From positions 11,565,601 to 11,629,600 of the forward strand of contig JARUPZ010000009.1 of NCBI GenBank assembly GCA_031213475.1: a stretch of 64,000 nucleotides of DNA. The letters run 5' to 3'. This document shows, in pieces, positions 1-64,000 of this stretch (position 1 is the first letter of the stretch; each line of letters begins with the position of its first letter). The position numbers were made by a program, and so were the translations under genes. The stretch comes from Nereocystis luetkeana. Its lineage: Eukaryota; Sar; Phaeophyceae; Laminariales; Laminariaceae. The notes under the pieces were generated by a model that saw only the letters and a program-made list of their open reading frames with translations, searched no databases and was not told the origin of the DNA.

Positions 1-417
1 TGGAAATTGTGCCCCCTCTATCGTAGAACGGGCCACAAACTACTTGGGAATGGAGTGTTTTGTCCGCCAAACGGGACTGCAGCCCTAAAGGGGTTAAGAC
101 AAGCTACACGTGCTTCTTCCCACCCCATGAAAAAACCTCATGACCTGTGGGTCTGCCACGAAAAGCTACCGTGAAAACACGCACGCACGACGTTGGATAG
201 TTTTTCGCAAATATTTGATAGAAAAAATGTCACTGGGAAAAATGCTAGCCCCTCTCGTAGAAGGTGTCTTTCGTTGTACTGTAGTTTTGCACATGATAAA
301 GGAGGCCCAGGCTAGCATCGGCGGCGTCCGTCTAGTGCAGGGCACGCATCGGTGGGGGAGGCGGCAGCAGCAGAAGCAGGAGGGACAACTAAAAAGGTAG
401 TGGCAAACGTACAAAGT
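1..417. repeat. Fragments of families E and B at the left edge
   Basis: Bases 1-32 and 243-272 carry the cctctatcgtagaac/cctctcgtagaaggtgtc ends of family E. Bases 33-98 are the right half of a family B MITE (ccaaacgggactgcagcc, then a pyrimidine-poor gggttaa end). Nothing else is recognised here. Confidence 0.5.
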
Positions 418-1434
418 TCACCGTGGGACTTGGGTTTTAGGGCTCGGATACGTGGTATTAGTTCGCAGTACTAAGACAGTCAAACCACGCGTGTGCACAT
501 GGCTTTGTCTAGAATGGACCAGAAAATGCAATAATCGAGAAAACAAAGCGAAACAAAAAAAGGCCGACCTGAGGACGGACCAGATGGCGCCCAGACGCGG
601 GGACGGAGCCCAATCCTCCCCGGTCAACGGAGACCCCGTCAGCAACACCGTCAGAAACAAGAGGCCGCCGAAGCAGGCAGACACCGCCAAGTTTTGAAGC
701 AATTCCGAAATAAAATATGGCGGGTCCTGGCGCGCCCACCGGGCCAGCTCTACCTGAGCCCCGGGCACTCCTCCACACCCTGCTGCTTCTTCTGTATCGC
801 CCCCTTCAGACACCCCTTTCCCAAGCTCTAGTGGGGTTAGGCCTGTGACTCGCCACTCAGACACCCCCGCTCCCCTTTCGAGTTCGCTGGCTACTCTTCC
901 TCTCCCCCCGCACAACCCCTCCCCAGCCCCTACGACACCAACGCCGTCACGGGTTTCCAATCGTATGCTCCCGTCGGCGGCGCCGAGAGACGGTTCTCGG
1001 GCATCATCACCGCCACGGAACCACTCGTGAATGTAAGAGGTGGCGTTCGTATTAGCGTTGGCATTGTCGGTAGCGTTGGCGTTAGGGCTACTAGCAAGAG
1101 CGGTGGTGTCATCGCTAGCACCAGTGGCAGCACAAGCACAAGCACCAGAACCAGCTCCAGGATACCACGTCGCCGCATCAGTGCGTACGTTGGCCTCTCC
1201 CGAACGATCGTGAAGTGGGGTCGGCGCAAGCTCAATCCCTCCCACTTTACGCCCGTCAGCACCACTGGTAGCGGAAGCATAACCCGCTGCAGAATCAGCG
1301 ATAGCAGCAGCAGCATTTTCGCTACCACCACCACCACCACCACCGCGAACACCACCGCCACCGCCACCACCGCCACCGTTTCGAAAACCAGCGTAGGCAA
1401 CACTTTCCAGTTGGTCGTCATCTGACACTCTCAT
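418..1434 (-). CDS. Possible minus-strand coding exon, hypothetical protein
   Basis: The minus frame is open from 1581 to 418, with an ATG at about 1434 (MRVSDDDQLESVAYAGF). Gly runs, an Asn/Ala repeat and readable text such as SYIHEWFRGGDDAREPSLG and ELARWARQDPPYFISELLQ resemble the exons of the two plus-strand genes. The segment after about 720 (LAVSACFGGLLFLTVLLTG) may already be intron or a membrane segment. No domain is recognised, and splice sites and limits are uncertain. Confidence 0.35.
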   Translation of the reverse strand: MRVSDDDQLESVAYAGFRNGGGGGGGGGVRGGGGGGGSENAAAAIADSAAGYASATSGADGRKVGGIELAPTPLHDRSGEANVRTDAATWYPGAGSGACACAATGASDDTTALASSPNANATDNANANTNATSYIHEWFRGGDDAREPSLGAADGSIRLETRDGVGVVGAGEGLCGGRGRVASELERGAGVSEWRVTGLTPLELGKGVSEGGDTEEAAGCGGVPGAQVELARWARQDPPYFISELLQNLAVSACFGGLLFLTVLLTGSPLTGEDWAPSPRLGAIWSVLRSAFFCFALFSRLLHFLVHSRQSHVHTRGLTVLVLRTNTTYPSPKTQVPR

Positions 1435-2232
1435 GTACCGTCGGGCCCTTCGGCGGCCCCACCGTCTGCCCAACCGTAGGAACCACCGGCGACACCTAAA
1501 ATAGCGACAAGGATCACAATCATCTCGAGAGCGATACCGCGATGGAGGTGGTGACGGTAGTAGCACTGATGCGAGGAGCAATGCCGGGAGCGGCAGGCTC
1601 CGTAAGAAGCGGGCGTGAGGCGACGGAGGGGGCAGCGCCGACGCCAGAAGGTGGAGAAGGAGGGACAGGTGATTCCCGGCGATGAGTCTTCGGTGTCCGT
1701 CGCGTGGCGGGCGTCGGTGTGTTTGCGAGAGAGTTCAGAGAGAAAAACGCAGGCAGGCAGGCAGGTAGGCAAGCAGGCAGGCGCGGGTGACGGACGAAAG
1801 ACGAAAAGGGACAGCCAAAAGAGGGAAAGCATCAGGACTCTACCAGGGATACATAGTATTCATACGAAACACTCTTAACCACCAGTGTTTACTAAAGGTG
1901 TTCGGTGCTGATTGCCATTAATATGTTACCTCGAAGTAAATAGTACAACTTTGGACACAAATATAGTCAGTGATTGTTTACAGACACTAAAATATGGGCG
2001 CGCAGCAGCATTCAGTAGCGCTAGAAACCGTGCGCTTGACGTCCATCTACAGTATCTCCCCATGTTGCAGCTCAGGCCGCCAAACTTGGCCACGCCCCGC
2101 CCCAACCCACCCGGGCTGTTTTCTTGTGGGCAACGAAAAAACTAATACGTTTGTCTGCTATTCCTCCCCCTGACCTGGGGGGTTCACGCGACAACATCAC
2201 CAACACCACCAACGCTTGTTACACCGCCGACA
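1435..2232. other. Spacer, no gene recognised
   Basis: Contains a short GGCAGGCAGG-type simple repeat near 1752-1782 and no convincing exon on either strand. Several short frames exist, all of random character. Confidence 0.5.
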
Positions 2233-2366
2233 CCCTCACCATCACCACCACCACCACCACCACCACCACCACCACCACCACCACCACCACCACCATCAGC
2301 ACCAACACCTGCACCATCTCTACACTCCCCACCACCACCACCACCACCACCACCACCAACACTCAC
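2233..2366 (+). repeat. (CAC)n trinucleotide microsatellite in two blocks
   Basis: Runs of ACC/CAC at about 2240-2294 and 2331-2357 separated by a degenerate stretch. It opens a polyhistidine frame on one strand and polyglycine on the other, an artefact of the repeat. Confidence 0.9.
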
Positions 2367-2744
2367 CCGTCTATGGTCGGCCTCCCTTGTCGCTGCCCCC
2401 ACTGAGACACCTGGCAGCCCCCCCACGAAACCGCCAGTCCCGCCGAGGACATCGCCAGGCGAACCGTCACAAATCCCGCCGCACCCGCGGCGAGGGAGGC
2501 GGCGAAACAAATCGCCGCGATCGCCTAGAACGTACGTGAGCGGGCCAGTACGTGCGTGTGGGGATATCTACCACGTATTACATACGCGTAAACCGTTGAG
2601 GGCATAGGGTCAACAAATAGGGGGGGACACAAAACAAAAACACAACCAAGAGCACATATTTGGTATCTGGTGCGAAACAACGAAGCTAAAAGGATCGGGA
2701 ACGGCCTCTCTTAAGACAACAGTTTCACAGACCCTACACACGTC

Positions 2745-3060
2745 GGAAATATCAGGATCTATCTACCTACAGATAGATCTATCTACCCACAGATAGATCA
2801 TCAACAGATATATCATCTAGTTCTTCAGCCGCCGTTATGAGAGGTTGTGCGGAATTTGCGTAGCACATTTCCAACCCTAGAAGCATGTGCTAGACTGTGC
2901 AGATTATACGGTTCCCACCCGGCAACGTGAGCTAGATCATACATATCATACAGATCAGGGGCATATCTATCTTGCAAGATGTAGAGCATGGAGTGCGAAT
3001 CGATGGTCTGTCCGAGGTGCGCCTTGTCACCTTCTACTTCACACCACGCCAAGAAAAGGT
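2745..3060. repeat. Family D dispersed repeat copy
   Basis: Begins with ATCTATC/GATAGAT hairpin-forming tracts, then the family core catctagttcttc..., gagaggttgtgc, cccacccggcaac and gagctagatcatac. The same blocks in the same order occur near 13400-13700, 19155-19330 and 56880-57090; partial copies lie near 14930-15070, 49140-49265, 50640-50850 and 57570-57735. No coding capacity is seen. It may derive from a larger element whose type I cannot tell. Confidence 0.7.
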
Positions 3061-3064
3061 ACTA

Positions 3065-3236
3065 CTACTGTACAACTATTTCCAGTACTACACCTCTTTC
3101 GAGTACTATACATCATTCGAGTATGATACCTCTTCCGAGTGGCATATCTCTTTCGTGTAATTTATCACTTTCGAATACTATACCTCTTTCGAGTACTATG
3201 CTTCTTTCGAGTACTGCACACCTCTTCGAGAAGTAG
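3065..3236 (+). repeat. Minisatellite, ~20-bp unit CTCTTTCGAGTACTATAC
   Basis: About eight to nine degenerate units in a row, directly after a family D copy. Confidence 0.85.
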
Positions 3237-3479
3237 CACCTTGCGAAGTTGAGAATCAACCGCTCAATCGGTCGTACTCACAGCTGGCGTATTTATAGCT
3301 ATTCCATACCTTGTACATATCACTGACATATCATCTACAGATAGATCATGATCTAGATCATTCAAGGCAGATCTACTCCCGATCATTTTTTATCTACGGT
3401 GGCTCATCGTTGCCTGGTGGGACCGGTGTAATCTGCATGGTATACAGTACCACGTGTTTCCTGGGATTGATTTGTACTG

Positions 3480-3593
3480 TTACGGGGGGGCATAGGAAAT
3501 AGGACCTACGGTGCAAAAAAAACTACCAGGTATACATTTCCCTATTTACGCTAACAATATTTGGTCTTATATAATATGGTCTCCCGCAGTAAA
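3480..3593. mobile_element. Family A MITE copy with internal TACCAGGTA
   Basis: A diverged copy of the ~105-bp MITE (ends tacggggg... and ...ccgcagtaa). The inner segment reads aactaccaggtatac where other copies have aacctatat, i.e. a TACCAGG insertion at a TA. Confidence 0.85.
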
Positions 3594-3829
3594 CAGATCC
3601 TGCACAGCACCACATTGCGGCAGGTTAGGATGTAGATGATCTAGCTGTAGGCGATATACCTGTAAGATGATACACCTGACGTGTTATCCATTTTACAATA
3701 AAAAGCAAGTATTGAGGTAGGGAGAGCGCGCCCACCTGGAGAAATCGAAGGTGGAGGCGAGCCAGAGAACGCAGCCGGCCCACTCTACCGCACAGCATCG
3801 GGAACGTTGGAGTTTGGTGTGGTGGGAAA

Positions 3830-4080
3830 GCGACAAATTGGGAATGTGGTAAAGTCGGGGATGTGTCAAGTGTTAGGTGGTAATGTGGGAATGTCGTCAA
3901 GTGGTAATGCGTAAAGTGTTACGTGATAATGTGGTACAGTGGAAATGCCGTAAAGTGGGAATGTGGAAAGTGTTACGTGGAAATGTGGAAAATCGGGAAT
4001 GTGTTAGGTTTTACTTGATAGGGTGGTAAAGTGTGAATGCGGTGAAGTGACAATGTGGTCAAGTGGAAAATATGGTACAG
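3830..4080 (+). repeat. Degenerate AAAGTG/GGTAATGTGG satellite
   Basis: Repeated gtggtaatgtggg / taaagtgttacgtgg phrases of 16-20 bp, about a dozen units. Confidence 0.8.
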
Positions 4081-6485
4081 TGGGAATGTAATGCGAATAG
4101 GAAAAATAGGCGACGCAAGGCCACATGCCGTCCTGCTGGGTACGGCAAGCACAGCCTACACACGCCAGCAACCCAGATACGTTGAAAAAGAAAACCGTGC
4201 GAGACAAATAAACAGTTCGGTACGCTGCCTCGGCTACGGTGGGAATCCAAATGGCAACCGTAACTCTGCCTACCGTGTAACGAGCGAGATAACGCACCCC
4301 CTCGGACGGGCTTATAAGGTCCGTTTTTTCCGCCATAATTTTAATAATTCCCATGTTTTTTTTCGCACGATTTTTCATCATCTTCCCGATTTTCCTGATT
4401 TTTTACTTCCAAACATGCTCACATTAAACTTCCCTGATATTTTCTGAAGTACTGCACAAAAATCGTGACAGAACGCCCCCGTATGATATAGGTATCATGA
4501 TCCAATTTTCAAAACAATTCCAAAATTTTGAAAACAAAAAATTGGGGTGGGAAAAGTCTGCTAAAAACACAACCGCCAGCAATCGCCCCCCTGCCTTGCT
4601 TTTCATGTAACAGGGGGTTAATTCGAGCATCTACCTACTGCTGCAGTCTGGCGGACCGCGCCGGAGACGCGTCTAAAAAGGGGCCATCTGTCATGAGGTA
4701 CCTTCATGCCGACGGGGCTACTTGCATCCCGGACGGCGCTCACACACAGGCGTTCCTATGACATATATATATATATATACGAATTATGAGCGTATGTGAG
4801 GTTTGCCGGTGTTGTGCTGTGCTGCTGCGCCGTCTCTGTACCGCGCGGGTGCTTGTCGAGACTCCGAGGAAATGCGGGTTGGAATTCGTTCAGCTTGTTG
4901 TGTTCAGAACGGTACGCACACACGCAGCAGCGCAGACCGTAGTCGTCACAAAAAGAGGACCTCGAACCGGCTGCTGCAGTACCTGTACCATGGCTGCCGC
5001 GACGTCAAAATTTTACGGTGTGACACGGATACACCGGAGCAGCACCAGACAACACTCTGGAGACAATCCGTCGAAGCCCACCGCATCTCTCTCCACCCCT
5101 CTAAACACGCGCTCACACGACACAGCAACAGCCTCAACACCTATCTGATGGCAGACTGCCTGCTTTGCTGCTGCTGCTGCTCTGCTGCTGCTGCTGCTCA
5201 CAGCGCAGCACCTCCTAGAACCCGCGAGCACGACACGAAGCACTTCTGATCATACCTTCGCCTGCAACACTCCAAGGAGCACAAAAAACTACCAGGTTCC
5301 AAAATTCGATGCGACTGACGATAGGGAAGGCACCCAGACACACCCGGTCGAATTTACAGCAGAGGATCAAAAACCGACCTTTTCGATCCTTCCTATCCGA
5401 CGGCATGAAAATAAGCCTCAGGCCGACTGTTATGGGAGACGAAGCCAGCGAACAAAAAACGGGTGTTCCCTTTATCGTAAAGAAACCCGCGAGCTGCGCC
5501 GTCGGTAGTGATGGGTCATTTCTGTACGGTTGCCCATAAAAATTGTGGTTTTCGCAGACAGCACCACCTTCCTCCGCCGCGAGTCCTCGCCTCACAGAAC
5601 ACGGATCACGCTAGAACCCCCCAGAATGCATGATCCCTTGGTCTGAGTGTCCTCGCTGCCAAGGTTTAGGGTCGTGGGTGGCCTGTGTCTGGAGGTCTCG
5701 CTTGGGACGTGGGAGCATGACCTATTTCTGGATGACTATTTTTCTGATCGGAAACGACCTCTTGTTTTGCCCACCAAAAACTTTGAGACGTGAATGGAGA
5801 AGGCTTCACGCCCCGAGCAGGAACTCTAGATACAGGCCACCTGCGGCACTCAGACTTGTCACTGGCGCCTCTATGCTCAGTGCACCCCACACCCTGTAGG
5901 TGCTGTAGCGACCCGTGCTCTGTGAGGTGACCACTGCTGTGGGTGGCGGCCGTTAGTGATGTGTCTATAAGCAGAGCATTTGTTTGCTGCCGCCTCGGGC
6001 AGGTTTTGGAACAGAAAAACAAGAAGGCATATCCTTGTCCGGGTTTGACCACCACAGAGGGGAAACCCTGTTCTGGATTCCGGTTTCGTCTCCCATAAAA
6101 CTTGGCCCCTCAAAATCGAAAAACAGTAAAAACTGAGCGACATACCAAGCCGCTCCTACTCTAAAGTTGAAGATAAAGCACGGTCGGCTTGGTCTCCCCC
6201 GGCAGATGGCGGAGAGTCATAAATAAAAAAAAGTGGAAGTCGCAGTACAATACAGGGAGAAAACACTCGGTACGAACGTAGGAATCTGCTGCTCTTGCTC
6301 ATGTACGTTTGGCAGTATACTGCTGCTGTAGTACATGGTGGGTGGGTTGATGGGTGGGTAGGTGGGAGGGTGCGTGGGTGCGGCGGGGTGGGTCGGTAAT
6401 AGTGCATATGTTTCGAATACCATGCGGGAACAAGCTCGGTATGAGCGAATTATCTACTACCTGGTACTGCACAATACGGGTCCTT
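4081..6485. other. Spacer with small simple repeats, no gene recognised
   Basis: Holds an AT-rich block (4320-4540) that resembles 43340-43470, a TA microsatellite at 4751-4770 and a CTG microsatellite at 5164-5198. Open frames up to 148 codons occur on both strands but none reads as a known family or has convincing splice context. Confidence 0.5.
6338..6398 (+). repeat. GGTGGGTGG-type simple repeat
   Basis: Short (GGTG)n-like tract; a second block lies at about 6770-6870. Confidence 0.8.
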
Positions 6486-6570
6486 GTAGGACTGCAGTCC
6501 CTTTTTGGGGACAAGCCACTTAAAATTAGAGTGGATTGCCCCCAAAACGGGACTGCAGTTCTAAAAGGTC
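6486..6570. mobile_element. Family B MITE copy
   Basis: Inverted repeat ggactgcagtccc ... gggactgcagttc around a ~40-bp centre. Other copies: 13222-13320, 14109-14203, 17835-17914, 20989-21081, 36531-36627, 38243-38441 (split by a family A copy), 44421-44509, 44699-44785, 54797-54890, with a decayed one near 27825-27898. Confidence 0.85.
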
Positions 6571-6980
6571 CGCGCAAGGCGGTATTCCGATACGAGGCGG
6601 TCAAAATCGTCTGGCGATCATGGAAAATTGCACTCATGACCTGGAATGAAAAGGACGGGCTGCCACGCTGAGGCGGTCATGTTGCTCAGGCACACCACAC
6701 CACCGCCTTGCTTCCTGGGGGCGCCTACTACTACTGTTGTACCGGTATGTTTCGTGGGAGGATCGGTGCACGGGTGGATTGGCGGGCGTGGATGGGTAGG
6801 TTCCTATATGGGTGGGTAAGTGAGTGGGTGGATCGGTGGGTGGGTGCGGATATGTGGCTGGGTTGGTGGCCGTGTTACGCACGAGCTATGACTGTATGCC
6901 GGCATACCGGCTCCGCTGGCGTAGCAGCAGTCGTACCACTACTATTGACATTCATAATGAGGCGCGCGAGCGAAGCGAGC

Positions 6981-7014
6981 CTTTTTTTCCTTGGTTTAAC
7001 CAAGGAAAAAAAAG
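6981..7014. other. Near-perfect palindrome with A/T-run stem
   Basis: ctttttttccttggtt and its reverse complement (with one extra A) meet across a single T. It would form a 16-bp stem hairpin. No flanking element is recognised. Confidence 0.8.
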
Positions 7015-7309
7015 TCTCTTCATAGCGGCTCGGATACGAGGGTAGGGTGCCTTGTGTTGAGTTTTTCTGTGTGTGTGGGGGGGGTTGTGTGTGTGATTCA
7101 ACATTTTTTGGGTCCACGTTTCACCACCGCGCTCGATGCACACGTCACCAAATCCAGTCCCCGCGGGCTCTGTGCACGCACACACGAGATACACTTTCTC
7201 GTCCTGGTGGGTTGGAAATTCGTTCACAGTTGGTCGAGCTAGGTGCGGCAACGTGTGTAGGCACATGTCTGTGCTGGGCCATACAAAACATTAACGTTTT
7301 TTTTGTGCC

Positions 7310-7530
7310 TGCCAACAGCAGGCAGGTAGACTGTGCCTGTCCACAGCATGCATGCACACTGTACCTGCCCACAGCAGGCAGACTGTGCTTCCACAGCAGG
7401 CAGACTTATGCCTATCCACAGCAGGCAGATTGAGCCTGTCCGCAGCAGTCCACAGCAGGCAACCTGGGCCTGTCCACAGCAGTCCACAGCAGGCAGACTG
7501 GGCCTGTCCACAGCAGGCAGAGACGGCTTT
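7310..7530 (+). repeat. Minisatellite built on CTGTCCACAGCAGGCAGACTG
   Basis: Roughly ten units of 12-24 bp sharing ccacagcaggcag; unit length varies because parts are duplicated. Opens frames on both strands that should not be taken as genes. Confidence 0.88.
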
Positions 7531-7749
7531 TTCTTTTTGAGCTCTTCTACCCATTTACGATATTGAGATACACCCACCCACGACGGCGTACAGTAGTACA
7601 AAGCAGTAGCACGTACGTAATAGATGTTCGTTCGTGTTCGTTCGTTCAGCACAACACAAAATAATCCGTATTCGCCCGGTGCATGATGCATCGCAGATAC
7701 GACTACTGCAGGTATTACTGAGGTCGCGCCTCATTATCACCAATTACTA

Positions 7750-7854
7750 TTACGGAGATCCATAGTAAATAGGACCAAATAGTATTGGTAAAAATGGTCA
7801 AGTATGTAGGTTTTTATGTACACCACAGGTCCTATTATCTATGGTCCTCCGTAA
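7750..7854. mobile_element. Family A MITE copy
   Basis: Ends ttacggagatccatag ... ctatggtcctccgtaa with the usual ggaccaaat ... aggtcctatt inner repeats. Intact TA in both arms, no scar. Confidence 0.88.
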
Positions 7855-8905
7855 TACGAGCACTACGTACTACTGCTGGATCAAGGTATATCCAACAAGA
7901 CTATACTGAATGAATAATGTTGTAGTGCCAGGCAGGTACTCGTCGTACCGCTGTATGATAGGTACATGCGGCGTAATTGAATTTGAGTACAACTTACCCC
8001 CACAGAAGGCAGCAAACCCAGCATTATTACAGCAGGAGATACAGCTGGCCAAAGCATGCCAAGAGTGACCAAGTACGAGATGCTGCACCTGGTGCAAGTA
8101 GATTGGTCTGTGGAAACACCCAACAGCAGTAGCATCACCCAAGATGATACAGACGTCCTGTACTGCTGACCAGCGGACCGGCGGCTGATTTCCGAGCGCA
8201 ATGGATCTCAAGATCTGATCATCATTTTGTTCATATTCATACCCCGACGAAGGTTGGGGCAGCACGCTCGTGGGTACGGCATACCCTACATTTCTTTTCT
8301 GCCTCAAGAGTCTCTATGCCCTGAGACGCCCCCCCTACCTGGTTGTCACGGAGGGGACGAGCGCCCAACACAAGCAGGCGACGAAGCCGTTGCCTCCCAT
8401 GCTCTCCAGCAGGAAAAAAAAGAGCTGAAAGTGGAACAAAGGCAGGAGGAAGAAGCACGTTAGCCCCGCCAGGACATGAGCAGCGCTTTCGGCAGAGGCG
8501 GCGACCTCTTGATATAGGCCGTGCTGTATCACATGAGAGGCTCGAGGATGCTGGATTGCTGTGGTCGCCATTGTGGGCTTTTCTCGGCACCGTTGCCAGA
8601 CGGAGACTAGTGGGTCATTCCCATTGACGGAGAGTTGGTCTTGAACTATGTTTCTGGGGAGTTCCACAAAACATATTTGCGTTATCCTTTCTGCCCGTTG
8701 GACATTCTCGGTGGGCACAGAGGAGGAGGAGCAGATCATCATCCCAGTCACCAGCCTCAAAGCACAATCGCCGTGGCGTGCAAGCCCTGCACTGGACGAC
8801 GCCGCAGACACCGGAGCCTTCCCACGCCATCCGTTCGTCCGTTGGACTCGCGTACTTTCGCTCACGAGTGTTTTGGTGCCGGAAGGCGAGGAGCCCCGCG
8901 AAAGC
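7855..8905. other. 5' flank of the checkpoint gene
   Basis: Unique-looking sequence. The plus frame that holds exon 1 is open from 8648, and the antisense frame at 8335-8907 is also open, which reflects composition. No promoter element could be assigned. Confidence 0.5.
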
Positions 8906-9174
8906 ATGCCCGGAGAGAGCGAGCCAGGCGAGGCAACTGTCGCTGCTGAGCAACGACAGGGACCAGCCGGGGAGGTAGATCACACATGGGAGTTGAGCAA
9001 GGAGAACGTCATGCCTCTGGTGCGCGGCCGCAAGGTGGACTGCATCCGGCGCGCTTTCGGAGACTCTGTCTCGTCCGACAGGCGCGAAGGGGATGGTGGC
9101 AGAGAGGAAGACGAAGAAGCGGCAGGATTTGCTCAAGGGGCTGATGCAAAGACGGTACTCCTGGCCATTAGGAG
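8906..9174 (+). CDS. BUBR1: BUBR1-type gene exon 1: KEN box 1
   Basis: Encodes residues 1-89 and ends in phase 2 at donor gtgggt. The core WELSKENVMPLVRGRKVD is the classic N-terminal KEN segment of BUBR1/MAD3, in which the KEN box and flanking helix contact CDC20 as a pseudosubstrate; the lysine codon is at 8999. A Glu/Gly-rich linker follows. The frame is open upstream to an ATG at 8648, so the true N-terminus could be up to 86 residues longer. Confidence 0.92.
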
Positions 9175-12100
9175 GTGGGTGCACGCTGGCCTGCACGTGT
9201 GCATTATGAGCATTATGAGCAGTACAGCAGAAGTATCGACTTGTACCAGTTCTACAGCAGCACTGTCGGATGTCGGCACTGCATTCCACTGGAGGTACTG
9301 CTCTGTGTGCTAAGATGTTGCATGTACTGGGCTGCGTACAGCAGTCGGGGTATTTCGTACCTGGTACCTGCACCTGGTACTCTACCAGAGGTGCGAGTAC
9401 GAACTTGCACTACAGCAGTACCTGTCGTACTGCTGTGCTGCTCAGCACCACATTTGTACAGCTGTCTACCCACGGTCTACCTGGTACCTGGTACAACAGT
9501 ACTCCTACGGCAGCAAGTTGTTGAACAGAAGGCCCTGGCTGGATTTCCATGTCTGGGGAAAGGTGCTGTCTACCTAACTGCTCGTACGCGTTCGCATCGC
9601 AGTACAGCACCAACCAGCATGACGCGAGAGCTACTGCTGCTGCTATAGACTACTTGTAGTCCTCCAAAAATGCACAACTCGCCAAAATGTTGTCTTTATC
9701 TGAATCCGGGTGCGGGACATCAGCCATCGTAACCAGCACACAGCAGCAGTATGTAGCCCCAAAATGCCAGCGCCAGCGCCAAGCCGAGCAGAGAAGAAGG
9801 ACAGTAGCTCCCACCAGTCCAAAGCAAGCTGAACCAGTCTTTATCACACCTTGGGCCTGTCTTGACGACCGCCATTCAACTGCTATGATAGAGCAGAACT
9901 GGTCCCAGGTGCACGCTCATCGCTTGTTAATAGCTGTATCACGCGTTGTTGCGTGTCTTGGTTCTTGCTACCCGTCGACATCCTGCACACTCAAGTGTCC
10001 GTGCCGATTTTTTCATCCTATTACGGGGGACCATACCTGGTAGTTAATAGGACCAAATATTGCTAGTAAAAATGGTTGAATATATAGGTATTTACGTATA
10101 CCACAGGTCCTATTAATTATGGCCCCCCGTAAAACTACTACCAGGTACCTGGTATTGTGTAGAGAGATACAAGCTCTGTGGTGACGAAACCACGACACGG
10201 AGATACTGCATGGCAATGCAGCAACAGGCGAGTCGACAACGCAATGCCATATGTCATCGTACTGAGTGCGAAAGTCACAACATACCACACCTCGGACAGA
10301 TCAGCTTTCCGTAGCTCGAGCTAGCTCTTTTCGGGGGTAGCTCACCAGTGAGCTATATGAGCTACATGAGCTAGCTCGTCCGCCCTCGGCTAGAGCTATA
10401 GGCGGTAGCTCATCTGCACATGTTTTCAAAGCTTGAGCTATAGAGGACAGCTCATCTGCACATAAATGCCCAGTGTGAGCTATAGGAGCTACATGAGCTA
10501 GCTCATCTGCCCCCGAGATGAGCTATATGAGCTACATGAGCTAGCTCATATGCCCCCGAGATGGGCTGTAGGCGGTAGCTCATCTGCACATGTTTCGAAG
10601 GCTTGAGCTATAGAGGATAGCTCATCTACACACATTTGCCCAAGGTGGGCTATAGGAGCTACATGAGCTAGCTCATCTGCCCCCGAGATGAGCTATGGGA
10701 GCTACATGAGCTACACATGTTTCCCCCGGCTTGAGCTATACCTGGTAGCCGGTAGCTCATCTGCACATGTTTTCAAAGCCTGAGCTATACACGACAGATG
10801 AGCTAGCTCATGATCTGTCCGAGGTTTGCAACATACCAACATACACACGCTAGTGCTGGGGGGGGGGGGGGGGGGGCAGCGGCAGCAAAATTAAGGGCAA
10901 GAACGAGGTGTGTATGGCATGGTGCACACGCCAGCAATCCAGATACGCTGCCACAACCGTCGTTTTTTGTCGTGAATTTCCCTCTCTGACGTCCCAAAAA
11001 CCCATAGTAGAGGTTTGAGTTGGATGACTGATAATTAAAGTATTATCAATAGTAATTGTTGTTGGAGTTGGATACGTACCAGTATACAGTAGCACGCTGG
11101 TCAGAAATGTAAGTAACGTTTAGTAATAGTCTTCATACCCAGTATCTATAACCCAAGGCTCCTCGCATTCACGCCCAGAAAGTGTTCGCTAATTGCAGGA
11201 GCTCTTCTAACTATCCGACTGTTTTGAGTTTTTTTGTCTAGGGAAGATCTCTTTGCTATCTGCGAGGGGCGCATTCCCCCGGGATACCACTCGCTTAAAA
11301 AGAGGGGCATAGAGCTGAGAGGGTTGCTGTACTGTAACTCATGGAAGCATCAAAACCCATTGCCGTCGACGACGCCGGTGCCGATGGCAGTGCCGAAGGC
11401 CATTATAGCAACAGTGTTTATTTTATCGAAACAAATGTTTTAATGTTTAATGAAGGCAATCAGCGCCATACGACTAGCTAGCCAAGTCGGTTTGTAGTCC
11501 GGCGTCTGTTCGCCGGCAACCCAATAACTACCAGTAGCCGGGAAGTCTTTCAGCCATCTGCCAGCCGTGCCCAAGAAGACTAACAACACTACGGCTGTAA
11601 TACTTTGATCTCTCACTTTAGGTGCAGTTCCACAGCAGTGGTGATCCCTTTCTATTGTCCGTTGGGCGTTGGATCCCCAGAAGATAAGATCTGAACTAAA
11701 GTGAGACCCCGAAGTAGCCCGGGATAGCAACATACCGACTACCTTGGGCGCCAAGATAGTGCGGTGCCGCTCTATCCGGGGTATGGGCGAGTATTTAGAG
11801 CGTCTACGATATCGTGCTGGTCTACTACCCTTGCCCACCCCTCAGCCACCTCGATGTCGGCGTTGTTGGCCGTACGGCACGTGGTACCGTGCGCTTATTT
11901 GCACTGAACGTCTTGCGTGGTGGGGCTACGGCCAGCTGAGTGCCTCTTGTCTGTCGTTGTGCAGGCAGGCAGGCTCTGCTGTCCTGTACTGAACTGCTGT
12001 ATTACAATAGGTACCGTAGTGGTATGGAGGCGTCTGCTGTGGAGGCGTGACGCTCCCGCTGTAGTGCCATGTCCGCATTATTGAAGGACCGGTCCTGCAG

Positions 12101-15100
12101 TGGTGAGCCTGCCGCACGGCGTACAGCGGAACGAAGTCGTGACATAATGATTTCCACCGCGATAAGGTGGGTTCCCGCGGTTATCGTGCCGCGATATTGC
12201 TTGACCACGACTGTATATTACGGGTAATACGGGATATATTATTTTTTTCCCTACTGAGGTATTATTCCGCTTCAGTTTTTGGAGCCTATCATATCCTGTG
12301 ACCACGGACTCAATATTTTGGGCGTGAGTGAATGTGAGAACAACAACAATAGTGGAAATCAGGACTGCAGTAATCGTTCACACCAAAACCTATACATTCC
12401 AGATTTTTTTTCAAGAGTAAGCATACACGGTTCTCGTTACCTAAATATGTTCCCCTGTATTGGGACAATACACAACAGGCGTGGCGTTGACGGCCTACAG
12501 CTAAAAAAAACTTGATTGTATTTGTTTCACATTGCAAGGTCTCCTCTACATTTTTTTAGAATGGCCCTGTACAAAAGCATACATCTCTGTCCAAGTTCAA
12601 GTCACCTGTCCTCGATACGGGACAACCGGCGTGGGGTTGACGACCTCCAGCTATAAATACTCGATTGTACTTTAATCAGATTTCAAGGCCTATAGACTTA
12701 GCACGCTACCAGGTATTCGAGTATAGTTTCAGCGTACTGCTTTCTCACACTCCTACACAGCGAATGGCGAGGGATTGGCTGCACGTAACGTACATCAACG
12801 TGACAGTGCTCGGTTTTCCTGGACTTGACAGGCGCTTCGAGCCGCTGATCTCGGACTCCGCGGTGGATGGCGAGGAAGAGGCCGGGGGGGGCGATGGGGA
12901 TAAGCTGGCGGTGTGGTGGCAGTACATACAAGCTGTCCAGGACGGCCTGCCCAACGACCTGCAGGTGCGCGTTGACAGGGACTGCTCGTATGGTGTTTGC
13001 GAATGACTTGGTGGCGTTGGATTTATTGTAGTCTATTTCCTATATAAATCGCAAACCCAACACACGAAAAAAATAATTGCTGTGACAAGAGGGGATGACA
13101 GCAGTAATGTTTTTTTTAACCGAAGTATTGTCGGGATTGGGTAACTCTGTGGGTCGGTTGGCAAACGGAGCGACTTCTGATAGGCTGCGCAGCGCCTCCG
13201 AATTCACCTGCCTGATTCTTTCTTTAGTAGAACTGCAGTCCCGTTTTGGGGACAAATTACTTATCATTTGACTCGTCTGTCCTGGACATGGGACTGCAGT
13301 CCTACCAGTGAAACGGTTAACCGATCGGCTCCTCGTGTTGTGTCTGTTTCATTTTTTTTCTGAAACCCAACCAAAATGGATTGTCGCAAATCCCCTGCTG
13401 TTTCACCACTTGGACAGATCATGATCGATCTGTTCTGTCTACAGATATATCATCTAGTTCCTCGCCTGTCGTTGTGAGAGGTTGTGCAGGATCTGCATGG
13501 TACACATCCAACTCAGAAAGAAACGCGTGCTAGATCATGCGGGTTGTGCGGCCTCCCACCCGACAACACGGGCTAGATACCAGATATGATAAATGTATTT
13601 ACCCTGGAAGGTTCCTGTAAGCAGTACGTACGTAGGTGATCGAATTGAAATTTATACCAGGTATAGATTTGTCCGAGGTGAAAATATGCCTCTCTTGGTA
13701 GACACAAGCCCGCCTGATAATTTCACAGGTCCGAATTGGGCCTCCCTCATGATACGCAAGACAGCATACCCCTCGGCAGGATGAACTCCAGAGCAGAGTT
13801 TATGTAAAAGAAGCGGGGCACACACACCATAACAAGAAGTCCGGCTTTAGAAAGGTCTCGTCGACATCCTTCTTTAGGCGTTCTGTCTTTTGCGGCCGTA
13901 TTCCCGTCTTGGGGACAAACTACTTCGAATCCACCAGTGCGGTAGCGTGCGTAGTAATGGTGGTCCCCGCTATATGTGGTGCCCGTATCGCTGGCCGGCG
14001 TATACTCGTACCGATACTACAGAAAGGCCTGCACTACTGTGCCGTTCACCCCTTAATAACAATTTCTTATTGATGGTTTCTTGGAAAACGGAGAGAGAGT
14101 CTTCATAAACCGTTTCAGGAGCGCAGTCCCGTTTTGGAGACGAACTACTTGAAATTTGAATGGTTTGTCCCCAAAACGAGACCGTGGTCTTAAAACGGTT
14201 TTTGAAGACTCTCCCCGTCGCCGAAAAAGTTATCTTGGGAATTGGTGCTAACGGGGGAAGGGCACAGTATTGCCGACCCCTCTATAGTGTCGGTAGGCGC
14301 CTGCTAACGATATGGGCAATATCTATAGCCGCGACCGGCACTACCTTGAAGTACCACGCTGCTGTTAAATCCCATCTATGTCAAGCGATTCCATGGACAC
14401 TATTGCGGGAAACCGGCACAAATGAACCGGCACTATAGAGGGGCCGCTACTCCCTTTTAGAACCATGGTGTTCCGGATGGTATTCTCGACAGTTTTTACC
14501 ATATGATGTGTGCTACTCGTTTTTTCGCTTGTTTCGTTACCTTACGGGTTGCCTTAGCTTGCTATGTATAGGTCGCGGGTTTGTCCTTAGTTGGTCAGGT
14601 GCTACAGCAGTTAGCGCCCCCGGTCGTGTGCTATCTTGCGTGCTACACGAAAGTTGCGTGCGGTGATTTGTGAAGCTAGGCCTCTTTGTGCCGGACAAGT
14701 TGTTTTGTGCCTCGAGTTTTTCTCTTGTAAAGGCCGGATACAGCACATCGGGCCGGAAAGTTTTTATATTCTCACGGGTCGTGTCAATTCGATTCGGATC
14801 GGGTCAGTCGGGTTTGGTCGGGGTAGAAGGTTTTCTGGTCCCCATAGATCAGGTGCAGTCACCGGTTCCCAGCCCGACCCGACCCGGCCTGACCATGGAG
14901 GTCTGACACGACCCGTGAACAAGGAAGCATACCTCCGACAGATATAGTACAGATCGTTGACAGATCATCGGTTTCCACTTGATGGTGTAGATATTTCAAG
15001 GCAGATATATTCATTCCCGATCTGTTTGATGTGTATGATCTAGCTCATATTGCCGGGGGCGAACCTCACAATATAAATGGGCGATACTTCATCGCACAAG

Positions 15101-18100
15101 TTTTCTGCGTGAATCTGTCTTGTGCAAATGTTGCACAATCTAATGTACCGTATTGCACTGGGTGACAAGATAACACACTCCCTGGGACGAATTTCAGACC
15201 GGGTTTCCTCCAAAACTTGGAGGGGCACACACAACACAATAGGGTGTATTTGATTTTTTTTATCTAGAGGGTTGCATAGGCGCATCGACCATCGTATGCA
15301 GTACGCCTTCCCCGTAGTCGAGAAACCCAGCTTTGAGAATTGTCCGAGGGGGTGTGTTATCCTATCACCCAGTGTGTTAGTGTGATAAGGTGAAAGGCCT
15401 AGAGTGTATTATACCGAGTTGTGCAACCCCGGGAATTAGTTTGGCGGCTCCTTTTGTCACCCATCTACTTTAATATCTACAACTACCAATCTGACCAGAG
15501 GTATGGGCAGATCGGCATTTTTTTGTCGGCAATGTAACGAAACATTATTTTGTTCAGTTTTTTTTTACAGTACTTGGTTTCTTGGTGTTTTGTAGCGCCC
15601 TCCCCGCTGTCTGAAACTCAAAAACATGTTTTTTTTTTTATTTTGCATAGCCTTGATCTATCTGGCCCATGAATATTTTATCAGTTTGAACTCTGACACG
15701 GTGGCATACCTGGTACACACTATCAATAGCCGACAATGAATAGTACCGGTGGCTCAGTGCTACCCTCAAATTCTGCCATTATGGGGGACCATAGTAAATA
15801 TTACCAAATATTTAGAGTCGAAATAGCGAAAGATATAGGTTTTTATGTGTACCGTAGGTCCTATTCAATATGGTCCCCCGTAACAGAGTTGATTCCGTGA
15901 GCTCGAATTCTATCCTGGCGAGAGAGACGTAATTCTCACAATTAAAACAATGGGGTCAACTCCTGAGGGCGCTTGGGGGTGGGTAGGCGCAATCCGTCGG
16001 GAGTTGACGATGAAAGTGAAGTTTTGGGTGAAGTCTTGTCGCGATGAAAATGAAGGCACGAGCCGAACTGGTGTGTGAGGTAAGGAGAGCCGGCTATGAT
16101 AGTGACCCCGGATCTGAGTCACGTCTCGGAGGGAGAGAGAAAAGAAGAGCGAGGAGAATACCTGGGTAACATGAGATGGACAGAAGATGAAACAAAAGAC
16201 GAACCGAGACAGTATTCCTGGGAGGTCCAGCGAGCTCACGACTTCACCCGTTGGTACGATATCGGGCTCGGCATTGTGTCCAGGATTGTCGATAGGTTAT
16301 ACGATACGTTCGGTGTGTTTCCATATCAATATCGGATCTTGCATCATGCGATACATCGCGATCAAACAACTTCGTATACATTTTATGTAGCGGGCGATTT
16401 TTTTTCTATCGTATGACTGTCGTGATGTAATGTGCATATCATGCGATACCACGAGAACCTATCTTTCGAGATATACCAGGTACCAGGGTATGTCGTAACC
16501 ATACCCCGAATTTCGGGGGCAGTTGTCGAGGTAGCGCATCCCGTCGACCCCTACTATGATGTCACCCTATCCCACCGCCTCCACACCTTTTGCCACCGTG
16601 ACTCTCTGCCGTGTCTCGTTGGGTGTTGCACCCTCTGCTGCTGGCTGCTGCTGCTTCTGTTTTGATTGGTTGAAGGAGCAATTCGAGCTGTTGGAACGCT
16701 GCTCGCGAAGGTTTCTCAACGACCAACGGTACCGCCAGGACCTCCGCTATCTTCGGGTTTGGACCGCTTACGTGAGTCACTGCCTGTAGACGTCCTTAAG
16801 ACTCCTTCGGTTGTACGCGTTCGATGTGCGAGAATTGGTTGTGCAACTTTCCGGAGGATACGTACAGACAGGCAGCACGAAGGTGTTTGTGAAACGTCCC
16901 GGAGGATACGTAAATACAGTCTTAGGCATGTCCAATCGGGAGATATACGGGACAGGGGTCCGGTGATTGAGGCACTCTACTACTTGCCATTATTTTTATC
17001 AAGATTGTTTTCGAATGTGGAATTTACTCGACGTCCAGCCCTACCTCCGCTATCCCCGGGCTTGTTTGCCCCGCTGATGCGAGTCGTTGCATCCGGAAAG
17101 GTTGTCTGAACATCGTGGTGTTTTTTCTCGGTGTTCGAGGTGACACCCTCGTTCGTGTATTTAAGATTTTTTTCGTTTCCGTTTTAACAAGCTGCTGTTG
17201 TTGTGATTTGTTGTGGGTGTTGGTGTTTTCGTAGCTTCTTGCTGTTCATTGGTTTCCGCTGCCTCAAGATACACTCCCCGAACAGACGCCCGAAATTCTT
17301 GAATATATTTTGATTCCGGCACGTATTAAGTCGCGAAGCCATTTTTTGGTTGTATGGACGAGGGGAGTGAACCCAGCACACGATACGCATGTGTTTCCGT
17401 TTTTATCTTTCTTCCTTCTTCGGAGCCCATCTGGCTATGTCCGTCTTTTCGTGCGTCCAGGCTGTCTTGAGAAGGCGTGTGACTACTGTATTCCACTGCA
17501 TGATAGCTTGCATGCTCGTGTTACGTTCCTTATTTCAATTGTCGTTTTTTTCCCCTTCAAACCGTACCAGCGTGCGTCCGTGATCTGGTCGTTTGCATGT
17601 CAACTACAAACTCAGTTCTGAGAACCTCAAATATTTCCGCAGAACAGTTTTTTGACGGCAGTAGATTTTAATCGTAGCAGCTTCGGAGGGGACCCCCACG
17701 ATCAGAAAAAACGGTGCCAGTGTAAAGGACCTCAATATTAGTGACTACATGGGGCCGGGACCAACTCTGATGAGGGACGTTGGTCTACAAGAAACCTCTA
17801 ATCCCTAACGCAGTTGGGTCCGTCAACTCGTTCGGTCCCGTTGAGGGGGTAGAGTGCTTGAAGATCGAGTGGTTTGCCCCCGGAAAGGGGCTGCAGTTTG
17901 CCCTACAAGGGTTACGGGGGAGCATATTAAATTGGACCTACGGTACACAATAAATCCTGTATATTTCGTTATTTTTTACGAACAACATTTGAGGCGTTCT
18001 ACTCTAGAGGTTCACTTTATTTTTTCGGAGGCTCTCCACTTAAGGAGCTCCCCACCTCGCCCGAAAACCGACCTGAGCAAAAATCAAATTGCATCCCGAT

Positions 18101-21100
18101 GAACGATTCCATGGCCCAAGTATACCAAAACGTCAATGTTCGAAGCAAGATTGGCATTCCGACGGTTTTGGGTGAAGAAACCTCGTCATTCAGAACATAT
18201 TTTAGCAGGAATGTGCTACCTCTATCCTAGAATGTGTCAGTTGGTCCTATTTACCATGGCCCCCCCGTAGGATGAGTAACGCCTGCCAGGTAATGTAATG
18301 CCGGCCCCTTAGTTGTGCTGGTACAGCCTATCAAAACCGGCGCTATACCGGCGACCGGCACTCGTCCGCACAACTGCCACACTAACAAGTCCTACCTGTG
18401 CGCCAGGCGGTTCCACAGGCACTTATCGCGGGCAACGCGCGCTATGGAGGGACCACTACTGCTGCACTCCTGTGTTTACCCGCCTCCGCGTCTTCTCGGC
18501 TTCGATGTCCACCCCACTGTCTCTTCCTCGTCGTTGCGCGTGCTGTTGCAGGCTAACTACCTCTCGAATGCCGACGACTTGTTCAAGTTTCTGTACGACA
18601 AAGGCATCGGTGGTACCCACGCCCACTTCTGGATTGTGTGGGCGATGTACGCGGAAAAAGTGGGGAAGTTTCCGCTGGCAGAGAGGTGAGAGTGTGTTTT
18701 CGGACGAGCTAGATGCTGCGGCAGTGGACCCTCTGTAATGGTGCCGGCATGTTATGCGCCAGTTGACTTCGCCGGCACTATTAGCGGCCACCGGAACTAT
18801 TTCGCACACTACCACACCGGTGACTCCCATCTGTGACGGGCGATTCCACAGGCACCGTAGCGGGAACCCAGCACTGCAGATGGACCACGACTGTTTCTCC
18901 GTTGCCAATCAATCCACACCCCTGCCCGGCCCCTGATATCGACACGCCTGCTTTGCTCTGTGCTAGTAGACCTTGTTTTTGTGCGCTACTTTTGTTTGCG
19001 AGGCCGTTTCTCGGTCTACGTACCAAACGTAGGGAAGTAGTCGCTCGCGGAAAGGTCGTCGTCGTCGTCGTCTTTTTTTTCTTTTTTCGGCGACAAGGTG
19101 GCGTCTCCTGCTGCCAACGCCAGGCAAGTTCCCAAGGCCCCACACCTCTGACGTATCTGACACATCAGATAGATGATCTACACGGTAGATGATCTAGTTC
19201 ATCGCCTGCGGCTATGAGAGGTTGTGCAGGATACGTATAGTACAGATGCAATCCAGGAAACATGTGCCACGATGGATCGTTCATATCATGCAGATCCCAC
19301 GGCCCCCACCCGGCATCATGACGGCGTGTCCTCACTCCCTTTATAGAGCATGGGAACGAGAGGAACGGAACGGACCGAAACGGGACTTCTCGTGGTAATT
19401 CTTGTCTTACCTCTAGTAAATACGCGTGCTTGACTGCATGCAGAATTCTCCGCGTCGCCTGCCCAATTGGTCCGAACGATATGTTTTGCACATGCCCACG
19501 GAAAAGTGGCGTCGACATCCATCTTCTGTGGTGTCCATTTACAGCGCATCAAATGAGATGGTATTTGTTCCGGCTCGGTCGAGCCGTTCGGTCCTCCCAA
19601 AGAAGAAAAAAAAGGGGTGCAACAGTTCTTCTTCCTCTTCCTAGATACTCTGTTTTTGTCGGGCTGCACTGAATCTGTTCGATTTCCACAACGGATTAGC
19701 ACCAGTTCATGTGACAAATAATATTCCATTCGGTTGGTATGATTGGTTTGTACGTTGCAGTTCGCGTGAGATCGCTGTTCTCTGCTGTTTTGACTGGTGG
19801 TGATGTTGATGTTCGCCTTATCCGAACCGGCTGCTCTATGGCTCATTTTGTTTATTATTTACGACGCATCGTCTGAGTCGTTGCTATTTGATCTCTCTCG
19901 CTCAATTTGTATGTTTCTGTCGGCGTCATCGAACACATATTTTATTCTGGCCTAGGCAACATTTTTCATTTTGTCGATTCCACATTTTTTTCGCGTATGT
20001 TGGACGTCCTTGGAAAAAAGACAACCGGTGTTATTTTGCGTCTTGGTACAGACTTCATTGAGACCAAGTGTATCATCGACCGCTTGGCTGAGCTGGCCGG
20101 TTTTGCTCGAGACACCGCTGTCCCCCCCCCCCCCCCCGTTAACGTCTAGAAAAACGAAACCAAAGTAGCGTTATTTTTCCCTCTTTACAGGCTTTATTCG
20201 AAGGGCATCGTCGACCGCAGGGCTAAGCCGATCGATGTGCTAGAGAAACGGCAGAAACACTTTCTTCGCCGAATGCGACGGAGGTGGATCGACAGCCAGC
20301 TAGAGGTGCGTGGAGTAGAGGTGCTTCCCTTTGTTGAGTGCACTCGGGTACTCGCGGTCGAGATATTTTATGTAACGGTTGCGGTGGAAAACGTGTAGAT
20401 AATAGGCATGTTTCTGGGTGTTACTTCCCCGCATCACCCCTGCCCACGAGGCACCCCTTGAACAACACGACGTAGTATGTATACTTTGGCGTCTCTGTGT
20501 CATGACGGACCGTCCATGAGCCCATCCCGTCCCGGTCCACCCGTCCCGGTCCACACAGGAGGTAAAATCTATTTATAGAAGATGCGCAACAGTAGGTGGC
20601 GATCTGTCGTACGCGTGGTATGCATGTATCGATTCTTCGCTGGGCGGAAATACAGGTATTGCTGGGTCTTCATATTTAAGTATAAGCGGTCCCTATGTCT
20701 CAATCCAGAGCAGTAGATTCGAGCTGTAGATTCGTGTTGGATACCTTACCGACAGTTTCGACTGTCGACGGTTTCGATCTGTCGTTACACATCGAACGTG
20801 TTTCGCCCTCTCGCCCCTGGCATCCTCTTGTTTTTTTTTTGGTATGCTGACGCTGAACGAGAGCTTCACCATGGATGTCTCAAACAATGAAACCGCACGT
20901 ACCTGTGTTTTTTGTTTTTCTTTTTTTTTCTCCAAAATCGGTATTGTATCCAACTCGATTCCGATCATAGATGCCCAACAATAGCTTAGCCCTGTTGGAA
21001 TTGCAGTCCCGTTGTGGGCACAAACCAGTCTAATTCCAAGTACTTTGTCCCCGAAACGGGACTGCAGGTCTCAAAGGGTTAAGCCAAATTTTTTTCACCT

Positions 21101-24100
21101 TTCCGCCTACCTTTCCCCGATATCTCCTATTGATAGTCTCCACTGTACCCTGCCTAGAGATGTGCGCCGGATAGCATTTTCGAAAAACCAAAAAACCAGA
21201 TACGAGGCGTTGCTCCCGAAGACAAAAAGCCGTGTTAATCGTTTTTTTTATCGGCAGGTATTGAAGCCTCTACAGCATTGGAAACCGCTGGTATTTTCCT
21301 TCGATTTGCCGCGCGCGGATGGTCCTATTCGTTACCTGGTTCGCCACTCGCTCACGTTGTCCGTTTTAGGTTCACGTTGCTCATGTGCGGCGAGCTCGTT
21401 TTCGTGTAGATTTGGGTGCCCCCAAAAAATGAACAGAAATGAAATCGGATGAGAGCCTTTCGGTTTTGAAAACCGACTCTTACGGGAGACCATAGTAAAT
21501 AGGATCAAGTATTGTAGGTAAGAATAGGGATACACATCCAGGATTTTGTGTGTACCGTAGGTCCTATTTGTTTTGGCCCACCGTATTAGTTGCATACGCC
21601 TGTCGGGGTTTCCATAACTCGTGGGTAATCGGTTTTTTCTTTCGTCACGTGCCTATATGCATTCCTTCCGTCTGTTTTGATATTTTTTTCTGGTCTGGAA
21701 GGACGGAGTGGAGGACGTGGACGAGATCCCGAGCGACGCAGAAGGGCGTCGAAGCATTCTGCAGTCCCTTTCTGCCGCTGCGGTTAAACTGAACCAGCGA
21801 ACCAAGGTCAGGGGGATGTCGTTTTGTTTTGCTGCTGAGAGTGATGGTGGTTACGTGTTGACGTCGATGACGGTCTTCGTGTTGACGGTCTTGGTTTTTC
21901 GTGGTGTTAGTCTCGTATGGCTGCGGGTCATAAGGCCCTCCTTGGCCGAGTTGCAAAGCTGGAATGCTCCACAGCGAAGAGGCTGCGAGAGCGCAGAGCA
22001 GATCGTCTACGGAAAGCTTCAAACGGAACCTTTTGAAAGCCGCCATCTTTTTCGCATTTGGGGTGCTCCCGACCGTGCCGCGATCGGACTGTCAGAATCG
22101 GCCTTGGGTGTGTGTGTGATGCCTCGCGTCCTTGCCGTAGTTTGTTCGTGCTTTGAGGTGTCTGTAGCATATTGACTATTGTTGATGATCGCGGTTGTTG
22201 TTGTTGTTATTGTTTTCAATTCTTTTCTAGGTTGTAGTCCGACAATGTGTTACAAACATGATCGTCAACGTCGATCGCTGAGAAGCTTTCCCCGAGATAA
22301 TCGAAGAAAGGTAAACCAGAGCCGGAAAAGAAATATACTATAAGTACGCAAACAGTCTTATTCGGTAGCATTTTTCGTGATTTTTGGTGGTGGTATTGGC
22401 TCATACAGTAGGTATTTTTCCTTCCCATTTTTTTTTTTCGCCCTTAGGTTATCAGATCATGGGTCCCACTCCTTGCTACGGTCCTTGCTTTGGCAGGCAT
22501 TTTTTTATCGCGAAAATAGTTTGGATTTTTTTTCGCCTCAGTCGAATATTAATGGTATCGGATTGCACCTACCCACGCGCCATACGCGCTCTCAGCCGTG
22601 GAGTGGTTCCTTTTCGGTGTTGCGGGTTGGAAAGTGGGACAGATCGTGGTGTCTGTACCCGAGGGAGAGAAGGGGAGAGTCACCTACGACAGCCGCTAGT
22701 CTAGAGGGCTGGGAAGTAAAAGAGCCAGTCTGTCCCATTTTTTTATGGACCTGTTTGGATGTAATATTAAGACAAAACGGTACCGCTCTGTTCGCCGATA
22801 TGAGGTAACTTTGACTATTAAATTAACGTACAAATGTTGTTTTTATTTATGGACGTAGTGGTATGTACTTCTGCTTAGGGCCAGAGCGGTAGATACCGCC
22901 GTGGGCAATAGGTTTCGGGTTGAAAAGTAATCAATAAATATCGATTAAACGATTTAACCTGTTCTTAGTGCAGGGAGCATTGTGTGTTCAATTTGTAACA
23001 CCCCAACCTATTGACAGACCAAAAGGCGTACCAGGCATTCAATGGACCATTTTTCGGGATCGACGCGGTTTACAATAGACGTAGCACATTTTCGCTGAAC
23101 TCTTTTCTGAATGACGGGGCTCCTTAACCCAAAATCGTCGGGATGCCAATTTTTTTTCGAATAAAGACGTGTTTGCAAGCTTGGGTTAGGGCCTATTCAC
23201 CGGGATTGAACTGGACTTCGCTGAAGTCGGTTATCGGGTGGGGTACGGTGCTCCTTAAGCGGGGAGCTTCAGAAAATATGGGCTGGACCCCTATTGTAGA
23301 ACGCCTCGATCGATAGGGTGGTATCGATAGGCAAGTTCATTTTCCTATTCCTCCGGGAAATCGTTTTTTTTTTTATATATGCGACACCCCGACCTGTCGA
23401 CAGACCAATACCTGGTAGGCATTCTCGATAGGCTATTGTCCGGGGCACGTAAGCAATCATATACCACTCGGTCGTTATATGTTCGGCCCGTTTTCATTAT
23501 AATAGGAAGATAATGTGGAAAATTACGTACCAGGTACACACCACTCTGACCAGAAATATAGGGACAGTTAGCATATAAATATATAGTTCAAACGTTAGTT
23601 ATTTTTTGGGTCAGAATGGTATATATATTGGTGTCAGAGTAGTATATACCAGTAGATATATTCTAGAGACATGGTACTCGTATCGCCCCCGCACTCTTCC
23701 TAATTCTTTTTATTTTTTCGTTCCTCTGCTGGGTTGGCTCACAGGCCAGCGGCGACTCACGGGTGGATGAGAACGGCCAGCACAACGGTGGCGTCACCGG
23801 CGCGGCCACTAACGACCAGCGGCGTAACCTCGGGAGTCGCGGCACTGGCAGCAGGGGTGGTTTGTCCGGGGGGCCCGGTCAGAGCGGTGGTCGCGGTGAA
23901 GCAACGGCTCGACGCGGTGGAAGCCGAAGGGGAGGGAGGGTGCGGGGAGGGCCGAACGTTGGCCCCGGATTCGCTATTTTTGTCGAGGTGAATCGGGTGG
24001 GAATTGATTGTCGCTGAGATGGGGGTTGGAAGGGTGGGGGGGGGGAGTGTACCCATGCCATATGTGGCCGAATATGGGGAGGGGGGGTGTACTCGATATC

Positions 24101-27100
24101 ATGCATGGCCGTAGTCGTATGACCATATAGGAGGGGAGGGAGAAGAGGCGTGTGTAAGGGGGGTGCTGGGCGTTAGGGTCAGGAGGAGGGGGGGGGGCGA
24201 ACGTCGACCCTCGGTTCGCTATTTTTGTCGCTGTGAAAGAAATAGGAGTTGGTCGCCGTGTTTAGGCGTGTTGGACAAGGGGGGAGGTGCGGGGGTTGCG
24301 GGGAGGGACGAGTGTTGATCCCTGGGTTCGCTGTTTTTGGTCGGGGTGAGTGGAGTTGGAGTAAATCGCCTTCTTGTTTTCCCCTGAGGTTTTCCCTATC
24401 ATATTCTGGGCAGTGGCGCGAAACGAACACCATCGGTATACCGTTTTCCGGCTAAGTCACCCACCCTTTTGTCTTATTTTGGCGAATTGAGTGAAATGTT
24501 TTACCCTAGGTACTATATTCGCTGGCGAGTGGCGTGGAACACGGCAGGTACACCGTTTGCTGTCTAGGGAAATATCTGCTCTTTGCCCTATCCTGGCCAG
24601 TGGGGCAGTATCATGCCGGTATACCGTTTTCTGGCTGTTTCTATTGCCTATATATGTCAAGTTTTTCTCCTCCGCGTGTGCTTCGTGTACTCTTGTCTTT
24701 ACGGAGCGCAGGCCGAGTTCGTCGATGGAGGGAGTCGGCGGGGAGATCAAGGCCCTCTCGGGGACCCCGAGGATGACGATGGCTGGGCGGATTATGGAAC
24801 GCGGAAGTCCAGGGAGAAAGAGAACGTCTCCGATCCCGCAAGGTAGCGTGTAGCAAGGGCATTTCTGCTCGGTAGTGCTGCGTACCAAAGTATTCCGGGG
24901 GCATGTGCTCGGCAAATTTCCTACCGAACCTTACCGGTGTGTTGGGTACGGTTTGTAGACACCGGTAAGATCGGTACTTTTTCAATACCGGTGCCCGACA
25001 CTTCGATAACTTCGGTACGCCCACCGAAATATACCCCCGATTACCGGGATGCGCTCGACCTCCATTCCCGGAGTACCTGTATTTTTCGATACGGCTTCGG
25101 CATTGGTACCCGACGCTTCGGTGGGTTGGTTCGGTGCGCCCGCCGAAAACATCAATTGTATCGGTATACCGTACCGAGCATGCCCGTGTTGTATTGTATA
25201 ATATTACGAGGGACCATACGTAGTAAATAGGACCTACGGCGCATACAAAAACCTATATATTTCGCTTTTTTTACTAGCAATACTTGGTCCTATTTATTGT
25301 GGCCCCCCGTAATAGTTATTAAGGTAGGGCTGGGCACGGGCAATCTGCTGTATCTGCTGATTGAGCCTGCCAGTAGCTGGTGCCTGTGTATTTCATGTCA
25401 CGCACGCTCAAGAAACACTCCATCTTTTGTCACGGAAACCCATCAAAAGCGTTTCGAGAGAGGAAAAGAGATACAGCAGTACCACATAGAAATGCACGAG
25501 GGACAAGAGCGACGAAGTCGGGTCAACTATCGGAGTGTTTTGTAATGCGCATGCGCGGATGGCCAGCATGCTGATGCAACGCAATATTATGATTGCTGGC
25601 GGATTCAGTACAATGTCTCCCGACTGTCGCTCCCAGTGCCAACCCCTTCAGACATCGGTCAATCATATACATATATATATAAATATACATAGACAAGGCG
25701 CTTCGCTCAGGAAGGAAAAAAGTACATCAAATTATGCGAAGCGAACAGAGGTCCACGATTGAATTTAGTTGTTTTGAGGATCGTAATTGCAAACCGGCGA
25801 GTTGATAATGCCAAGAGTCCCGCCGGCATGCTTCAGGAAAAAACAGCTCCGACGTCAGCTTGGATGCCACATATACGCTTCGCGTCGCGGATGTCGTACG
25901 TCAGTACATACACCCCAGGTAGGGTACTACTGTCTGCACTTATTTTCTTCTTTCCATATACTCTATGTCTGTACTGTATGCACGAAAAAAGCGAAAGCAC
26001 AGCACGGCTCAGCAGCAAAAACAATGAAAATGAAACCGAAAACTCTGAAAAGAACAAAAATCCCCGTCCCCTCTCGCGTAATATTTTTCTGCCTGATTGA
26101 AACACGTTACACCCGGTCGAGAAGAAGAAAAGAAAAAATCGCACATTAGCTTCTCTCTCAGCCTCGTACGCCGCCCGCCCCTCTGGCGACCACCTCGCTA
26201 CCGATTGGGTCCGGGTAAAGCCCTTATCACTCTCTGCCACAATCAGCCCCGTCGCCCGCCCCGCGTGAAGCCCGGTGCTCACCGTGACCGTCATTCGCCA
26301 GCTCGATAACGTTGGTGTTCAAACTGCACACCTCCCTCTTTCAACTTCAGCGTGGTCGCAAAAATAAGCACCGCTTGAATATTATCTTGCCCTCCCGAAC
26401 GACCTTTATAAACTCGTACATGCTCTTATCAACAATCATAAATCGAAGCCAGACAAATCCCGTTCATGCATCCCTCGTGTCTCGAGGCACACGCGACGCC
26501 TAGGCACGAAAGCGGCGACCGCGCTCCTTGCAACCCCCCCTCTACCCGCCAGCACCCGCTGGCACCCGCGACGGTGCCGGGTCCTCCGTGATGCCGTGCT
26601 CGGAGAACACGCACGCACACGAAACGAAAGAAGAAAAAAGGAAGAAATGACCGAGAAAACAAAGAACTGCTGGAAAGGTCCGGCAAGTAATGAAAGGAGG
26701 CGGTTTGGAAGTGAGAGCTCTGAGAGGCCAGGGATGCACCAACCGAGCACGCTCAGGGGTTGTGATCTAAGTATGTAGTGATATATATACCTGGTACCTG
26801 GTATATATTATAGATATATTATATACCTTCTTGCTATCTTCAGAACGACTCTGCTTGAAATTGTATTCGGTTGGTTCGGTCACGAAACACATTCAATGGC
26901 GTGTTTGTCGGGAATACCGGCTCCCATGACTTTTTGTTTTCGCTGGGCGTACCAATCTTCACCGTAGTGTCGGTGTACTGGTATTGATGTCGTAAGGCGT
27001 ACTGGTTACCGCTATCTCGGGTACCCGATTTCGAGCTCGTATCGAACCGTACCGGAGTCGTCAGCAGGGTGTTGGGAGAGTACCCAACTCCTTTTGTAGC

Positions 27101-30100
27101 GTAATAAATAACCACCCCCCCATACCCTCACCGGATTGTCGGGTACAGGTATTGAGATCGTACCGAGCTTACCTACGTGTCGGGTATTGACATTCAGGTT
27201 GTACCGAACATCCCGAAGTGTCGGGGGGCACAGGTATCGAGTTCCTACTGAATCATAGCCGGGGTCTTGGGTAGGGTGGTTACCCTTCGCATACCTTACT
27301 GCACTGTCGGGAGGTCGTACCGAACATGCCGATTTTTCGCGTTTCGGTATCGAGGTCGCGCCAAAACTACCGAAGTGTAGGGTCCCGGTATCGAGCTCAT
27401 ACCGAACCATACCGAGGTCTTCGGTAGGCTATCAGAACTGGAGTTAGGGAGTTTCCTCCCCACATACCCTTACCGAATTAACGGGGGGGGTTGGTATTGA
27501 GGTCGTACCGAATATACCGAATGGTCGGATTTGGATATTGAGGTTGTGACCTTTTTGTTTTCGCCACAATAAACAGGTGGACCGAAGGAGGCCTCGGAGA
27601 GCGTCCGGGTGCGTCGTCGTCTGCTGCCCCTCATGCTCTTACGAGCGGAAGAGTTCCTGGGACGGCCGCTCCGTTCCCTGTTTACGTGGACGAGCAGTTC
27701 GCCAACAAAGAACAGGTGCGGTAGGACGACGTTAGTCCCGGTACACAGCAGCGTCGGCACGCCATCAAGAAAGGTTTTCATTGGTTTGAACAAGCCTTAT
27801 ATATATATTATCCGTTTTTATACTGCGTTTCTGTTTTGGGGAATAATCGCTTAATTTTCGAGTGGTTTTCCCGGAAAACGGCACCGGAGCACTAAAATAC
27901 GTTATCCTTGATCAACCTTGAGGATAAACTACTATATATATATACTGGTCGAACTTTGTGTTGCGCTCGCCGCGTGGCTCGATTTATGACTCTAATTTTC
28001 TTGACGTTCTTTTTGCATAGTTATGTATCTTTATATACCTGTAGACTCTTTCTCATTCGTTGGCTCTGTCGTTTAGTGATGACGGCGTGCGTTGGCGTAA
28101 AGTTGTCCAGAAAATAATAGGTGGGGTGGTATTGATACGGTGGTTATGGTTGCCCTGGGCGGTGGTGATGGCATAGTGGTTTTTCGCAGTTGGTGGCTGC
28201 GAACGTCGACAGACAGCCCGCCAAGAGAGGGAGGGAGGGTGCGCTGTCGTTGTTGGTAATGATGGCGTCAACTGTCCTTCGCAAAAATATGACATAAAAA
28301 ATTACGCAATTTTCGTAAATTTGGGTAGATCCTCTACGGCTACGAATTCAAAACATAATCGGAGTTTTGGTTCAACAACGGGCTTTTGTTTGGTTAGTTG
28401 AATGCTTCGTGGAAGTTTGTAAATTAAAGTCCTAAAAATTATGAAGCACGTATCAATAGTTGCATATATTTAAATATTTTCTCTTCCGATCTGCCTGTGG
28501 CACGTCTCATCTTCGCCCGGCCCTTTTTTTTCGTTTTTAACGTGGTATACGTGACACGCATCCGTCTCTACCTGCTTGTCTGTTCCTGGAGCAGGAGCCC
28601 CCCGCTGCCCCCCGCGAGCCCGAGATGACGGATAGGCCGGTGGGCTCGTCGGGCGGCCCTTCTTTGAGGAGGCGGCTTGATCGCGCAGGAGGGGAGGGAG
28701 AAAGCCGCGCGGAAGTGCTCGCGCGAGACCCGCTTCACTACGTTAAGGTGAACACTTCCCCCGCGGTTTTCCGTAAGCTTGTTTTTTGTTTGTTTGTTTG
28801 TTTGTTTGTTTGTTGGTTTGTTGGTTTGTTGGTTTGTTTTTTTAACGGAACTGCCACCTTTTCGAGGCAATCGGCAAATCACTACGGCGGTGGGTCGGCA
28901 CGGCCTGAGTCACCAAGCAGTCGTTAGTCGGAACTCCGTGTCTAGTCGTTGCCGCAGGCGCCGACAATCCGACGTGTTGGGTTTCCATACTTTTAGGAAG
29001 GATTGTCGATTGCGGGGTACATTTTTCACTTCTTGAGACCGACCCCCCCCCGGCAGGAGAGGGATACAGGTAGATTGACTCGGTTTTCTCGCCCGATTTT
29101 TGTCGGAAAGTCGGTTGGCCATCAGCTGGCTTCAGCAGACGACTCACTGACTATAGTCAGCTAGTTGGGAAACGGCTCCGAATTGCGGGCTTTTGGCCTT
29201 CCACACCGTAACGAGGTGCTTACCTGTAAACCGTGGGAGAGGTTGCTCTCGTTGTGTGCGTGTATTCCTTTTTTTTCCAATTATGGTTTTCTATGGAGGA
29301 TAATGTCTTCCGTTTGGTCGTTATTTCTTGTCGTCCTCCAGAATAATCAATGCCACACGGACTACCACCTTATTGTTATCTAGATTACACATTGATTTAC
29401 TTGCATATCGGGTGTGAAGTATATGCCGGTATAGGTAGGTCATGACGAGGTGCGCAACACCTACACAAACGCATTCACAACGCGAGACCGTCAAAACCAA
29501 CAACACCAGCATCAACTGCAAGAACTTCGCACGACCCAATTTTCCATGCTTTTGTGTGCGCCTGCTGTGAAGACGGCCGAGGCTGCAGCCGCTCGTGCAG
29601 GTCGGGCAAGGACCAAGGCGCAAGCAGCCGCAGGCAGGAAGGACGCGGGGGGTGGGGGAGGGGAGGAGGATGAGGAGGAGCAGGTGGAAGAGGTCAGTCA
29701 TGATTCCAGCAGCAGTGGCCCCGCTCTAGTGCCGGCACTATTTTAGCGGCACCCGGTAAAATATGCTCCCCATACCGCCACGATGGTACCGAACGATTTT
29801 TGAGAGGCACTTGGCGCACCAGGTTTGCGTTTCGTGTTTTCGAACAGTGAGGTACCCTCTTTCGGAACATCCACCGAATTTGATCATTTTCGGTAGAAAA
29901 CACCAGGCAATGTGTACACAATAATTTGTCACGAAAAACAATCTTCTTGAAAATAGTATCGGACGTTTTTTGCATTGGTAGAAGCTAAGACCATGACTGG
30001 AAACAGAAAAACTATGTATACGAACCACGTGAAGGACATTGCCACCTGTTGGTCTTGCAGATGGGTACCTGGTAGGTAGGTACATCAACACTGCGAAGTT

Positions 30101-33100
30101 TTTTTTCGTTGATGTGCTGCTGTGCCGTGAATTGTCTTTCCACTCCATTTGTTTGTTTGTTTTCGCCTGCGATTGCATGGTTGGTCTCTTCCTTCCCGAC
30201 CAGGCACGTGCCCGGTGGCACGCCCAGCGACATGCCCCTGCCGAGGACAATGACGCGGGCTCAACCAGCCGGGTTGTTGGCGGTGGTGATCCCAGTGATG
30301 ACGTCCGGGCGATACCTGATGACCAATCAGCGGTCGCTTCAGCCGCAGCCGTGGCCGTCCGGCCGTCAGCTGGCGTTTCAGCTGTTCCGTCGTCTGCCGG
30401 CTCGTCTGCCGGCCAATCCGAGGGCACAGCAGCTGACGTTGCCCCTAGTCCGTCGTCAGCCGGCCAATCAGCAGGCGCAGGCGTTAACGCTGGTCGGTCG
30501 TTTGCTGGTCAAACAGGGGCCACTGTCAGGGACGCTGTCGCCAATGCGTCGCCGAAGCATGCTAGCGCTAGAGGAACGATTCGCCAACCATTGTTTGGCG
30601 GCGAGAATGCCCGCGGTGTTGACAAAGCTGCTGCCGGTTCTTCCAGTAATGTGGTGGGTTTCGACAAGACTGGCGCTTGCGTTTTGGCTTCCGCCAGCAC
30701 GGGTCTGTCTTGCCGCGCCGATGCGTCTTTCGTTGGTCCGGTTAACCCTCGGGAGGCGTTACATGCGGGCGAAATTGAAGGGGAGAGGCACGGCGACGGG
30801 GGCGGCGAGGACGTGACCTGGGCGGAGGCCGGGGAGGACATGGGCATGCAAAGGCGGCTCACGTTTGGCCACGGTAAAGTGGAAGCTGCCGCTCGTGCAG
30901 CAGCAGCAACAGCTGCTGCTGCTGATGGTGGGCGTGCTGCCCCTCCGGATGCTGACGCTGCCGCAGCTGACGCTCCCGCAGCTGCTGCTGCTTCTGCTGC
31001 CAATACTGTTGCTGGAGAGGGAGGATCTGGCCAGGTGAGCCGCCGGAGTATTGTATGAGGTTACGTTTTTGCACATTCATTTTTTCCGCGGTGAAATGCC
31101 ATGTCTTGGCAAGATTTTTGAGCTGTTGCGTGCGGGTAGACGGGGAGGGCGATTACATGACCGTGCACCCACCCCAACGATTCAGCCGTCTGATTTACCC
31201 GTCCGATTCGACCATACAAGTCAACAGATGCAACAAGAAGGATGCCAAGACTATTAATAGTTTTCACTTTGAAACTTGGTGCATGTGCCTGTCTACATTT
31301 TGCTTCGATTTTTTTCCGGCTTTTTCTTGGAACAATCCACGGGTAATCGCCAAGCCTTTTTTTTCTGTTCACAGGTGCAGTATCGCCTTTCTCGTAAGAA
31401 GGGTGGAGTCAGATGTTAGCCTAAGCATATTTTTCCTCGTTCTGTATTTCTTACGAGCCCCTCTACGGTGGCGGGCATCTACATAGTGCGAGCTGGCTAG
31501 TGCCCGTTACCGCTCTAGTGCTGGAATGGCCGGCTGGCGCGTACCGGCACTATAGAAGGACCACTTGTGTAGACGGCGGGGGCGCCTTGGCTACATATAT
31601 TTTTTTTTCTCCCCGAGATTTTTTTCTTAGGGTTCATTTTCTAAACGTTGTTCGTTTTGTTTACGGGAGGGCTGACACTTTCATCGATAGAGCAGGAAGA
31701 CGCTTTCTTGGGCATCATCTCCGAGCCGCCTTTGTGCAATTTCACCATATAAAAGTAGGGCAGGATGACGTACAGCATAGACCCAGGGATAAGAAAGAGC
31801 CTAATGAAAACAAAACGCTCCGTTTTTGGAGAACGCCGAGAAAAATGGGTTGAGAGAAACGGTTCAGAGTTGAAATCTACACGATATCCTTTGTACTAGC
31901 CTGTGCTCAAAGTTGATTGAAGATGGCGCCACAATAGGAATCTCAGGCTTGCTCAGATGAGGCGTTTCTTGTCGGCAAGCTCATACTATACAAGCCCCTC
32001 TACCCCAAGCCTCGGGTTCCTTTTGGTTTATGTTTTTTGTTCAATCCATTTTTTTTTCTTCGTCGTTTTTTTTTTTGCTCCCTCCTTGTCGTAGCGCTCA
32101 CATTCGGGTTCACATGGCCGGCGGTTTTCCTCCCATACCCATTACGGTTCGGTGCCTTGCATGTTTACTGTACATAGCGTTGAGCTTGTGCAGGGGTCCG
32201 ATCGGTTCTCCGCGCTCGATTTCTTTCCGACTGAAGAGGTTACGAATACCGAAGAAGGTGGATTCGGAAAAGTCTGGCCGAGAGAGGGAGCCTTCCGAAT
32301 ATATATAGATGTATATACATATATTATTTATATATTATATCGTACCCGGTTCGAATTCAGCACCCTTGCTCTCCCGTCGTCGAGAAAACCGATCGCTGAA
32401 GATCGATCGCATTCCTGGGTGAACTCATCGCTCTCGGAAGAATCGCGAGAATGCTTCTGACCCTTTTCCCCTCGCCTATTGATAGTCCTGTCGAAGTTAA
32501 CCACGTCGAGGGAGACGGCTATGCCATCGCCTTTAACCCTTACTTCCCTTATTTTCATTCTTGTTTTTCAGCAGGTGACGGTAGAAGAGCAGGAGGAGGA
32601 TGACCTGACTATCAACACGAAGCTGGCGATGGAAGCGATTGAGGATTGGTTCTGCAGCCCGGAGCCGGACAAGGGTCGGAAGAAAGAGGCGTCTCGGGAG
32701 AGCGTTGCTCACGATGACGGCCACGGCGGTGGGGCCTCGATTGCCGGCAGCACTAGCATCAGCAGCAGGGAGGGCGGCAGCGGCAGCAGCAGCAGCAGCA
32801 GCGGTCGTGATGGCGCAAGAGGGGGCGGGGGTGATAGAAGGTCGAATAACCTTTTTGGCCAAGAGGACCTGGATGACCAGGAGAATTCGGCCCGCCCGTT
32901 AATTGTTCCCCCGTGAGTTGACAAAACATTTTTGTTTTCTTTTCCTACCACTTTGCTGCATGTACGGTACATATGACAGGAGCGCAGTAAATAAATAAAT
33001 AAAAAACACTTTCAAATGAAATATGTACAATCCTTCACGAGGTAATAATGAGAAACAAACCGTAATTGTGAGATCCTTGGACTATTTTTGAATATCGCGT

Positions 33101-36100
33101 TTTATTTTTTTATTAAATCCTACGGTGAGGAGATTTCTCGGCGAATTTGAAAGATGGCGTTTTTTGTTTTTTTAATATGTATAACTGGCTTCGGTGCTTT
33201 ATGTACTGGGACTGTCACAAAAGTGGGATATCTTTTTTTTTCCACGTGCACGATCGTGTGGTTGGTTGTATTTTTGTACAATGTGTTTTGGTGGAAGTGG
33301 ATGCGGAGCCCGGATACGACGAAGTTCCGTTGGCTGGATGGCTATCAGTCGCCAGCTCGGTATCGGTTGGCTAATTCAAATTGAATGTGATCATTTCCCC
33401 CGGAAATTCGTGTTTTTTCCCGTGGGAACAAACGGTGTTCTGGTCTTTAGACCTATGCCAATGGAAACGCGAAGTCCAGAAGTTTTTTTTTCAAACATGT
33501 TGCTTTCAAAGAACAGCCGAAAAATTTCCTCGCACCGCCGCTGTGGGAAAAAAGAGAAAACATGATTTGTTTTGTTTTTTTCCCCCCGATGGCGGCAGGC
33601 GGCGCGATTTGTTTTTTCTGGTTGCATGATGGCCCAAGCCTGAGTCAGTACATAAAATCTCCGCAGGGTACACAGATCATCCACGTAGAACATACCTCAA
33701 GGAAGAAAGGGGAAGATCAGGAAGTCGCGGACAAAGCACATCGAAACCCGCTGACCGCTCCACACAGAAACACGCCTATTTCCTGTATGGAACTCCCAAA
33801 TACCGTCCACATGAATCCATGCATCAAGTACGTGAGCACTCCGAACAATCGTAAGCCAACAGGGTCGATGGCAGTGCAGAATGTCGCTGGCGTTTATTTT
33901 CGTATGTATCTTGTATGTAAAGCAGTATGGTGAAGACATTCAACGACATGAAACCTTTGTAAGCAACCAAGCCAGTGCACTCCAAGCCGTACATTTTGGG
34001 GATGTTTTGACACGAGAATTCGCAAGTTTTTCTCGTTCGCTCCTTTTTTTTCCAGCTTAGGTTTTTGCTTACGCGGATGGGATTTTATGTTATCTCGTCC
34101 TTTTATTCACTGTCGTACCGTCAGGAATACCAACCGCGATCCCAGGACGCAAAACGCTGGGTTCGGCGAGGTGGGAGCTCAGCATATGGAAATGGCTGAT
34201 TTTGGTGATGGGGGCAGTGCGATTGAGGCTGCGGCAAAATCTGCTCAGCTTTCCCCGGGGAAATGTGAGGATAAAAAATGGAATGCCCACGACAGTAGTG
34301 AAACTTCCGGAAGTCAGCTTCGGGGGGGCCGTGGCGAGGCGAATGCCTGCGGGGGCAGAGGGCAGGGGGAGCGTGGGGGAGAGGGGAGAGGACGAGAATT
34401 AGGGGAAGGTAGAGGATCGGGAGGAGAAGGAAGAAGAGGGGCAGCGGGGAGACGAGGAGGAGGAGGAGGTTTGAAGCCTTTGGCCGAAGCTCCACCGCCT
34501 GCTCGTATCACCAACGCTGACCTGCTCCGTGGGTATGGTCTGGCTTCTACCATGCGTAAGGGACAGCCGGTGCAGTCGAAGGAGAAGGTGAAGGAAAAAG
34601 AGGAGGAGGAGGAGGTGGAGGTGGAGGTGCTGCCTTTGCCATCGGGCCTGGGCTTCGCTGTGTACAATGATCATGGTGCTGCACCCGGGGGTGGTGGGGG
34701 TGGGGGTGGGGGAGAAAAGGGGGGCTTGCCGCTGTCAAACGGGCTCTCCTTCGCGGTCTACCAAGATAACCACGATGTGGGTGAAGCGCATGGGTGCAAA
34801 GACGGAGTGGACAAGAGAGGGATGGGGGACGGTGCGTCCGTGTTCGCGAACGGGTTGAGTTTTTCCGTGTACGTAGATGATGATGATGGTGATGATGATG
34901 CCACACCCGGGGTTGAAGGGGGTGGAGGCGTTCACGAGGGCCGGCTGCCGATTTCGAACGGGCTTGGCTTCTCCGTGTACCAGGATGAAGATGCCGCAGC
35001 AGGCGACAACGACGGCAATACCGGTGGAGACGGGAAGGGGGGAGCAGGAGATGGACTTGCTTTTTCGAACGAGCTTGGCTTTGCGGTGTTCCGGGATGGT
35101 GATAATGATCAAGAAGCAGCAACAGCAGTCGGCTCCTCCTCGTCTGCCCCTCACGCCACCTCCGCTCCCTCCTCCGCCGGCGGTTCAGCATCATCTTCGG
35201 CTTCCCGAGGGCTCGGAATTACTGTGCAGGGGGACAAAGGTGGCGTAGTCGGGGGCGGTGGCGATCATGCCCCTTCGGCAGGAAAACCTTTGTCGTCGGA
35301 ATCTGGGCGAACCTCGAGCGGCCGCGGAGGTGGTGGTGGTGGTGGTGTCGGTTACGGTCGTGACGGATTGGGTGCTAGGGGCGGTGACCGTCGCGATCAG
35401 AGTGATTGCGGTGGTGGTGATGGTGGCGGCGGGGTGGACGGCCGCTGGAGTGATGGCGGTGATGGTGGAACTGGAGGAGGCCGTACGACCGCATCGGTTG
35501 GTGGAGAGGAAAGCCCAGTCGTACGGCAGCCTCGGGGAGCGGACGCTCTTCCTGAGACGGGTGATAGTGGGCTGAGGAAGCTGGAGGTGTCTTTCTTTGA
35601 AGATCCGATTTTCGGGGACGCGGAAAGCGGGGATGGGTCCGAGGATACCGCTGGAGGGTTGTCTGTCCTCAGATTTTTCGATGATTCGACGGTGAGAGAG
35701 GTGTCTAGATTTTTTTTTTTGGCTCGAATTTCGCTGACGATTTTTTCTCGCCCGGTGGGGAGTGTGACCCGGCCCGGGCCGTGTTTGCCACGAAGGGCCA
35801 ACACTTTAGTATTTATGAGAGTCCTCATTTGAGGTGCTATATGCTCTTCGTATGTCATAAGTAAGTCACCCATTTTTTTTATTTTTGGAGAGAAGCTATA
35901 AGTGCAACACAATGAACAGGCCTAAGGCCATTTCTTATGCAGTCGGATTTGCGGCCAGTTGGAAATGGTGCTATCGGCACGTTCGCACGAGCTTTTGCCC
36001 CGAAAATGTGCGAAACTGCAGTTTCTCGATTCAGAATGACTTGGACTTTTCTCCAAGACCTATCTAGAGCTGTTTCCCACTTCTCCAGGTGCCCATTTGC

Positions 36101-39100
36101 GGGAAATCACCTCTGGTGCTTTTCCGATCCAACTGGGTCAAACACGATTACAATCCCCGATTGGATCGGAAGTTTTTTTTTTTTCAGATCCGATCCCTCA
36201 TCGTAATCGTATTTGAACCAGTTGGATCGGAAAAGTACCGAAGGTGATTTCTTGCTCCAAGGAATACGATCGAAAGACACTACGTACCCCATGCTAGCGT
36301 AGCGCGTAGTGTACATAGCAGGCGGTTGACGAACCGAGAATGGCACTGTAGACGGGGGGTTGGTGCCGGAAGGGTGTCTGTCTTCCATGATGGGCATCGG
36401 AGATTCAGTGGGTGAGAGAAACGACGGGTTTTGTTTTTTTTCAGCTGATTTGCTGGGGATTTTTTATCGGGGACGACTGAGGGCCTATGCTGACGCAACT
36501 CGACGCAGAGTAGAGCAGAACGCGCGATTAATCCTCTGAGTACTTCAGTCCCGTCATGGGGACAAACGACTTTGGGTTCGAGCGGTTCGTCCCAAAACGG
36601 GACTGCTGTCGAAAAAGGATGAAGGTATTGAAATACCTGGTACAAAGTAGAGTAAGAGGTTTTTCGATTCCAGTATACCTGGTATGGACGACGGGCGTGA
36701 GCCGTGATGTGTCTTCCGAGAGAGTTTTCAACCATTGGACGGCGAGGGCAACCGTTTTATTTTATGTTCAGCCTTGTCTCTCCCTTTGGCTGGCGAATTA
36801 TTTTTCGCTCGTCGTGGTGACTGGTCCATGCCCACGAGACTCGCCATACATCAGCCAGAACGCTGCCTGCTGTACAGCAGCCACAGCGATTCATCCACCA
36901 ATTATTTATTCATTTTTTTTCGGTACGGCAGTGCTTCGGTGTGACCCTGGTGCTTGCTCGTGTTCACGGCCCGCAGTTTGGTGTCTGTGTGGGTCATGTT
37001 GGAGATACCGAATCATTGTTAATAGCCGTCGCTGCTCTTCTCTACCGACGTAAATATTTTTTGAGCTCGCAGAGGGGTGGAACGGGCTTTTCAGCACTCG
37101 ATTTTCCCCACCAAGAGTTGGTAGCCAATAATACCGAATAAAAACCAATACCGAATAAACAGTGTTTTCGAAAAGATCTGACGGAGACCCCGCCGAAAAT
37201 ATAGTTGTTCGACCCTAGGATCCGTACCGCTGCCTTGATGAATATACGCGCTCAAACACGTTCGCAATCCCGCGCGCGGAGCTCAACGCTCTTGAGGTGC
37301 TATTAATGCCAAAAGCTGAAGTATCATCAGGCAGCCGCTATGTGCAGGAGCGTCGTGCACAAATTTTAGTGCAGGGCGCGTATCGTCCATTGCAACCTTG
37401 CACGCCGGCCCAGACCGACCCAAACCCAGGCCTGACCCTCACCCTAACCTCGGGCCGGACTCTAACCCTTTGGGGGGCTCGAGGTCGGCTTGGACAGTCA
37501 GTCACGCGGCTCTCGCCGCGTGTTTTGGTGGCGTTTTTCCGAAAAAAACGCCGGGCGGCGGAAAGACCCGGCTTGACCAATAAGACCCGCACGCTGCACA
37601 ATGTTGTGTGCACGACGCTCCTGCACATAGGTCGAGTCGTATCATTAGACTTATACCTGGTACACTATACCGGTGGTTTTTATATACTCCGCAAGTCTAC
37701 TATTACGGGGGCCCATAGTTAATAGGACCAAATATTGTTAGTAAAAATGGTGAAATATATAGGTTTTTATGTATACCATAGGTCCTTTTAACTATGGTCC
37801 CCCGTAATAGTAATAGATGGACTGCCTGAACGACGGAACGCCGAGCGTTTCCGTGATGCCGAGATCGTGCGTCATCCACGTGTGTATATCAACCTCCACC
37901 ATGATTGTGGCATTTTCGGACCTGTAACTCGGCAGAATTTCACGACGAGTTACTGATCGGTTGGTGCCGTTGGGCAACTATCCGGCTTATTTTGGCAAGT
38001 CGGTTGGCAGAGCCACCTGATGGCCAGCCGGCTACTCGTAGCCGATACAAGTTGGGCGACCGAAGCCAGAGGATAAACAGCCTTCCTCTGCGCCTCGGAG
38101 GCCCCGCCAAAAAACATGCGGATTGTATCCCACAATTTAAAGCCTTCCTACAAGTATGGAAACCCAGAAAGTTCGAATAGGTCGGCACTTTTCGAGAAAC
38201 GACTTGCTGTTGGTCCGACTGCTACCTAGGTGGCGACTCAACCCCTGTAAGAGCTGCAGCCCCGTTTTAAGGGCAATCTACCCAGAATTTGTGTGGTATG
38301 CCCCCGAAACGTTACTGCGGTTAGCCCTATTACGGGGGACCGTAGTAAATAGGACCAAATTTGTCAGTAAAAGTAGAGAAATATATGGTTGTTTGTGTGT
38401 ACCGCAGGTCCTGTTTAATATGTCCCCCCGTATTGAAAGGGTCGAGCCGTGGTGACCGACAGTTTCAAACATTTCCGTGGCGCCGAGATGAATTGTCGTT
38501 CAGTTTGGTTTTTCACTCAGCGGCAACTGTTGGTACGTTGGCACCCCTCTTTTGTTTCGGTCCTTGATTGGTCTGTTTTTCGGTGTTGGTAGGTCGACTT
38601 GAAGCTAGTCTAGGTGTCCGAAACACTACGAAATCATTTTTGGGTGTCATGAGAATAGTGGGACCTGGGACACACCCTGCCCCCCATACGCATTTGAGCC
38701 TGGTTTTTGTACTTTTTTTGCAGAATGCGAACAATTCCCCACAATGAGTCCATGTGAAACGTCCCCTAAATGCGTGGGTGACGCTCTAAAGGGTGTCTCT
38801 CACCGTATGGTGCATGCCGTCGCTGCAAGGCGAAACCCCCAGCAGCTCAGTGTTGCCAGGGTGATAAGTGTGTCGTCCGTTTTTTTCGAATCGTTCACAC
38901 AACCATTGGACCCGCGCTGCGATAGTGGTGTATGGCTCCTTTAGTCGAACTGCCACCGGGAGCGACGGGGTTACTCATCTGAAGAACTACCGGGTAGCCC
39001 ATTTGTGTACCTTTTGTTTTTTCTGTGGCACCTGGACCATCGGATTGGTCATCGGGTCCAGCCTACGTACAAGTTTTCCCACGTTTTTTTCCCTCGTTTT

Positions 39101-41021
39101 TTTTTTCAAATCATCATTTTCACTTTCCAGCTTAACGCGTAGGAGGGTTTACCCTCAGCGGTCTTCTTCTGGACAAGCCGTGCAGGTCACAGGTGTCGTC
39201 CCTTTCCCCCCCCCCCGGTACGTACCTTTCTTTTCAAGCCTCGCATAAGGCTGGCTCAGCATTCCCACTTCTCGTCGACTTTCATCGAACGTAGCTAAAT
39301 CACGCTTTCGCGCTTTCCGCTCACAAATATTTATGCAAGAGAAAGTCCTCATGAGTATGCACTGGGTGAGACTTCAACCCACATAATCGATCTTCTTAGG
39401 CACTCGGACCACCCACTAAGCCACTGGGGATGCCGGATATTTAGGTCTGGGCGACTTTTTCTTGGTATAGATCTCTTCAGGCGAGATGCCTCCGAAAACT
39501 ACGAGTACCCCCTACTCTAAAATTTGCAGGCGGCTTGCTTGTAGTACGTGGAGCTCCGCAAAGCGGGGTGCCTCAGCAGGCAAAAAAAGTACTGGTAGAT
39601 GTTGCCCATATCGGAGCGTACGTGATTCGTTACATCGTACCTGGTACTGCTTGTTGAATCAACACCCGGGTATAACCCGGTATTTTCGTTTGGTTTCTTC
39701 TTTTGTATTTCTCGGACAGGTTGACTCTCCCCTTTTCGAACCCGCGGTAGACTCCCGCCTGGGAGCGACGGGGCCGTCGAGGAAGTCGGGCGTGTATAAA
39801 CGTGCGGGAAGCGCAACTTCGGCAACAAGCACGGTAGCTTCGTCGAGCGGAACCTTGTCGGCCTCAAGCGGCTTCGGCTCTTCTTCCGGTTCGGCGACCG
39901 GACGATCGGCGTCTTCGGCCAGGGACAATGGTAGGGTGTCGCTGATATCGGCGGCAGCTACGGGGACTGCGGGAACCTCGGAAACCTCGGGAACCGTGGG
40001 TTTCTCAACTGGCCGAAAGAGCTTGGCCCGTGAGGCTGGCGGGCCGAACCGACTTGAGCTGTCGCCCGTTCATGAGGGTGGTGTGAATGGCGGTGCCTTG
40101 GCGACGTCGCAAGTGTCTTCGACAGCGGCGGAGGGGCCCGTGTCTGCTGGTTTGGGTTTCGCGGCGGCGCGACAGGTACCGTTGCCCCCGAAGACGCCCC
40201 ACGCCGCTACCGCTCGTGTTGGTAGTGCTGCGGCTAGTGCTGCCGGTGCGGGTGCTTCAGCTACGAGTACGGCTGCCGGTGCTGCTGCTGCTGTGGTTGG
40301 TGGTGGCTCTGGTGTTGTGTACACCGCGGTCGGAGGAGTAGCGATGGAAACCCCTCGGTCTGGCCCCGCTGGACCGCGTGTTCGGGGAGGGGTTCGGGGG
40401 CAGGGACACGGCGAAGTTGACGATAGCTGGTCGGAGGATGACGCTAACCACAGCGGTGGTAGCGGCGGCGTCGGTGGCGGCCGTGGCAGAGGACACCGAA
40501 TCGGACTGCCGAACGGCTCTTGGGGCGGCTGCTCCACGATAAAAAGGAGGGCGGATGAGATGGTGGACCATACGCACGGGGTTTCCACCGGATATGGAGG
40601 CCGTGGGATCGGTCTGGCCCACAGGGGTGGCGCTGATGATGACGGAAATAGCCTCACGCGGGGGTTTCCTAACCGAAGTAGGATGTCTTCTTCGTCTACC
40701 GCGTCCTCGTTGTCGTTGGGAGGAGATTTTTCCGTGAGGTCTTCCGGCGGGGGAGGGGATGGTGGCTCGAGCCTAGGGGTGAAGCAGACCCCTCATGCGG
40801 GGTCTGTTTGGCGGACAGGGGGTAGTGCTGGTGGTGGTGGTGGTGGTGACGACGCGAGGGAGAGCTATGGGCGCGGTGGGGGTGTCGGTAGGGCGAGTGG
40901 TGGTGGAGGTCGTGTGGATTACCACTCGCTGTGCTTTTCGAGTTCGTCTTCCGGGTACAGCGCTTCCTCTTCTTCCCCGTTCGGGCTGTTGGATAGGGAC
41001 TCCTCGAATTCGGAGACCTGA
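8906..41021 (+). CDS. BUBR1: BUBR1/MAD3-type spindle assembly checkpoint protein, 15 exons, kinase-less
   Basis: Seen: joining 8906-9174, 12832-12964, 16676-16771, 18552-18685, 20191-20305, 21702-21806, 23745-23987, 24712-24842, 27577-27715, 28595-28747, 29573-29692, 30204-31034, 32572-32912, 34125-35691 and 39720-41021 gives one open frame of about 1892 residues. All 14 introns are GT-AG and every splice phase agrees. Order of parts: KEN box 1 (residues 32-34), MAD3/BUB1 TPR domain (about 90-250), ABBA motif (360-365), KEN box 2 (401-403), ABBA motif (442-447), conserved TINTK-type motif (836-853), five more ABBA-type motifs (1114-1261), Ser/Gly-rich tail. No kinase domain precedes the stop. 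Known: in this family KEN and ABBA motifs bind CDC20 in the mitotic checkpoint complex and inhibit the APC/C; the TPR domain serves kinetochore recruitment. Inferred: a MAD3/BUBR1 paralogue rather than BUB1. The start at 8906 is chosen because it places KEN1 near residue 30, as is usual; an in-frame ATG at 8648 or an upstream exon is possible. I did not locate a convincing BUB3-binding GLEBS motif. Confidence 0.92.
10020..10132. mobile_element. Family A MITE copy carrying a TACCTGGTA scar
   Basis: The left arm reads ccatacctggtagttaatag; copies without the insert read ccatagttaatag. The difference is seven bases, TACCTGG, at a TA, leaving TA on both sides of CCTGG. Confidence 0.92.
10311..10812 (+). 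repeat. GAGCTA/TAGCTC palindromic tandem array
   Basis: Repeated modules: gagctacatgagctagctc, atctgcccccgagatgagc and atctgcacatgttt plus caaagc. A higher-order unit of about 180-190 bp is repeated two to three times. The core gagctagctc is a perfect palindrome, so the array can fold heavily. Confidence 0.9.
12832..12964 (+). CDS. BUBR1: BUBR1-type gene exon 2: start of the MAD3/BUB1 TPR domain
   Basis: Acceptor ttgacag, donor gtgcgc; starts with the third base of an Arg codon and ends in phase 0. RFEPLI followed by an acidic Gly-rich loop and DKLAVWWQYIQAVQDGLP matches the family pattern in which a D-P-L-x-x-W-x-x-Y-I helix opens the TPR domain. The acidic loop is longer than in animal proteins. 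The frame reads on upstream without a stop, but the phase match to exon 1 favours this acceptor. Confidence 0.88.
14240..14455. mobile_element. Family C element with GTGCCGGCACTATAGAGG-type ends
   Basis: Ends cccctctatagtgtcgg and ccggcactatagagggg are inverted. The interior holds gattccatggacactat-like blocks shared with other copies at 18298-18465, 18735-18890, 52785-52905 and 56570-56805, plus partial ones at 29725-29760 and 31505-31565. Non-coding and MITE-like. Confidence 0.75.
15779..15883. mobile_element. Family A MITE copy
   Basis: Ends ttatgggggaccatag ... atggtcccccgtaa, inner arms diverged. No scar. Confidence 0.88.
16676..16771 (+). CDS. BUBR1: BUBR1-type gene exon 3: TPR domain
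   Basis: Ninety-six bases, phase 0 at both ends, donor gtgagt. The segment LLERCSRRFLND, then RYRQDLRYLRVWTAY, is the hallmark LLERC...YxxDxRYLxxW signature of the MAD3/BUB1 homology region, and the join to exon 2 continues the helix correctly. Confidence 0.93.
17835..18270. mobile_element. Triple nest: family E inside family A at the end of family B
   Basis: A family B remnant (17835-17914) ends in agggtta; family A starts on that TTA (17912) and runs acatatt... to aacaacattt at 17990. A whole family E element (17991-18238) intervenes, and family A resumes as ttggtcctatttacc to 18270. The order of insertion is therefore B, then A, then E. Confidence 0.85.
17991..18238. mobile_element. Family E element, ~248 bp, ends GAGGCGTTCTAC / CTAGAATGTGTC
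   Basis: Non-coding, with imperfect terminal inverted repeats. Inner blocks (ctccacttaaggagc, cggaatgcca/tggcattccg) recur in copies at 23060-23310 and 59050-59300. Being embedded in a family A copy fixes its ends. No clear target duplication beyond a T or TT. Confidence 0.8.
18298..18465. mobile_element. Family C copy just upstream of exon 4
   Basis: atgccggcccc ... accggcactcg ... cgctatggagggaccac; shares cggttccacaggcac with the 18735 copy (gattccacaggcaccgtagcggg). Confidence 0.7.
18552..18685 (+). CDS. BUBR1: BUBR1-type gene exon 4: TPR domain
   Basis: Acceptor gttgcag, donor gtgaga, phase 0 in and phase 2 out. DDLFKFLYDKGIGGTHAHFW then VWAMYAEKVGKFPLAE aligns residue for residue with the family block DxxxxFxxxxGIGxxxAxFYxxWAxxxExxGxxxxA. 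It is flanked on both sides by family C repeats but is itself clean. Confidence 0.94.
18735..18890. mobile_element. Family C copy just downstream of exon 4
   Basis: gtgccggcatgttatgcgcc ... cgattccacaggcaccgtag ... cactgcagatggaccac. With the 18298 copy it brackets exon 4. Confidence 0.7.
19155..19330. repeat. Family D copy in intron 4
   Basis: gatgatctagttcatcgcc, then ctatgagaggttgtgcagga and cccacccggcatc in the family order. Confidence 0.75.
20191..20305 (+). CDS. BUBR1: BUBR1-type gene exon 5: last TPR helices
   Basis: Acceptor ctttacag completes an Arg codon; donor gtgcgt. LYSKGIVDRRAKPIDVLEKR followed by QKHFLRRMRRRW matches the YxxGIxxxAxPxxxLxxxxxxFxxRM block that closes the domain. 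Confidence 0.93.
21480..21586. mobile_element. Family A MITE copy in intron 5
   Basis: Ends ttacgggagaccatag ... ggcccaccgtatt; the interior is lengthened by a few bases. Confidence 0.88.
21702..21806 (+). CDS. BUBR1: BUBR1-type gene exon 6: linker after the TPR domain
   Basis: Thirty-five codons in phase 0 at both ends, donor gtcagg. The product is acidic at first, then helical-looking (RRSILQSLSAAAVKLNQRTK). No motif is recognised. Assignment rests on phase, clean splice sites and position between two firmly identified exons. Confidence 0.75.
23060..23310. mobile_element. Family E element in intron 6
   Basis: gcggtttacaatagacg ... ggggctccttaacc ... gctccttaagcggggagctt ... tattgtagaacgcctc. 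The right end is better preserved than in the 17991 copy. Confidence 0.75.
23745..23987 (+). CDS. BUBR1: BUBR1-type gene exon 7: Gly/Arg-rich linker ending in ABBA motif 1
   Basis: Acceptor ctcacag, donor gtgaat, phase 0 in and out. A Gly/Arg/Ser-rich linker with RRNLGSRGTGSR leads into PGFAIFVE, where FAIFVE (23970-23987) fits the ABBA consensus Fx[ILV][FHY]x[DE] that binds the CDC20 WD40 domain. In known MAD3-like proteins an ABBA motif stands just before KEN box 2, as here. The end of this exon has two decayed copies downstream, within the intron. Confidence 0.85.
23925..24370 (+). repeat. Tandem array of the ABBA-coding end of exon 7
   Basis: The exon 7 end with donor (ggattcgctatttttgtcg|aggtgaa...) is followed at about 24211 by ggttcgctatttttgtcgct and at about 24326 by ggttcgctgtttttggtcgg, each with a gtgaaa or gtgagt after it and a shared G-rich lead. 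The second and third copies would encode FAIFVA and FAVFGR, which no longer fit the ABBA consensus. Confidence 0.8.
24712..24842 (+). CDS. BUBR1: BUBR1-type gene exon 8: KEN box 2
   Basis: Acceptor gcgcag, donor gtagcg, phase 0 in and phase 2 out. An acidic stretch leads to DDGWADYGTRKSREKENVSD, with the KEN codons at 24817-24825. A Trp about ten residues before the KEN box and another just after it (first whole codon of exon 9) is the usual context of the second KEN box, which blocks substrate recognition by the APC/C. Confidence 0.92.
24860..25190 (+). repeat. TACCGAA/GGTACC-rich degenerate satellite, part 1
   Basis: Repeated phrases around accgaa, ttcggtac and cccgacacttcg with a period of roughly 50 bp. 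The same satellite resumes at 26860-27545; a family A copy and unrelated sequence lie between. Confidence 0.75.
25204..25312. mobile_element. Family A MITE copy with a TACGTA variant in the left arm
   Basis: Left arm ccatacgtagtaaatagg against ccatagtaaatagg: a four-base insertion leaving TA-CG-TA, at the same TA where other copies have TA-CCTGG-TA. Confidence 0.88.
26860..27545 (+). repeat. TACCGAA-rich degenerate satellite, part 2
   Basis: Around a dozen units of ~50 bp of the type gaggtcgtaccgaacatacc and gaagtgtcgggtaccggtat, ending just before exon 9. Confidence 0.8.
27577..27715 (+). CDS. BUBR1: BUBR1-type gene exon 9: ABBA motif 2
   Basis: Acceptor aaacag completes an Arg codon, donor gtgcgg, ends in phase 0. 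WTEGGLG, a Ser/Ala/Pro linker, then PFPVYVDEQFANKEQ. FPVYVD (27674-27691) is an ABBA motif, and the extended form VYVDExF is typical of the conserved motif after KEN box 2 in MAD3/BUB1 proteins. This completes an ABBA-KEN-ABBA cassette. Confidence 0.93.
28595..28747 (+). CDS. BUBR1: BUBR1-type gene exon 10
   Basis: Fifty-one codons, phase 0 at both ends, acceptor gagcag, donor gtgaac. A Pro/Gly/Arg-rich start is followed by SRAEVLARDPLHYVK, reminiscent of the short basic-acidic helix after the second ABBA motif in family members. No further domain is seen. Confidence 0.82.
28779..28836 (+). repeat. (TTTG)n microsatellite
   Basis: gtttgtttg repeated, grading into ggtttgttg units, in intron 10. 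Confidence 0.95.
29573..29692 (+). CDS. BUBR1: BUBR1-type gene exon 11: Ala-rich and acidic linker
   Basis: Forty codons, donor gtcagt, phase 0. TAEAAAARAGRARTKAQAAA is followed by a Gly run and a Glu/Asp run. The acceptor gtgaag is weak; ccgag or ctgcag a few bases downstream are alternatives. The donor and frame are firmer than the start. Confidence 0.7.
30204..31034 (+). CDS. BUBR1: BUBR1-type gene exon 12: long Ala/Ser/Gly-rich region
   Basis: 277 codons in phase 0 at both ends, acceptor cgaccag, donor gtgagc. Mostly low-complexity Ala/Ser/Gly with one denser stretch, EDVTWAEAGEDMGMQRRLTF, near the C-terminal end. The BUB3-binding GLEBS motif would be expected about here, but I cannot identify it with confidence. 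GCT/GCA alanine repeats near 30890-31010 look like microsatellite growth inside the exon. Confidence 0.85.
32572..32912 (+). CDS. BUBR1: BUBR1-type gene exon 13: conserved TINTK-type motif
   Basis: Acceptor tttttcag, donor gtgagt, phase 0 in and phase 2 out. After an acidic lead comes LTINTKLAMEAIEDWFCSP (from 32605), matching the short conserved motif of BUB1/BUBR1 proteins with pattern T-x-x-T-K-x-A-hydrophobic-hydrophobic-M/W-F. In BUB1 this region (CD1/CM1) recruits MAD1; whether it keeps that role in a kinase-less protein is unknown. The rest is Gly/Ser-rich. Splicing three bases later at the second cag is possible. Confidence 0.9.
34125..35691 (+). CDS. BUBR1: BUBR1-type gene exon 14: array of five ABBA-type motifs
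   Basis: 522 whole codons after a split Pro codon; acceptor ccgtcag, donor gtgaga, phase 0 out. Five copies of a unit built as (S/A)NxLxF(A/S)VYxD lie at 34654 (FAVYND), 34750 (FAVYQD), 34861 (FSVYVD), 34969 (FSVYQD) and 35080 (FAVFRD), spaced 32, 37, 36 and 37 residues. Each fits Fx[ILV][FHY]x[DE], the CDC20-binding ABBA consensus. A sixth, degenerate copy (GLGITVQGD, 35209) lacks the Phe. Spacers are Gly/Asp-rich. The exon then becomes Gly-rich and ends with an acidic segment, LEVSFFEDPIFGDAESGD. Confidence 0.92.
37703..37808. mobile_element. Family A MITE copy, well preserved
   Basis: Near-consensus: attacgggggcccatag ... ctatggtcccccgtaat flanked by cta/tag. Useful as the family reference together with 44253-44358 and 53233-53337. 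Confidence 0.93.
38243..38441. mobile_element. Family A MITE inserted in the right end of a family B MITE
   Basis: Family B runs gagctgcagccccgtttt ... actgcggttagcccta; family A (38330-38433) follows, and then gaaagggt, the expected tail of family B. Confidence 0.8.
39090..39433 (-). mobile_element. tRNA-derived SINE, minus copy
   Basis: Read on the minus strand: a tRNA-like head with A-box-like GTGGCTTAGTGGGTGG (39409-39424) and B-box/T-arm-like GTGGGTTGAAGTCTCACC (39363-39380), then a body with tagctacgttcgatgaaagt, cgacgag, ggtacgtaccgggggg and ggcttgtccagaag, and a tail ctggaaagtgaaaatgatga then T/A-rich. It matches 43844-44170 along most of its length. Such SINEs are copied by pol III and mobilised by LINE enzymes. 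Confidence 0.8.
39720..41021 (+). CDS. BUBR1: BUBR1-type gene exon 15: Ser/Gly/Ala-rich tail and stop
   Basis: Acceptor tcggacag, 433 codons then TGA at 41019-41021. Phase matches exon 14. The tail is Ser/Thr/Ala-rich, then Gly-rich with scattered charge, and ends SPFGLLDRDSSNSET. No kinase or other domain is present, which marks the protein as MAD3/BUBR1-like without a (pseudo)kinase. Parts of the 3' end reappear as decayed copies downstream. Confidence 0.85.
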   Translation, partial: VDSPLFEPAVDSRLGATGPSRKSGVYKRAGSATSATSTVASSSGTLSASSGFGSSSGSATGRSASSARDNGRVSLISAAATGTAGTSETSGTVGFSTGRKSLAREAGGPNRLELSPVHEGGVNGGALATSQVSSTAAEGPVSAGLGFAAARQVPLPPKTPHAATARVGSAAASAAGAGASATSTAAGAAAAVVGGGSGVVYTAVGGVAMETPRSGPAGPRVRGGVRGQGHGEVDDSWSEDDANHSGGSGGVGGGRGRGHRIGLPNGSWGGCSTIKRRADEMVDHTHGVSTGYGGRGIGLAHRGGADDDGNSLTRGFPNRSRMSSSSTASSLSLGGDFSVRSSGGGGDGGSSLGVKQTPHAGSVWRTGGSAGGGGGGDDARESYGRGGGVGRASGGGGRVDYHSLCFSSSSSGYSASSSSPFGLLDRDSSNSET

Positions 41022-41620
41022 TCCGTGTCGGTGTTTTCGTGTCCTTCATTCGTTGGTGGGTGTTGGCGCAGGCAGGCGCCGTAGCGTAGGCGGTGCTGGT
41101 GATGACGCTGCGAGGGAGGGTTGGCGCTTGTGGGGGTGGTTCACTCGTCTGGGGTACTACTCGATTTGGTTATATGTGCTTCTCGAGCTCACCGTCTAGG
41201 TCAACCAAACCAGCGGTGGGGGGGGAGAAGAGAATAATAACTACATACCACACTCTACAACACAAAGATAAAATGGGTTTGTGCCGTGGGATTTGTGGTT
41301 GGACGAAACCCCCAAGCGCGTTTTTCGGTGAGTTTTGTTTTGCTTTGTTTCTGTGCTCCTTTCCTTTCTGGGTCTCGAGAATGGTTTAACATGGGCTGTC
41401 CTTAGTTTTTTGGTTTCCGTCGACCCCCGGTCAAGAGCTTGTCTTTCTCGCCTGGCTAGGCTGTCGGTAGGGACTCCTCGAATGCGGAACACGGGTTGTT
41501 TTCTGGCATTCGTGGGTGGTTGATGGAATTCTAAAAGCTGATGGGCTAGCTGCTTTGCGGCATTCGTTGGTGATTGGGAGTGTTGGGGTGCGTTAGTGTT
41601 TTTGGAGCTGAATAGCTGCC
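41022..41620 (+). repeat. 3' flank with decayed copies of the checkpoint gene's last exon
   Basis: Segments near 41085-41205 (gatgacgctgcgagggag ... gcttctcgagctcaccg) resemble exon 15 near 40835-40950, and 41455-41525 (tagggactcctcgaatgcgg ... ggcattcgtgggtgg) resembles 40990-41065 across the stop codon. A third scrap (gcattcgttggtgattggg) lies at 41560. No frame is kept. Confidence 0.6.
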
Positions 41621-41728
41621 CGCCCTTCCACCATCGCTAATGTGGGGCAGTTTATGCCCTGGAGGGATATGGTAGTCGGGACCAAATATGGTACTTAGTT
41701 TTTGGGTGCATCGTGTGTTCTGGTTACT

Positions 41729-41748
41729 CCCCCCCCCCCCCCCCCCCC
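41729..41748 (+). repeat. Poly-C tract
   Basis: Homopolymer of about 20 C. Similar poly-G/C runs: 10858-10876, 20120-20137, 46456-46487, 55796-55813, 57126-57142, 58270-58292 and 60480-60497. Their lengths are prone to sequencing error. Confidence 0.9.
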
Positions 41749-41759
41749 ACACACAAAAA

Positions 41760-42500
41760 GTAGTGTCCGATATTGCCCATAACCGAATGGCTTGCGATCG
41801 GGACTATCGTGTGGTGTCACGGTTTGTCTGACGAGGGGGGCTTTATGATCAATGGATGCCGATAACCGCATGGCCTGTGATTAATTGGTCCAGGTTGAGT
41901 TCGTTCCGCTCGTTTCCGAAAGGTCTTTGATTGGTCGGTAAGATGGGTTCAGTTAGTTCCGCCGATAACCAAATGGCTGACGAACGGTGATATGTATAGT
42001 AAGTGTCGCCGAAAACCGAACGACTGACGATCGGTACTATGTTTAGAAAGTGTCGCCGCAACGAATGGCTAGCGATCGGCAATATTGTCGGTTGGTCTCG
42101 ACGTCAATTGGTAGTCTGCTTATTAATAGTAAGTGTAGCCTACAACCGCCTGGCTTGAGATCGGTAATATCTGAATGGCTTGGGAGTGACTGGTAGCAGA
42201 CATGTGCGCGTTTAGTCCTACCGATAGCCAAATGGCTAACGATCGGTAAGATGTTTCGTAAGTATCGCCGACTACCGAATATCTTTCGGTAGGAAGTATG
42301 TTCGGTACGTATCATCGCATCGAATTGCCAGCGATTGCCAATATAGTATGTTGGCTTCGACCTCAGTCGATATTGTTAGGTTGTGTCGCCTGCAAGCGAA
42401 TGGCTTGCAATCGGCAACATGTTTAGTAAAGCGTCGCCTTCAGCCGAATGCCTTGCGATCGGTAATTTGTACGATTAGTTCCACCTACAACCGGATGTCG
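41760..42500 (+). repeat. Degenerate satellite with CCGAATGGCT..GATCGGTAATATG units
   Basis: About ten units of 60-75 bp sharing cgaatggctngcgatcgg and agtaagtgtcgcc. Strongly diverged. No coding signal. Confidence 0.85.
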
Positions 42501-43616
42501 TGGCATCGGTGATCTCGATCAACTACCACTACCGCAGAGAAACTCACGGATTGCTATACAAGCGGTGGTTTGTTTATTTGGCTCGCGATTGCCATCAGCA
42601 ACCAAATGTCTTGCAGTCGATTAGGGCAAAAAGTCGTTTGTCGCAGGGAACCGCCCTCCACCTTCGGCAGCTTGGACAACTTACATTTTTTGCAGTATTC
42701 TATTACATTACAACCTCTCTCTGAGAAAAAAAAAAACTGGGCCAGGTTGGATCTCTTCTTTGGGAATGGGTACGTTCTACACTAACTTCAGTACATTTAT
42801 CCCCGAATTTCGTACTCTGCTGTAAATCGCAGCCTACCTTTCTCGTCTTGCCCATATTGTTTTTTGGTGTCCTGAACTACAATACAACTGGCCGGTAACG
42901 TCGCCGCGTGTTGATCACGTTACTTTCTTGGTTGAGAGGGGTTTACTGTTGGTATTGAAGCCACACTGTTCGGTTGTCCTCGTGTTTTTTTCCCCCCATA
43001 TTTCGGGAACACGCTGTCAGGTGCGCATGCTTCGAAATCGGATCCGCGTCAGGTTGTACGCACTGCTAAGCAGACAACAGGGTTCCGTACACTATTAATA
43101 GTAGTTTGGTTTCTGGAAGTACACGATACCAATTTTTTGTTTAAGAAGGCATGAAGGCAACACGATTGTCGTTTTTTCTTTCGCTTGTTTGCGACAACGA
43201 AGTATATAGACGTACGTCGTGTCGGTTTTCAGATCGGGGACTGTTCTCGCGGAAGATGCGCTGAATATTTGCATTTTGAAAAATGTTTTTTCAAATTAAA
43301 TGCCCAACGATGTATTGTTGCTGTGCCGTTTATATTGACAACATTAAGATCCAATATTTTTCATTTTTTTGTCCTTCCAGATTTTCCTGATATTTTTTTC
43401 CAAATTTGTGAAATCTAACTCTCCCGTTTTTTTTGCTTTTGAAGAATTTCACAAGTTTGTGACAGAACGCCTGCCCCCCATCTTTATAACTATTTTTCAA
43501 CTATTTCCAAACTTCGGAAATTCCGGTGAAAAATCTTCCATAATAAAGATAGGCCTTATTATGTGCGGGCTGCCTTTCACACAGCGCTGCGGCGAAAAAG
43601 GTGTCGCGAAACGGCA
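42501..43616. other. Spacer, no gene recognised
   Basis: Mostly unique AT-rich sequence; 43340-43470 resembles 4370-4480 (cagattttcctgat ... gtgacagaacgcc), suggesting another low-copy dispersed repeat. Confidence 0.5.
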
Positions 43617-43853
43617 ATGGATTCCAACCCGGAAGTTGCCCCCGCGCAACAGCTACTTCACGTCCTACCGGGAACCGTTCTACGGCATTGCAAGCACACG
43701 CCGGGGTCTTTTTGTTTTTGTCTCTGGTTTCAGGCGTGGGGCGGGGCTTACCATCACGGTGGGCAGTACGATATTATTGTGTGGGAATGGAAAAGCACAA
43801 GGTTGTTTCAGACCAATAATGCCTCTCACCAAGCCGGCGTCCCCGGTGGCTTG
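43617..43853 (+). other. Unassigned protein-like ORF segment beside a SINE
   Basis: From ATG 43617 the frame reads MDSNPEVAPAQQLLHVLPGT and, after an internal ggtttcag, AWGGAYHHGGQYDIIVWEWK then STRLFQTNNASHQAG. Position 43734-43853 has acceptor- and donor-like ends (ggtttcag, gtaagt). The product is not recognised. The SINE head begins at the 3' end, so this could be an exon remnant or part of the SINE's insertion context. Confidence 0.25.
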
Positions 43854-44170
43854 GTAAGTGGCCCGCGTGCCTATCAAGACCAATCAATTTCGTGGGTTCA
43901 AGTCTCACCGAGAACACGCTCGTAGGGACTTTTTCTTGCGTAAAGAAAAATGATAAGCGCGAGAGCGTGAGTTAGCTACGTTCGATGAAAGTCGACGAGC
44001 AGCGGGAATGCGGAAACCCTATGCGCGACAAAAAATAAAGGCACGTACCGGGGGGGAGAAGGGTAGACACCTGCGACCGCGGCTTGTCCAGAAGATCGCT
44101 GAGGGTATAAAACCTCCTATATACGAGCTACCTGGTAGGCTGGAAAGTAAAAGTGATGATTTTTTTTTTA
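43844..44170 (+). mobile_element. tRNA-derived SINE, plus copy
   Basis: A-box-like GTGGCTTGGTAAGTGG at 43846-43861; T-arm GTGGG TTCAAGT CTCAC at 43892-43908 with a full 5-bp stem. The body has tagctacgttcgatgaaagt, cacgtaccgggggg and ggcttgtccagaag, then ctggaaagtaaaagtgatga and a T-run. A TACCTGGTA (44128-44136) sits in the body where the minus copy has none. Confidence 0.82.
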
Positions 44171-44252
44171 TTTTTTTATAAAACTGCCTCTCACATGTCA
44201 CCATCCCCCTTTGTTGCCGGTGTCACCCCCTTCGTTGCCGCCCCCCTTGCTA

Positions 44253-44358
44253 TTACGGGGGGCCATAGTTAATAGGACCAAATATTGTTGGTAAAAATGG
44301 TCAAATATATAGGTTTTTATGTTTGCCATAGGTCCTATTAACTATGGTCCCCCATAAT
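44253..44358. mobile_element. Family A MITE copy, near consensus
   Basis: ttacggggggccatag ... ctatggtcccccataat. It keeps ttaataggaccaaatattg and its inverted partner. Confidence 0.93.
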
Positions 44359-44420
44359 AATAGCACACCCTCTTGTTATCACGTCTCTTCCGGAGGCTGG
44401 CCGAAAACTACAGTAGTAGT

Positions 44421-44509
44421 TTAGGACCCCAGTCCCGTTTTGGGGACAAACTACTTATATTTAGAGTATATTGTCCCCACATATGGGAGTGCGGTTCTAA
44501 AAGGGTTAA
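44421..44509. mobile_element. Family B MITE copy
   Basis: agtcccgttttggggacaaa ... ttgtccccacatatggg ... ctaaaagggttaag. The right end keeps CCCTTTTAG/TTAA on the complementary strand. Confidence 0.88.
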
Positions 44510-44698
44510 GGCACCTTAGAAATCAATCAATACGACCCCTAGGGGACATTCCCTCGCTGTGGCCATCCCCCCCCCCCCCCGCTACCACACCCCCCAGCTG
44601 CGGGGCTCCCGTGCTTGTTGCTCATCTCCAGAGAAGCGTTAGATAGCACCATCCCCCACCAGCACACCCGGTGATAGTATGCTACCACCGGGGTAAGC

Positions 44699-44785
44699 TT
44701 AACCCTTTGGTATAGTACAGCAGTCCCGCTTTGGGGGCAAACCACACTTATTCCAAGTAGTTTGTCCCCGAAACGGGACTGCTAC
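44699..44785. mobile_element. Family B MITE copy with left TTAACCCTTT end
   Basis: Starts ttaaccctttggtatag and ends gaaacgggactgct. It lies 190 bp from another family B copy. Confidence 0.85.
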
Positions 44786-45362
44786 TTCGGTCTTCTTGTT
44801 CGTGCGGTTACGTACAGTGCAACAACGACCGCAACAACCAGATGTGCGATATTATCAGCAGTCTGGTCTGAGCGCGCAGGGAAACCACTTGGCCGTTCGT
44901 TGATGGACTCAGCAGCCAGGGCTGCTCTCTCGTGCAGCAGTTGCTTGTCAATGTTCGCCACATACGCTCCCTCTCCTGAAGCCGCAACTACTATTAATAC
45001 TACGTACAAGCCACAGGCACCAAGCAGGATACAAGTCGTACAGAGCGTGGTTTCGTGACCTACACACGCTTTCCGCCCTCGTCAAACGCAGACACCTTCG
45101 GACGGGCGAGCACTACGACCACGGACAACTCTTAGGCTCGTAATACTGCGGTTGTACGCGCCAGTATATAGGCAGGGTGCCCATGGCAGGCGTAAGAGGC
45201 CCAATGTCAACGGAGGGGATGGATTCGGATTTTCCCCTACACCGGAACAACCAATAATCCCTTCCATCAAGTATAGTATGTTGCTTTTCTGCTGCTGTTG
45301 CAGCAACTTGCTTGAGGACGCCTACTGCTGTGTTGCTGCCGTCCTCGAGCAGCGACTAACCG

Positions 45363-45389
45363 ATGGGAGTTCGGGGGCTGACCTCGTAT
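45363..45389 (+). CDS. Asteroid-type gene exon 1: MGVRGLTSY
   Basis: Nine codons starting at [11 protein letters not shown] is the conserved N-terminus of the XPG/Asteroid fold, where the N-terminal Gly lies at the active site. The likely donor is gtgatg directly after the Tyr codon, in phase 0, which fits exon 2. The frame stays open for 551 bases, so a later donor cannot be ruled out. Confidence 0.82.
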
Positions 45390-48300
45390 GTGATGGGATG
45401 CCAGTGGTCGTGCTCCGAGCACGTGGAGCTCAGCGCCGGGGGCGTGCCAAGCAACTCAGAGGTGTGGGCTTGCTGTACCTACAGACGGGACTGTCACAAT
45501 GTAATCATCGACAAAATAGTGCACTGGTACATTTCTTGCGGAGCTCTCGTAAGAACACACACATACACCTGCCTGGTACCTGGTATTCTGCTTCTCGGCT
45601 TGAGCCGTCATTTGATCTCGTGCTCACAGCGATGCCCCCGAGAGACCCACACCGATGGTGGCAGAGCTGGTTGCGGGCGTAACGGTTGGCCACGTCGTGC
45701 ACATGGGCATGGGACACCTGAACGTGTCAAGTCATCTTTGTTGCTACATCGACGACGACTGGTGCTACAGCCGTTCCGCAGCAGCAAGAGCAACCGCCGT
45801 AAACCTCCCCGACAAGCCTTGACTGATTTCTGTAAATGCAATGAATTCATACCTGGCAGGATATGCTGCTGCACATCGCAGGTTGTTACCACAGCAGAGC
45901 TGACATACCTCTAGGGAGAAGAACCACCCCGGACCCTGGGCTCGCTGGATGCCGATGGGCCCACCGAGCTGAGCCACACGCATATGATGCCCTGTGCCGT
46001 GTGCGTTGTAAAACCTTGATGGGCAAGGCAACACACGTGTGATGCTGTAAGGGAACATACCCGCACGGATAAGCTTGCCAGCTGCAAGCTGTTTTTTTCT
46101 CAACGTGGCAGGTGCAACCCCACCTGCAGAGCGATGTTGTCTATCGAAGTACCTCGACGACATACTTTTCAACGCCGCCATTTGCGCTGTGTGTGCCCGT
46201 CGCGGGGTGGGGGGGGGTGTACTCGATAGGAGAGATGTACTCGATCTCATGCATGGCCGTAGTCGTATGCCCATAGACCCTCGCATCCCTACAATGCAGG
46301 GACGGAGCATGTCGGGTTTTCACCGACCAGGCAGACATTGCTTGCACCAAGCGCGAAGCGCCGTGAGGTGTCTGGCGAGTCGCATGAGGGGTGAGCTGCA
46401 TCCTACTAAGAACCGCTTATGAGGCGGACTTGCGTATGGACGACAGCTTCAATGAGTCGTCGCGGGGGGGGGGGGGGGGGGGGGGTTAGCCTTGTCACAC
46501 CCGGTGATACTTCGGTACGTACCACTTTGTCCTGAGATGTACTGCCCGATGGGTGTCAAAGGGTCGTTACATTTCCGGACAGAGTGGGGTGCATTTTACA
46601 GCAGTGTGTACGAATGACGTTTCGACGCGTTTGCTGAAATCCATACCCTGGGCAATATGCGTACTCGTATCGAGGACAGCAGTATGCGGCACGTGTTGAG
46701 AATGTAGTAGTCGGGAATTTCAGGCTGAGTTTCTACAAAGTTCAAGAATTCATCCCAGCGACGTGAGCGTTGTGCTCTGCAAGGACGCTGCTCTAAATCC
46801 TGTATGGCAGCCTTTGTGAGCCTGTGTTCAAGGTTGACTGTCACGATAAGCCGCCAGCCTTGGCCAAAATACGAATAGATTCTTAACTGCTGTCGCGTAC
46901 CTGTACATGGCATTGCATTGTCTACTCTGCTTACTGCATACCAGGTACCACTCTGCCGCAAGGTGTATCAATATTAACCGTTTGTATGTGATATTAATGT
47001 ACATAAGTTGCTTGTATTTCGAGACAGATTGGAACCTAATGATAAGGTAGAGTAGTTTCGCTGTGTCGTGGTTTCGTGACCACAAAACTATATATATCTA
47101 GTATGGAAGAATCGGCAGGGACACTGGTTGTGATGGGCGTCGACGGTTACGAGAGAGAACGGTTTGATGTGAAGAGCACACACAATGGTCTATTGCTCGA
47201 CGACGAGTATCGCTTTCACAATGCCGATGCTCGCTTCCGGACGCAATAGGCTACTGCTTGCTGTTGTGAGAGGCGTCAGTCGGTAGCGGTGTTGTCGGCG
47301 ACACCAGAGCTGGAAAACTTGGCGACAATACTCTACCATGGCAACAAGATAGGAGATACTGTCAATCTAGACATTGCCCACCGAAAAATGATGGGGAAAC
47401 GTGCCCATCGATGCCCATTGCCCGCCGCATCAGATGGTGCCAGGTATCTATCGATATACATGGCCCATCACAATGGGTTAATGCTCGGTGTCCATCGATG
47501 ATCACTGCCGGCCGCAATAGACTGCGGAGGCTATGAATCAATCTGCCTTGTTGAGTTAGTCCTTTAGATACACGGTGCCTTGTATATGTTGAAAACGCAC
47601 CTCAGCCGAGTTCGACAGGGAGTACGGGCTGAAAGAATAGCGCACGGACTCTCTACAGCACCAGCTTCTGCCCTTCCTCGGCCTGCTGCTTGATGGGTTT
47701 GCCCCCCTCTTGCTCTCACCCAAAGGTCGACGCTCGGCAAACAATGGCCATTGATACCCACCATGGCACGGCACCGATATAGGATGAGGAAATACTAGTC
47801 TGCCGAGACTCGCCCCAATCGTTTGTTGTGGCGATGACTATTGATGGACGCCATTGTGTATCTATTGTTGGTGGCGATGACTATTGATAGACGATAGGTA
47901 TTGGTCCCCTGCTCAAAAGAACGGACATCGGTGGATACCTTGCACAACATATCGCGATCGGCGATGGCTTTTCGATAGACGCGCGCTCAGTCTGTGGTGG
48001 CCGACAATCGCCTTCTATGGACACAGACCCAATCTTTTGGGATGGACAATAGCTATCGATAGACAGCGTTGCTCGCCAGTCTACTGCAGTCAACCAATTG
48101 GCCATCAGTGCACACGTCTTCGCGGCTGTTGTAGCGGCAATGTTCCGCTTCCTTTCTATGGGACATCAGTGGTGCGGGCAGCACAATCTATCCCAGAGTG
48201 ACTTTATTTTTTCAGTGCCCAACGTAACATTTTATGTTGCCAACAATGCATATGGATTGACGGCGTTCCCGGCCTGTTGCGGCCGACGGCGGCCAATGAC

Positions 48301-51300
48301 GAGCGCCGTTTCGGGCCTATTGTGGCGGCAATGGCCTACGAGGGTGCAGCAGAATACTGCACTGCTCGTAAGAGAAAGATTACCACTGAGTACCAGTCAT
48401 TTCAGTTTTCAGTACCCTTGTGGCTCGCGGAGTACTCGGTCCTTTCGGTTTTTAGTACCCCAATTAACGGGGGGCACATATTAAATAGGACCTACGGTAC
48501 ACACAAAAACCTATATATTTCGCTATTTTTACCGACAAAGTTTGGTCCTATTTACTATGGTCCCCCGCAATAGTGAATCGCGAGTTCTCAGCCCTTTCAG
48601 GTCCTTGCACCCTCGGGGCATGGCCACTAGTCAGCCCTTTCAGCTCTTGGTACCCTCGGGGTCGAGTACTTCGAAACGAACCGTACCCTCGCTCGCGGTG
48701 ACTAGCACGGGTATCCTGACGACTTTTGTCATACTGTGCTCCGGACCACGTGGCGCATCACGCCGTGAAGGTTTGATTAACGGCCTCCGAATCCACGTTC
48801 ACAGGAGTACCCACTAAAACAAAAAAAAATGGAGTGTCAGACGTACCAGGTATACAACGGGTGGGCGCCCAGCTTCGAGAAACGCCAATTTGACGCCCAG
48901 GCTCAAAAAGGCTTATCTTGCGTGCCCTCGCCGGCATCATCAGCACGCGTTTCTTGAATGGTTTTCTTGTTTGTTTCCGCTCAATATTCGGCCGCTTTCA
49001 GAGCTTCTTAACGCAATACCTGGTATCTCTTAGTTCCACGCGCCCACTGTACGCGGTATGTAAAGCTGTTGGCGTATACGGTGCCAGATAGTAGTCGCCC
49101 CCTATGCTGCTCTTATATGATGCCAGGTACCGAAGACTGCTGCCCGAACAATATGTTCTGCAACATGAGCTAGATCGCACAGATTAGGGTTTTATCTTCC
49201 CTGAAATCGAGGATCTAGATCATCGAGTGAGAATCGAGGATCTAGATCATGATCTGCCCTATAAGTGTCAAACATTTTACGTATGGGCGAAACAAGCTGC
49301 TTCGAACTGTACATCAATAGCTGCCGCTAGAAAGCGGCGCAGCATGATGCTTGTAGCTGTCGTCCACTTGCGTGCGTTGGTGGGAACTTGACACCAACCA
49401 CGGCAGTGTCTATCATTATATACCGTCTGGCATCACACCAAATGAAACCTATTGATAGTTTAACTCAACGCCATACCATGCGTCTTCGTACCGTGTACCT
49501 TACAGTACCGCAAAACATACCGTACCGTGGGCTGGGTGTGTTTTGGTAGTAATACACTCCTTTGTGGGTTTACTTTACTGTCTACATTGACGGCAGTGAA
49601 CAAGGGCAGGTGCCTGAGTTTGGCCCCGCCCACGCTGCACACGCCCTCTCATGTCTCTACGAACTCTTCCTACCATGCCAGGCGGAGGGCTCGGCTCTGC
49701 CGGCGGTAGATGGCTTGGTAACCTAACCTCGCGTTGAATGTGTTGAGGTTTTTTTTCACTGCCAACAGACGGTTCTACGCAAAGGCTGTTGGCGGCTGCT
49801 TCTGAGCCTGGTCCCGCCCGTGCTCATCACCCCCCCCTCATCACCTCTCGACGATCTCTTTCTGCCATGCCAGGCAGAGGGCTCAGTGCTGCTGGCGGTA
49901 GATGGCTCGGCCCTGATCTACCACGTCATGCAGAACTCGGGGGAGCATGAGCTCCACCTCGACTTGGGGTGAGGAGCGTTCACCGCACGATCCCGCCGGC
50001 GTTAACCCCTCTCGGTGTTGAAACTCTCGATGTGACGCGTGCTACGATAATGGTAGCACTGTTTGGGTGAATTATGGCACTGGGACCGAGGGGGCTCATT
50101 GACCGAGGAATGCACCTAGGCCCATGAAGTTGCTGTTGGGGTGGGTCAAGCGTACAGTTGTGGTCAAAATCAAGGAATCGGAGGGCTTACTTAGTATACA
50201 GCCCCTCAAGGGAGTCGCCTCAGAAGGCATACACCTAGGCCCGCGAGGTTGCTGTTCGGCTTACGCGTACAGTTGTTATCAAAAACAAGGTTTCGGGTGG
50301 CTCACGGATGACACACCGCTAGTATACAGCCCGTCAAGTGAGAAGCCTCAGAAGGCAAAAGTAGGCGCTACCGCTTCCTCAACGTGCATCCCGCCTTTGC
50401 TTCCCCTGCCCTTGCCGTTATCAACCGTCTAATAGCGTGAGCACCCAGCAGTAAGGGTAGGGCCCTGTTGGGCAGTTGCGGTGCGACTCCTTGCGGTTCA
50501 ACCGGTAGACCAATCAATGCATATCATCCGCCGATCACGCGGTGGCCGTTATCCTGTCACCGTCTTTTTTTTGTGGTCGATTTCGTTTCCCCTCCTGAAG
50601 CCCCCGAGGGGGGTTAGTAGCCCTCGCACTTCACACGTCTCACACATCACTGTTCACAGATCGCTCACAGATCAACGACAGATCACCGATCCCCACTTCA
50701 TGATCTAGCTCATGCCTCAGGGGAAATCTGCTGTATTTCCTGACCTGTGCTACTCGTATCTAGCTCCTGTTTTAGGGTAGGTCTAGCCGTGATGTGTATG
50801 ATCTATGATGGCTCATATTTCAAGGGTTGGCAGATATATTCCGACCTGGCAGACGTCTGCTTGCACCGAGCACGAAGCGGAGCGTGAGGTGTTGGGCTAG
50901 TTCGCATTATAGGTTTAGCTGCGTCCAACTAAGAACCGCTTGTGTGGGGGAGTTTCGTTCGTATGGATGACCGCGTCAATTAATTGATTTATTTTCTGGT
51001 GTGGCCACTGCCTCGTGGGTGCCTCGCCATACACACACTACGTGATACGATCACCCCCCTGGCGCGGAGCTATGGCCCTCCCCGCAAAAAAAATGATCTA
51101 ACTCGACCGCCAGCCGTGGTGGCCTCCAAAAAATAACAGAAAACGTTACCCTCCATCTTACTATGAACGGTTTTGGGGCGGGCTTGCATATAGATGACAG
51201 CCTCAATGAGTCCGTTTATTTTCCGGTGCGGCCACTTCCAGTAGAAAAGGGGGGGGGGGGGGGAGGGGGTGATGCCATGATTTTCACTACCGCGTTCAGG

Positions 51301-54300
51301 CTACTCGAGCTGGAGGATCTGTACCTCGCTTGGAATTGGATCGGTAAAAACATTTTTTTTGTTGGCGCTTGCAGCGGCACAAAAAACTAGTGCAGCGAAA
51401 CCAAACAATTCTCCACGGCGGTGTCTATCCCGGAATAAGGTAGTCACTCGGCGATGCCTATCTCAGAAAACAGGATCTAAAATCGACCCCCCCTCCCCAA
51501 CGTCACCTGACGGCGCTTCGCGCTTAGCGCAAGCAATATCTGCGTGGTCGGTGAAAACCCGACATGCTCCGTCCCGGCATTGTAGGGATGCGAGGGTCTA
51601 TGGTCATACGACTACGGGCATGCATGAGATCGAGTACATCTCTCCTGTCGAGTACACACCCTCCCTCCCCTCCCCCCCTCCCCAACGTAGCCTTGGTCGT
51701 TGGTTTTTTGATCGGCATGGTATACCGAACCCGATTATCTTTTTTGCTATCCATCACCGGGTGGGATGCACATCGCCCTAAGCGGTGATCGATATCATAT
51801 TTATAAATATTATATCGATTTTTCGTTTTTTGTTTATCGATATCGCATATCCCACTCGATTCTCGCTCGCTATGCCTCACCGGGTGCGATTATCGATTTC
51901 GTACTTATATGACATCGTTCATGTTGTTTCGTTTGTCGATGTCATGCTTCGAGCACGATTTTCGCTCGCCCTTCATCACCGGGTGGGACGCACAATGCCT
52001 CGCCCTCCCCCATGATCGATATCGCATAATATCGTATCGTTTTTTTTTTTCTCTTCAAGATCGATATCGTTTCGAATATCGAACTCCACCACAGTATCGC
52101 CCGATATCCCCCACCAGGTGCGACTACCTGGCCCTCCGCGACGCTCTTCTGGACTACCTCTCGGACTTGACGAGAGCTGGGATCACCCCCGTGGTAGTCG
52201 TAGACGGCATGCAGGACTGCCAGAAGGAGGCCACAACCCTGGAAAGGCGTCGCAGTCAGGTGATGATCGCGTCTTTTTTCTCCACCAGGTGCCATATAGG
52301 TTTGTTGCTGTAAAGGCCGAGCGATGCGTCTATGCGAAGATATCTCGACGAGATCTTCCACCAGAGCCACCGTGTTCCGTCGTGTGGTGCGGGCCTGGTT
52401 TTGAAGAGCATCAGCTCTCTCGGAATTTACTCCCAGCAGGGGGTGTGCTATCTTATCACCGGGGGGTGTTGTCTCATCACCCGTGTGCTATTTTATCACC
52501 GCGGTGTGTTATCTTATCATCGATGTGTTATTTTATCCCCCGTGTGTGCTATCTTATCACCCGTGTGTTATCGTATCACCGGGGTGTGTTATATTATCAC
52601 CCATGTGTTATATTATCACCCGTGTGTTATCTTATCACCCGTGTGTTATCTATCACCGGGGTGTGTAACATAATCACCCGTGTGTTATCTATCACCGGGG
52701 TGTGTTGTCTTATCACCCGTGTGTGTTATTTCATCACCCGTGTGCTATCTTACCACCCGTGTGATACTGTAATACAGCAGTAGTGGCAGTGCCTCTATAG
52801 TGCCGGCATGCGCGCCATCAACCCCACTGGCGGATCTCATCGGTACCAAGCGATCCCACGTAGCAGCAAGCCGGCACTACTAGTATAGAGGGACCACCGC
52901 TGTACTGTTTGTACGTCGACGCATGGCGCGGTAGAGGCTCCTTCCTCACACACGAGGAACTCAATGCTATTTATCAGTACTTTTACGGGGGACCATAGTA
53001 AGTAGGACCAAATATTGGCAGTAGAAATAGGTAACTATATAGGTTTTTGTGTGTACCGTAGGTCCTATTTGCTATGTCCCCCGTGCCATACTAAATAGGA
53101 CCAAATATTGTCAGTAGAAACAGGTAAATATATAGGTTTTTGTGTGTACCGTAGGTCCTATTTACTATGGCCCTCCGTAATAGTACTATTATTTGTACTA
53201 ATACTACTATTACAGAAGTACTATTAGTGCTATTACGGGGGGCCATAGTTAACAGGACCAAATATTGTTAGTAAAAATGGTTAAACATATAGGTTTTCAT
53301 GTATACCACAGGTCCTGTTAACTATGGTCCCCCGTAATAGTAGTGCTATCAGCACTCTCTTTAATAGTGAGTCACCCTAAACACGCCTTTCTGAGAAAAA
53401 GCGTTCGCTCGATGAACCATGGGCTACTGCTGTATATAGGTCCATTTACATCGAGATAGATGCATTTGCTGAAACAAAACGATATTCGGTAGTTTGTTGG
53501 TGAAGCAGCCCCATCAGTCATACTAAAAGTTTGGCCAATCCTGAAAACGTTATTAGGGATCGGGAACCGGGATGATAATTTTCTGCAGTTTCTTGTTGTA
53601 GAGAGAATCAGGCGTTATGGTTCATATTCTTAGGCTGGGTACGTATCAGTAGTACGTGGTCACTTCGACAGCAGCGGCGGGCGCTGTTTGGTTGATCGCG
53701 CTTGTGGGAGTAACTATTAATAGTGGATACCGCACGGAACGGTGTGGTGCTGGCAGGCTGGTAGAACACGCGAACAGACTGGCCCCGTGGCTTGCACCTG
53801 GACAGCGGCCGATCACTGGGCCAGGAATTCGTGAATTCTGGATGAGGTATTTCGTGAATTCCGATTTAACGTCGGAAGCGGAGCGGAGGGTGGAGCGCTT
53901 CGTACGTGGCACGGGCAGCAAGCGCGGAAGCGTGAGCACCGTGCATCGCGTCGACTGGTATGCTGTTATGTGCGTAGACGGGCAGTTAGCTCTCTCATTA
54001 ACCCCGACGCTTACGGGCCGAGGGCGTGTGCGTTTGGGATTGGCCTGATCAGTCATCCTAAAAGTTTGGCCAAAACGCGCTATTTACGGGGGGACCAGAG
54101 TAATCAGGACCCGTCATTCGCACTGAAAACCGACGGTTTCCAGTTTTTTTGTTATTACGGGGGGCCATAGTTAACAGGACCAAATATTGTTGGTAAAAAT
54201 TGTTAAACATATAGGTTTTTATGTATACCATAGGTCCTGTAGACTATGACCCCCCGTAATAGTTGGCGTATTCTGTCTTGAATACTACTGTATGTTCGCT

Positions 54301-57300
54301 CGTAATACCTCTATCGTAATCGACAGTAGCCCTACGCTCGTGTTTTTTGCAATTGGTAGCCATCAGCACGGTTTGGCCAAAGTACTCCTGACTGACCCAG
54401 GGTCTGTTCGTTGGGATACGATTGGTGCTCTGCAGTAACTACTGGTCATGTACCCGCTGGGATCTCTGGCTACACTGTTTGGCTTCTCTCCAGAATTCGG
54501 TTTCTGGGTGACATGGTAATAGTGTAGAGCTGCTTACGTCGTATAAGTGGAAACCGATTATCTTTCCGTTCCAGGTATGTTGTACAGTGTCTATCCCCGG
54601 TGCACATGCACAACAAAAAAAAAAATAGAAAAGAGAACGCTATTAATGGTGGAGAGAGGTGTTTTTTCTTGCCTGTACCGCACCTCGCCAAAGTTAGGTG
54701 AGGGGTGCCCGCCCACTGCTGTACCTGCCATCTTGTATCCCGAGGCGGATGGAGGCTTGACTATCCCCCTTTCCTGATGGAGCCTTGGAACCTTCCAGGA
54801 CTACAGTCGCTTTTCGGGGACAGACTACTTGAAAAAAAAAGTTGAGTGATTTGTCCTCAAAACGGGACGCCAGCTCTAGAAAAGGATCAAGCAGGCGTTA
54901 TTCATATTAATAGAAGCATCGGCGACCGTGAACTAACGCGGGAAAGGGTGATTTGATTTATTGAATCCCTGTACGTAAATAATCTGGAGCCTGTCCTCTA
55001 CCTGGTATGAGTTTGACACGCATACGTATAATACAGTAGTGCCGATAGGTGATCTCGTGCCCCTATCCCTATTTTCCCTGCCTATCTCACCAACCTTCCA
55101 AGCATTGTAAGCTTGGAAATAGACGACGAAGAAATTAGGAAAAAAATGGGATGCTTCGTTTTTTCTTGCCCCCTGTAACTCTCCGCCTGTCCTATGTTCG
55201 TACGCGTTTTATTTTTTTTGTAGGGTGTCCCAGGGGCGTCCGTGAAGAAGATATGACGGCATCCCACGCCCCCAGAGGTCGGAACGGAAAATCATCGCAA
55301 CCGTTGCGATCACATGATGAAACAACAAGAAAGGGAGAAAAAACAAAAACCTTACCTTCATATTTTTTTTCACATGGTTCTATTACGGGGAACCATACCC
55401 TGGTAGTTAATAGGACCTACGGTACACACAAAAACCTATATATTTCCCGTTTTTTACCGACAATATTTTGGTCCTATTTACTATGATCCCCCGAAATAGT
55501 AACCCCCCCCTGCCTAGCGAAAAAATATTCTGTGACGGTTCGTAATTTTTTTTTTCGGGCGCCTTCGGCTGTCCTGTGAATCTTCGTTACCCCTTTTACC
55601 CGATCTCGCCTTTTTTGCTACCCCTGCCCCAGGCGTTGGAAGCGTCGGCAATGATGGAAGACATCTCCCCGGTCGGGAACGGCCCCCCCTCCTCCAACTT
55701 CGCGTCACTGCTCCCTCTGTTCGCCGCGGAAGCTTTGGCAGCTGCCTGTGACATTGCGGGAGTTGCATGCAGGCGAGTTGCGGCGTGTCTCGGGAGGGGG
55801 GGGGGGGGGGGGGCTGCTTGTTTGCTAGAACAAATCCCGTAGCCCAGCCCAGGAAGGGGTATGTGAACAAAATAATGATACACCACACCCTCCCCTCAGA
55901 TATGTATGTATGAAAAACGAACCGGCCGGGGTGCAAGCAAGTACTTGAGGAGTTTCAAAACCATACCTGTCATTTATTTTTTCACGCCATCTGCGTTGTT
56001 TAGGGATGCAACTTTTCATCATTTTTCACGCCGCTGCTGGCTTTGCTAGCCTCGGAAACCTTACCGGTCGCCTGCGGGGCAAGGGGAGTTGCTTGGAGGC
56101 GGATAAAGGCGTGTCTCGGAGAGGGTGTGTTAGTTTGAACATCGAACCTATGGTCTAGAAGGTACAGCAGCAGAGTTGTGAACTCGGCTATTATTAGCAA
56201 GACAAGTCGCCGATTGTTTTTTGGTACCAATAGCCAAGTCGTTGACTAGCTGGTAGTTGGTTAGACAAGTCGCCGATTGGTTGCTTGTTGACTAGAGAAG
56301 CCCCCGACTAGTTGTTTGTTTGATAGACAAAGTCGCCGACTAGTTGTTAGTTGGCTAGACAAAGTCGCCGACTAGCAATTAGTTGGCTAGACGAGCCGCC
56401 GGCCAGTTGTTGGTTGGGTAGACAAAATCGCCGACTATTAAATAGTCTTCGGTTGGCTGGGTACTACAGTTAACGGTAATCTGCGAAGTTCTGCGTGTTT
56501 GTTTTGGACAAGTACGACGTCAGTCGGTTGGCTTCGCCCAGGTATATAGCTATACGGTATAGCTATACGGTACTGGTCCCTCCATAGTGCCCGTTGCCGG
56601 CTATAATGCCTGTGGAATCGCCTGGCACAGAAGGGACTTCACCAGTGTCCAGTGTGGTATTACTGGGGGCCATAGTAAATAGGACCAGATATTGTTAGTA
56701 AAAATACTGAAATATATAGGTTTTTGTGTGTGCCGTAGGTCCTATTTACTATTGCCCCCCGTAATGGTTGACTGACGCACATCTACCGGCACTATAAAGG
56801 GTCAGTTCAATTCTATTGACGCCTCGTACAGACCCTGGTACGTACATGAACATGTCTGAAGATAATCTATTGTAGAACCCAATCTGCCGTTGTGATATAC
56901 CGGCGATTTGCCGGGTCTGTAAGTACACGAGTAAAGATCCAACCGAGGAAATATGTCCTAGATTATTCAGATTGTACGGAGTCCACCCGACAACGTGAGC
57001 TAGATCATACATAACATACAGATCATACAGATCATGAAAATGTATTTCCTGAAAGATCTGCGGTAAATCGTCAAGGGCGAGTCGATGATCTGTAGATAAT
57101 GTGTAGATGATGCGGCGTCCGAAGATCCCCCCCCCCCCCCCGCTCTCTCTCAGCACTTTTCGGAGGGCCGTGAGAGGTTCGGACGTATTTTACAAGAATC
57201 GAAAAAAGGAACCAGTCGGGCCGGGACTTACGAACGACTTTGAAATATAAATACATCCTCTCTTTCCTCGGACAAACCACCAGTCCCACTTCAGAAGCGT

Positions 57301-60300
57301 TCTATTTAGGAGGTGTCACATATGGGGAAGACACTTTCTGAGCTGCCCCGGCTTCCTAACCGGGCACTAGTTGAAGGATCAGTATGCAACTTGTCCTCGA
57401 CAGTGATGGGCATCATGCGCACGTACATGAACGAGATGCGTGTAGCATCGGTCCTGTTCATATGTTCGTCCCTGTCAAATTCCGCATTATACCTTGGGGG
57501 GACATATGTGCCTCAGACAAATAGAGGGTTAACCTCTATCGTAGAACGCCTCTTCATGATCTAGACCCTTCAGGGAAGATTATCTGTGTGATCCGTGTGA
57601 TCTGTGCGGTCTGCGTGATCTGTGTGATCGGTGTGATCGGTGTGATCGGTGTGATCTGTGTGATCTAAGCTCATGTTTCCGGGCGGCAGCCGACATACCC
57701 TGCATGGTCTAGGGCGTATTTCCTGGGTTTGATCTGCACAACTGTACGAGATCTTGCTCAATAGCAACAGCACCAACAGTCAACCATGTGCAGTATTGTA
57801 GAGGCAGCAACTACGTGAAGTGAAGATAGCGTCGATCCAGCAGCGGCTATTTCGGTCGGTACATCAGACACAGCAATCAATTATGTGATTAGCGCGGGGA
57901 ATGTATGTGCGTTTGTTCACATTGAACCGTTCTTTCTACCCGTCAACATCAGCATCCAGCACACCCGATGCCCATGCCGACTCCACTATCCTATTTTATC
58001 GAGAGAGATGCAAAACGCATGCTGTCACAAAACTACGCCACAGGGACACATACTACAGTACGTTGTATGCAATGCGATGTCATCGTACCGGTTGCGACGG
58101 GCACCACGGCCATGCCAGCAGCCCGCATGCGTTGAAGTTATTGAGAAAAGCGGAAGAAACAAAAGGAAGAACACAACACGACAGACCCACACCCACCCCC
58201 CCCCCTCTATCTCGAGGATCATCCCCTTACCCCCAACCCTGCCAGCTGACCCACTCTCACTCACACTCGACCCCCCCCCCCCCCCCCCCCCCTTCTGCTT
58301 CGTCGTTTGCTGATTGGTCAGGGCGGCGGAGCGCGAAGCCGACCCCGAGTTGGCCGCCCTGTGCCACCCGCCCCCCCGCCCAAAGAACGCCAACCTCACC
58401 GAACCTCAACGGGAAAACCGCCGTCAGCCGGAAGGATGGGGTGAGGGAACCCTTTCGTCCACCTCAGCGGTGCCGAAAGAGGATAAGGTTTCGAGAGATC
58501 ACGGATCGATAGGTGACGAATCGAGCGGTAACGGATCGGGAAGTGCTGGAGAAGCTCCCCTGTCGAAGACGGCGCCTGCCCGAAGGACACCTCGGACAGG
58601 GCCACCGCAAGGAAACCATCATGGCCTCAAGGGAGGTCATCTTGGCCCAGCCTCCCGGGACCTTGAGAGGGAGAGGGGGGGGATGGGGGTCGGGGACTGG
58701 GGGCCTCGGGGCTGCTGCGACGTGGTGGTGTCCAACGACAGCGATTTCTTGGTTATGGATGTACCCGGGTGTGTGTGAGAGAGAGCAGTGGTGGTGGGAG
58801 GGATGTTTTTGGAGAGGGAGGGTGTAGTGTACGGTGCGACGTTTTTCGCTGAGTTTTTTTTTTTTTTTTTCTTTTTTCAATCCCATTCATTGTCTTTGCC
58901 CTTCTTTTTTTTCTTCCGTCCTCTCTCTCCCTCGTCTTAGCCTAGACGAGGTGGCACAGCGGGCTCTTTCCCCCCCCCCACCTCCTCATTACTGTTTGAC
59001 ATGCTGCATTACAGTACCATTCACATACCAATCGTAACCTACTGTAATATGGACGCGTTCTGCGATAGAGGCAGCGCATTTCCGCTAAATTATTTCTGAA
59101 GGACGGGGCTCCTTAACACCTCGTCGGAATGCCAATCTTGTTTCGAAACATGACGCTTTTGTATAGTTGGGCCGTGGGACTATTCAGCGGGATGCAGTTG
59201 AATTTTAGCTGAAGTCTGTTTTTCGGATGAGGTATGAAGCGCCTTAAGGTCAAGTGAGCAGCCCCAGAAAATTTAGGTTGAACTTCTATGGGTCGTGAAC
59301 GTAGGGGGAAATGTGATTTTTGGGCCAGTCGCGGGTTATATTTACTCTTCCCCCCGTACCCCAGGAGATTGTACTCTGGACCGCACGACATGTTTATCTC
59401 CGGGGGGGGGGGAGGGGGGGTTTCTCGTTTCGGGGCGGTTTTATTTGGTATCAATGATATGTTTTTTTTCTCTCGTCGGTACCGATTTCTTTGTCCCAAG
59501 CTATAAGGAACGCTTAGTTTGTTACACTCAGTCCAAACGATAGTTGTATTCCGGGGCAGAGCAATCTATACAACGACGAGGGTTTGTGCTCGATTGGCAC
59601 GTGGCGTGTCTTTGTCGTGTCGGCGCTGCTCGTTTTGTCCAACCGCGTTATTTTCGTCTAGGGGTACATATGCATGCTACTTATAGCGCAAGCAAAGGCC
59701 GGGCGGCTGAAATTTCGGTCCTCGTGTGGAGAGCTCTGTGGTGCGCGCGCGCAGCCCCTACCTCCCTCGAATGGGTCGCCGTTTCGTCCTTGCGGTAGAC
59801 CCGGGAACGATGTCATTGCATTGGATAGACGGGGGTTACATCCCGATTATTGTTGCAGTTGCGGCATTGTTCCTGTTGTACCTCTTGTTCTTGTTCTTGT
59901 TCTTGTTTTTATTCTTGTTCCTGTTTTAGTTATTGTTCTCGTTCTTGTTCTTGTTTTTATGCTTGTTCCTGTTTTAGTTATTTTTCTCGTTCTTGTTCTT
60001 GTTTTTGTTTTTGTTCGTGTTTTTGTTCTTGTTTTTGTTCTAGTTTTTGTTCCTGTTTTTGTTCTCGTTCTCGTTCTCGTTCTTGTTCTTGTTATCGTTC
60101 TTGTTCTGGTTCTCGTTCTCGTTCTTGTTCTGGTACTCGTTCTCGTTCTTGTCCTTGTTCTCGTTTCTCAAGATCCGGTCCTTGCTCTTGATTTTTTCTC
60201 TTGCTGGGGCTGGGCACTGACTGAATCAGCCGGCAGCGATTATTCTGTCGACAAAATCAATCAGTATCCTCGATTGCAGCAGTGTACCGCCCCTAGCCTC

Positions 60301-61788
60301 TCCTGTCCGCTCCCGAATCGCATTCAGTGGGTCCCCGTGTTGGCCAGGTCAATCAGTAGACTTACTACTTCCAGTACAGCCCCAGTTCTTGTTCCTCGTG
60401 TTGTTCCTGTTTCTCTCTTGTTCTTAATTTTGTTCGTGCTCTTGTCTGTTTTTTTTTTTGTCATTTCTTGCGCCGAATACCCCCCCCCCCCCCCCCCTCT
60501 TGTGCGTGTTTGAAGTTCTCTGGTCCTCGCCTGCGCGCGCGGCAGTTACCCTTTCCCCCCCTGCCTCCCAGTCTCGGTCACCTGTAGCGTCTGATCTCGT
60601 GTCGAGATTTTCGATAGATCGTTTTTTTTTGTCAAGTTTCGATACCAGGTATCATATCGGAATATCGAACGTGTTTCGCCCTCCGCGCCCCTGGCACCCT
60701 TGTTTTTGTTTTTTGCAGACATGTACTGAAGGAAAGCCTTGACGTGTCTAATATCGGAATCATGTTGATTCCGTACTATATTAGCCTAGCGGTGTTGTAT
60801 TCCTCTGTCTCACGGTATATGACCACATAACTAGTTTTTTTCTAGGATAAGGGATCAGAACGGACACTGGGTATACTGATGTAGTTGGCTAGAAAGGGCG
60901 ATTTAACGCGAATACAACACACACATTATATCGGACTCGATTCTCGTTCGATGCCCAACCCAATCAAGACATATAGATACCGAACGGAAGCTTCGAAGTA
61001 TCAAAATATCGAGATCGTGCATATGGATTACTGCTTTTGTTCTTCGGGTTCCGATATCAACATCCGATCCGATACCGATATCCGACATCAAGCAGCATTG
61101 GTAGTTGCCTGACGCTTTCCCCATTCTTGGTGTGGCAGTGTTTTTGTTTATCGGTATTGTCGAGCTCGAAGCCGATATCGATATCCGATCCGATATCGTT
61201 ATCCGATATTCAATGTCATCACTGCAGTAGTTGCTTGACCCTTACCCCATCCCTTGTTGGTGGATGGTTTCTGGTCCTCGTGCGTGGCAGTTACATTCCT
61301 TTTTGGTCGCTCGCTGTGGGAGAGGACGGCTCCGCTGGCGCAGTCGTTTTTCGCCGATCGCTCGTCGCAGGTAAGCAACGATCGCTCGTCGACCTCTCTG
61401 TATGCTGCTGCTTTGCGTACAGCTGTGTTGGGAGCACACTCTGACAGAAGGCTGCGCGGACACCCGCAAACGTCGGGCTTTGGTGACTCTGTTGCTGCTG
61501 GGGGCAGAGACTAGTGAACCATGCTTTCCGACGGACCGGATTCTATGATGCTTTGATTTTTGTCTTATTCTCCGTAGTGGTGGTAGGCAGTAGACAGTAG
61601 ACAGTATAAAGTAGGCAGTAGACAGCAGGCGGTGGACAGGTAGTAGGTAGGCAGTAGACAGCAGGCGGTGGACAGGTAGTAGGTAGGCAGTAGACAGCAG
61701 GCGGTGGACAGGTAGTAGGTAGGCAGTAGGCAGCAGGCAGTACGGAGTACCTGGTAGGCAGTATCAGGTAGGCAGTATGCAATAGTAG

Positions 61789-61827
<39 letters not shown>

Positions 61828-64000
61828 CAGGCAGTAGGAAGTAGTGTTCCCAGCAGCTCGGTCTCGGTGCCTTTAGAGCGCGTTTTTTCCGTCTGACCGT
61901 CCGTATGTTTGACGTCCCGCCAACACGCCTAACGTGTCCTGCTGTGTGCGGCGACATCCAACAGCGAGGCTCGGAATACCGCCTGATCGTATGCCGGACC
62001 TGGCCTGCCTGGTGGGGAACGATTGGATCGAGCCCGACAGCCGGGTGCACAGGTACTGGTTAAACTGACGTTTTGGATGCTTGGAATAAGCCCCTTCACA
62101 AAAAACGCAGCTGACGAAGGTCTGCCCGGGCAGGCGAGCTTCCTCAGAGTTGCCCGCGTAAAATGATGCCGTTTCGGCGATGTAGGGTTTTGTCTCACGA
62201 AACTGCATTTTTTTTTTTTTTTTCATTTCGGTGATTGACTTCTCTTTCGGCTCGGATAACGGCGGTCACCACCCCCGTCCCGGAAATTCTAGGTCTATCC
62301 CCGACCCCAGCCCTGGTTGGTTGGTGTGCCATGGGGTCGTTGTGCTCGGAAAGGCTCGTTACTATTACGGGAGACCATAGTTAGTAGGATCTGTGGTATA
62401 CTTAAAAACCTACCAGGTATATATTTAGCCATTTCTACTAACAATATTTGGTCCTATTAACTATGGTCCCCCGTAATGTAATAGGTTCTTTGCGCGGACG
62501 ACGGAGGAAGTTTGCCTTCGATGACAGATCTACGCGAGATTTCGTTAACCCTTTTAGGACTACAGTCTCGTTTTGGGGACAATTGGGGACAAGTTACTTG
62601 GAATTTGAGTGGTATGTCCCCAAAACGGGAATGGAGTTCTGAAAGGGTTAACGGCACCCGCGTTGTCACCGATTTGTTTTTTTTTCATGAACATTAACAT
62701 CGAAATCGTAAATCGCATCTGTCTGATTTGTTCGTACTGGACGTTTTGTTTTTCAATGTATTGAAGCGTGCCCGTCTGATTTTTGCTGAACAGGCGTATG
62801 CTTGAACGTATCGGTCTGATATGTTCTGAACGGAATGCTTCTACGCGAGTATCGAAATCGTATCGGCCTAAATAGTGAACCATTGCTTTTTTTAGTATTG
62901 AATATCAAAATCATACGAGCATGCGGTACATCAACCTTTTTTATTTTCCTTATACCAATATTTCGAAATCGTATCCACCTGAGTTTCCGTTTTATCGGTA
63001 CTCGTAGGTATCAAAATCAATCCTCGTTGGAATCGTATATGGAGCATACCAAATGTCGAAATTGTATCCACCTGAATTTTTGATTATATCGGTATCGTAC
63101 CGAAATCGTTTATCGGTTGATATCCGATATCCGATATCTACCACAAACGTCAGAATATCGCAATGAAGCTTATTTTTCAACCCTTGCGACGCATGCCAGG
63201 ATAATTGTGGAGGAAGCGAACGGAAACAGCAACACCAACAGCAACAGCAACATCAAGAAGAAAAAACGCAAGGGGCCCACCCCAGCCAACCGAAACGGCA
63301 ATCGTTCCGCCGCTCCGCCCCGCGCCAGAGACCTCGTCGAAGCGACAGGCCGTTACCTCTCTCGATTCTACGGGGACAATCCTCCCGCCAGTACTAGAAT
63401 GGAAGGCGATGGCGATGGCGATGACGATGACGATGAGGTCTCGCGTCTCCTGTGCGCACGTTTTTTCCCCTCGCTTGGAGATCCGCGGAAAAGCGTTACG
63501 AGAGTCGTCGGGAAGCAAGCGGCCGCCAGAGGTGCTTCTCCGGCCGCCGAAACAGCTTTTTATTCCGCCGCTGGCGGTGGCGGTGGTGGTGGCGGTGGTG
63601 GTGGTGCTGCTGCTGCTGCGGCGGCGCTTGGAGATGAGCGGGGTAGCGTTACAAGGGAGAGGTCTTCGCGTTGTGCGGTGGTTGGGAAGCAAGCAGGGTC
63701 GAGTGCTTCTTCTACCGTTATCCCTGCTGATGGTGGTGGTGACGGTGGTGGTGGTGGTGGTAGTGGTGGTGGTGATGGTGGAGGTGGTGTTGGTGTTGGT
63801 GCTGTTGTTCGTGGTGGTGACGGTGGTGGTGGTGTGGGTGTTAGTGACGGTGGTGTTGGTGTTGATGTTGGTGTTGGTGTTGGTGGTGGTGTCGATGTTG
63901 TCGTTGCCGAGCGTTTCGTGGAGGCGTGTTCAACCACCGGCGAAACCGTCGCAAACGCTGTCGACCAATCACCACGTCACGCTGCGTCAACAACGCCTCC
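45363..64000 (+). CDS. Asteroid/XPG-type nuclease-like protein, 3' end beyond the window
   Basis: Seen: five exons with agreeing phases (45363-45389, 49769-49968, 52118-52259, 55633-55772, 58322-58768) encode MGVRGLTSY, then [27 protein letters not shown] with [34 protein letters not shown] and [19 protein letters not shown]. Known: MGVxGL, the VDG, VVxDG and EAD motifs, and the SNDSDF block are the acidic core of the XPG/FEN1 PIN fold; the form LPLFA...SNDSDF...DVPG is that of the Asteroid family. Inferred: active-site Asp residues at 54, 105, 177, 309 and 311 are present, so metal binding is plausible; the biochemical role of Asteroid proteins is poorly defined. An insert of about 120 residues separates EAD from SNDSDF. 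Exons after 58768 are uncertain; 58941 and 63200 are candidates. The helical arch and flap-endonuclease C-terminus were not found in what is visible. Confidence 0.87.
46195..46470 (+). repeat. Family U dispersed repeat
   Basis: gtgtactcgataggagagat ... atgcatggccgtagtcgtat ... gacggagcatgtcgggtttt ... aagcgcgaagcgcc ... actaagaaccgcttatgagg ... gacagcttcaatgagtcg. Part of it recurs in inverse orientation at 51515-51680, a related part at 24045-24145, and the right half at 50855-51000 and 51150-51240. Confidence 0.8.
48463..48570. mobile_element. Family A MITE copy
   Basis: attaacggggggcacatatt ... ctatggtcccccgcaat, orientation with aggacctacggtacac first. Confidence 0.9.
49600..49725 (+). 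repeat. Decayed tandem copy of Asteroid-type exon 2
   Basis: ggtgcctgagtttggccccg ... cttcctaccatgccaggcgg ... cggcggtagatggcttgg follows, base for base with changes, the true exon's gctgcttctgagcctggtcc ... ctttctgccatgccaggcag ... ctggcggtagatggctcgg. It stops before the ALIYHV codons and is not open. Confidence 0.8.
49769..49968 (+). CDS. Asteroid-type gene exon 2: first acidic motif
   Basis: Acceptor gccaacag, donor gtgagg, phase 0 in and phase 2 out. [19 protein letters not shown] carries the first catalytic-type Asp (VDG) of the PIN fold. The first 35 residues are not conserved and include a Pro-rich stretch. A decayed copy of most of this exon lies about 190 bp upstream. Confidence 0.9.
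50640..50850. repeat. Family D fragment
   Basis: Repeated cagatc/gatcta blocks with catgatctagctcatg and ctcatatttcaaggg as in other copies. Confidence 0.6.
51515..51680 (-). repeat. Family U, inverted copy
   Basis: Reverse complement of about 46195-46360: cgcttcgcgcttagcgcaag ... aaaacccgacatgctccgtc ... cctctcctgtcgagtacac. Similarity is high enough to suggest a recent copy. Confidence 0.85.
51690..52080 (+). repeat. Degenerate repeat with CATCACCGGGTG and TATCGATATCG phrases
   Basis: Four units of 100-130 bp sharing catcaccgggtggga, ctcgctcgcc and atcgatatcg, ending at the acceptor of exon 3. Confidence 0.75.
52118..52259 (+). CDS. Asteroid-type gene exon 3: VVVVDG motif
   Basis: Acceptor ccaccag gives the last base of a Gly codon, donor gtgatg, phase 0 out. 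[18 protein letters not shown] then [20 protein letters not shown] and LERRR match the Asteroid block (G)xYxxxxxxxxxxxxxLxxxGIxPxVVxDG...KxxTxxxR. The Asp at residue 105 is the second acidic position. Confidence 0.93.
52435..52770 (+). repeat. Minisatellite, ~20-bp unit GTGTTATCTTATCACCCGT
   Basis: Sixteen or so tandem units with cccgtg/ccgggg variants. A short relative (gtgttatcctatcacccag) lies at 15355-15395 in intron 2 of the other gene. Confidence 0.92.
52785..52905. mobile_element. Family C copy
   Basis: tgcctctatagtgccggcat ... agccggcactactagtatag then agggaccacc. A short complete copy with both ends. Confidence 0.75.
52983..53180. mobile_element. Two family A MITEs in direct tandem
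   Basis: First copy 52983-53083, second 53084-53180, sharing a single junction gtccccc-gtgccatac; the second lacks its outer left end. Both have the same interior, so a local duplication or an unequal exchange is likely. Confidence 0.85.
53233..53337. mobile_element. Family A MITE copy, near consensus
   Basis: ctattacggggggccatag ... ctatggtcccccgtaatag; 50 bp from the tandem pair. Confidence 0.93.
54155..54259. mobile_element. Family A MITE copy
   Basis: ttacggggggccatag ... ctatgaccccccgtaat. A truncated copy (ttacggggggaccagagta) ends about 40 bp upstream. Confidence 0.9.
54797..54890. mobile_element. Family B MITE copy
   Basis: ggactacagtcgcttttcgg ... caaaacgggacgccagc; ends eroded. 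Confidence 0.8.
55383..55496. mobile_element. Family A MITE copy with a TACCCTGGTA scar variant
   Basis: Left arm ccataccctggtagttaat against ccatagttaat: eight extra bases at the same TA as in the 10020 copy, with one extra C. Confidence 0.9.
55633..55772 (+). CDS. Asteroid-type gene exon 4: LLPLFA helix
   Basis: Acceptor tgccccag; phase 0 in and phase 2 out. [20 protein letters not shown] followed by AGVACR corresponds to the family pattern in which a LPLxA helix precedes the EAD motif. The favoured donor is cag|gcgagt, a GC-AG intron. A GT alternative (gtgtct, exon end 55784) keeps the same phase and would add four residues. Confidence 0.85.
56200..56450 (+). repeat. Minisatellite with GACAAAGTCGCCGACTAGTTG units
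   Basis: Six to seven units of 36-40 bp sharing ttggctagacaaagtcgccg and gactagttgttag. Confidence 0.88.
56570..56805. mobile_element. Family C element split by a family A MITE
   Basis: Left part tggtccctccatagtgcccg ... agtgtggta; family A at 56660-56764; right part gttgactgacgcacatctac then cggcactataaagggtc. Removing family A restores a normal family C end spacing. Confidence 0.8.
56880..57090. repeat. Family D copy
   Basis: gtccacccgacaacgtgagc, tagatcatac, acagatcatac and gtcgatgatctg in the order of the 2745 copy. Confidence 0.75.
57590..57665 (+). repeat. Ten-bp minisatellite GTGTGATCNG
   Basis: Seven to eight units (gtgtgatccg, gtgtgatctg, gtgtgatcgg). Confidence 0.92.
58322..58768 (+). 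CDS. Asteroid-type gene exon 5: EAD and SNDSDF motifs
   Basis: Acceptor ggtcag supplies the last base of an Arg codon; donor gtgtgt, phase 2 out. It begins [14 protein letters not shown] and ends [16 protein letters not shown]. These two motifs hold the acidic residues of XPG region I and usually lie close together. Here about 120 residues of Pro/Ser/Gly/Arg-rich sequence separate them. The exon follows a long poly-C tract and TTCTGCTT that serves as polypyrimidine. Confidence 0.92.
58941..58974 (+). CDS. Possible Asteroid-type gene exon 6 (short, 3' limit unknown)
   Basis: A strong acceptor (cctcgtcttag after a long pyrimidine run) is followed in the correct phase by [10 protein letters not shown], giving [13 protein letters not shown] across the join, reminiscent of the segment after DSDF in Asteroid proteins. 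No convincing donor is seen; the frame continues into a poly-C tract. The end given is only where the plausible protein text stops. Confidence 0.35.
59050..59300. mobile_element. Family E element
   Basis: gcgttctgcgatagaggcag ... ggggctccttaac ... tcggaatgccaatctt ... ccccagaaaatttaggttga then acttctatgg. Same interior order as 23060-23310. Confidence 0.75.
59880..60175 (+). repeat. (TTCTTG/TTCTCG)n hexanucleotide array
   Basis: About 45 units of gttctt/gttctc/gttttt. Opens a Val-Leu-Val frame that is an artefact of the repeat. Confidence 0.93.
60640..61240 (+). repeat. ATCGATATCCGATAC-rich degenerate repeat
   Basis: Phrases ccgatatcgatatccgatcc and ggcagtgt/ggtagttgcttga recur two to three times; a related AAATCGTATCCACCTGA repeat lies at 62690-63130. 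Confidence 0.7.
61575..61850 (+). repeat. GGCAGTAGACAGCAGGCGG minisatellite
   Basis: Three near-identical 48-bp units (61610-61735: gtagacagcaggcggtggac, aggtagtaggtaggca), then (GGCAGTA)n. A TACCTGGTA lies between the two parts at 61748. Confidence 0.92.
62365..62476. mobile_element. Family A MITE copy with TACCAGGTA scar
   Basis: Inner segment aaaaacctaccaggtatat where consensus copies read aaaaacctatat: TACCAGG inserted at a TA (62411-62419). Confidence 0.92.
62545..62651. mobile_element. Family B MITE, complete with TTAA at both ends
   Basis: ttaacccttttaggactaca ... ttctgaaagggttaa. TTAA duplication followed by CCC is the signature of the piggyBac superfamily, so this is a piggyBac-like MITE by inference. 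A 12-bp internal duplication (ggggacaattggggacaa) is private to this copy. Confidence 0.9.
63200..64000 (+). CDS. Long open low-complexity exon at the window edge, possibly of the Asteroid-type gene
   Basis: After a possible acceptor gccag the frame is open to the end of the window. It reads IIVEEANGN, an Asn/Ser run, a Lys-rich patch, [19 protein letters not shown], an Asp-rich run, [19 protein letters not shown], then long Gly and Ala/Val/Gly runs from GGT repeats, and [20 protein letters not shown]. The non-repeat parts look like real protein and share the composition of the checkpoint gene's exons. Linkage to the Asteroid-type gene rests on position and strand only. Confidence 0.5.

What the first reader, a model, noticed from the sequence alone, without database searches (positions are those of the whole stretch)
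3524..62419. Massive excess of the 9-bp palindrome TACC(A/T)GGTA
I read at least 31 exact copies: 3524, 6458, 9358, 9478, 9485, 10034, 10139, 10146, 10739, 12707, 13655, 15707, 16474, 23409, 23528, 26788, 26795, 30066, 36634, 36676, 37654, 39637, 44128, 45577, 46939, 48844, 49017, 54999, 60643, 61748 and 62411. With equal base use about 0.5 would be expected in 64 kb. None falls in the exons identified. Some are chained (TACCTGGTACCTGGTA), as if one had inserted in the TA of another. The shape TA-CC(A/T)GG-TA parallels the TA-C(A/T)G-TA excision scar of Tc1/mariner-type elements.
Basis: partly seen in the sequence, partly recalled or inferred. Interest (0 to 1): 0.85.

Follow-up and report, generated by a model that had tools for sequence, protein, structure and literature searches.

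The report
Transposon scars peppering an algal genome
A stretch of probable brown-algal DNA is dotted with identical 7-letter insertions that look like the scars a jumping gene leaves when it cuts itself out, yet no jumping gene that could have made them is recognised there.

Summary
In detail: 31 exact TACC(A/T)GGTA in 64 kb (28 loci, 3 of them chained pairs) against 0.34 expected; two listed coordinates are off by one. Where a site lies in a repeated sequence with good sister copies (5 of 28 loci), the sisters have a bare TA there: the unit is a 7-bp insertion, TA to TA-CCWGG-TA. The rejoined targets show a symmetric preference (never A just outside the TA; T at +6; A/T at +7), weaker but still visible when repeat-borne sites are dropped, as expected of a transposase dimer. 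The scar's own TAs fit it, which helps to explain the chains. Decayed copies are few, so the process looks recent. Kelp-like ends of chimeric bacterial MAG contigs also carry the motif (3 in 8.8 kb where picked without regard to it). Best reading: excision scars of a TA-targeting cut-and-paste DNA transposon. I favour CCWGG tips cut with a 5-nt stagger, whose identical overhangs anneal with one central A:A or T:T mismatch, as for Sleeping Beauty's TAC(A/T)GTA; a usual 3-nt stagger with CC(A/T) tips and one base lost is not excluded. No parent element or excess of single ends was found. Species and parent remain unidentified.

The parts
3524..3532 (.). scar TACCAGGTA, in a ~112-bp MITE copy
   Evidence: bare TA in sisters (18 of 25 spanning alignments ungapped at the junction; best one has a 2-bp gap nearby)
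6458..6466 (.). scar TACCTGGTA
9358..9366 (.). scar TACCTGGTA, followed by a degenerate partial repeat of the motif
9478..9493 (.). chained scars TACCTGGTACCTGGTA (9478 and 9485)
10034..10042 (.). scar TACCTGGTA, in a MITE copy
   Evidence: bare TA in sisters (38 of 42 spanning alignments ungapped at the junction)
10139..10154 (.). chained scars TACCAGGTACCTGGTA (10139 and 10146)
10739..10747 (.). scar TACCTGGTA, in a 170-bp tandem repeat
   Evidence: bare TA in the sister units (4 of 4 ungapped at the junction)
12707..12715 (.). scar TACCAGGTA
13655..13663 (.). scar TACCAGGTA
15707..15715 (.). scar TACCTGGTA
16474..16490 (.). scar TACCAGGTA chained to the 6-bp-core variant TACCAGGGTA (16481)
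23409..23417 (.). scar TACCTGGTA
23528..23536 (.). scar TACCAGGTA
   Evidence: one weak empty-site alignment (49 bp)
26788..26803 (.). chained scars TACCTGGTACCTGGTA (26788 and 26795) in AT-rich simple sequence
   Evidence: sisters weak and uninformative
30066..30074 (.). scar TACCTGGTA
36634..36642 (.). scar TACCTGGTA
36676..36684 (.). scar TACCTGGTA
37654..37662 (.). scar TACCTGGTA
39638..39646 (.). scar TACCTGGTA (reader wrote 39637)
44129..44137 (.). scar TACCTGGTA (reader wrote 44128)
   Evidence: one gapped sister at 39108-39194 with TA at the junction
45577..45585 (.). scar TACCTGGTA
46939..46947 (.). scar TACCAGGTA
48844..48852 (.). scar TACCAGGTA
49017..49025 (.). scar TACCTGGTA
54999..55007 (.). 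scar TACCTGGTA
60643..60651 (.). scar TACCAGGTA
   Evidence: one weak sister (51 bp)
61748..61756 (.). scar TACCTGGTA, in a GTAGGCA tandem array
   Evidence: bare TA in a sister unit, 75% identity over 91 columns with 2 gaps away from the junction
62411..62419 (.). scar TACCAGGTA, in a MITE copy
   Evidence: rejoined flanks align without gap to 37702-37813 at 91% over 112 bp
55396..55405 (.). variant scar TACCCTGGTA (one extra C), in a MITE copy
   Evidence: 8-bp private insertion CCCTGGTA; bare TA in sisters (36 of 42 spanning alignments ungapped at the junction)
16159..16168 (.). possible variant scar TACCTGGGTA
   Evidence: no sister found to test it
37702..37813 (-). scar-free MITE copy that serves as the clearest empty site

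Best explanation
Each TACCWGGTA is the scar of one insertion and later excision of a cut-and-paste DNA transposon that targets TA. Insertion duplicates the TA. The form of the cut that I favour (about 0.6, given that these are excision scars): five nucleotides of each terminal inverted repeat, 5'-CCAGG or 5'-CCTGG, stay on the flanks as 3' overhangs; the two identical overhangs are self-complementary except at the middle base, so they anneal through four G:C pairs around one A:A or T:T mismatch, and repair leaves A or T at the centre. The alternative within this reading is a usual 3-nt stagger with tips CCA or CCT, with one base lost on joining. Shown: a 7-bp insertion at TA with TA duplicated, absent from sister repeats; a symmetric target preference; few decayed copies; the motif in separately assembled kelp-like DNA. 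Inferred: that an element once sat at each site, its tips, the stagger and the mismatch repair.
For: 31 copies against 0.34 expected. Empty sites: rejoined flanks align to sisters with a bare TA, without any gap for 62411 (91% over 112 bp) and 10034 (92% over 78 bp), without gap at the junction for 10739 (85%) and 61748 (75%, tandem array), and for 3524 with a 2-bp gap nearby. In a self-comparison of the window, gaps of 7 bp fall at 3 loci (10034, 10739, 62411) and all 3 are CCWGGTA; 55396 has an 8-bp gap, CCCTGGTA. The nearest relative of each of the 4 scar-bearing MITE copies is a scar-free copy, so the insertions look independent. Targets: of 56 half-sites 0 have A at +1 (background 0.17), 29 have T at +6 (0.27), 46 have A/T at +7 (0.52); the +6 and +7 chi-squares are reached by the largest of ten positions in 3 and 8 of 5000 random draws, and in 0 and 6 when scar TAs are left out of the background. 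The scar's own TAs have C at +1, T at +6 and A at +7, which multiplies the target weight by 3.6 (fitted on the same sites); chains are 3 against 0.28 expected under uniform insertion. Kelp-like contig ends: 4 motifs in 9,627 bp against 0.066 expected, or 3 in 8,846 bp against 0.061 when the contig fetched because of its motif is dropped; 0 of 8 half-sites have A at +1 and 7 of 8 have A/T at +7. Precedent: Sleeping Beauty leaves TACAGTA or TACTGTA (PMC4378557, passages).
Against: No parent was found: the best 25 end pairs listed contain nothing convincing, and TACCWGG ends without a second TA are at background (18 against 15.3-18.6 expected). Of 28 loci 5 have good sisters, one (44129) a gapped one, three (23528, 60643, 26788) weak ones; the other 19 have none. 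Without the five repeat-borne loci the preference weakens: +6 reached in 150, +7 in 57, +1 in 329 of 5000 draws. In the kelp-like sites +6 is T 3, C 3, A 2 of 8, and L038:2824 has no ungapped sister among 17. A class that should not be scars, TACSGTA (14 sites), also has +1 A 0 of 28 and +7 A/T 23 of 28, though 7 of the 14 lie in MITE copies (with the intervals). The 4-bp-core strings (14 sites) lack the preference, so the varied footprints usual for excision are almost absent apart from 6-bp variants. Centres are 21 T and 10 A on the + strand (two-sided P 0.07), where 1:1 is predicted.
Confidence: 0.78

Rival explanations
1. Direct micro-insertion: an enzyme (a transposase acting abortively, an integrase joining short end fragments, or a TA-specific nuclease with templated repair) adds CCWGGTA at TA in one step, with no full element ever inserted.
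For: No parent element recognised and no excess of single ends in the window; very uniform product with few imprecise variants; about one locus per 2.3 kb.
Against: No such reaction is known to me (recall); the symmetric target preference and the A/T centre follow naturally from ordinary insertion and excision.
Confidence: 0.13
2. Selected binding sites: the palindrome is the target of a DNA-binding protein and is kept by selection.
For: Sharp motif with near-background single-mismatch neighbours; present in most 8-kb stretches (2, 8, 3, 2, 4, 3, 3, 3 loci).
Against: Selection cannot by itself create exact 7-bp insertions with TA duplication in repeat copies whose sisters lack them, nor chains sharing a TA.
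Confidence: 0.03
3. The copies are part of a longer dispersed repeat or satellite.
For: Five loci lie in repeats, and two (3524, 62411) at the same position of the MITE.
Against: For 19 of 28 loci the flanks have no spanning match elsewhere in the window; within repeats the motif is absent from most sister copies; 3524 and 62411 are not each other's nearest relatives, ranking 10th and 14th for one another.
Confidence: 0.02
4. Assembly or library artefact.
For: None found.
Against: The motif is also frequent in kelp-like ends of MAG contigs made by others, and absent from the 43,445 bp of bacterial-looking remainder that I counted.
Confidence: 0.02

Closest known systems
Sleeping Beauty and other Tc1-like excision footprints
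   Same: TA target, TA duplication, short odd palindromic core with A or T at the centre (TACAGTA/TACTGTA, PMC4378557, passages; that paper counts five bp left, the TA included); symmetric target preference around TA (PMC7913693, passages).
   Different: Core here is 5 bp, 7 with the TA, against 2-4 bp stated for Tc1/mariner and 0-3 for ZB (PMC7913693); the preference is not-A at +1, T at +6, A/T at +7 and not ATATATAT; transposase and ends not found.
Stowaway/Osmar5 footprints in grasses
   Same: TIR fragments between two TAs left by mariner-like elements; [quoted passage not shown]
   Different: Those footprints are varied and few; here one exact palindromic scar recurs about once per 2.3 kb.
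ISY100/IS630 cut-and-paste
   Same: TA targeting and a staggered cut inside the 5' ends (PMC2170065, passages).
   Different: The cut is two nucleotides inside, and two to three is given for the superfamily; five is inferred here.
TA-bounded eliminated sequences of ciliates (recalled)
   Same: TA-flanked DNA removed from many places by transposase-derived enzymes.
   Different: Their excision leaves a single TA; here 7 bp more remain.

Membership tests
IS630/Tc1/mariner superfamily | insertion at TA with TA duplicated | tested here: met
   bare TA in sisters, two TAs around the core; shown at 5 of 28 loci
IS630/Tc1/mariner superfamily | short footprint from a 2-3 nt stagger (2-4 bp by PMC7913693; 1-4 bp per side for Stowaway/Osmar5 by PMC1925063) | tested here: inconclusive
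   a 5-bp core exceeds the first range but fits the second; the cut itself cannot be read from the scar
IS630/Tc1/mariner superfamily | DDE transposase gene between terminal inverted repeats | tested here: inconclusive
   none of 20 long ORFs gave a Pfam match at E 0.001; 52 ORFs of 150 aa or more exist and the rest were not searched; no convincing element among the best 25 end pairs
Sleeping Beauty/ZB-like elements | AT-repeat target ATATATAT | tested here: not met
   the preference found is +1 not A, +6 T, +7 A/T
Sleeping Beauty-like excision repair | odd-length palindromic scar whose centre is A or T | tested here: met
   31 copies A/T-centred, 1 G/C-centred
Ciliate internal eliminated sequences | excision leaves one TA (recalled) | tested here: not met
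   CCWGG and a second TA remain

The most novel reading that the evidence does not exclude
A brown-algal lineage carries a hyperactive or developmentally programmed TA-element system with a 5-nt stagger, whose self-complementary CCWGG tips make excision repair nearly uniform, so that about one scar per 2.3 kb accumulates genome-wide while almost no elements remain: insertion followed by near-obligatory excision, recent and perhaps still going on.
Probability: 0.17. Interest if true: 0.9.

Novelty: new variant of a known kind. Interest (0 to 1): 0.71.

Why it matters
Scars of cut-and-paste transposons are normally few, varied and hard to spot (general knowledge). Here one exact scar recurs about every 2.3 kb of the window and can be counted by a simple pattern search, so excision, target choice and repair could be read genome-wide. 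The scar predicts the tips of an unidentified transposon, CC(A/T)GG or CC(A/T), and the first would mean an unusually long 5-nt stagger. The excess of scars over elements poses a clear question: how can an element leave so often and stay so little? Each scar also carries CAG|GTA, a splice-donor-like string, on one strand (read from the sequence; effect untested).

Tried and rejected
Chance or composition: rejected. Longer repeat: rejected. Parent element in the window: pairs TACC(A/T)...(A/T)GGTA up to 15 kb apart; of the best 25 listed the first two join MITE copies and the rest look like chance. 45850-49129 (11 of 13 end bases alike) was judged chance because many pairs were compared and half-sites are at background. 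Parent in kelp-like contigs: one pair with 17 of 30 bases at L038, both ends being scars. 4-bp-core strings TACCWGTA/TACWGGTA (14 sites against about 4 expected) as scar variants: rejected because they lack the target preference; TACWGTA (20 sites): no preference. Viral contigs: 9 records with the chained motif, each with 2 or 3 motifs in the stretch held. MITE in viral contigs by an exact 22-base pattern, and in phages: none. Family of the Phycisphaera MAG: 1 of 51 genomes, itself. Whole MAGs G001-G003 hold 24, 2 and 5 motifs against 11, 5 and 8 of the reversed control pattern, so the MAGs as wholes show no excess in two of three, and in G001 none of the 24 lies on the MITE contig. Literal motif in the paper library: 0 papers. 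Eight further searches listed no title or abstract start that reports such a scar. Passages seen: PMC7913693, PMC2170065, PMC4378557, PMC1925063, PMC9238374, and, without use, PMC3271037 and PMC9976928; in PMC12477816 (Ectocarpus transposons) the words excision, footprint and MITE do not occur in the text held. Of PMC11556038 the first of two parts was read and not used. Rfam: no match at the gathering score.

CHANGES ON CHECKING: the passages of PMC1925063 show cores of up to 6 bp between the TAs for Stowaway, so 'a 5-bp core lies outside the known range' was withdrawn, the 3-nt alternative added, the membership row set to inconclusive, the novel case lowered from 0.20 to 0.17 and interest from 0.74 to 0.71. 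One search was added: preference without repeat-borne sites, and kelp-like counts without the contig chosen by its motif.

Full report
OBSERVATION. The window holds exactly 31 TACC(A/T)GGTA (21 with T, 10 with A at the centre); 29 stated coordinates are exact and two are off by one. Dinucleotide-preserving shuffles give a mean of 0.34 and a maximum of 4 in 100. The count is extreme under Markov models of order 1 to 4 (0.41 to 1.07 expected) and still 31 against 4.9 at order 5. Among 512 classes of odd palindromic 9-mers it has 31 copies and the rest average 0.5; other arms of the same base composition have 0 or 1 each; the G/C-centred form has 1. Neighbours with one substitution are near background, 19 against 12.2. 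So the motif is exact, with few decayed relatives.

WHAT IT IS. The copies form 28 loci, three of them pairs that share a TA. The window carries a family of about 112-bp palindromic elements (MITEs) in 17 merged places, plus tandem arrays. Five loci lie in such repeats with good sisters. Their flanks, rejoined on a single TA, align to sisters that have just that TA: 62411 (no gap, 91% over 112 bp), 10034 (no gap, 92% over 78 bp), 10739 (85%, gaps elsewhere), 61748 (75%, gaps elsewhere, in a tandem array) and 3524 (81%, a 2-bp gap nearby). 44129 has one gapped sister with TA at the junction; 23528, 60643 and the AT-rich 26788 have only weak ones; the other 19 loci have none. In a self-comparison of the window, gaps of 7 bp occur at three loci (eight entries through different gap placement), all CCWGGTA; an 8-bp gap at 55396 is CCCTGGTA; 3524 and 61748 do not appear there as clean 7-bp gaps. 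The unit is thus an insertion of CCWGGTA after a TA, duplicating the TA. All four scar-bearing MITE copies tested have a scar-free copy as nearest relative, so the scars look independent, twice at one MITE position (3524 and 62411) and, counting the variant, twice at another (10034 and 55396).

TARGETS. With chains collapsed, 0 of 56 half-sites have A next to the TA (background 0.17), 29 have T at +6 (0.27) and only 4 have A, and 46 have A or T at +7 (0.52). Over ten positions the largest chi-square of 28 random TAs reaches the observed +6 and +7 values in 3 and 8 of 5000 draws; with scar TAs left out of the background, 0 and 6. Without the five repeat-borne loci (46 half-sites) the counts are 0 A at +1, 21 T at +6 and 37 A/T at +7, reached in 329, 150 and 57 of 5000 draws, so part of the strength comes from MITE-borne sites. 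As a control, TACWGTA and the 4-bp-core strings show no such preference; TACSGTA does at +1 and +7 (0 of 28, 23 of 28), and 7 of its 14 sites lie in MITE copies. Two-fold symmetry around TA is what a transposase dimer would give (inference). A scar presents C at +1, T at +6 and A at +7 from each of its TAs, a half-site that multiplies the fitted target weight by 3.6, so a scar is itself a favoured target; three chains were seen where uniform insertion gives 0.28 (P 0.0026).

MECHANISM. An odd palindrome whose centre is A or T is the expected product of two identical 3' overhangs that pair except at the middle base. Sleeping Beauty's footprints, TACAGTA and TACTGTA (PMC4378557, passages), have that form with three nucleotides; the pairing argument is recalled for Sleeping Beauty and inferred here. 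By the same logic the parent should end in 5'-CCAGG or 5'-CCTGG and be cut five nucleotides inside. Four G:C pairs in the annealed overhang would make repair uniform, as seen: three variants with one extra base (16159, 16481, 55396), no TACC(A/T)(A/T)GGTA, and a 4-bp-core class that lacks the target preference. The alternative is the ordinary 3-nt stagger with tips CCA or CCT: joining CCA to TGG with one base lost also gives CC(A/T)GG, but then the 6-bp core CCATGG and other products should be seen, and CC(A/T)(A/T)GG cores are not (0 sites). Reported footprints: 2-4 bp for Tc1/mariner and 0-3 for ZB (PMC7913693, passages); a cut two nucleotides inside for ISY100, two to three for the superfamily (PMC2170065, passages); for Stowaway and Osmar5 1-4 bp fragments on either side, so up to 6 bp between the TAs (PMC1925063, passages). 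A 5-bp core is thus not without parallel; its uniformity, palindromy and density are what stands out. I do not file it as a member of Tc1/mariner; it works like one.

THE MISSING PARENT. No TA-flanked element with matching CC(A/T) ends stands out among the best 25 pairs up to 15 kb apart. TACCWGG ends without the second TA number 18 against 15.3-18.6 expected and share no extended sequence by eye. None of 20 long ORFs gave a Pfam match at E 0.001; the other ORFs were not searched. Giant elements with one end outside the window, or elements absent by chance, are not excluded. The contrast, 28 scar loci and no parent recognised, is the strangest part and the reason why direct micro-insertion is kept as a rival.

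WHERE IT COMES FROM. No genome is held for the window. The MITE was found by an exact 22-base pattern in three bacterial MAG contigs and by similarity in a further contig of the same three MAGs. Several of these contigs look chimeric: ends that share repeat families with the window, joined to long-ORF bacterial-looking DNA. The record titles name Flavimaricola, Phycisphaera and Oligoflexales; a bull-kelp (Nereocystis luetkeana, Laminariales) microbiome paper mentions Flavimaricola and Phycisphaera and partial host genomes, but not Oligoflexales or these accessions (PMC9238374, passages). That the MAGs belong to that study, and that the window is from a kelp or other brown alga, is inference. 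In the kelp-like parts (9,627 bp) there are 4 motifs against 0.066 expected, 0.42 per kb against 0.48 in the window; the bacterial-looking remainder counted (43,445 bp) has none. One of the four is on a contig fetched because of its motif; without it the count is 3 in 8,846 bp against 0.061 (P 4e-5). The boundaries were set by me after seeing the data; L040, with one motif, is in neither count. Of the 8 half-sites 0 have A at +1, 7 have A/T at +7, and +6 is T 3, C 3, A 2. L038:2762 has 22 of 22 ungapped empty sisters, L038:2824 0 of 17.

VERDICT. The scars look young beside the MITEs, whose copies differ by about 9 to 29% in the alignments listed, while few scars carry a substitution. I call it a new variant of a known kind: a uniform palindromic excision scar at very high density from an unidentified element. 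Extension to a whole genome rests on one 64-kb window and less than 10 kb of related DNA.

Noticed in passing
window 3475-3586, 7743-7856, 10018-10140, 37691-37825, 62359-62484 and 12 other places: A palindromic MITE family of about 112 bp, ends TTACGGGGG...CCCCCGTAA, next to TA on many copies, also present in contigs of three bacterial MAGs.
   Followed up: partly
window 6487-6568, 14108-14194, 20985-21064, 44410-44520, 44698-44781, 62553-62658 (approximate) and L038 2949-3037: A second palindromic family of about 90 bp; several copies end in TTAACCCTTT...AAAGGGTTAA, suggesting a TTAA-type element.
   Followed up: partly
window 25217-25222: A MITE copy has a private CGTA insertion, giving TACGTA where sisters have TA: perhaps the scar of another TA element.
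   Followed up: no
window about 52143-52310 and 58689-58775, + strand: Two ORF pieces 6.4 kb apart give sub-threshold matches to XPG_N (E 0.24) and XPG_I (E 0.2), in order, as if exons of one XPG/FEN-like gene with long introns; no solved structure matched the first piece.
   Followed up: partly
JALZWD010000061.1 (L038), G003 contig 167 (L039), G002 contig 69 (L041): Bacterial MAG contigs in a reference collection look chimeric with algal DNA at one end.
   Followed up: partly
all 31 sites: Every scar contains CAG|GTA on one strand, a splice-donor-like string; of the 11 sites between 30 and 60 kb, where the three longest ORFs noted are on the + strand (30033, 33952, 39471), 9 have it on the - strand.
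   Followed up: no
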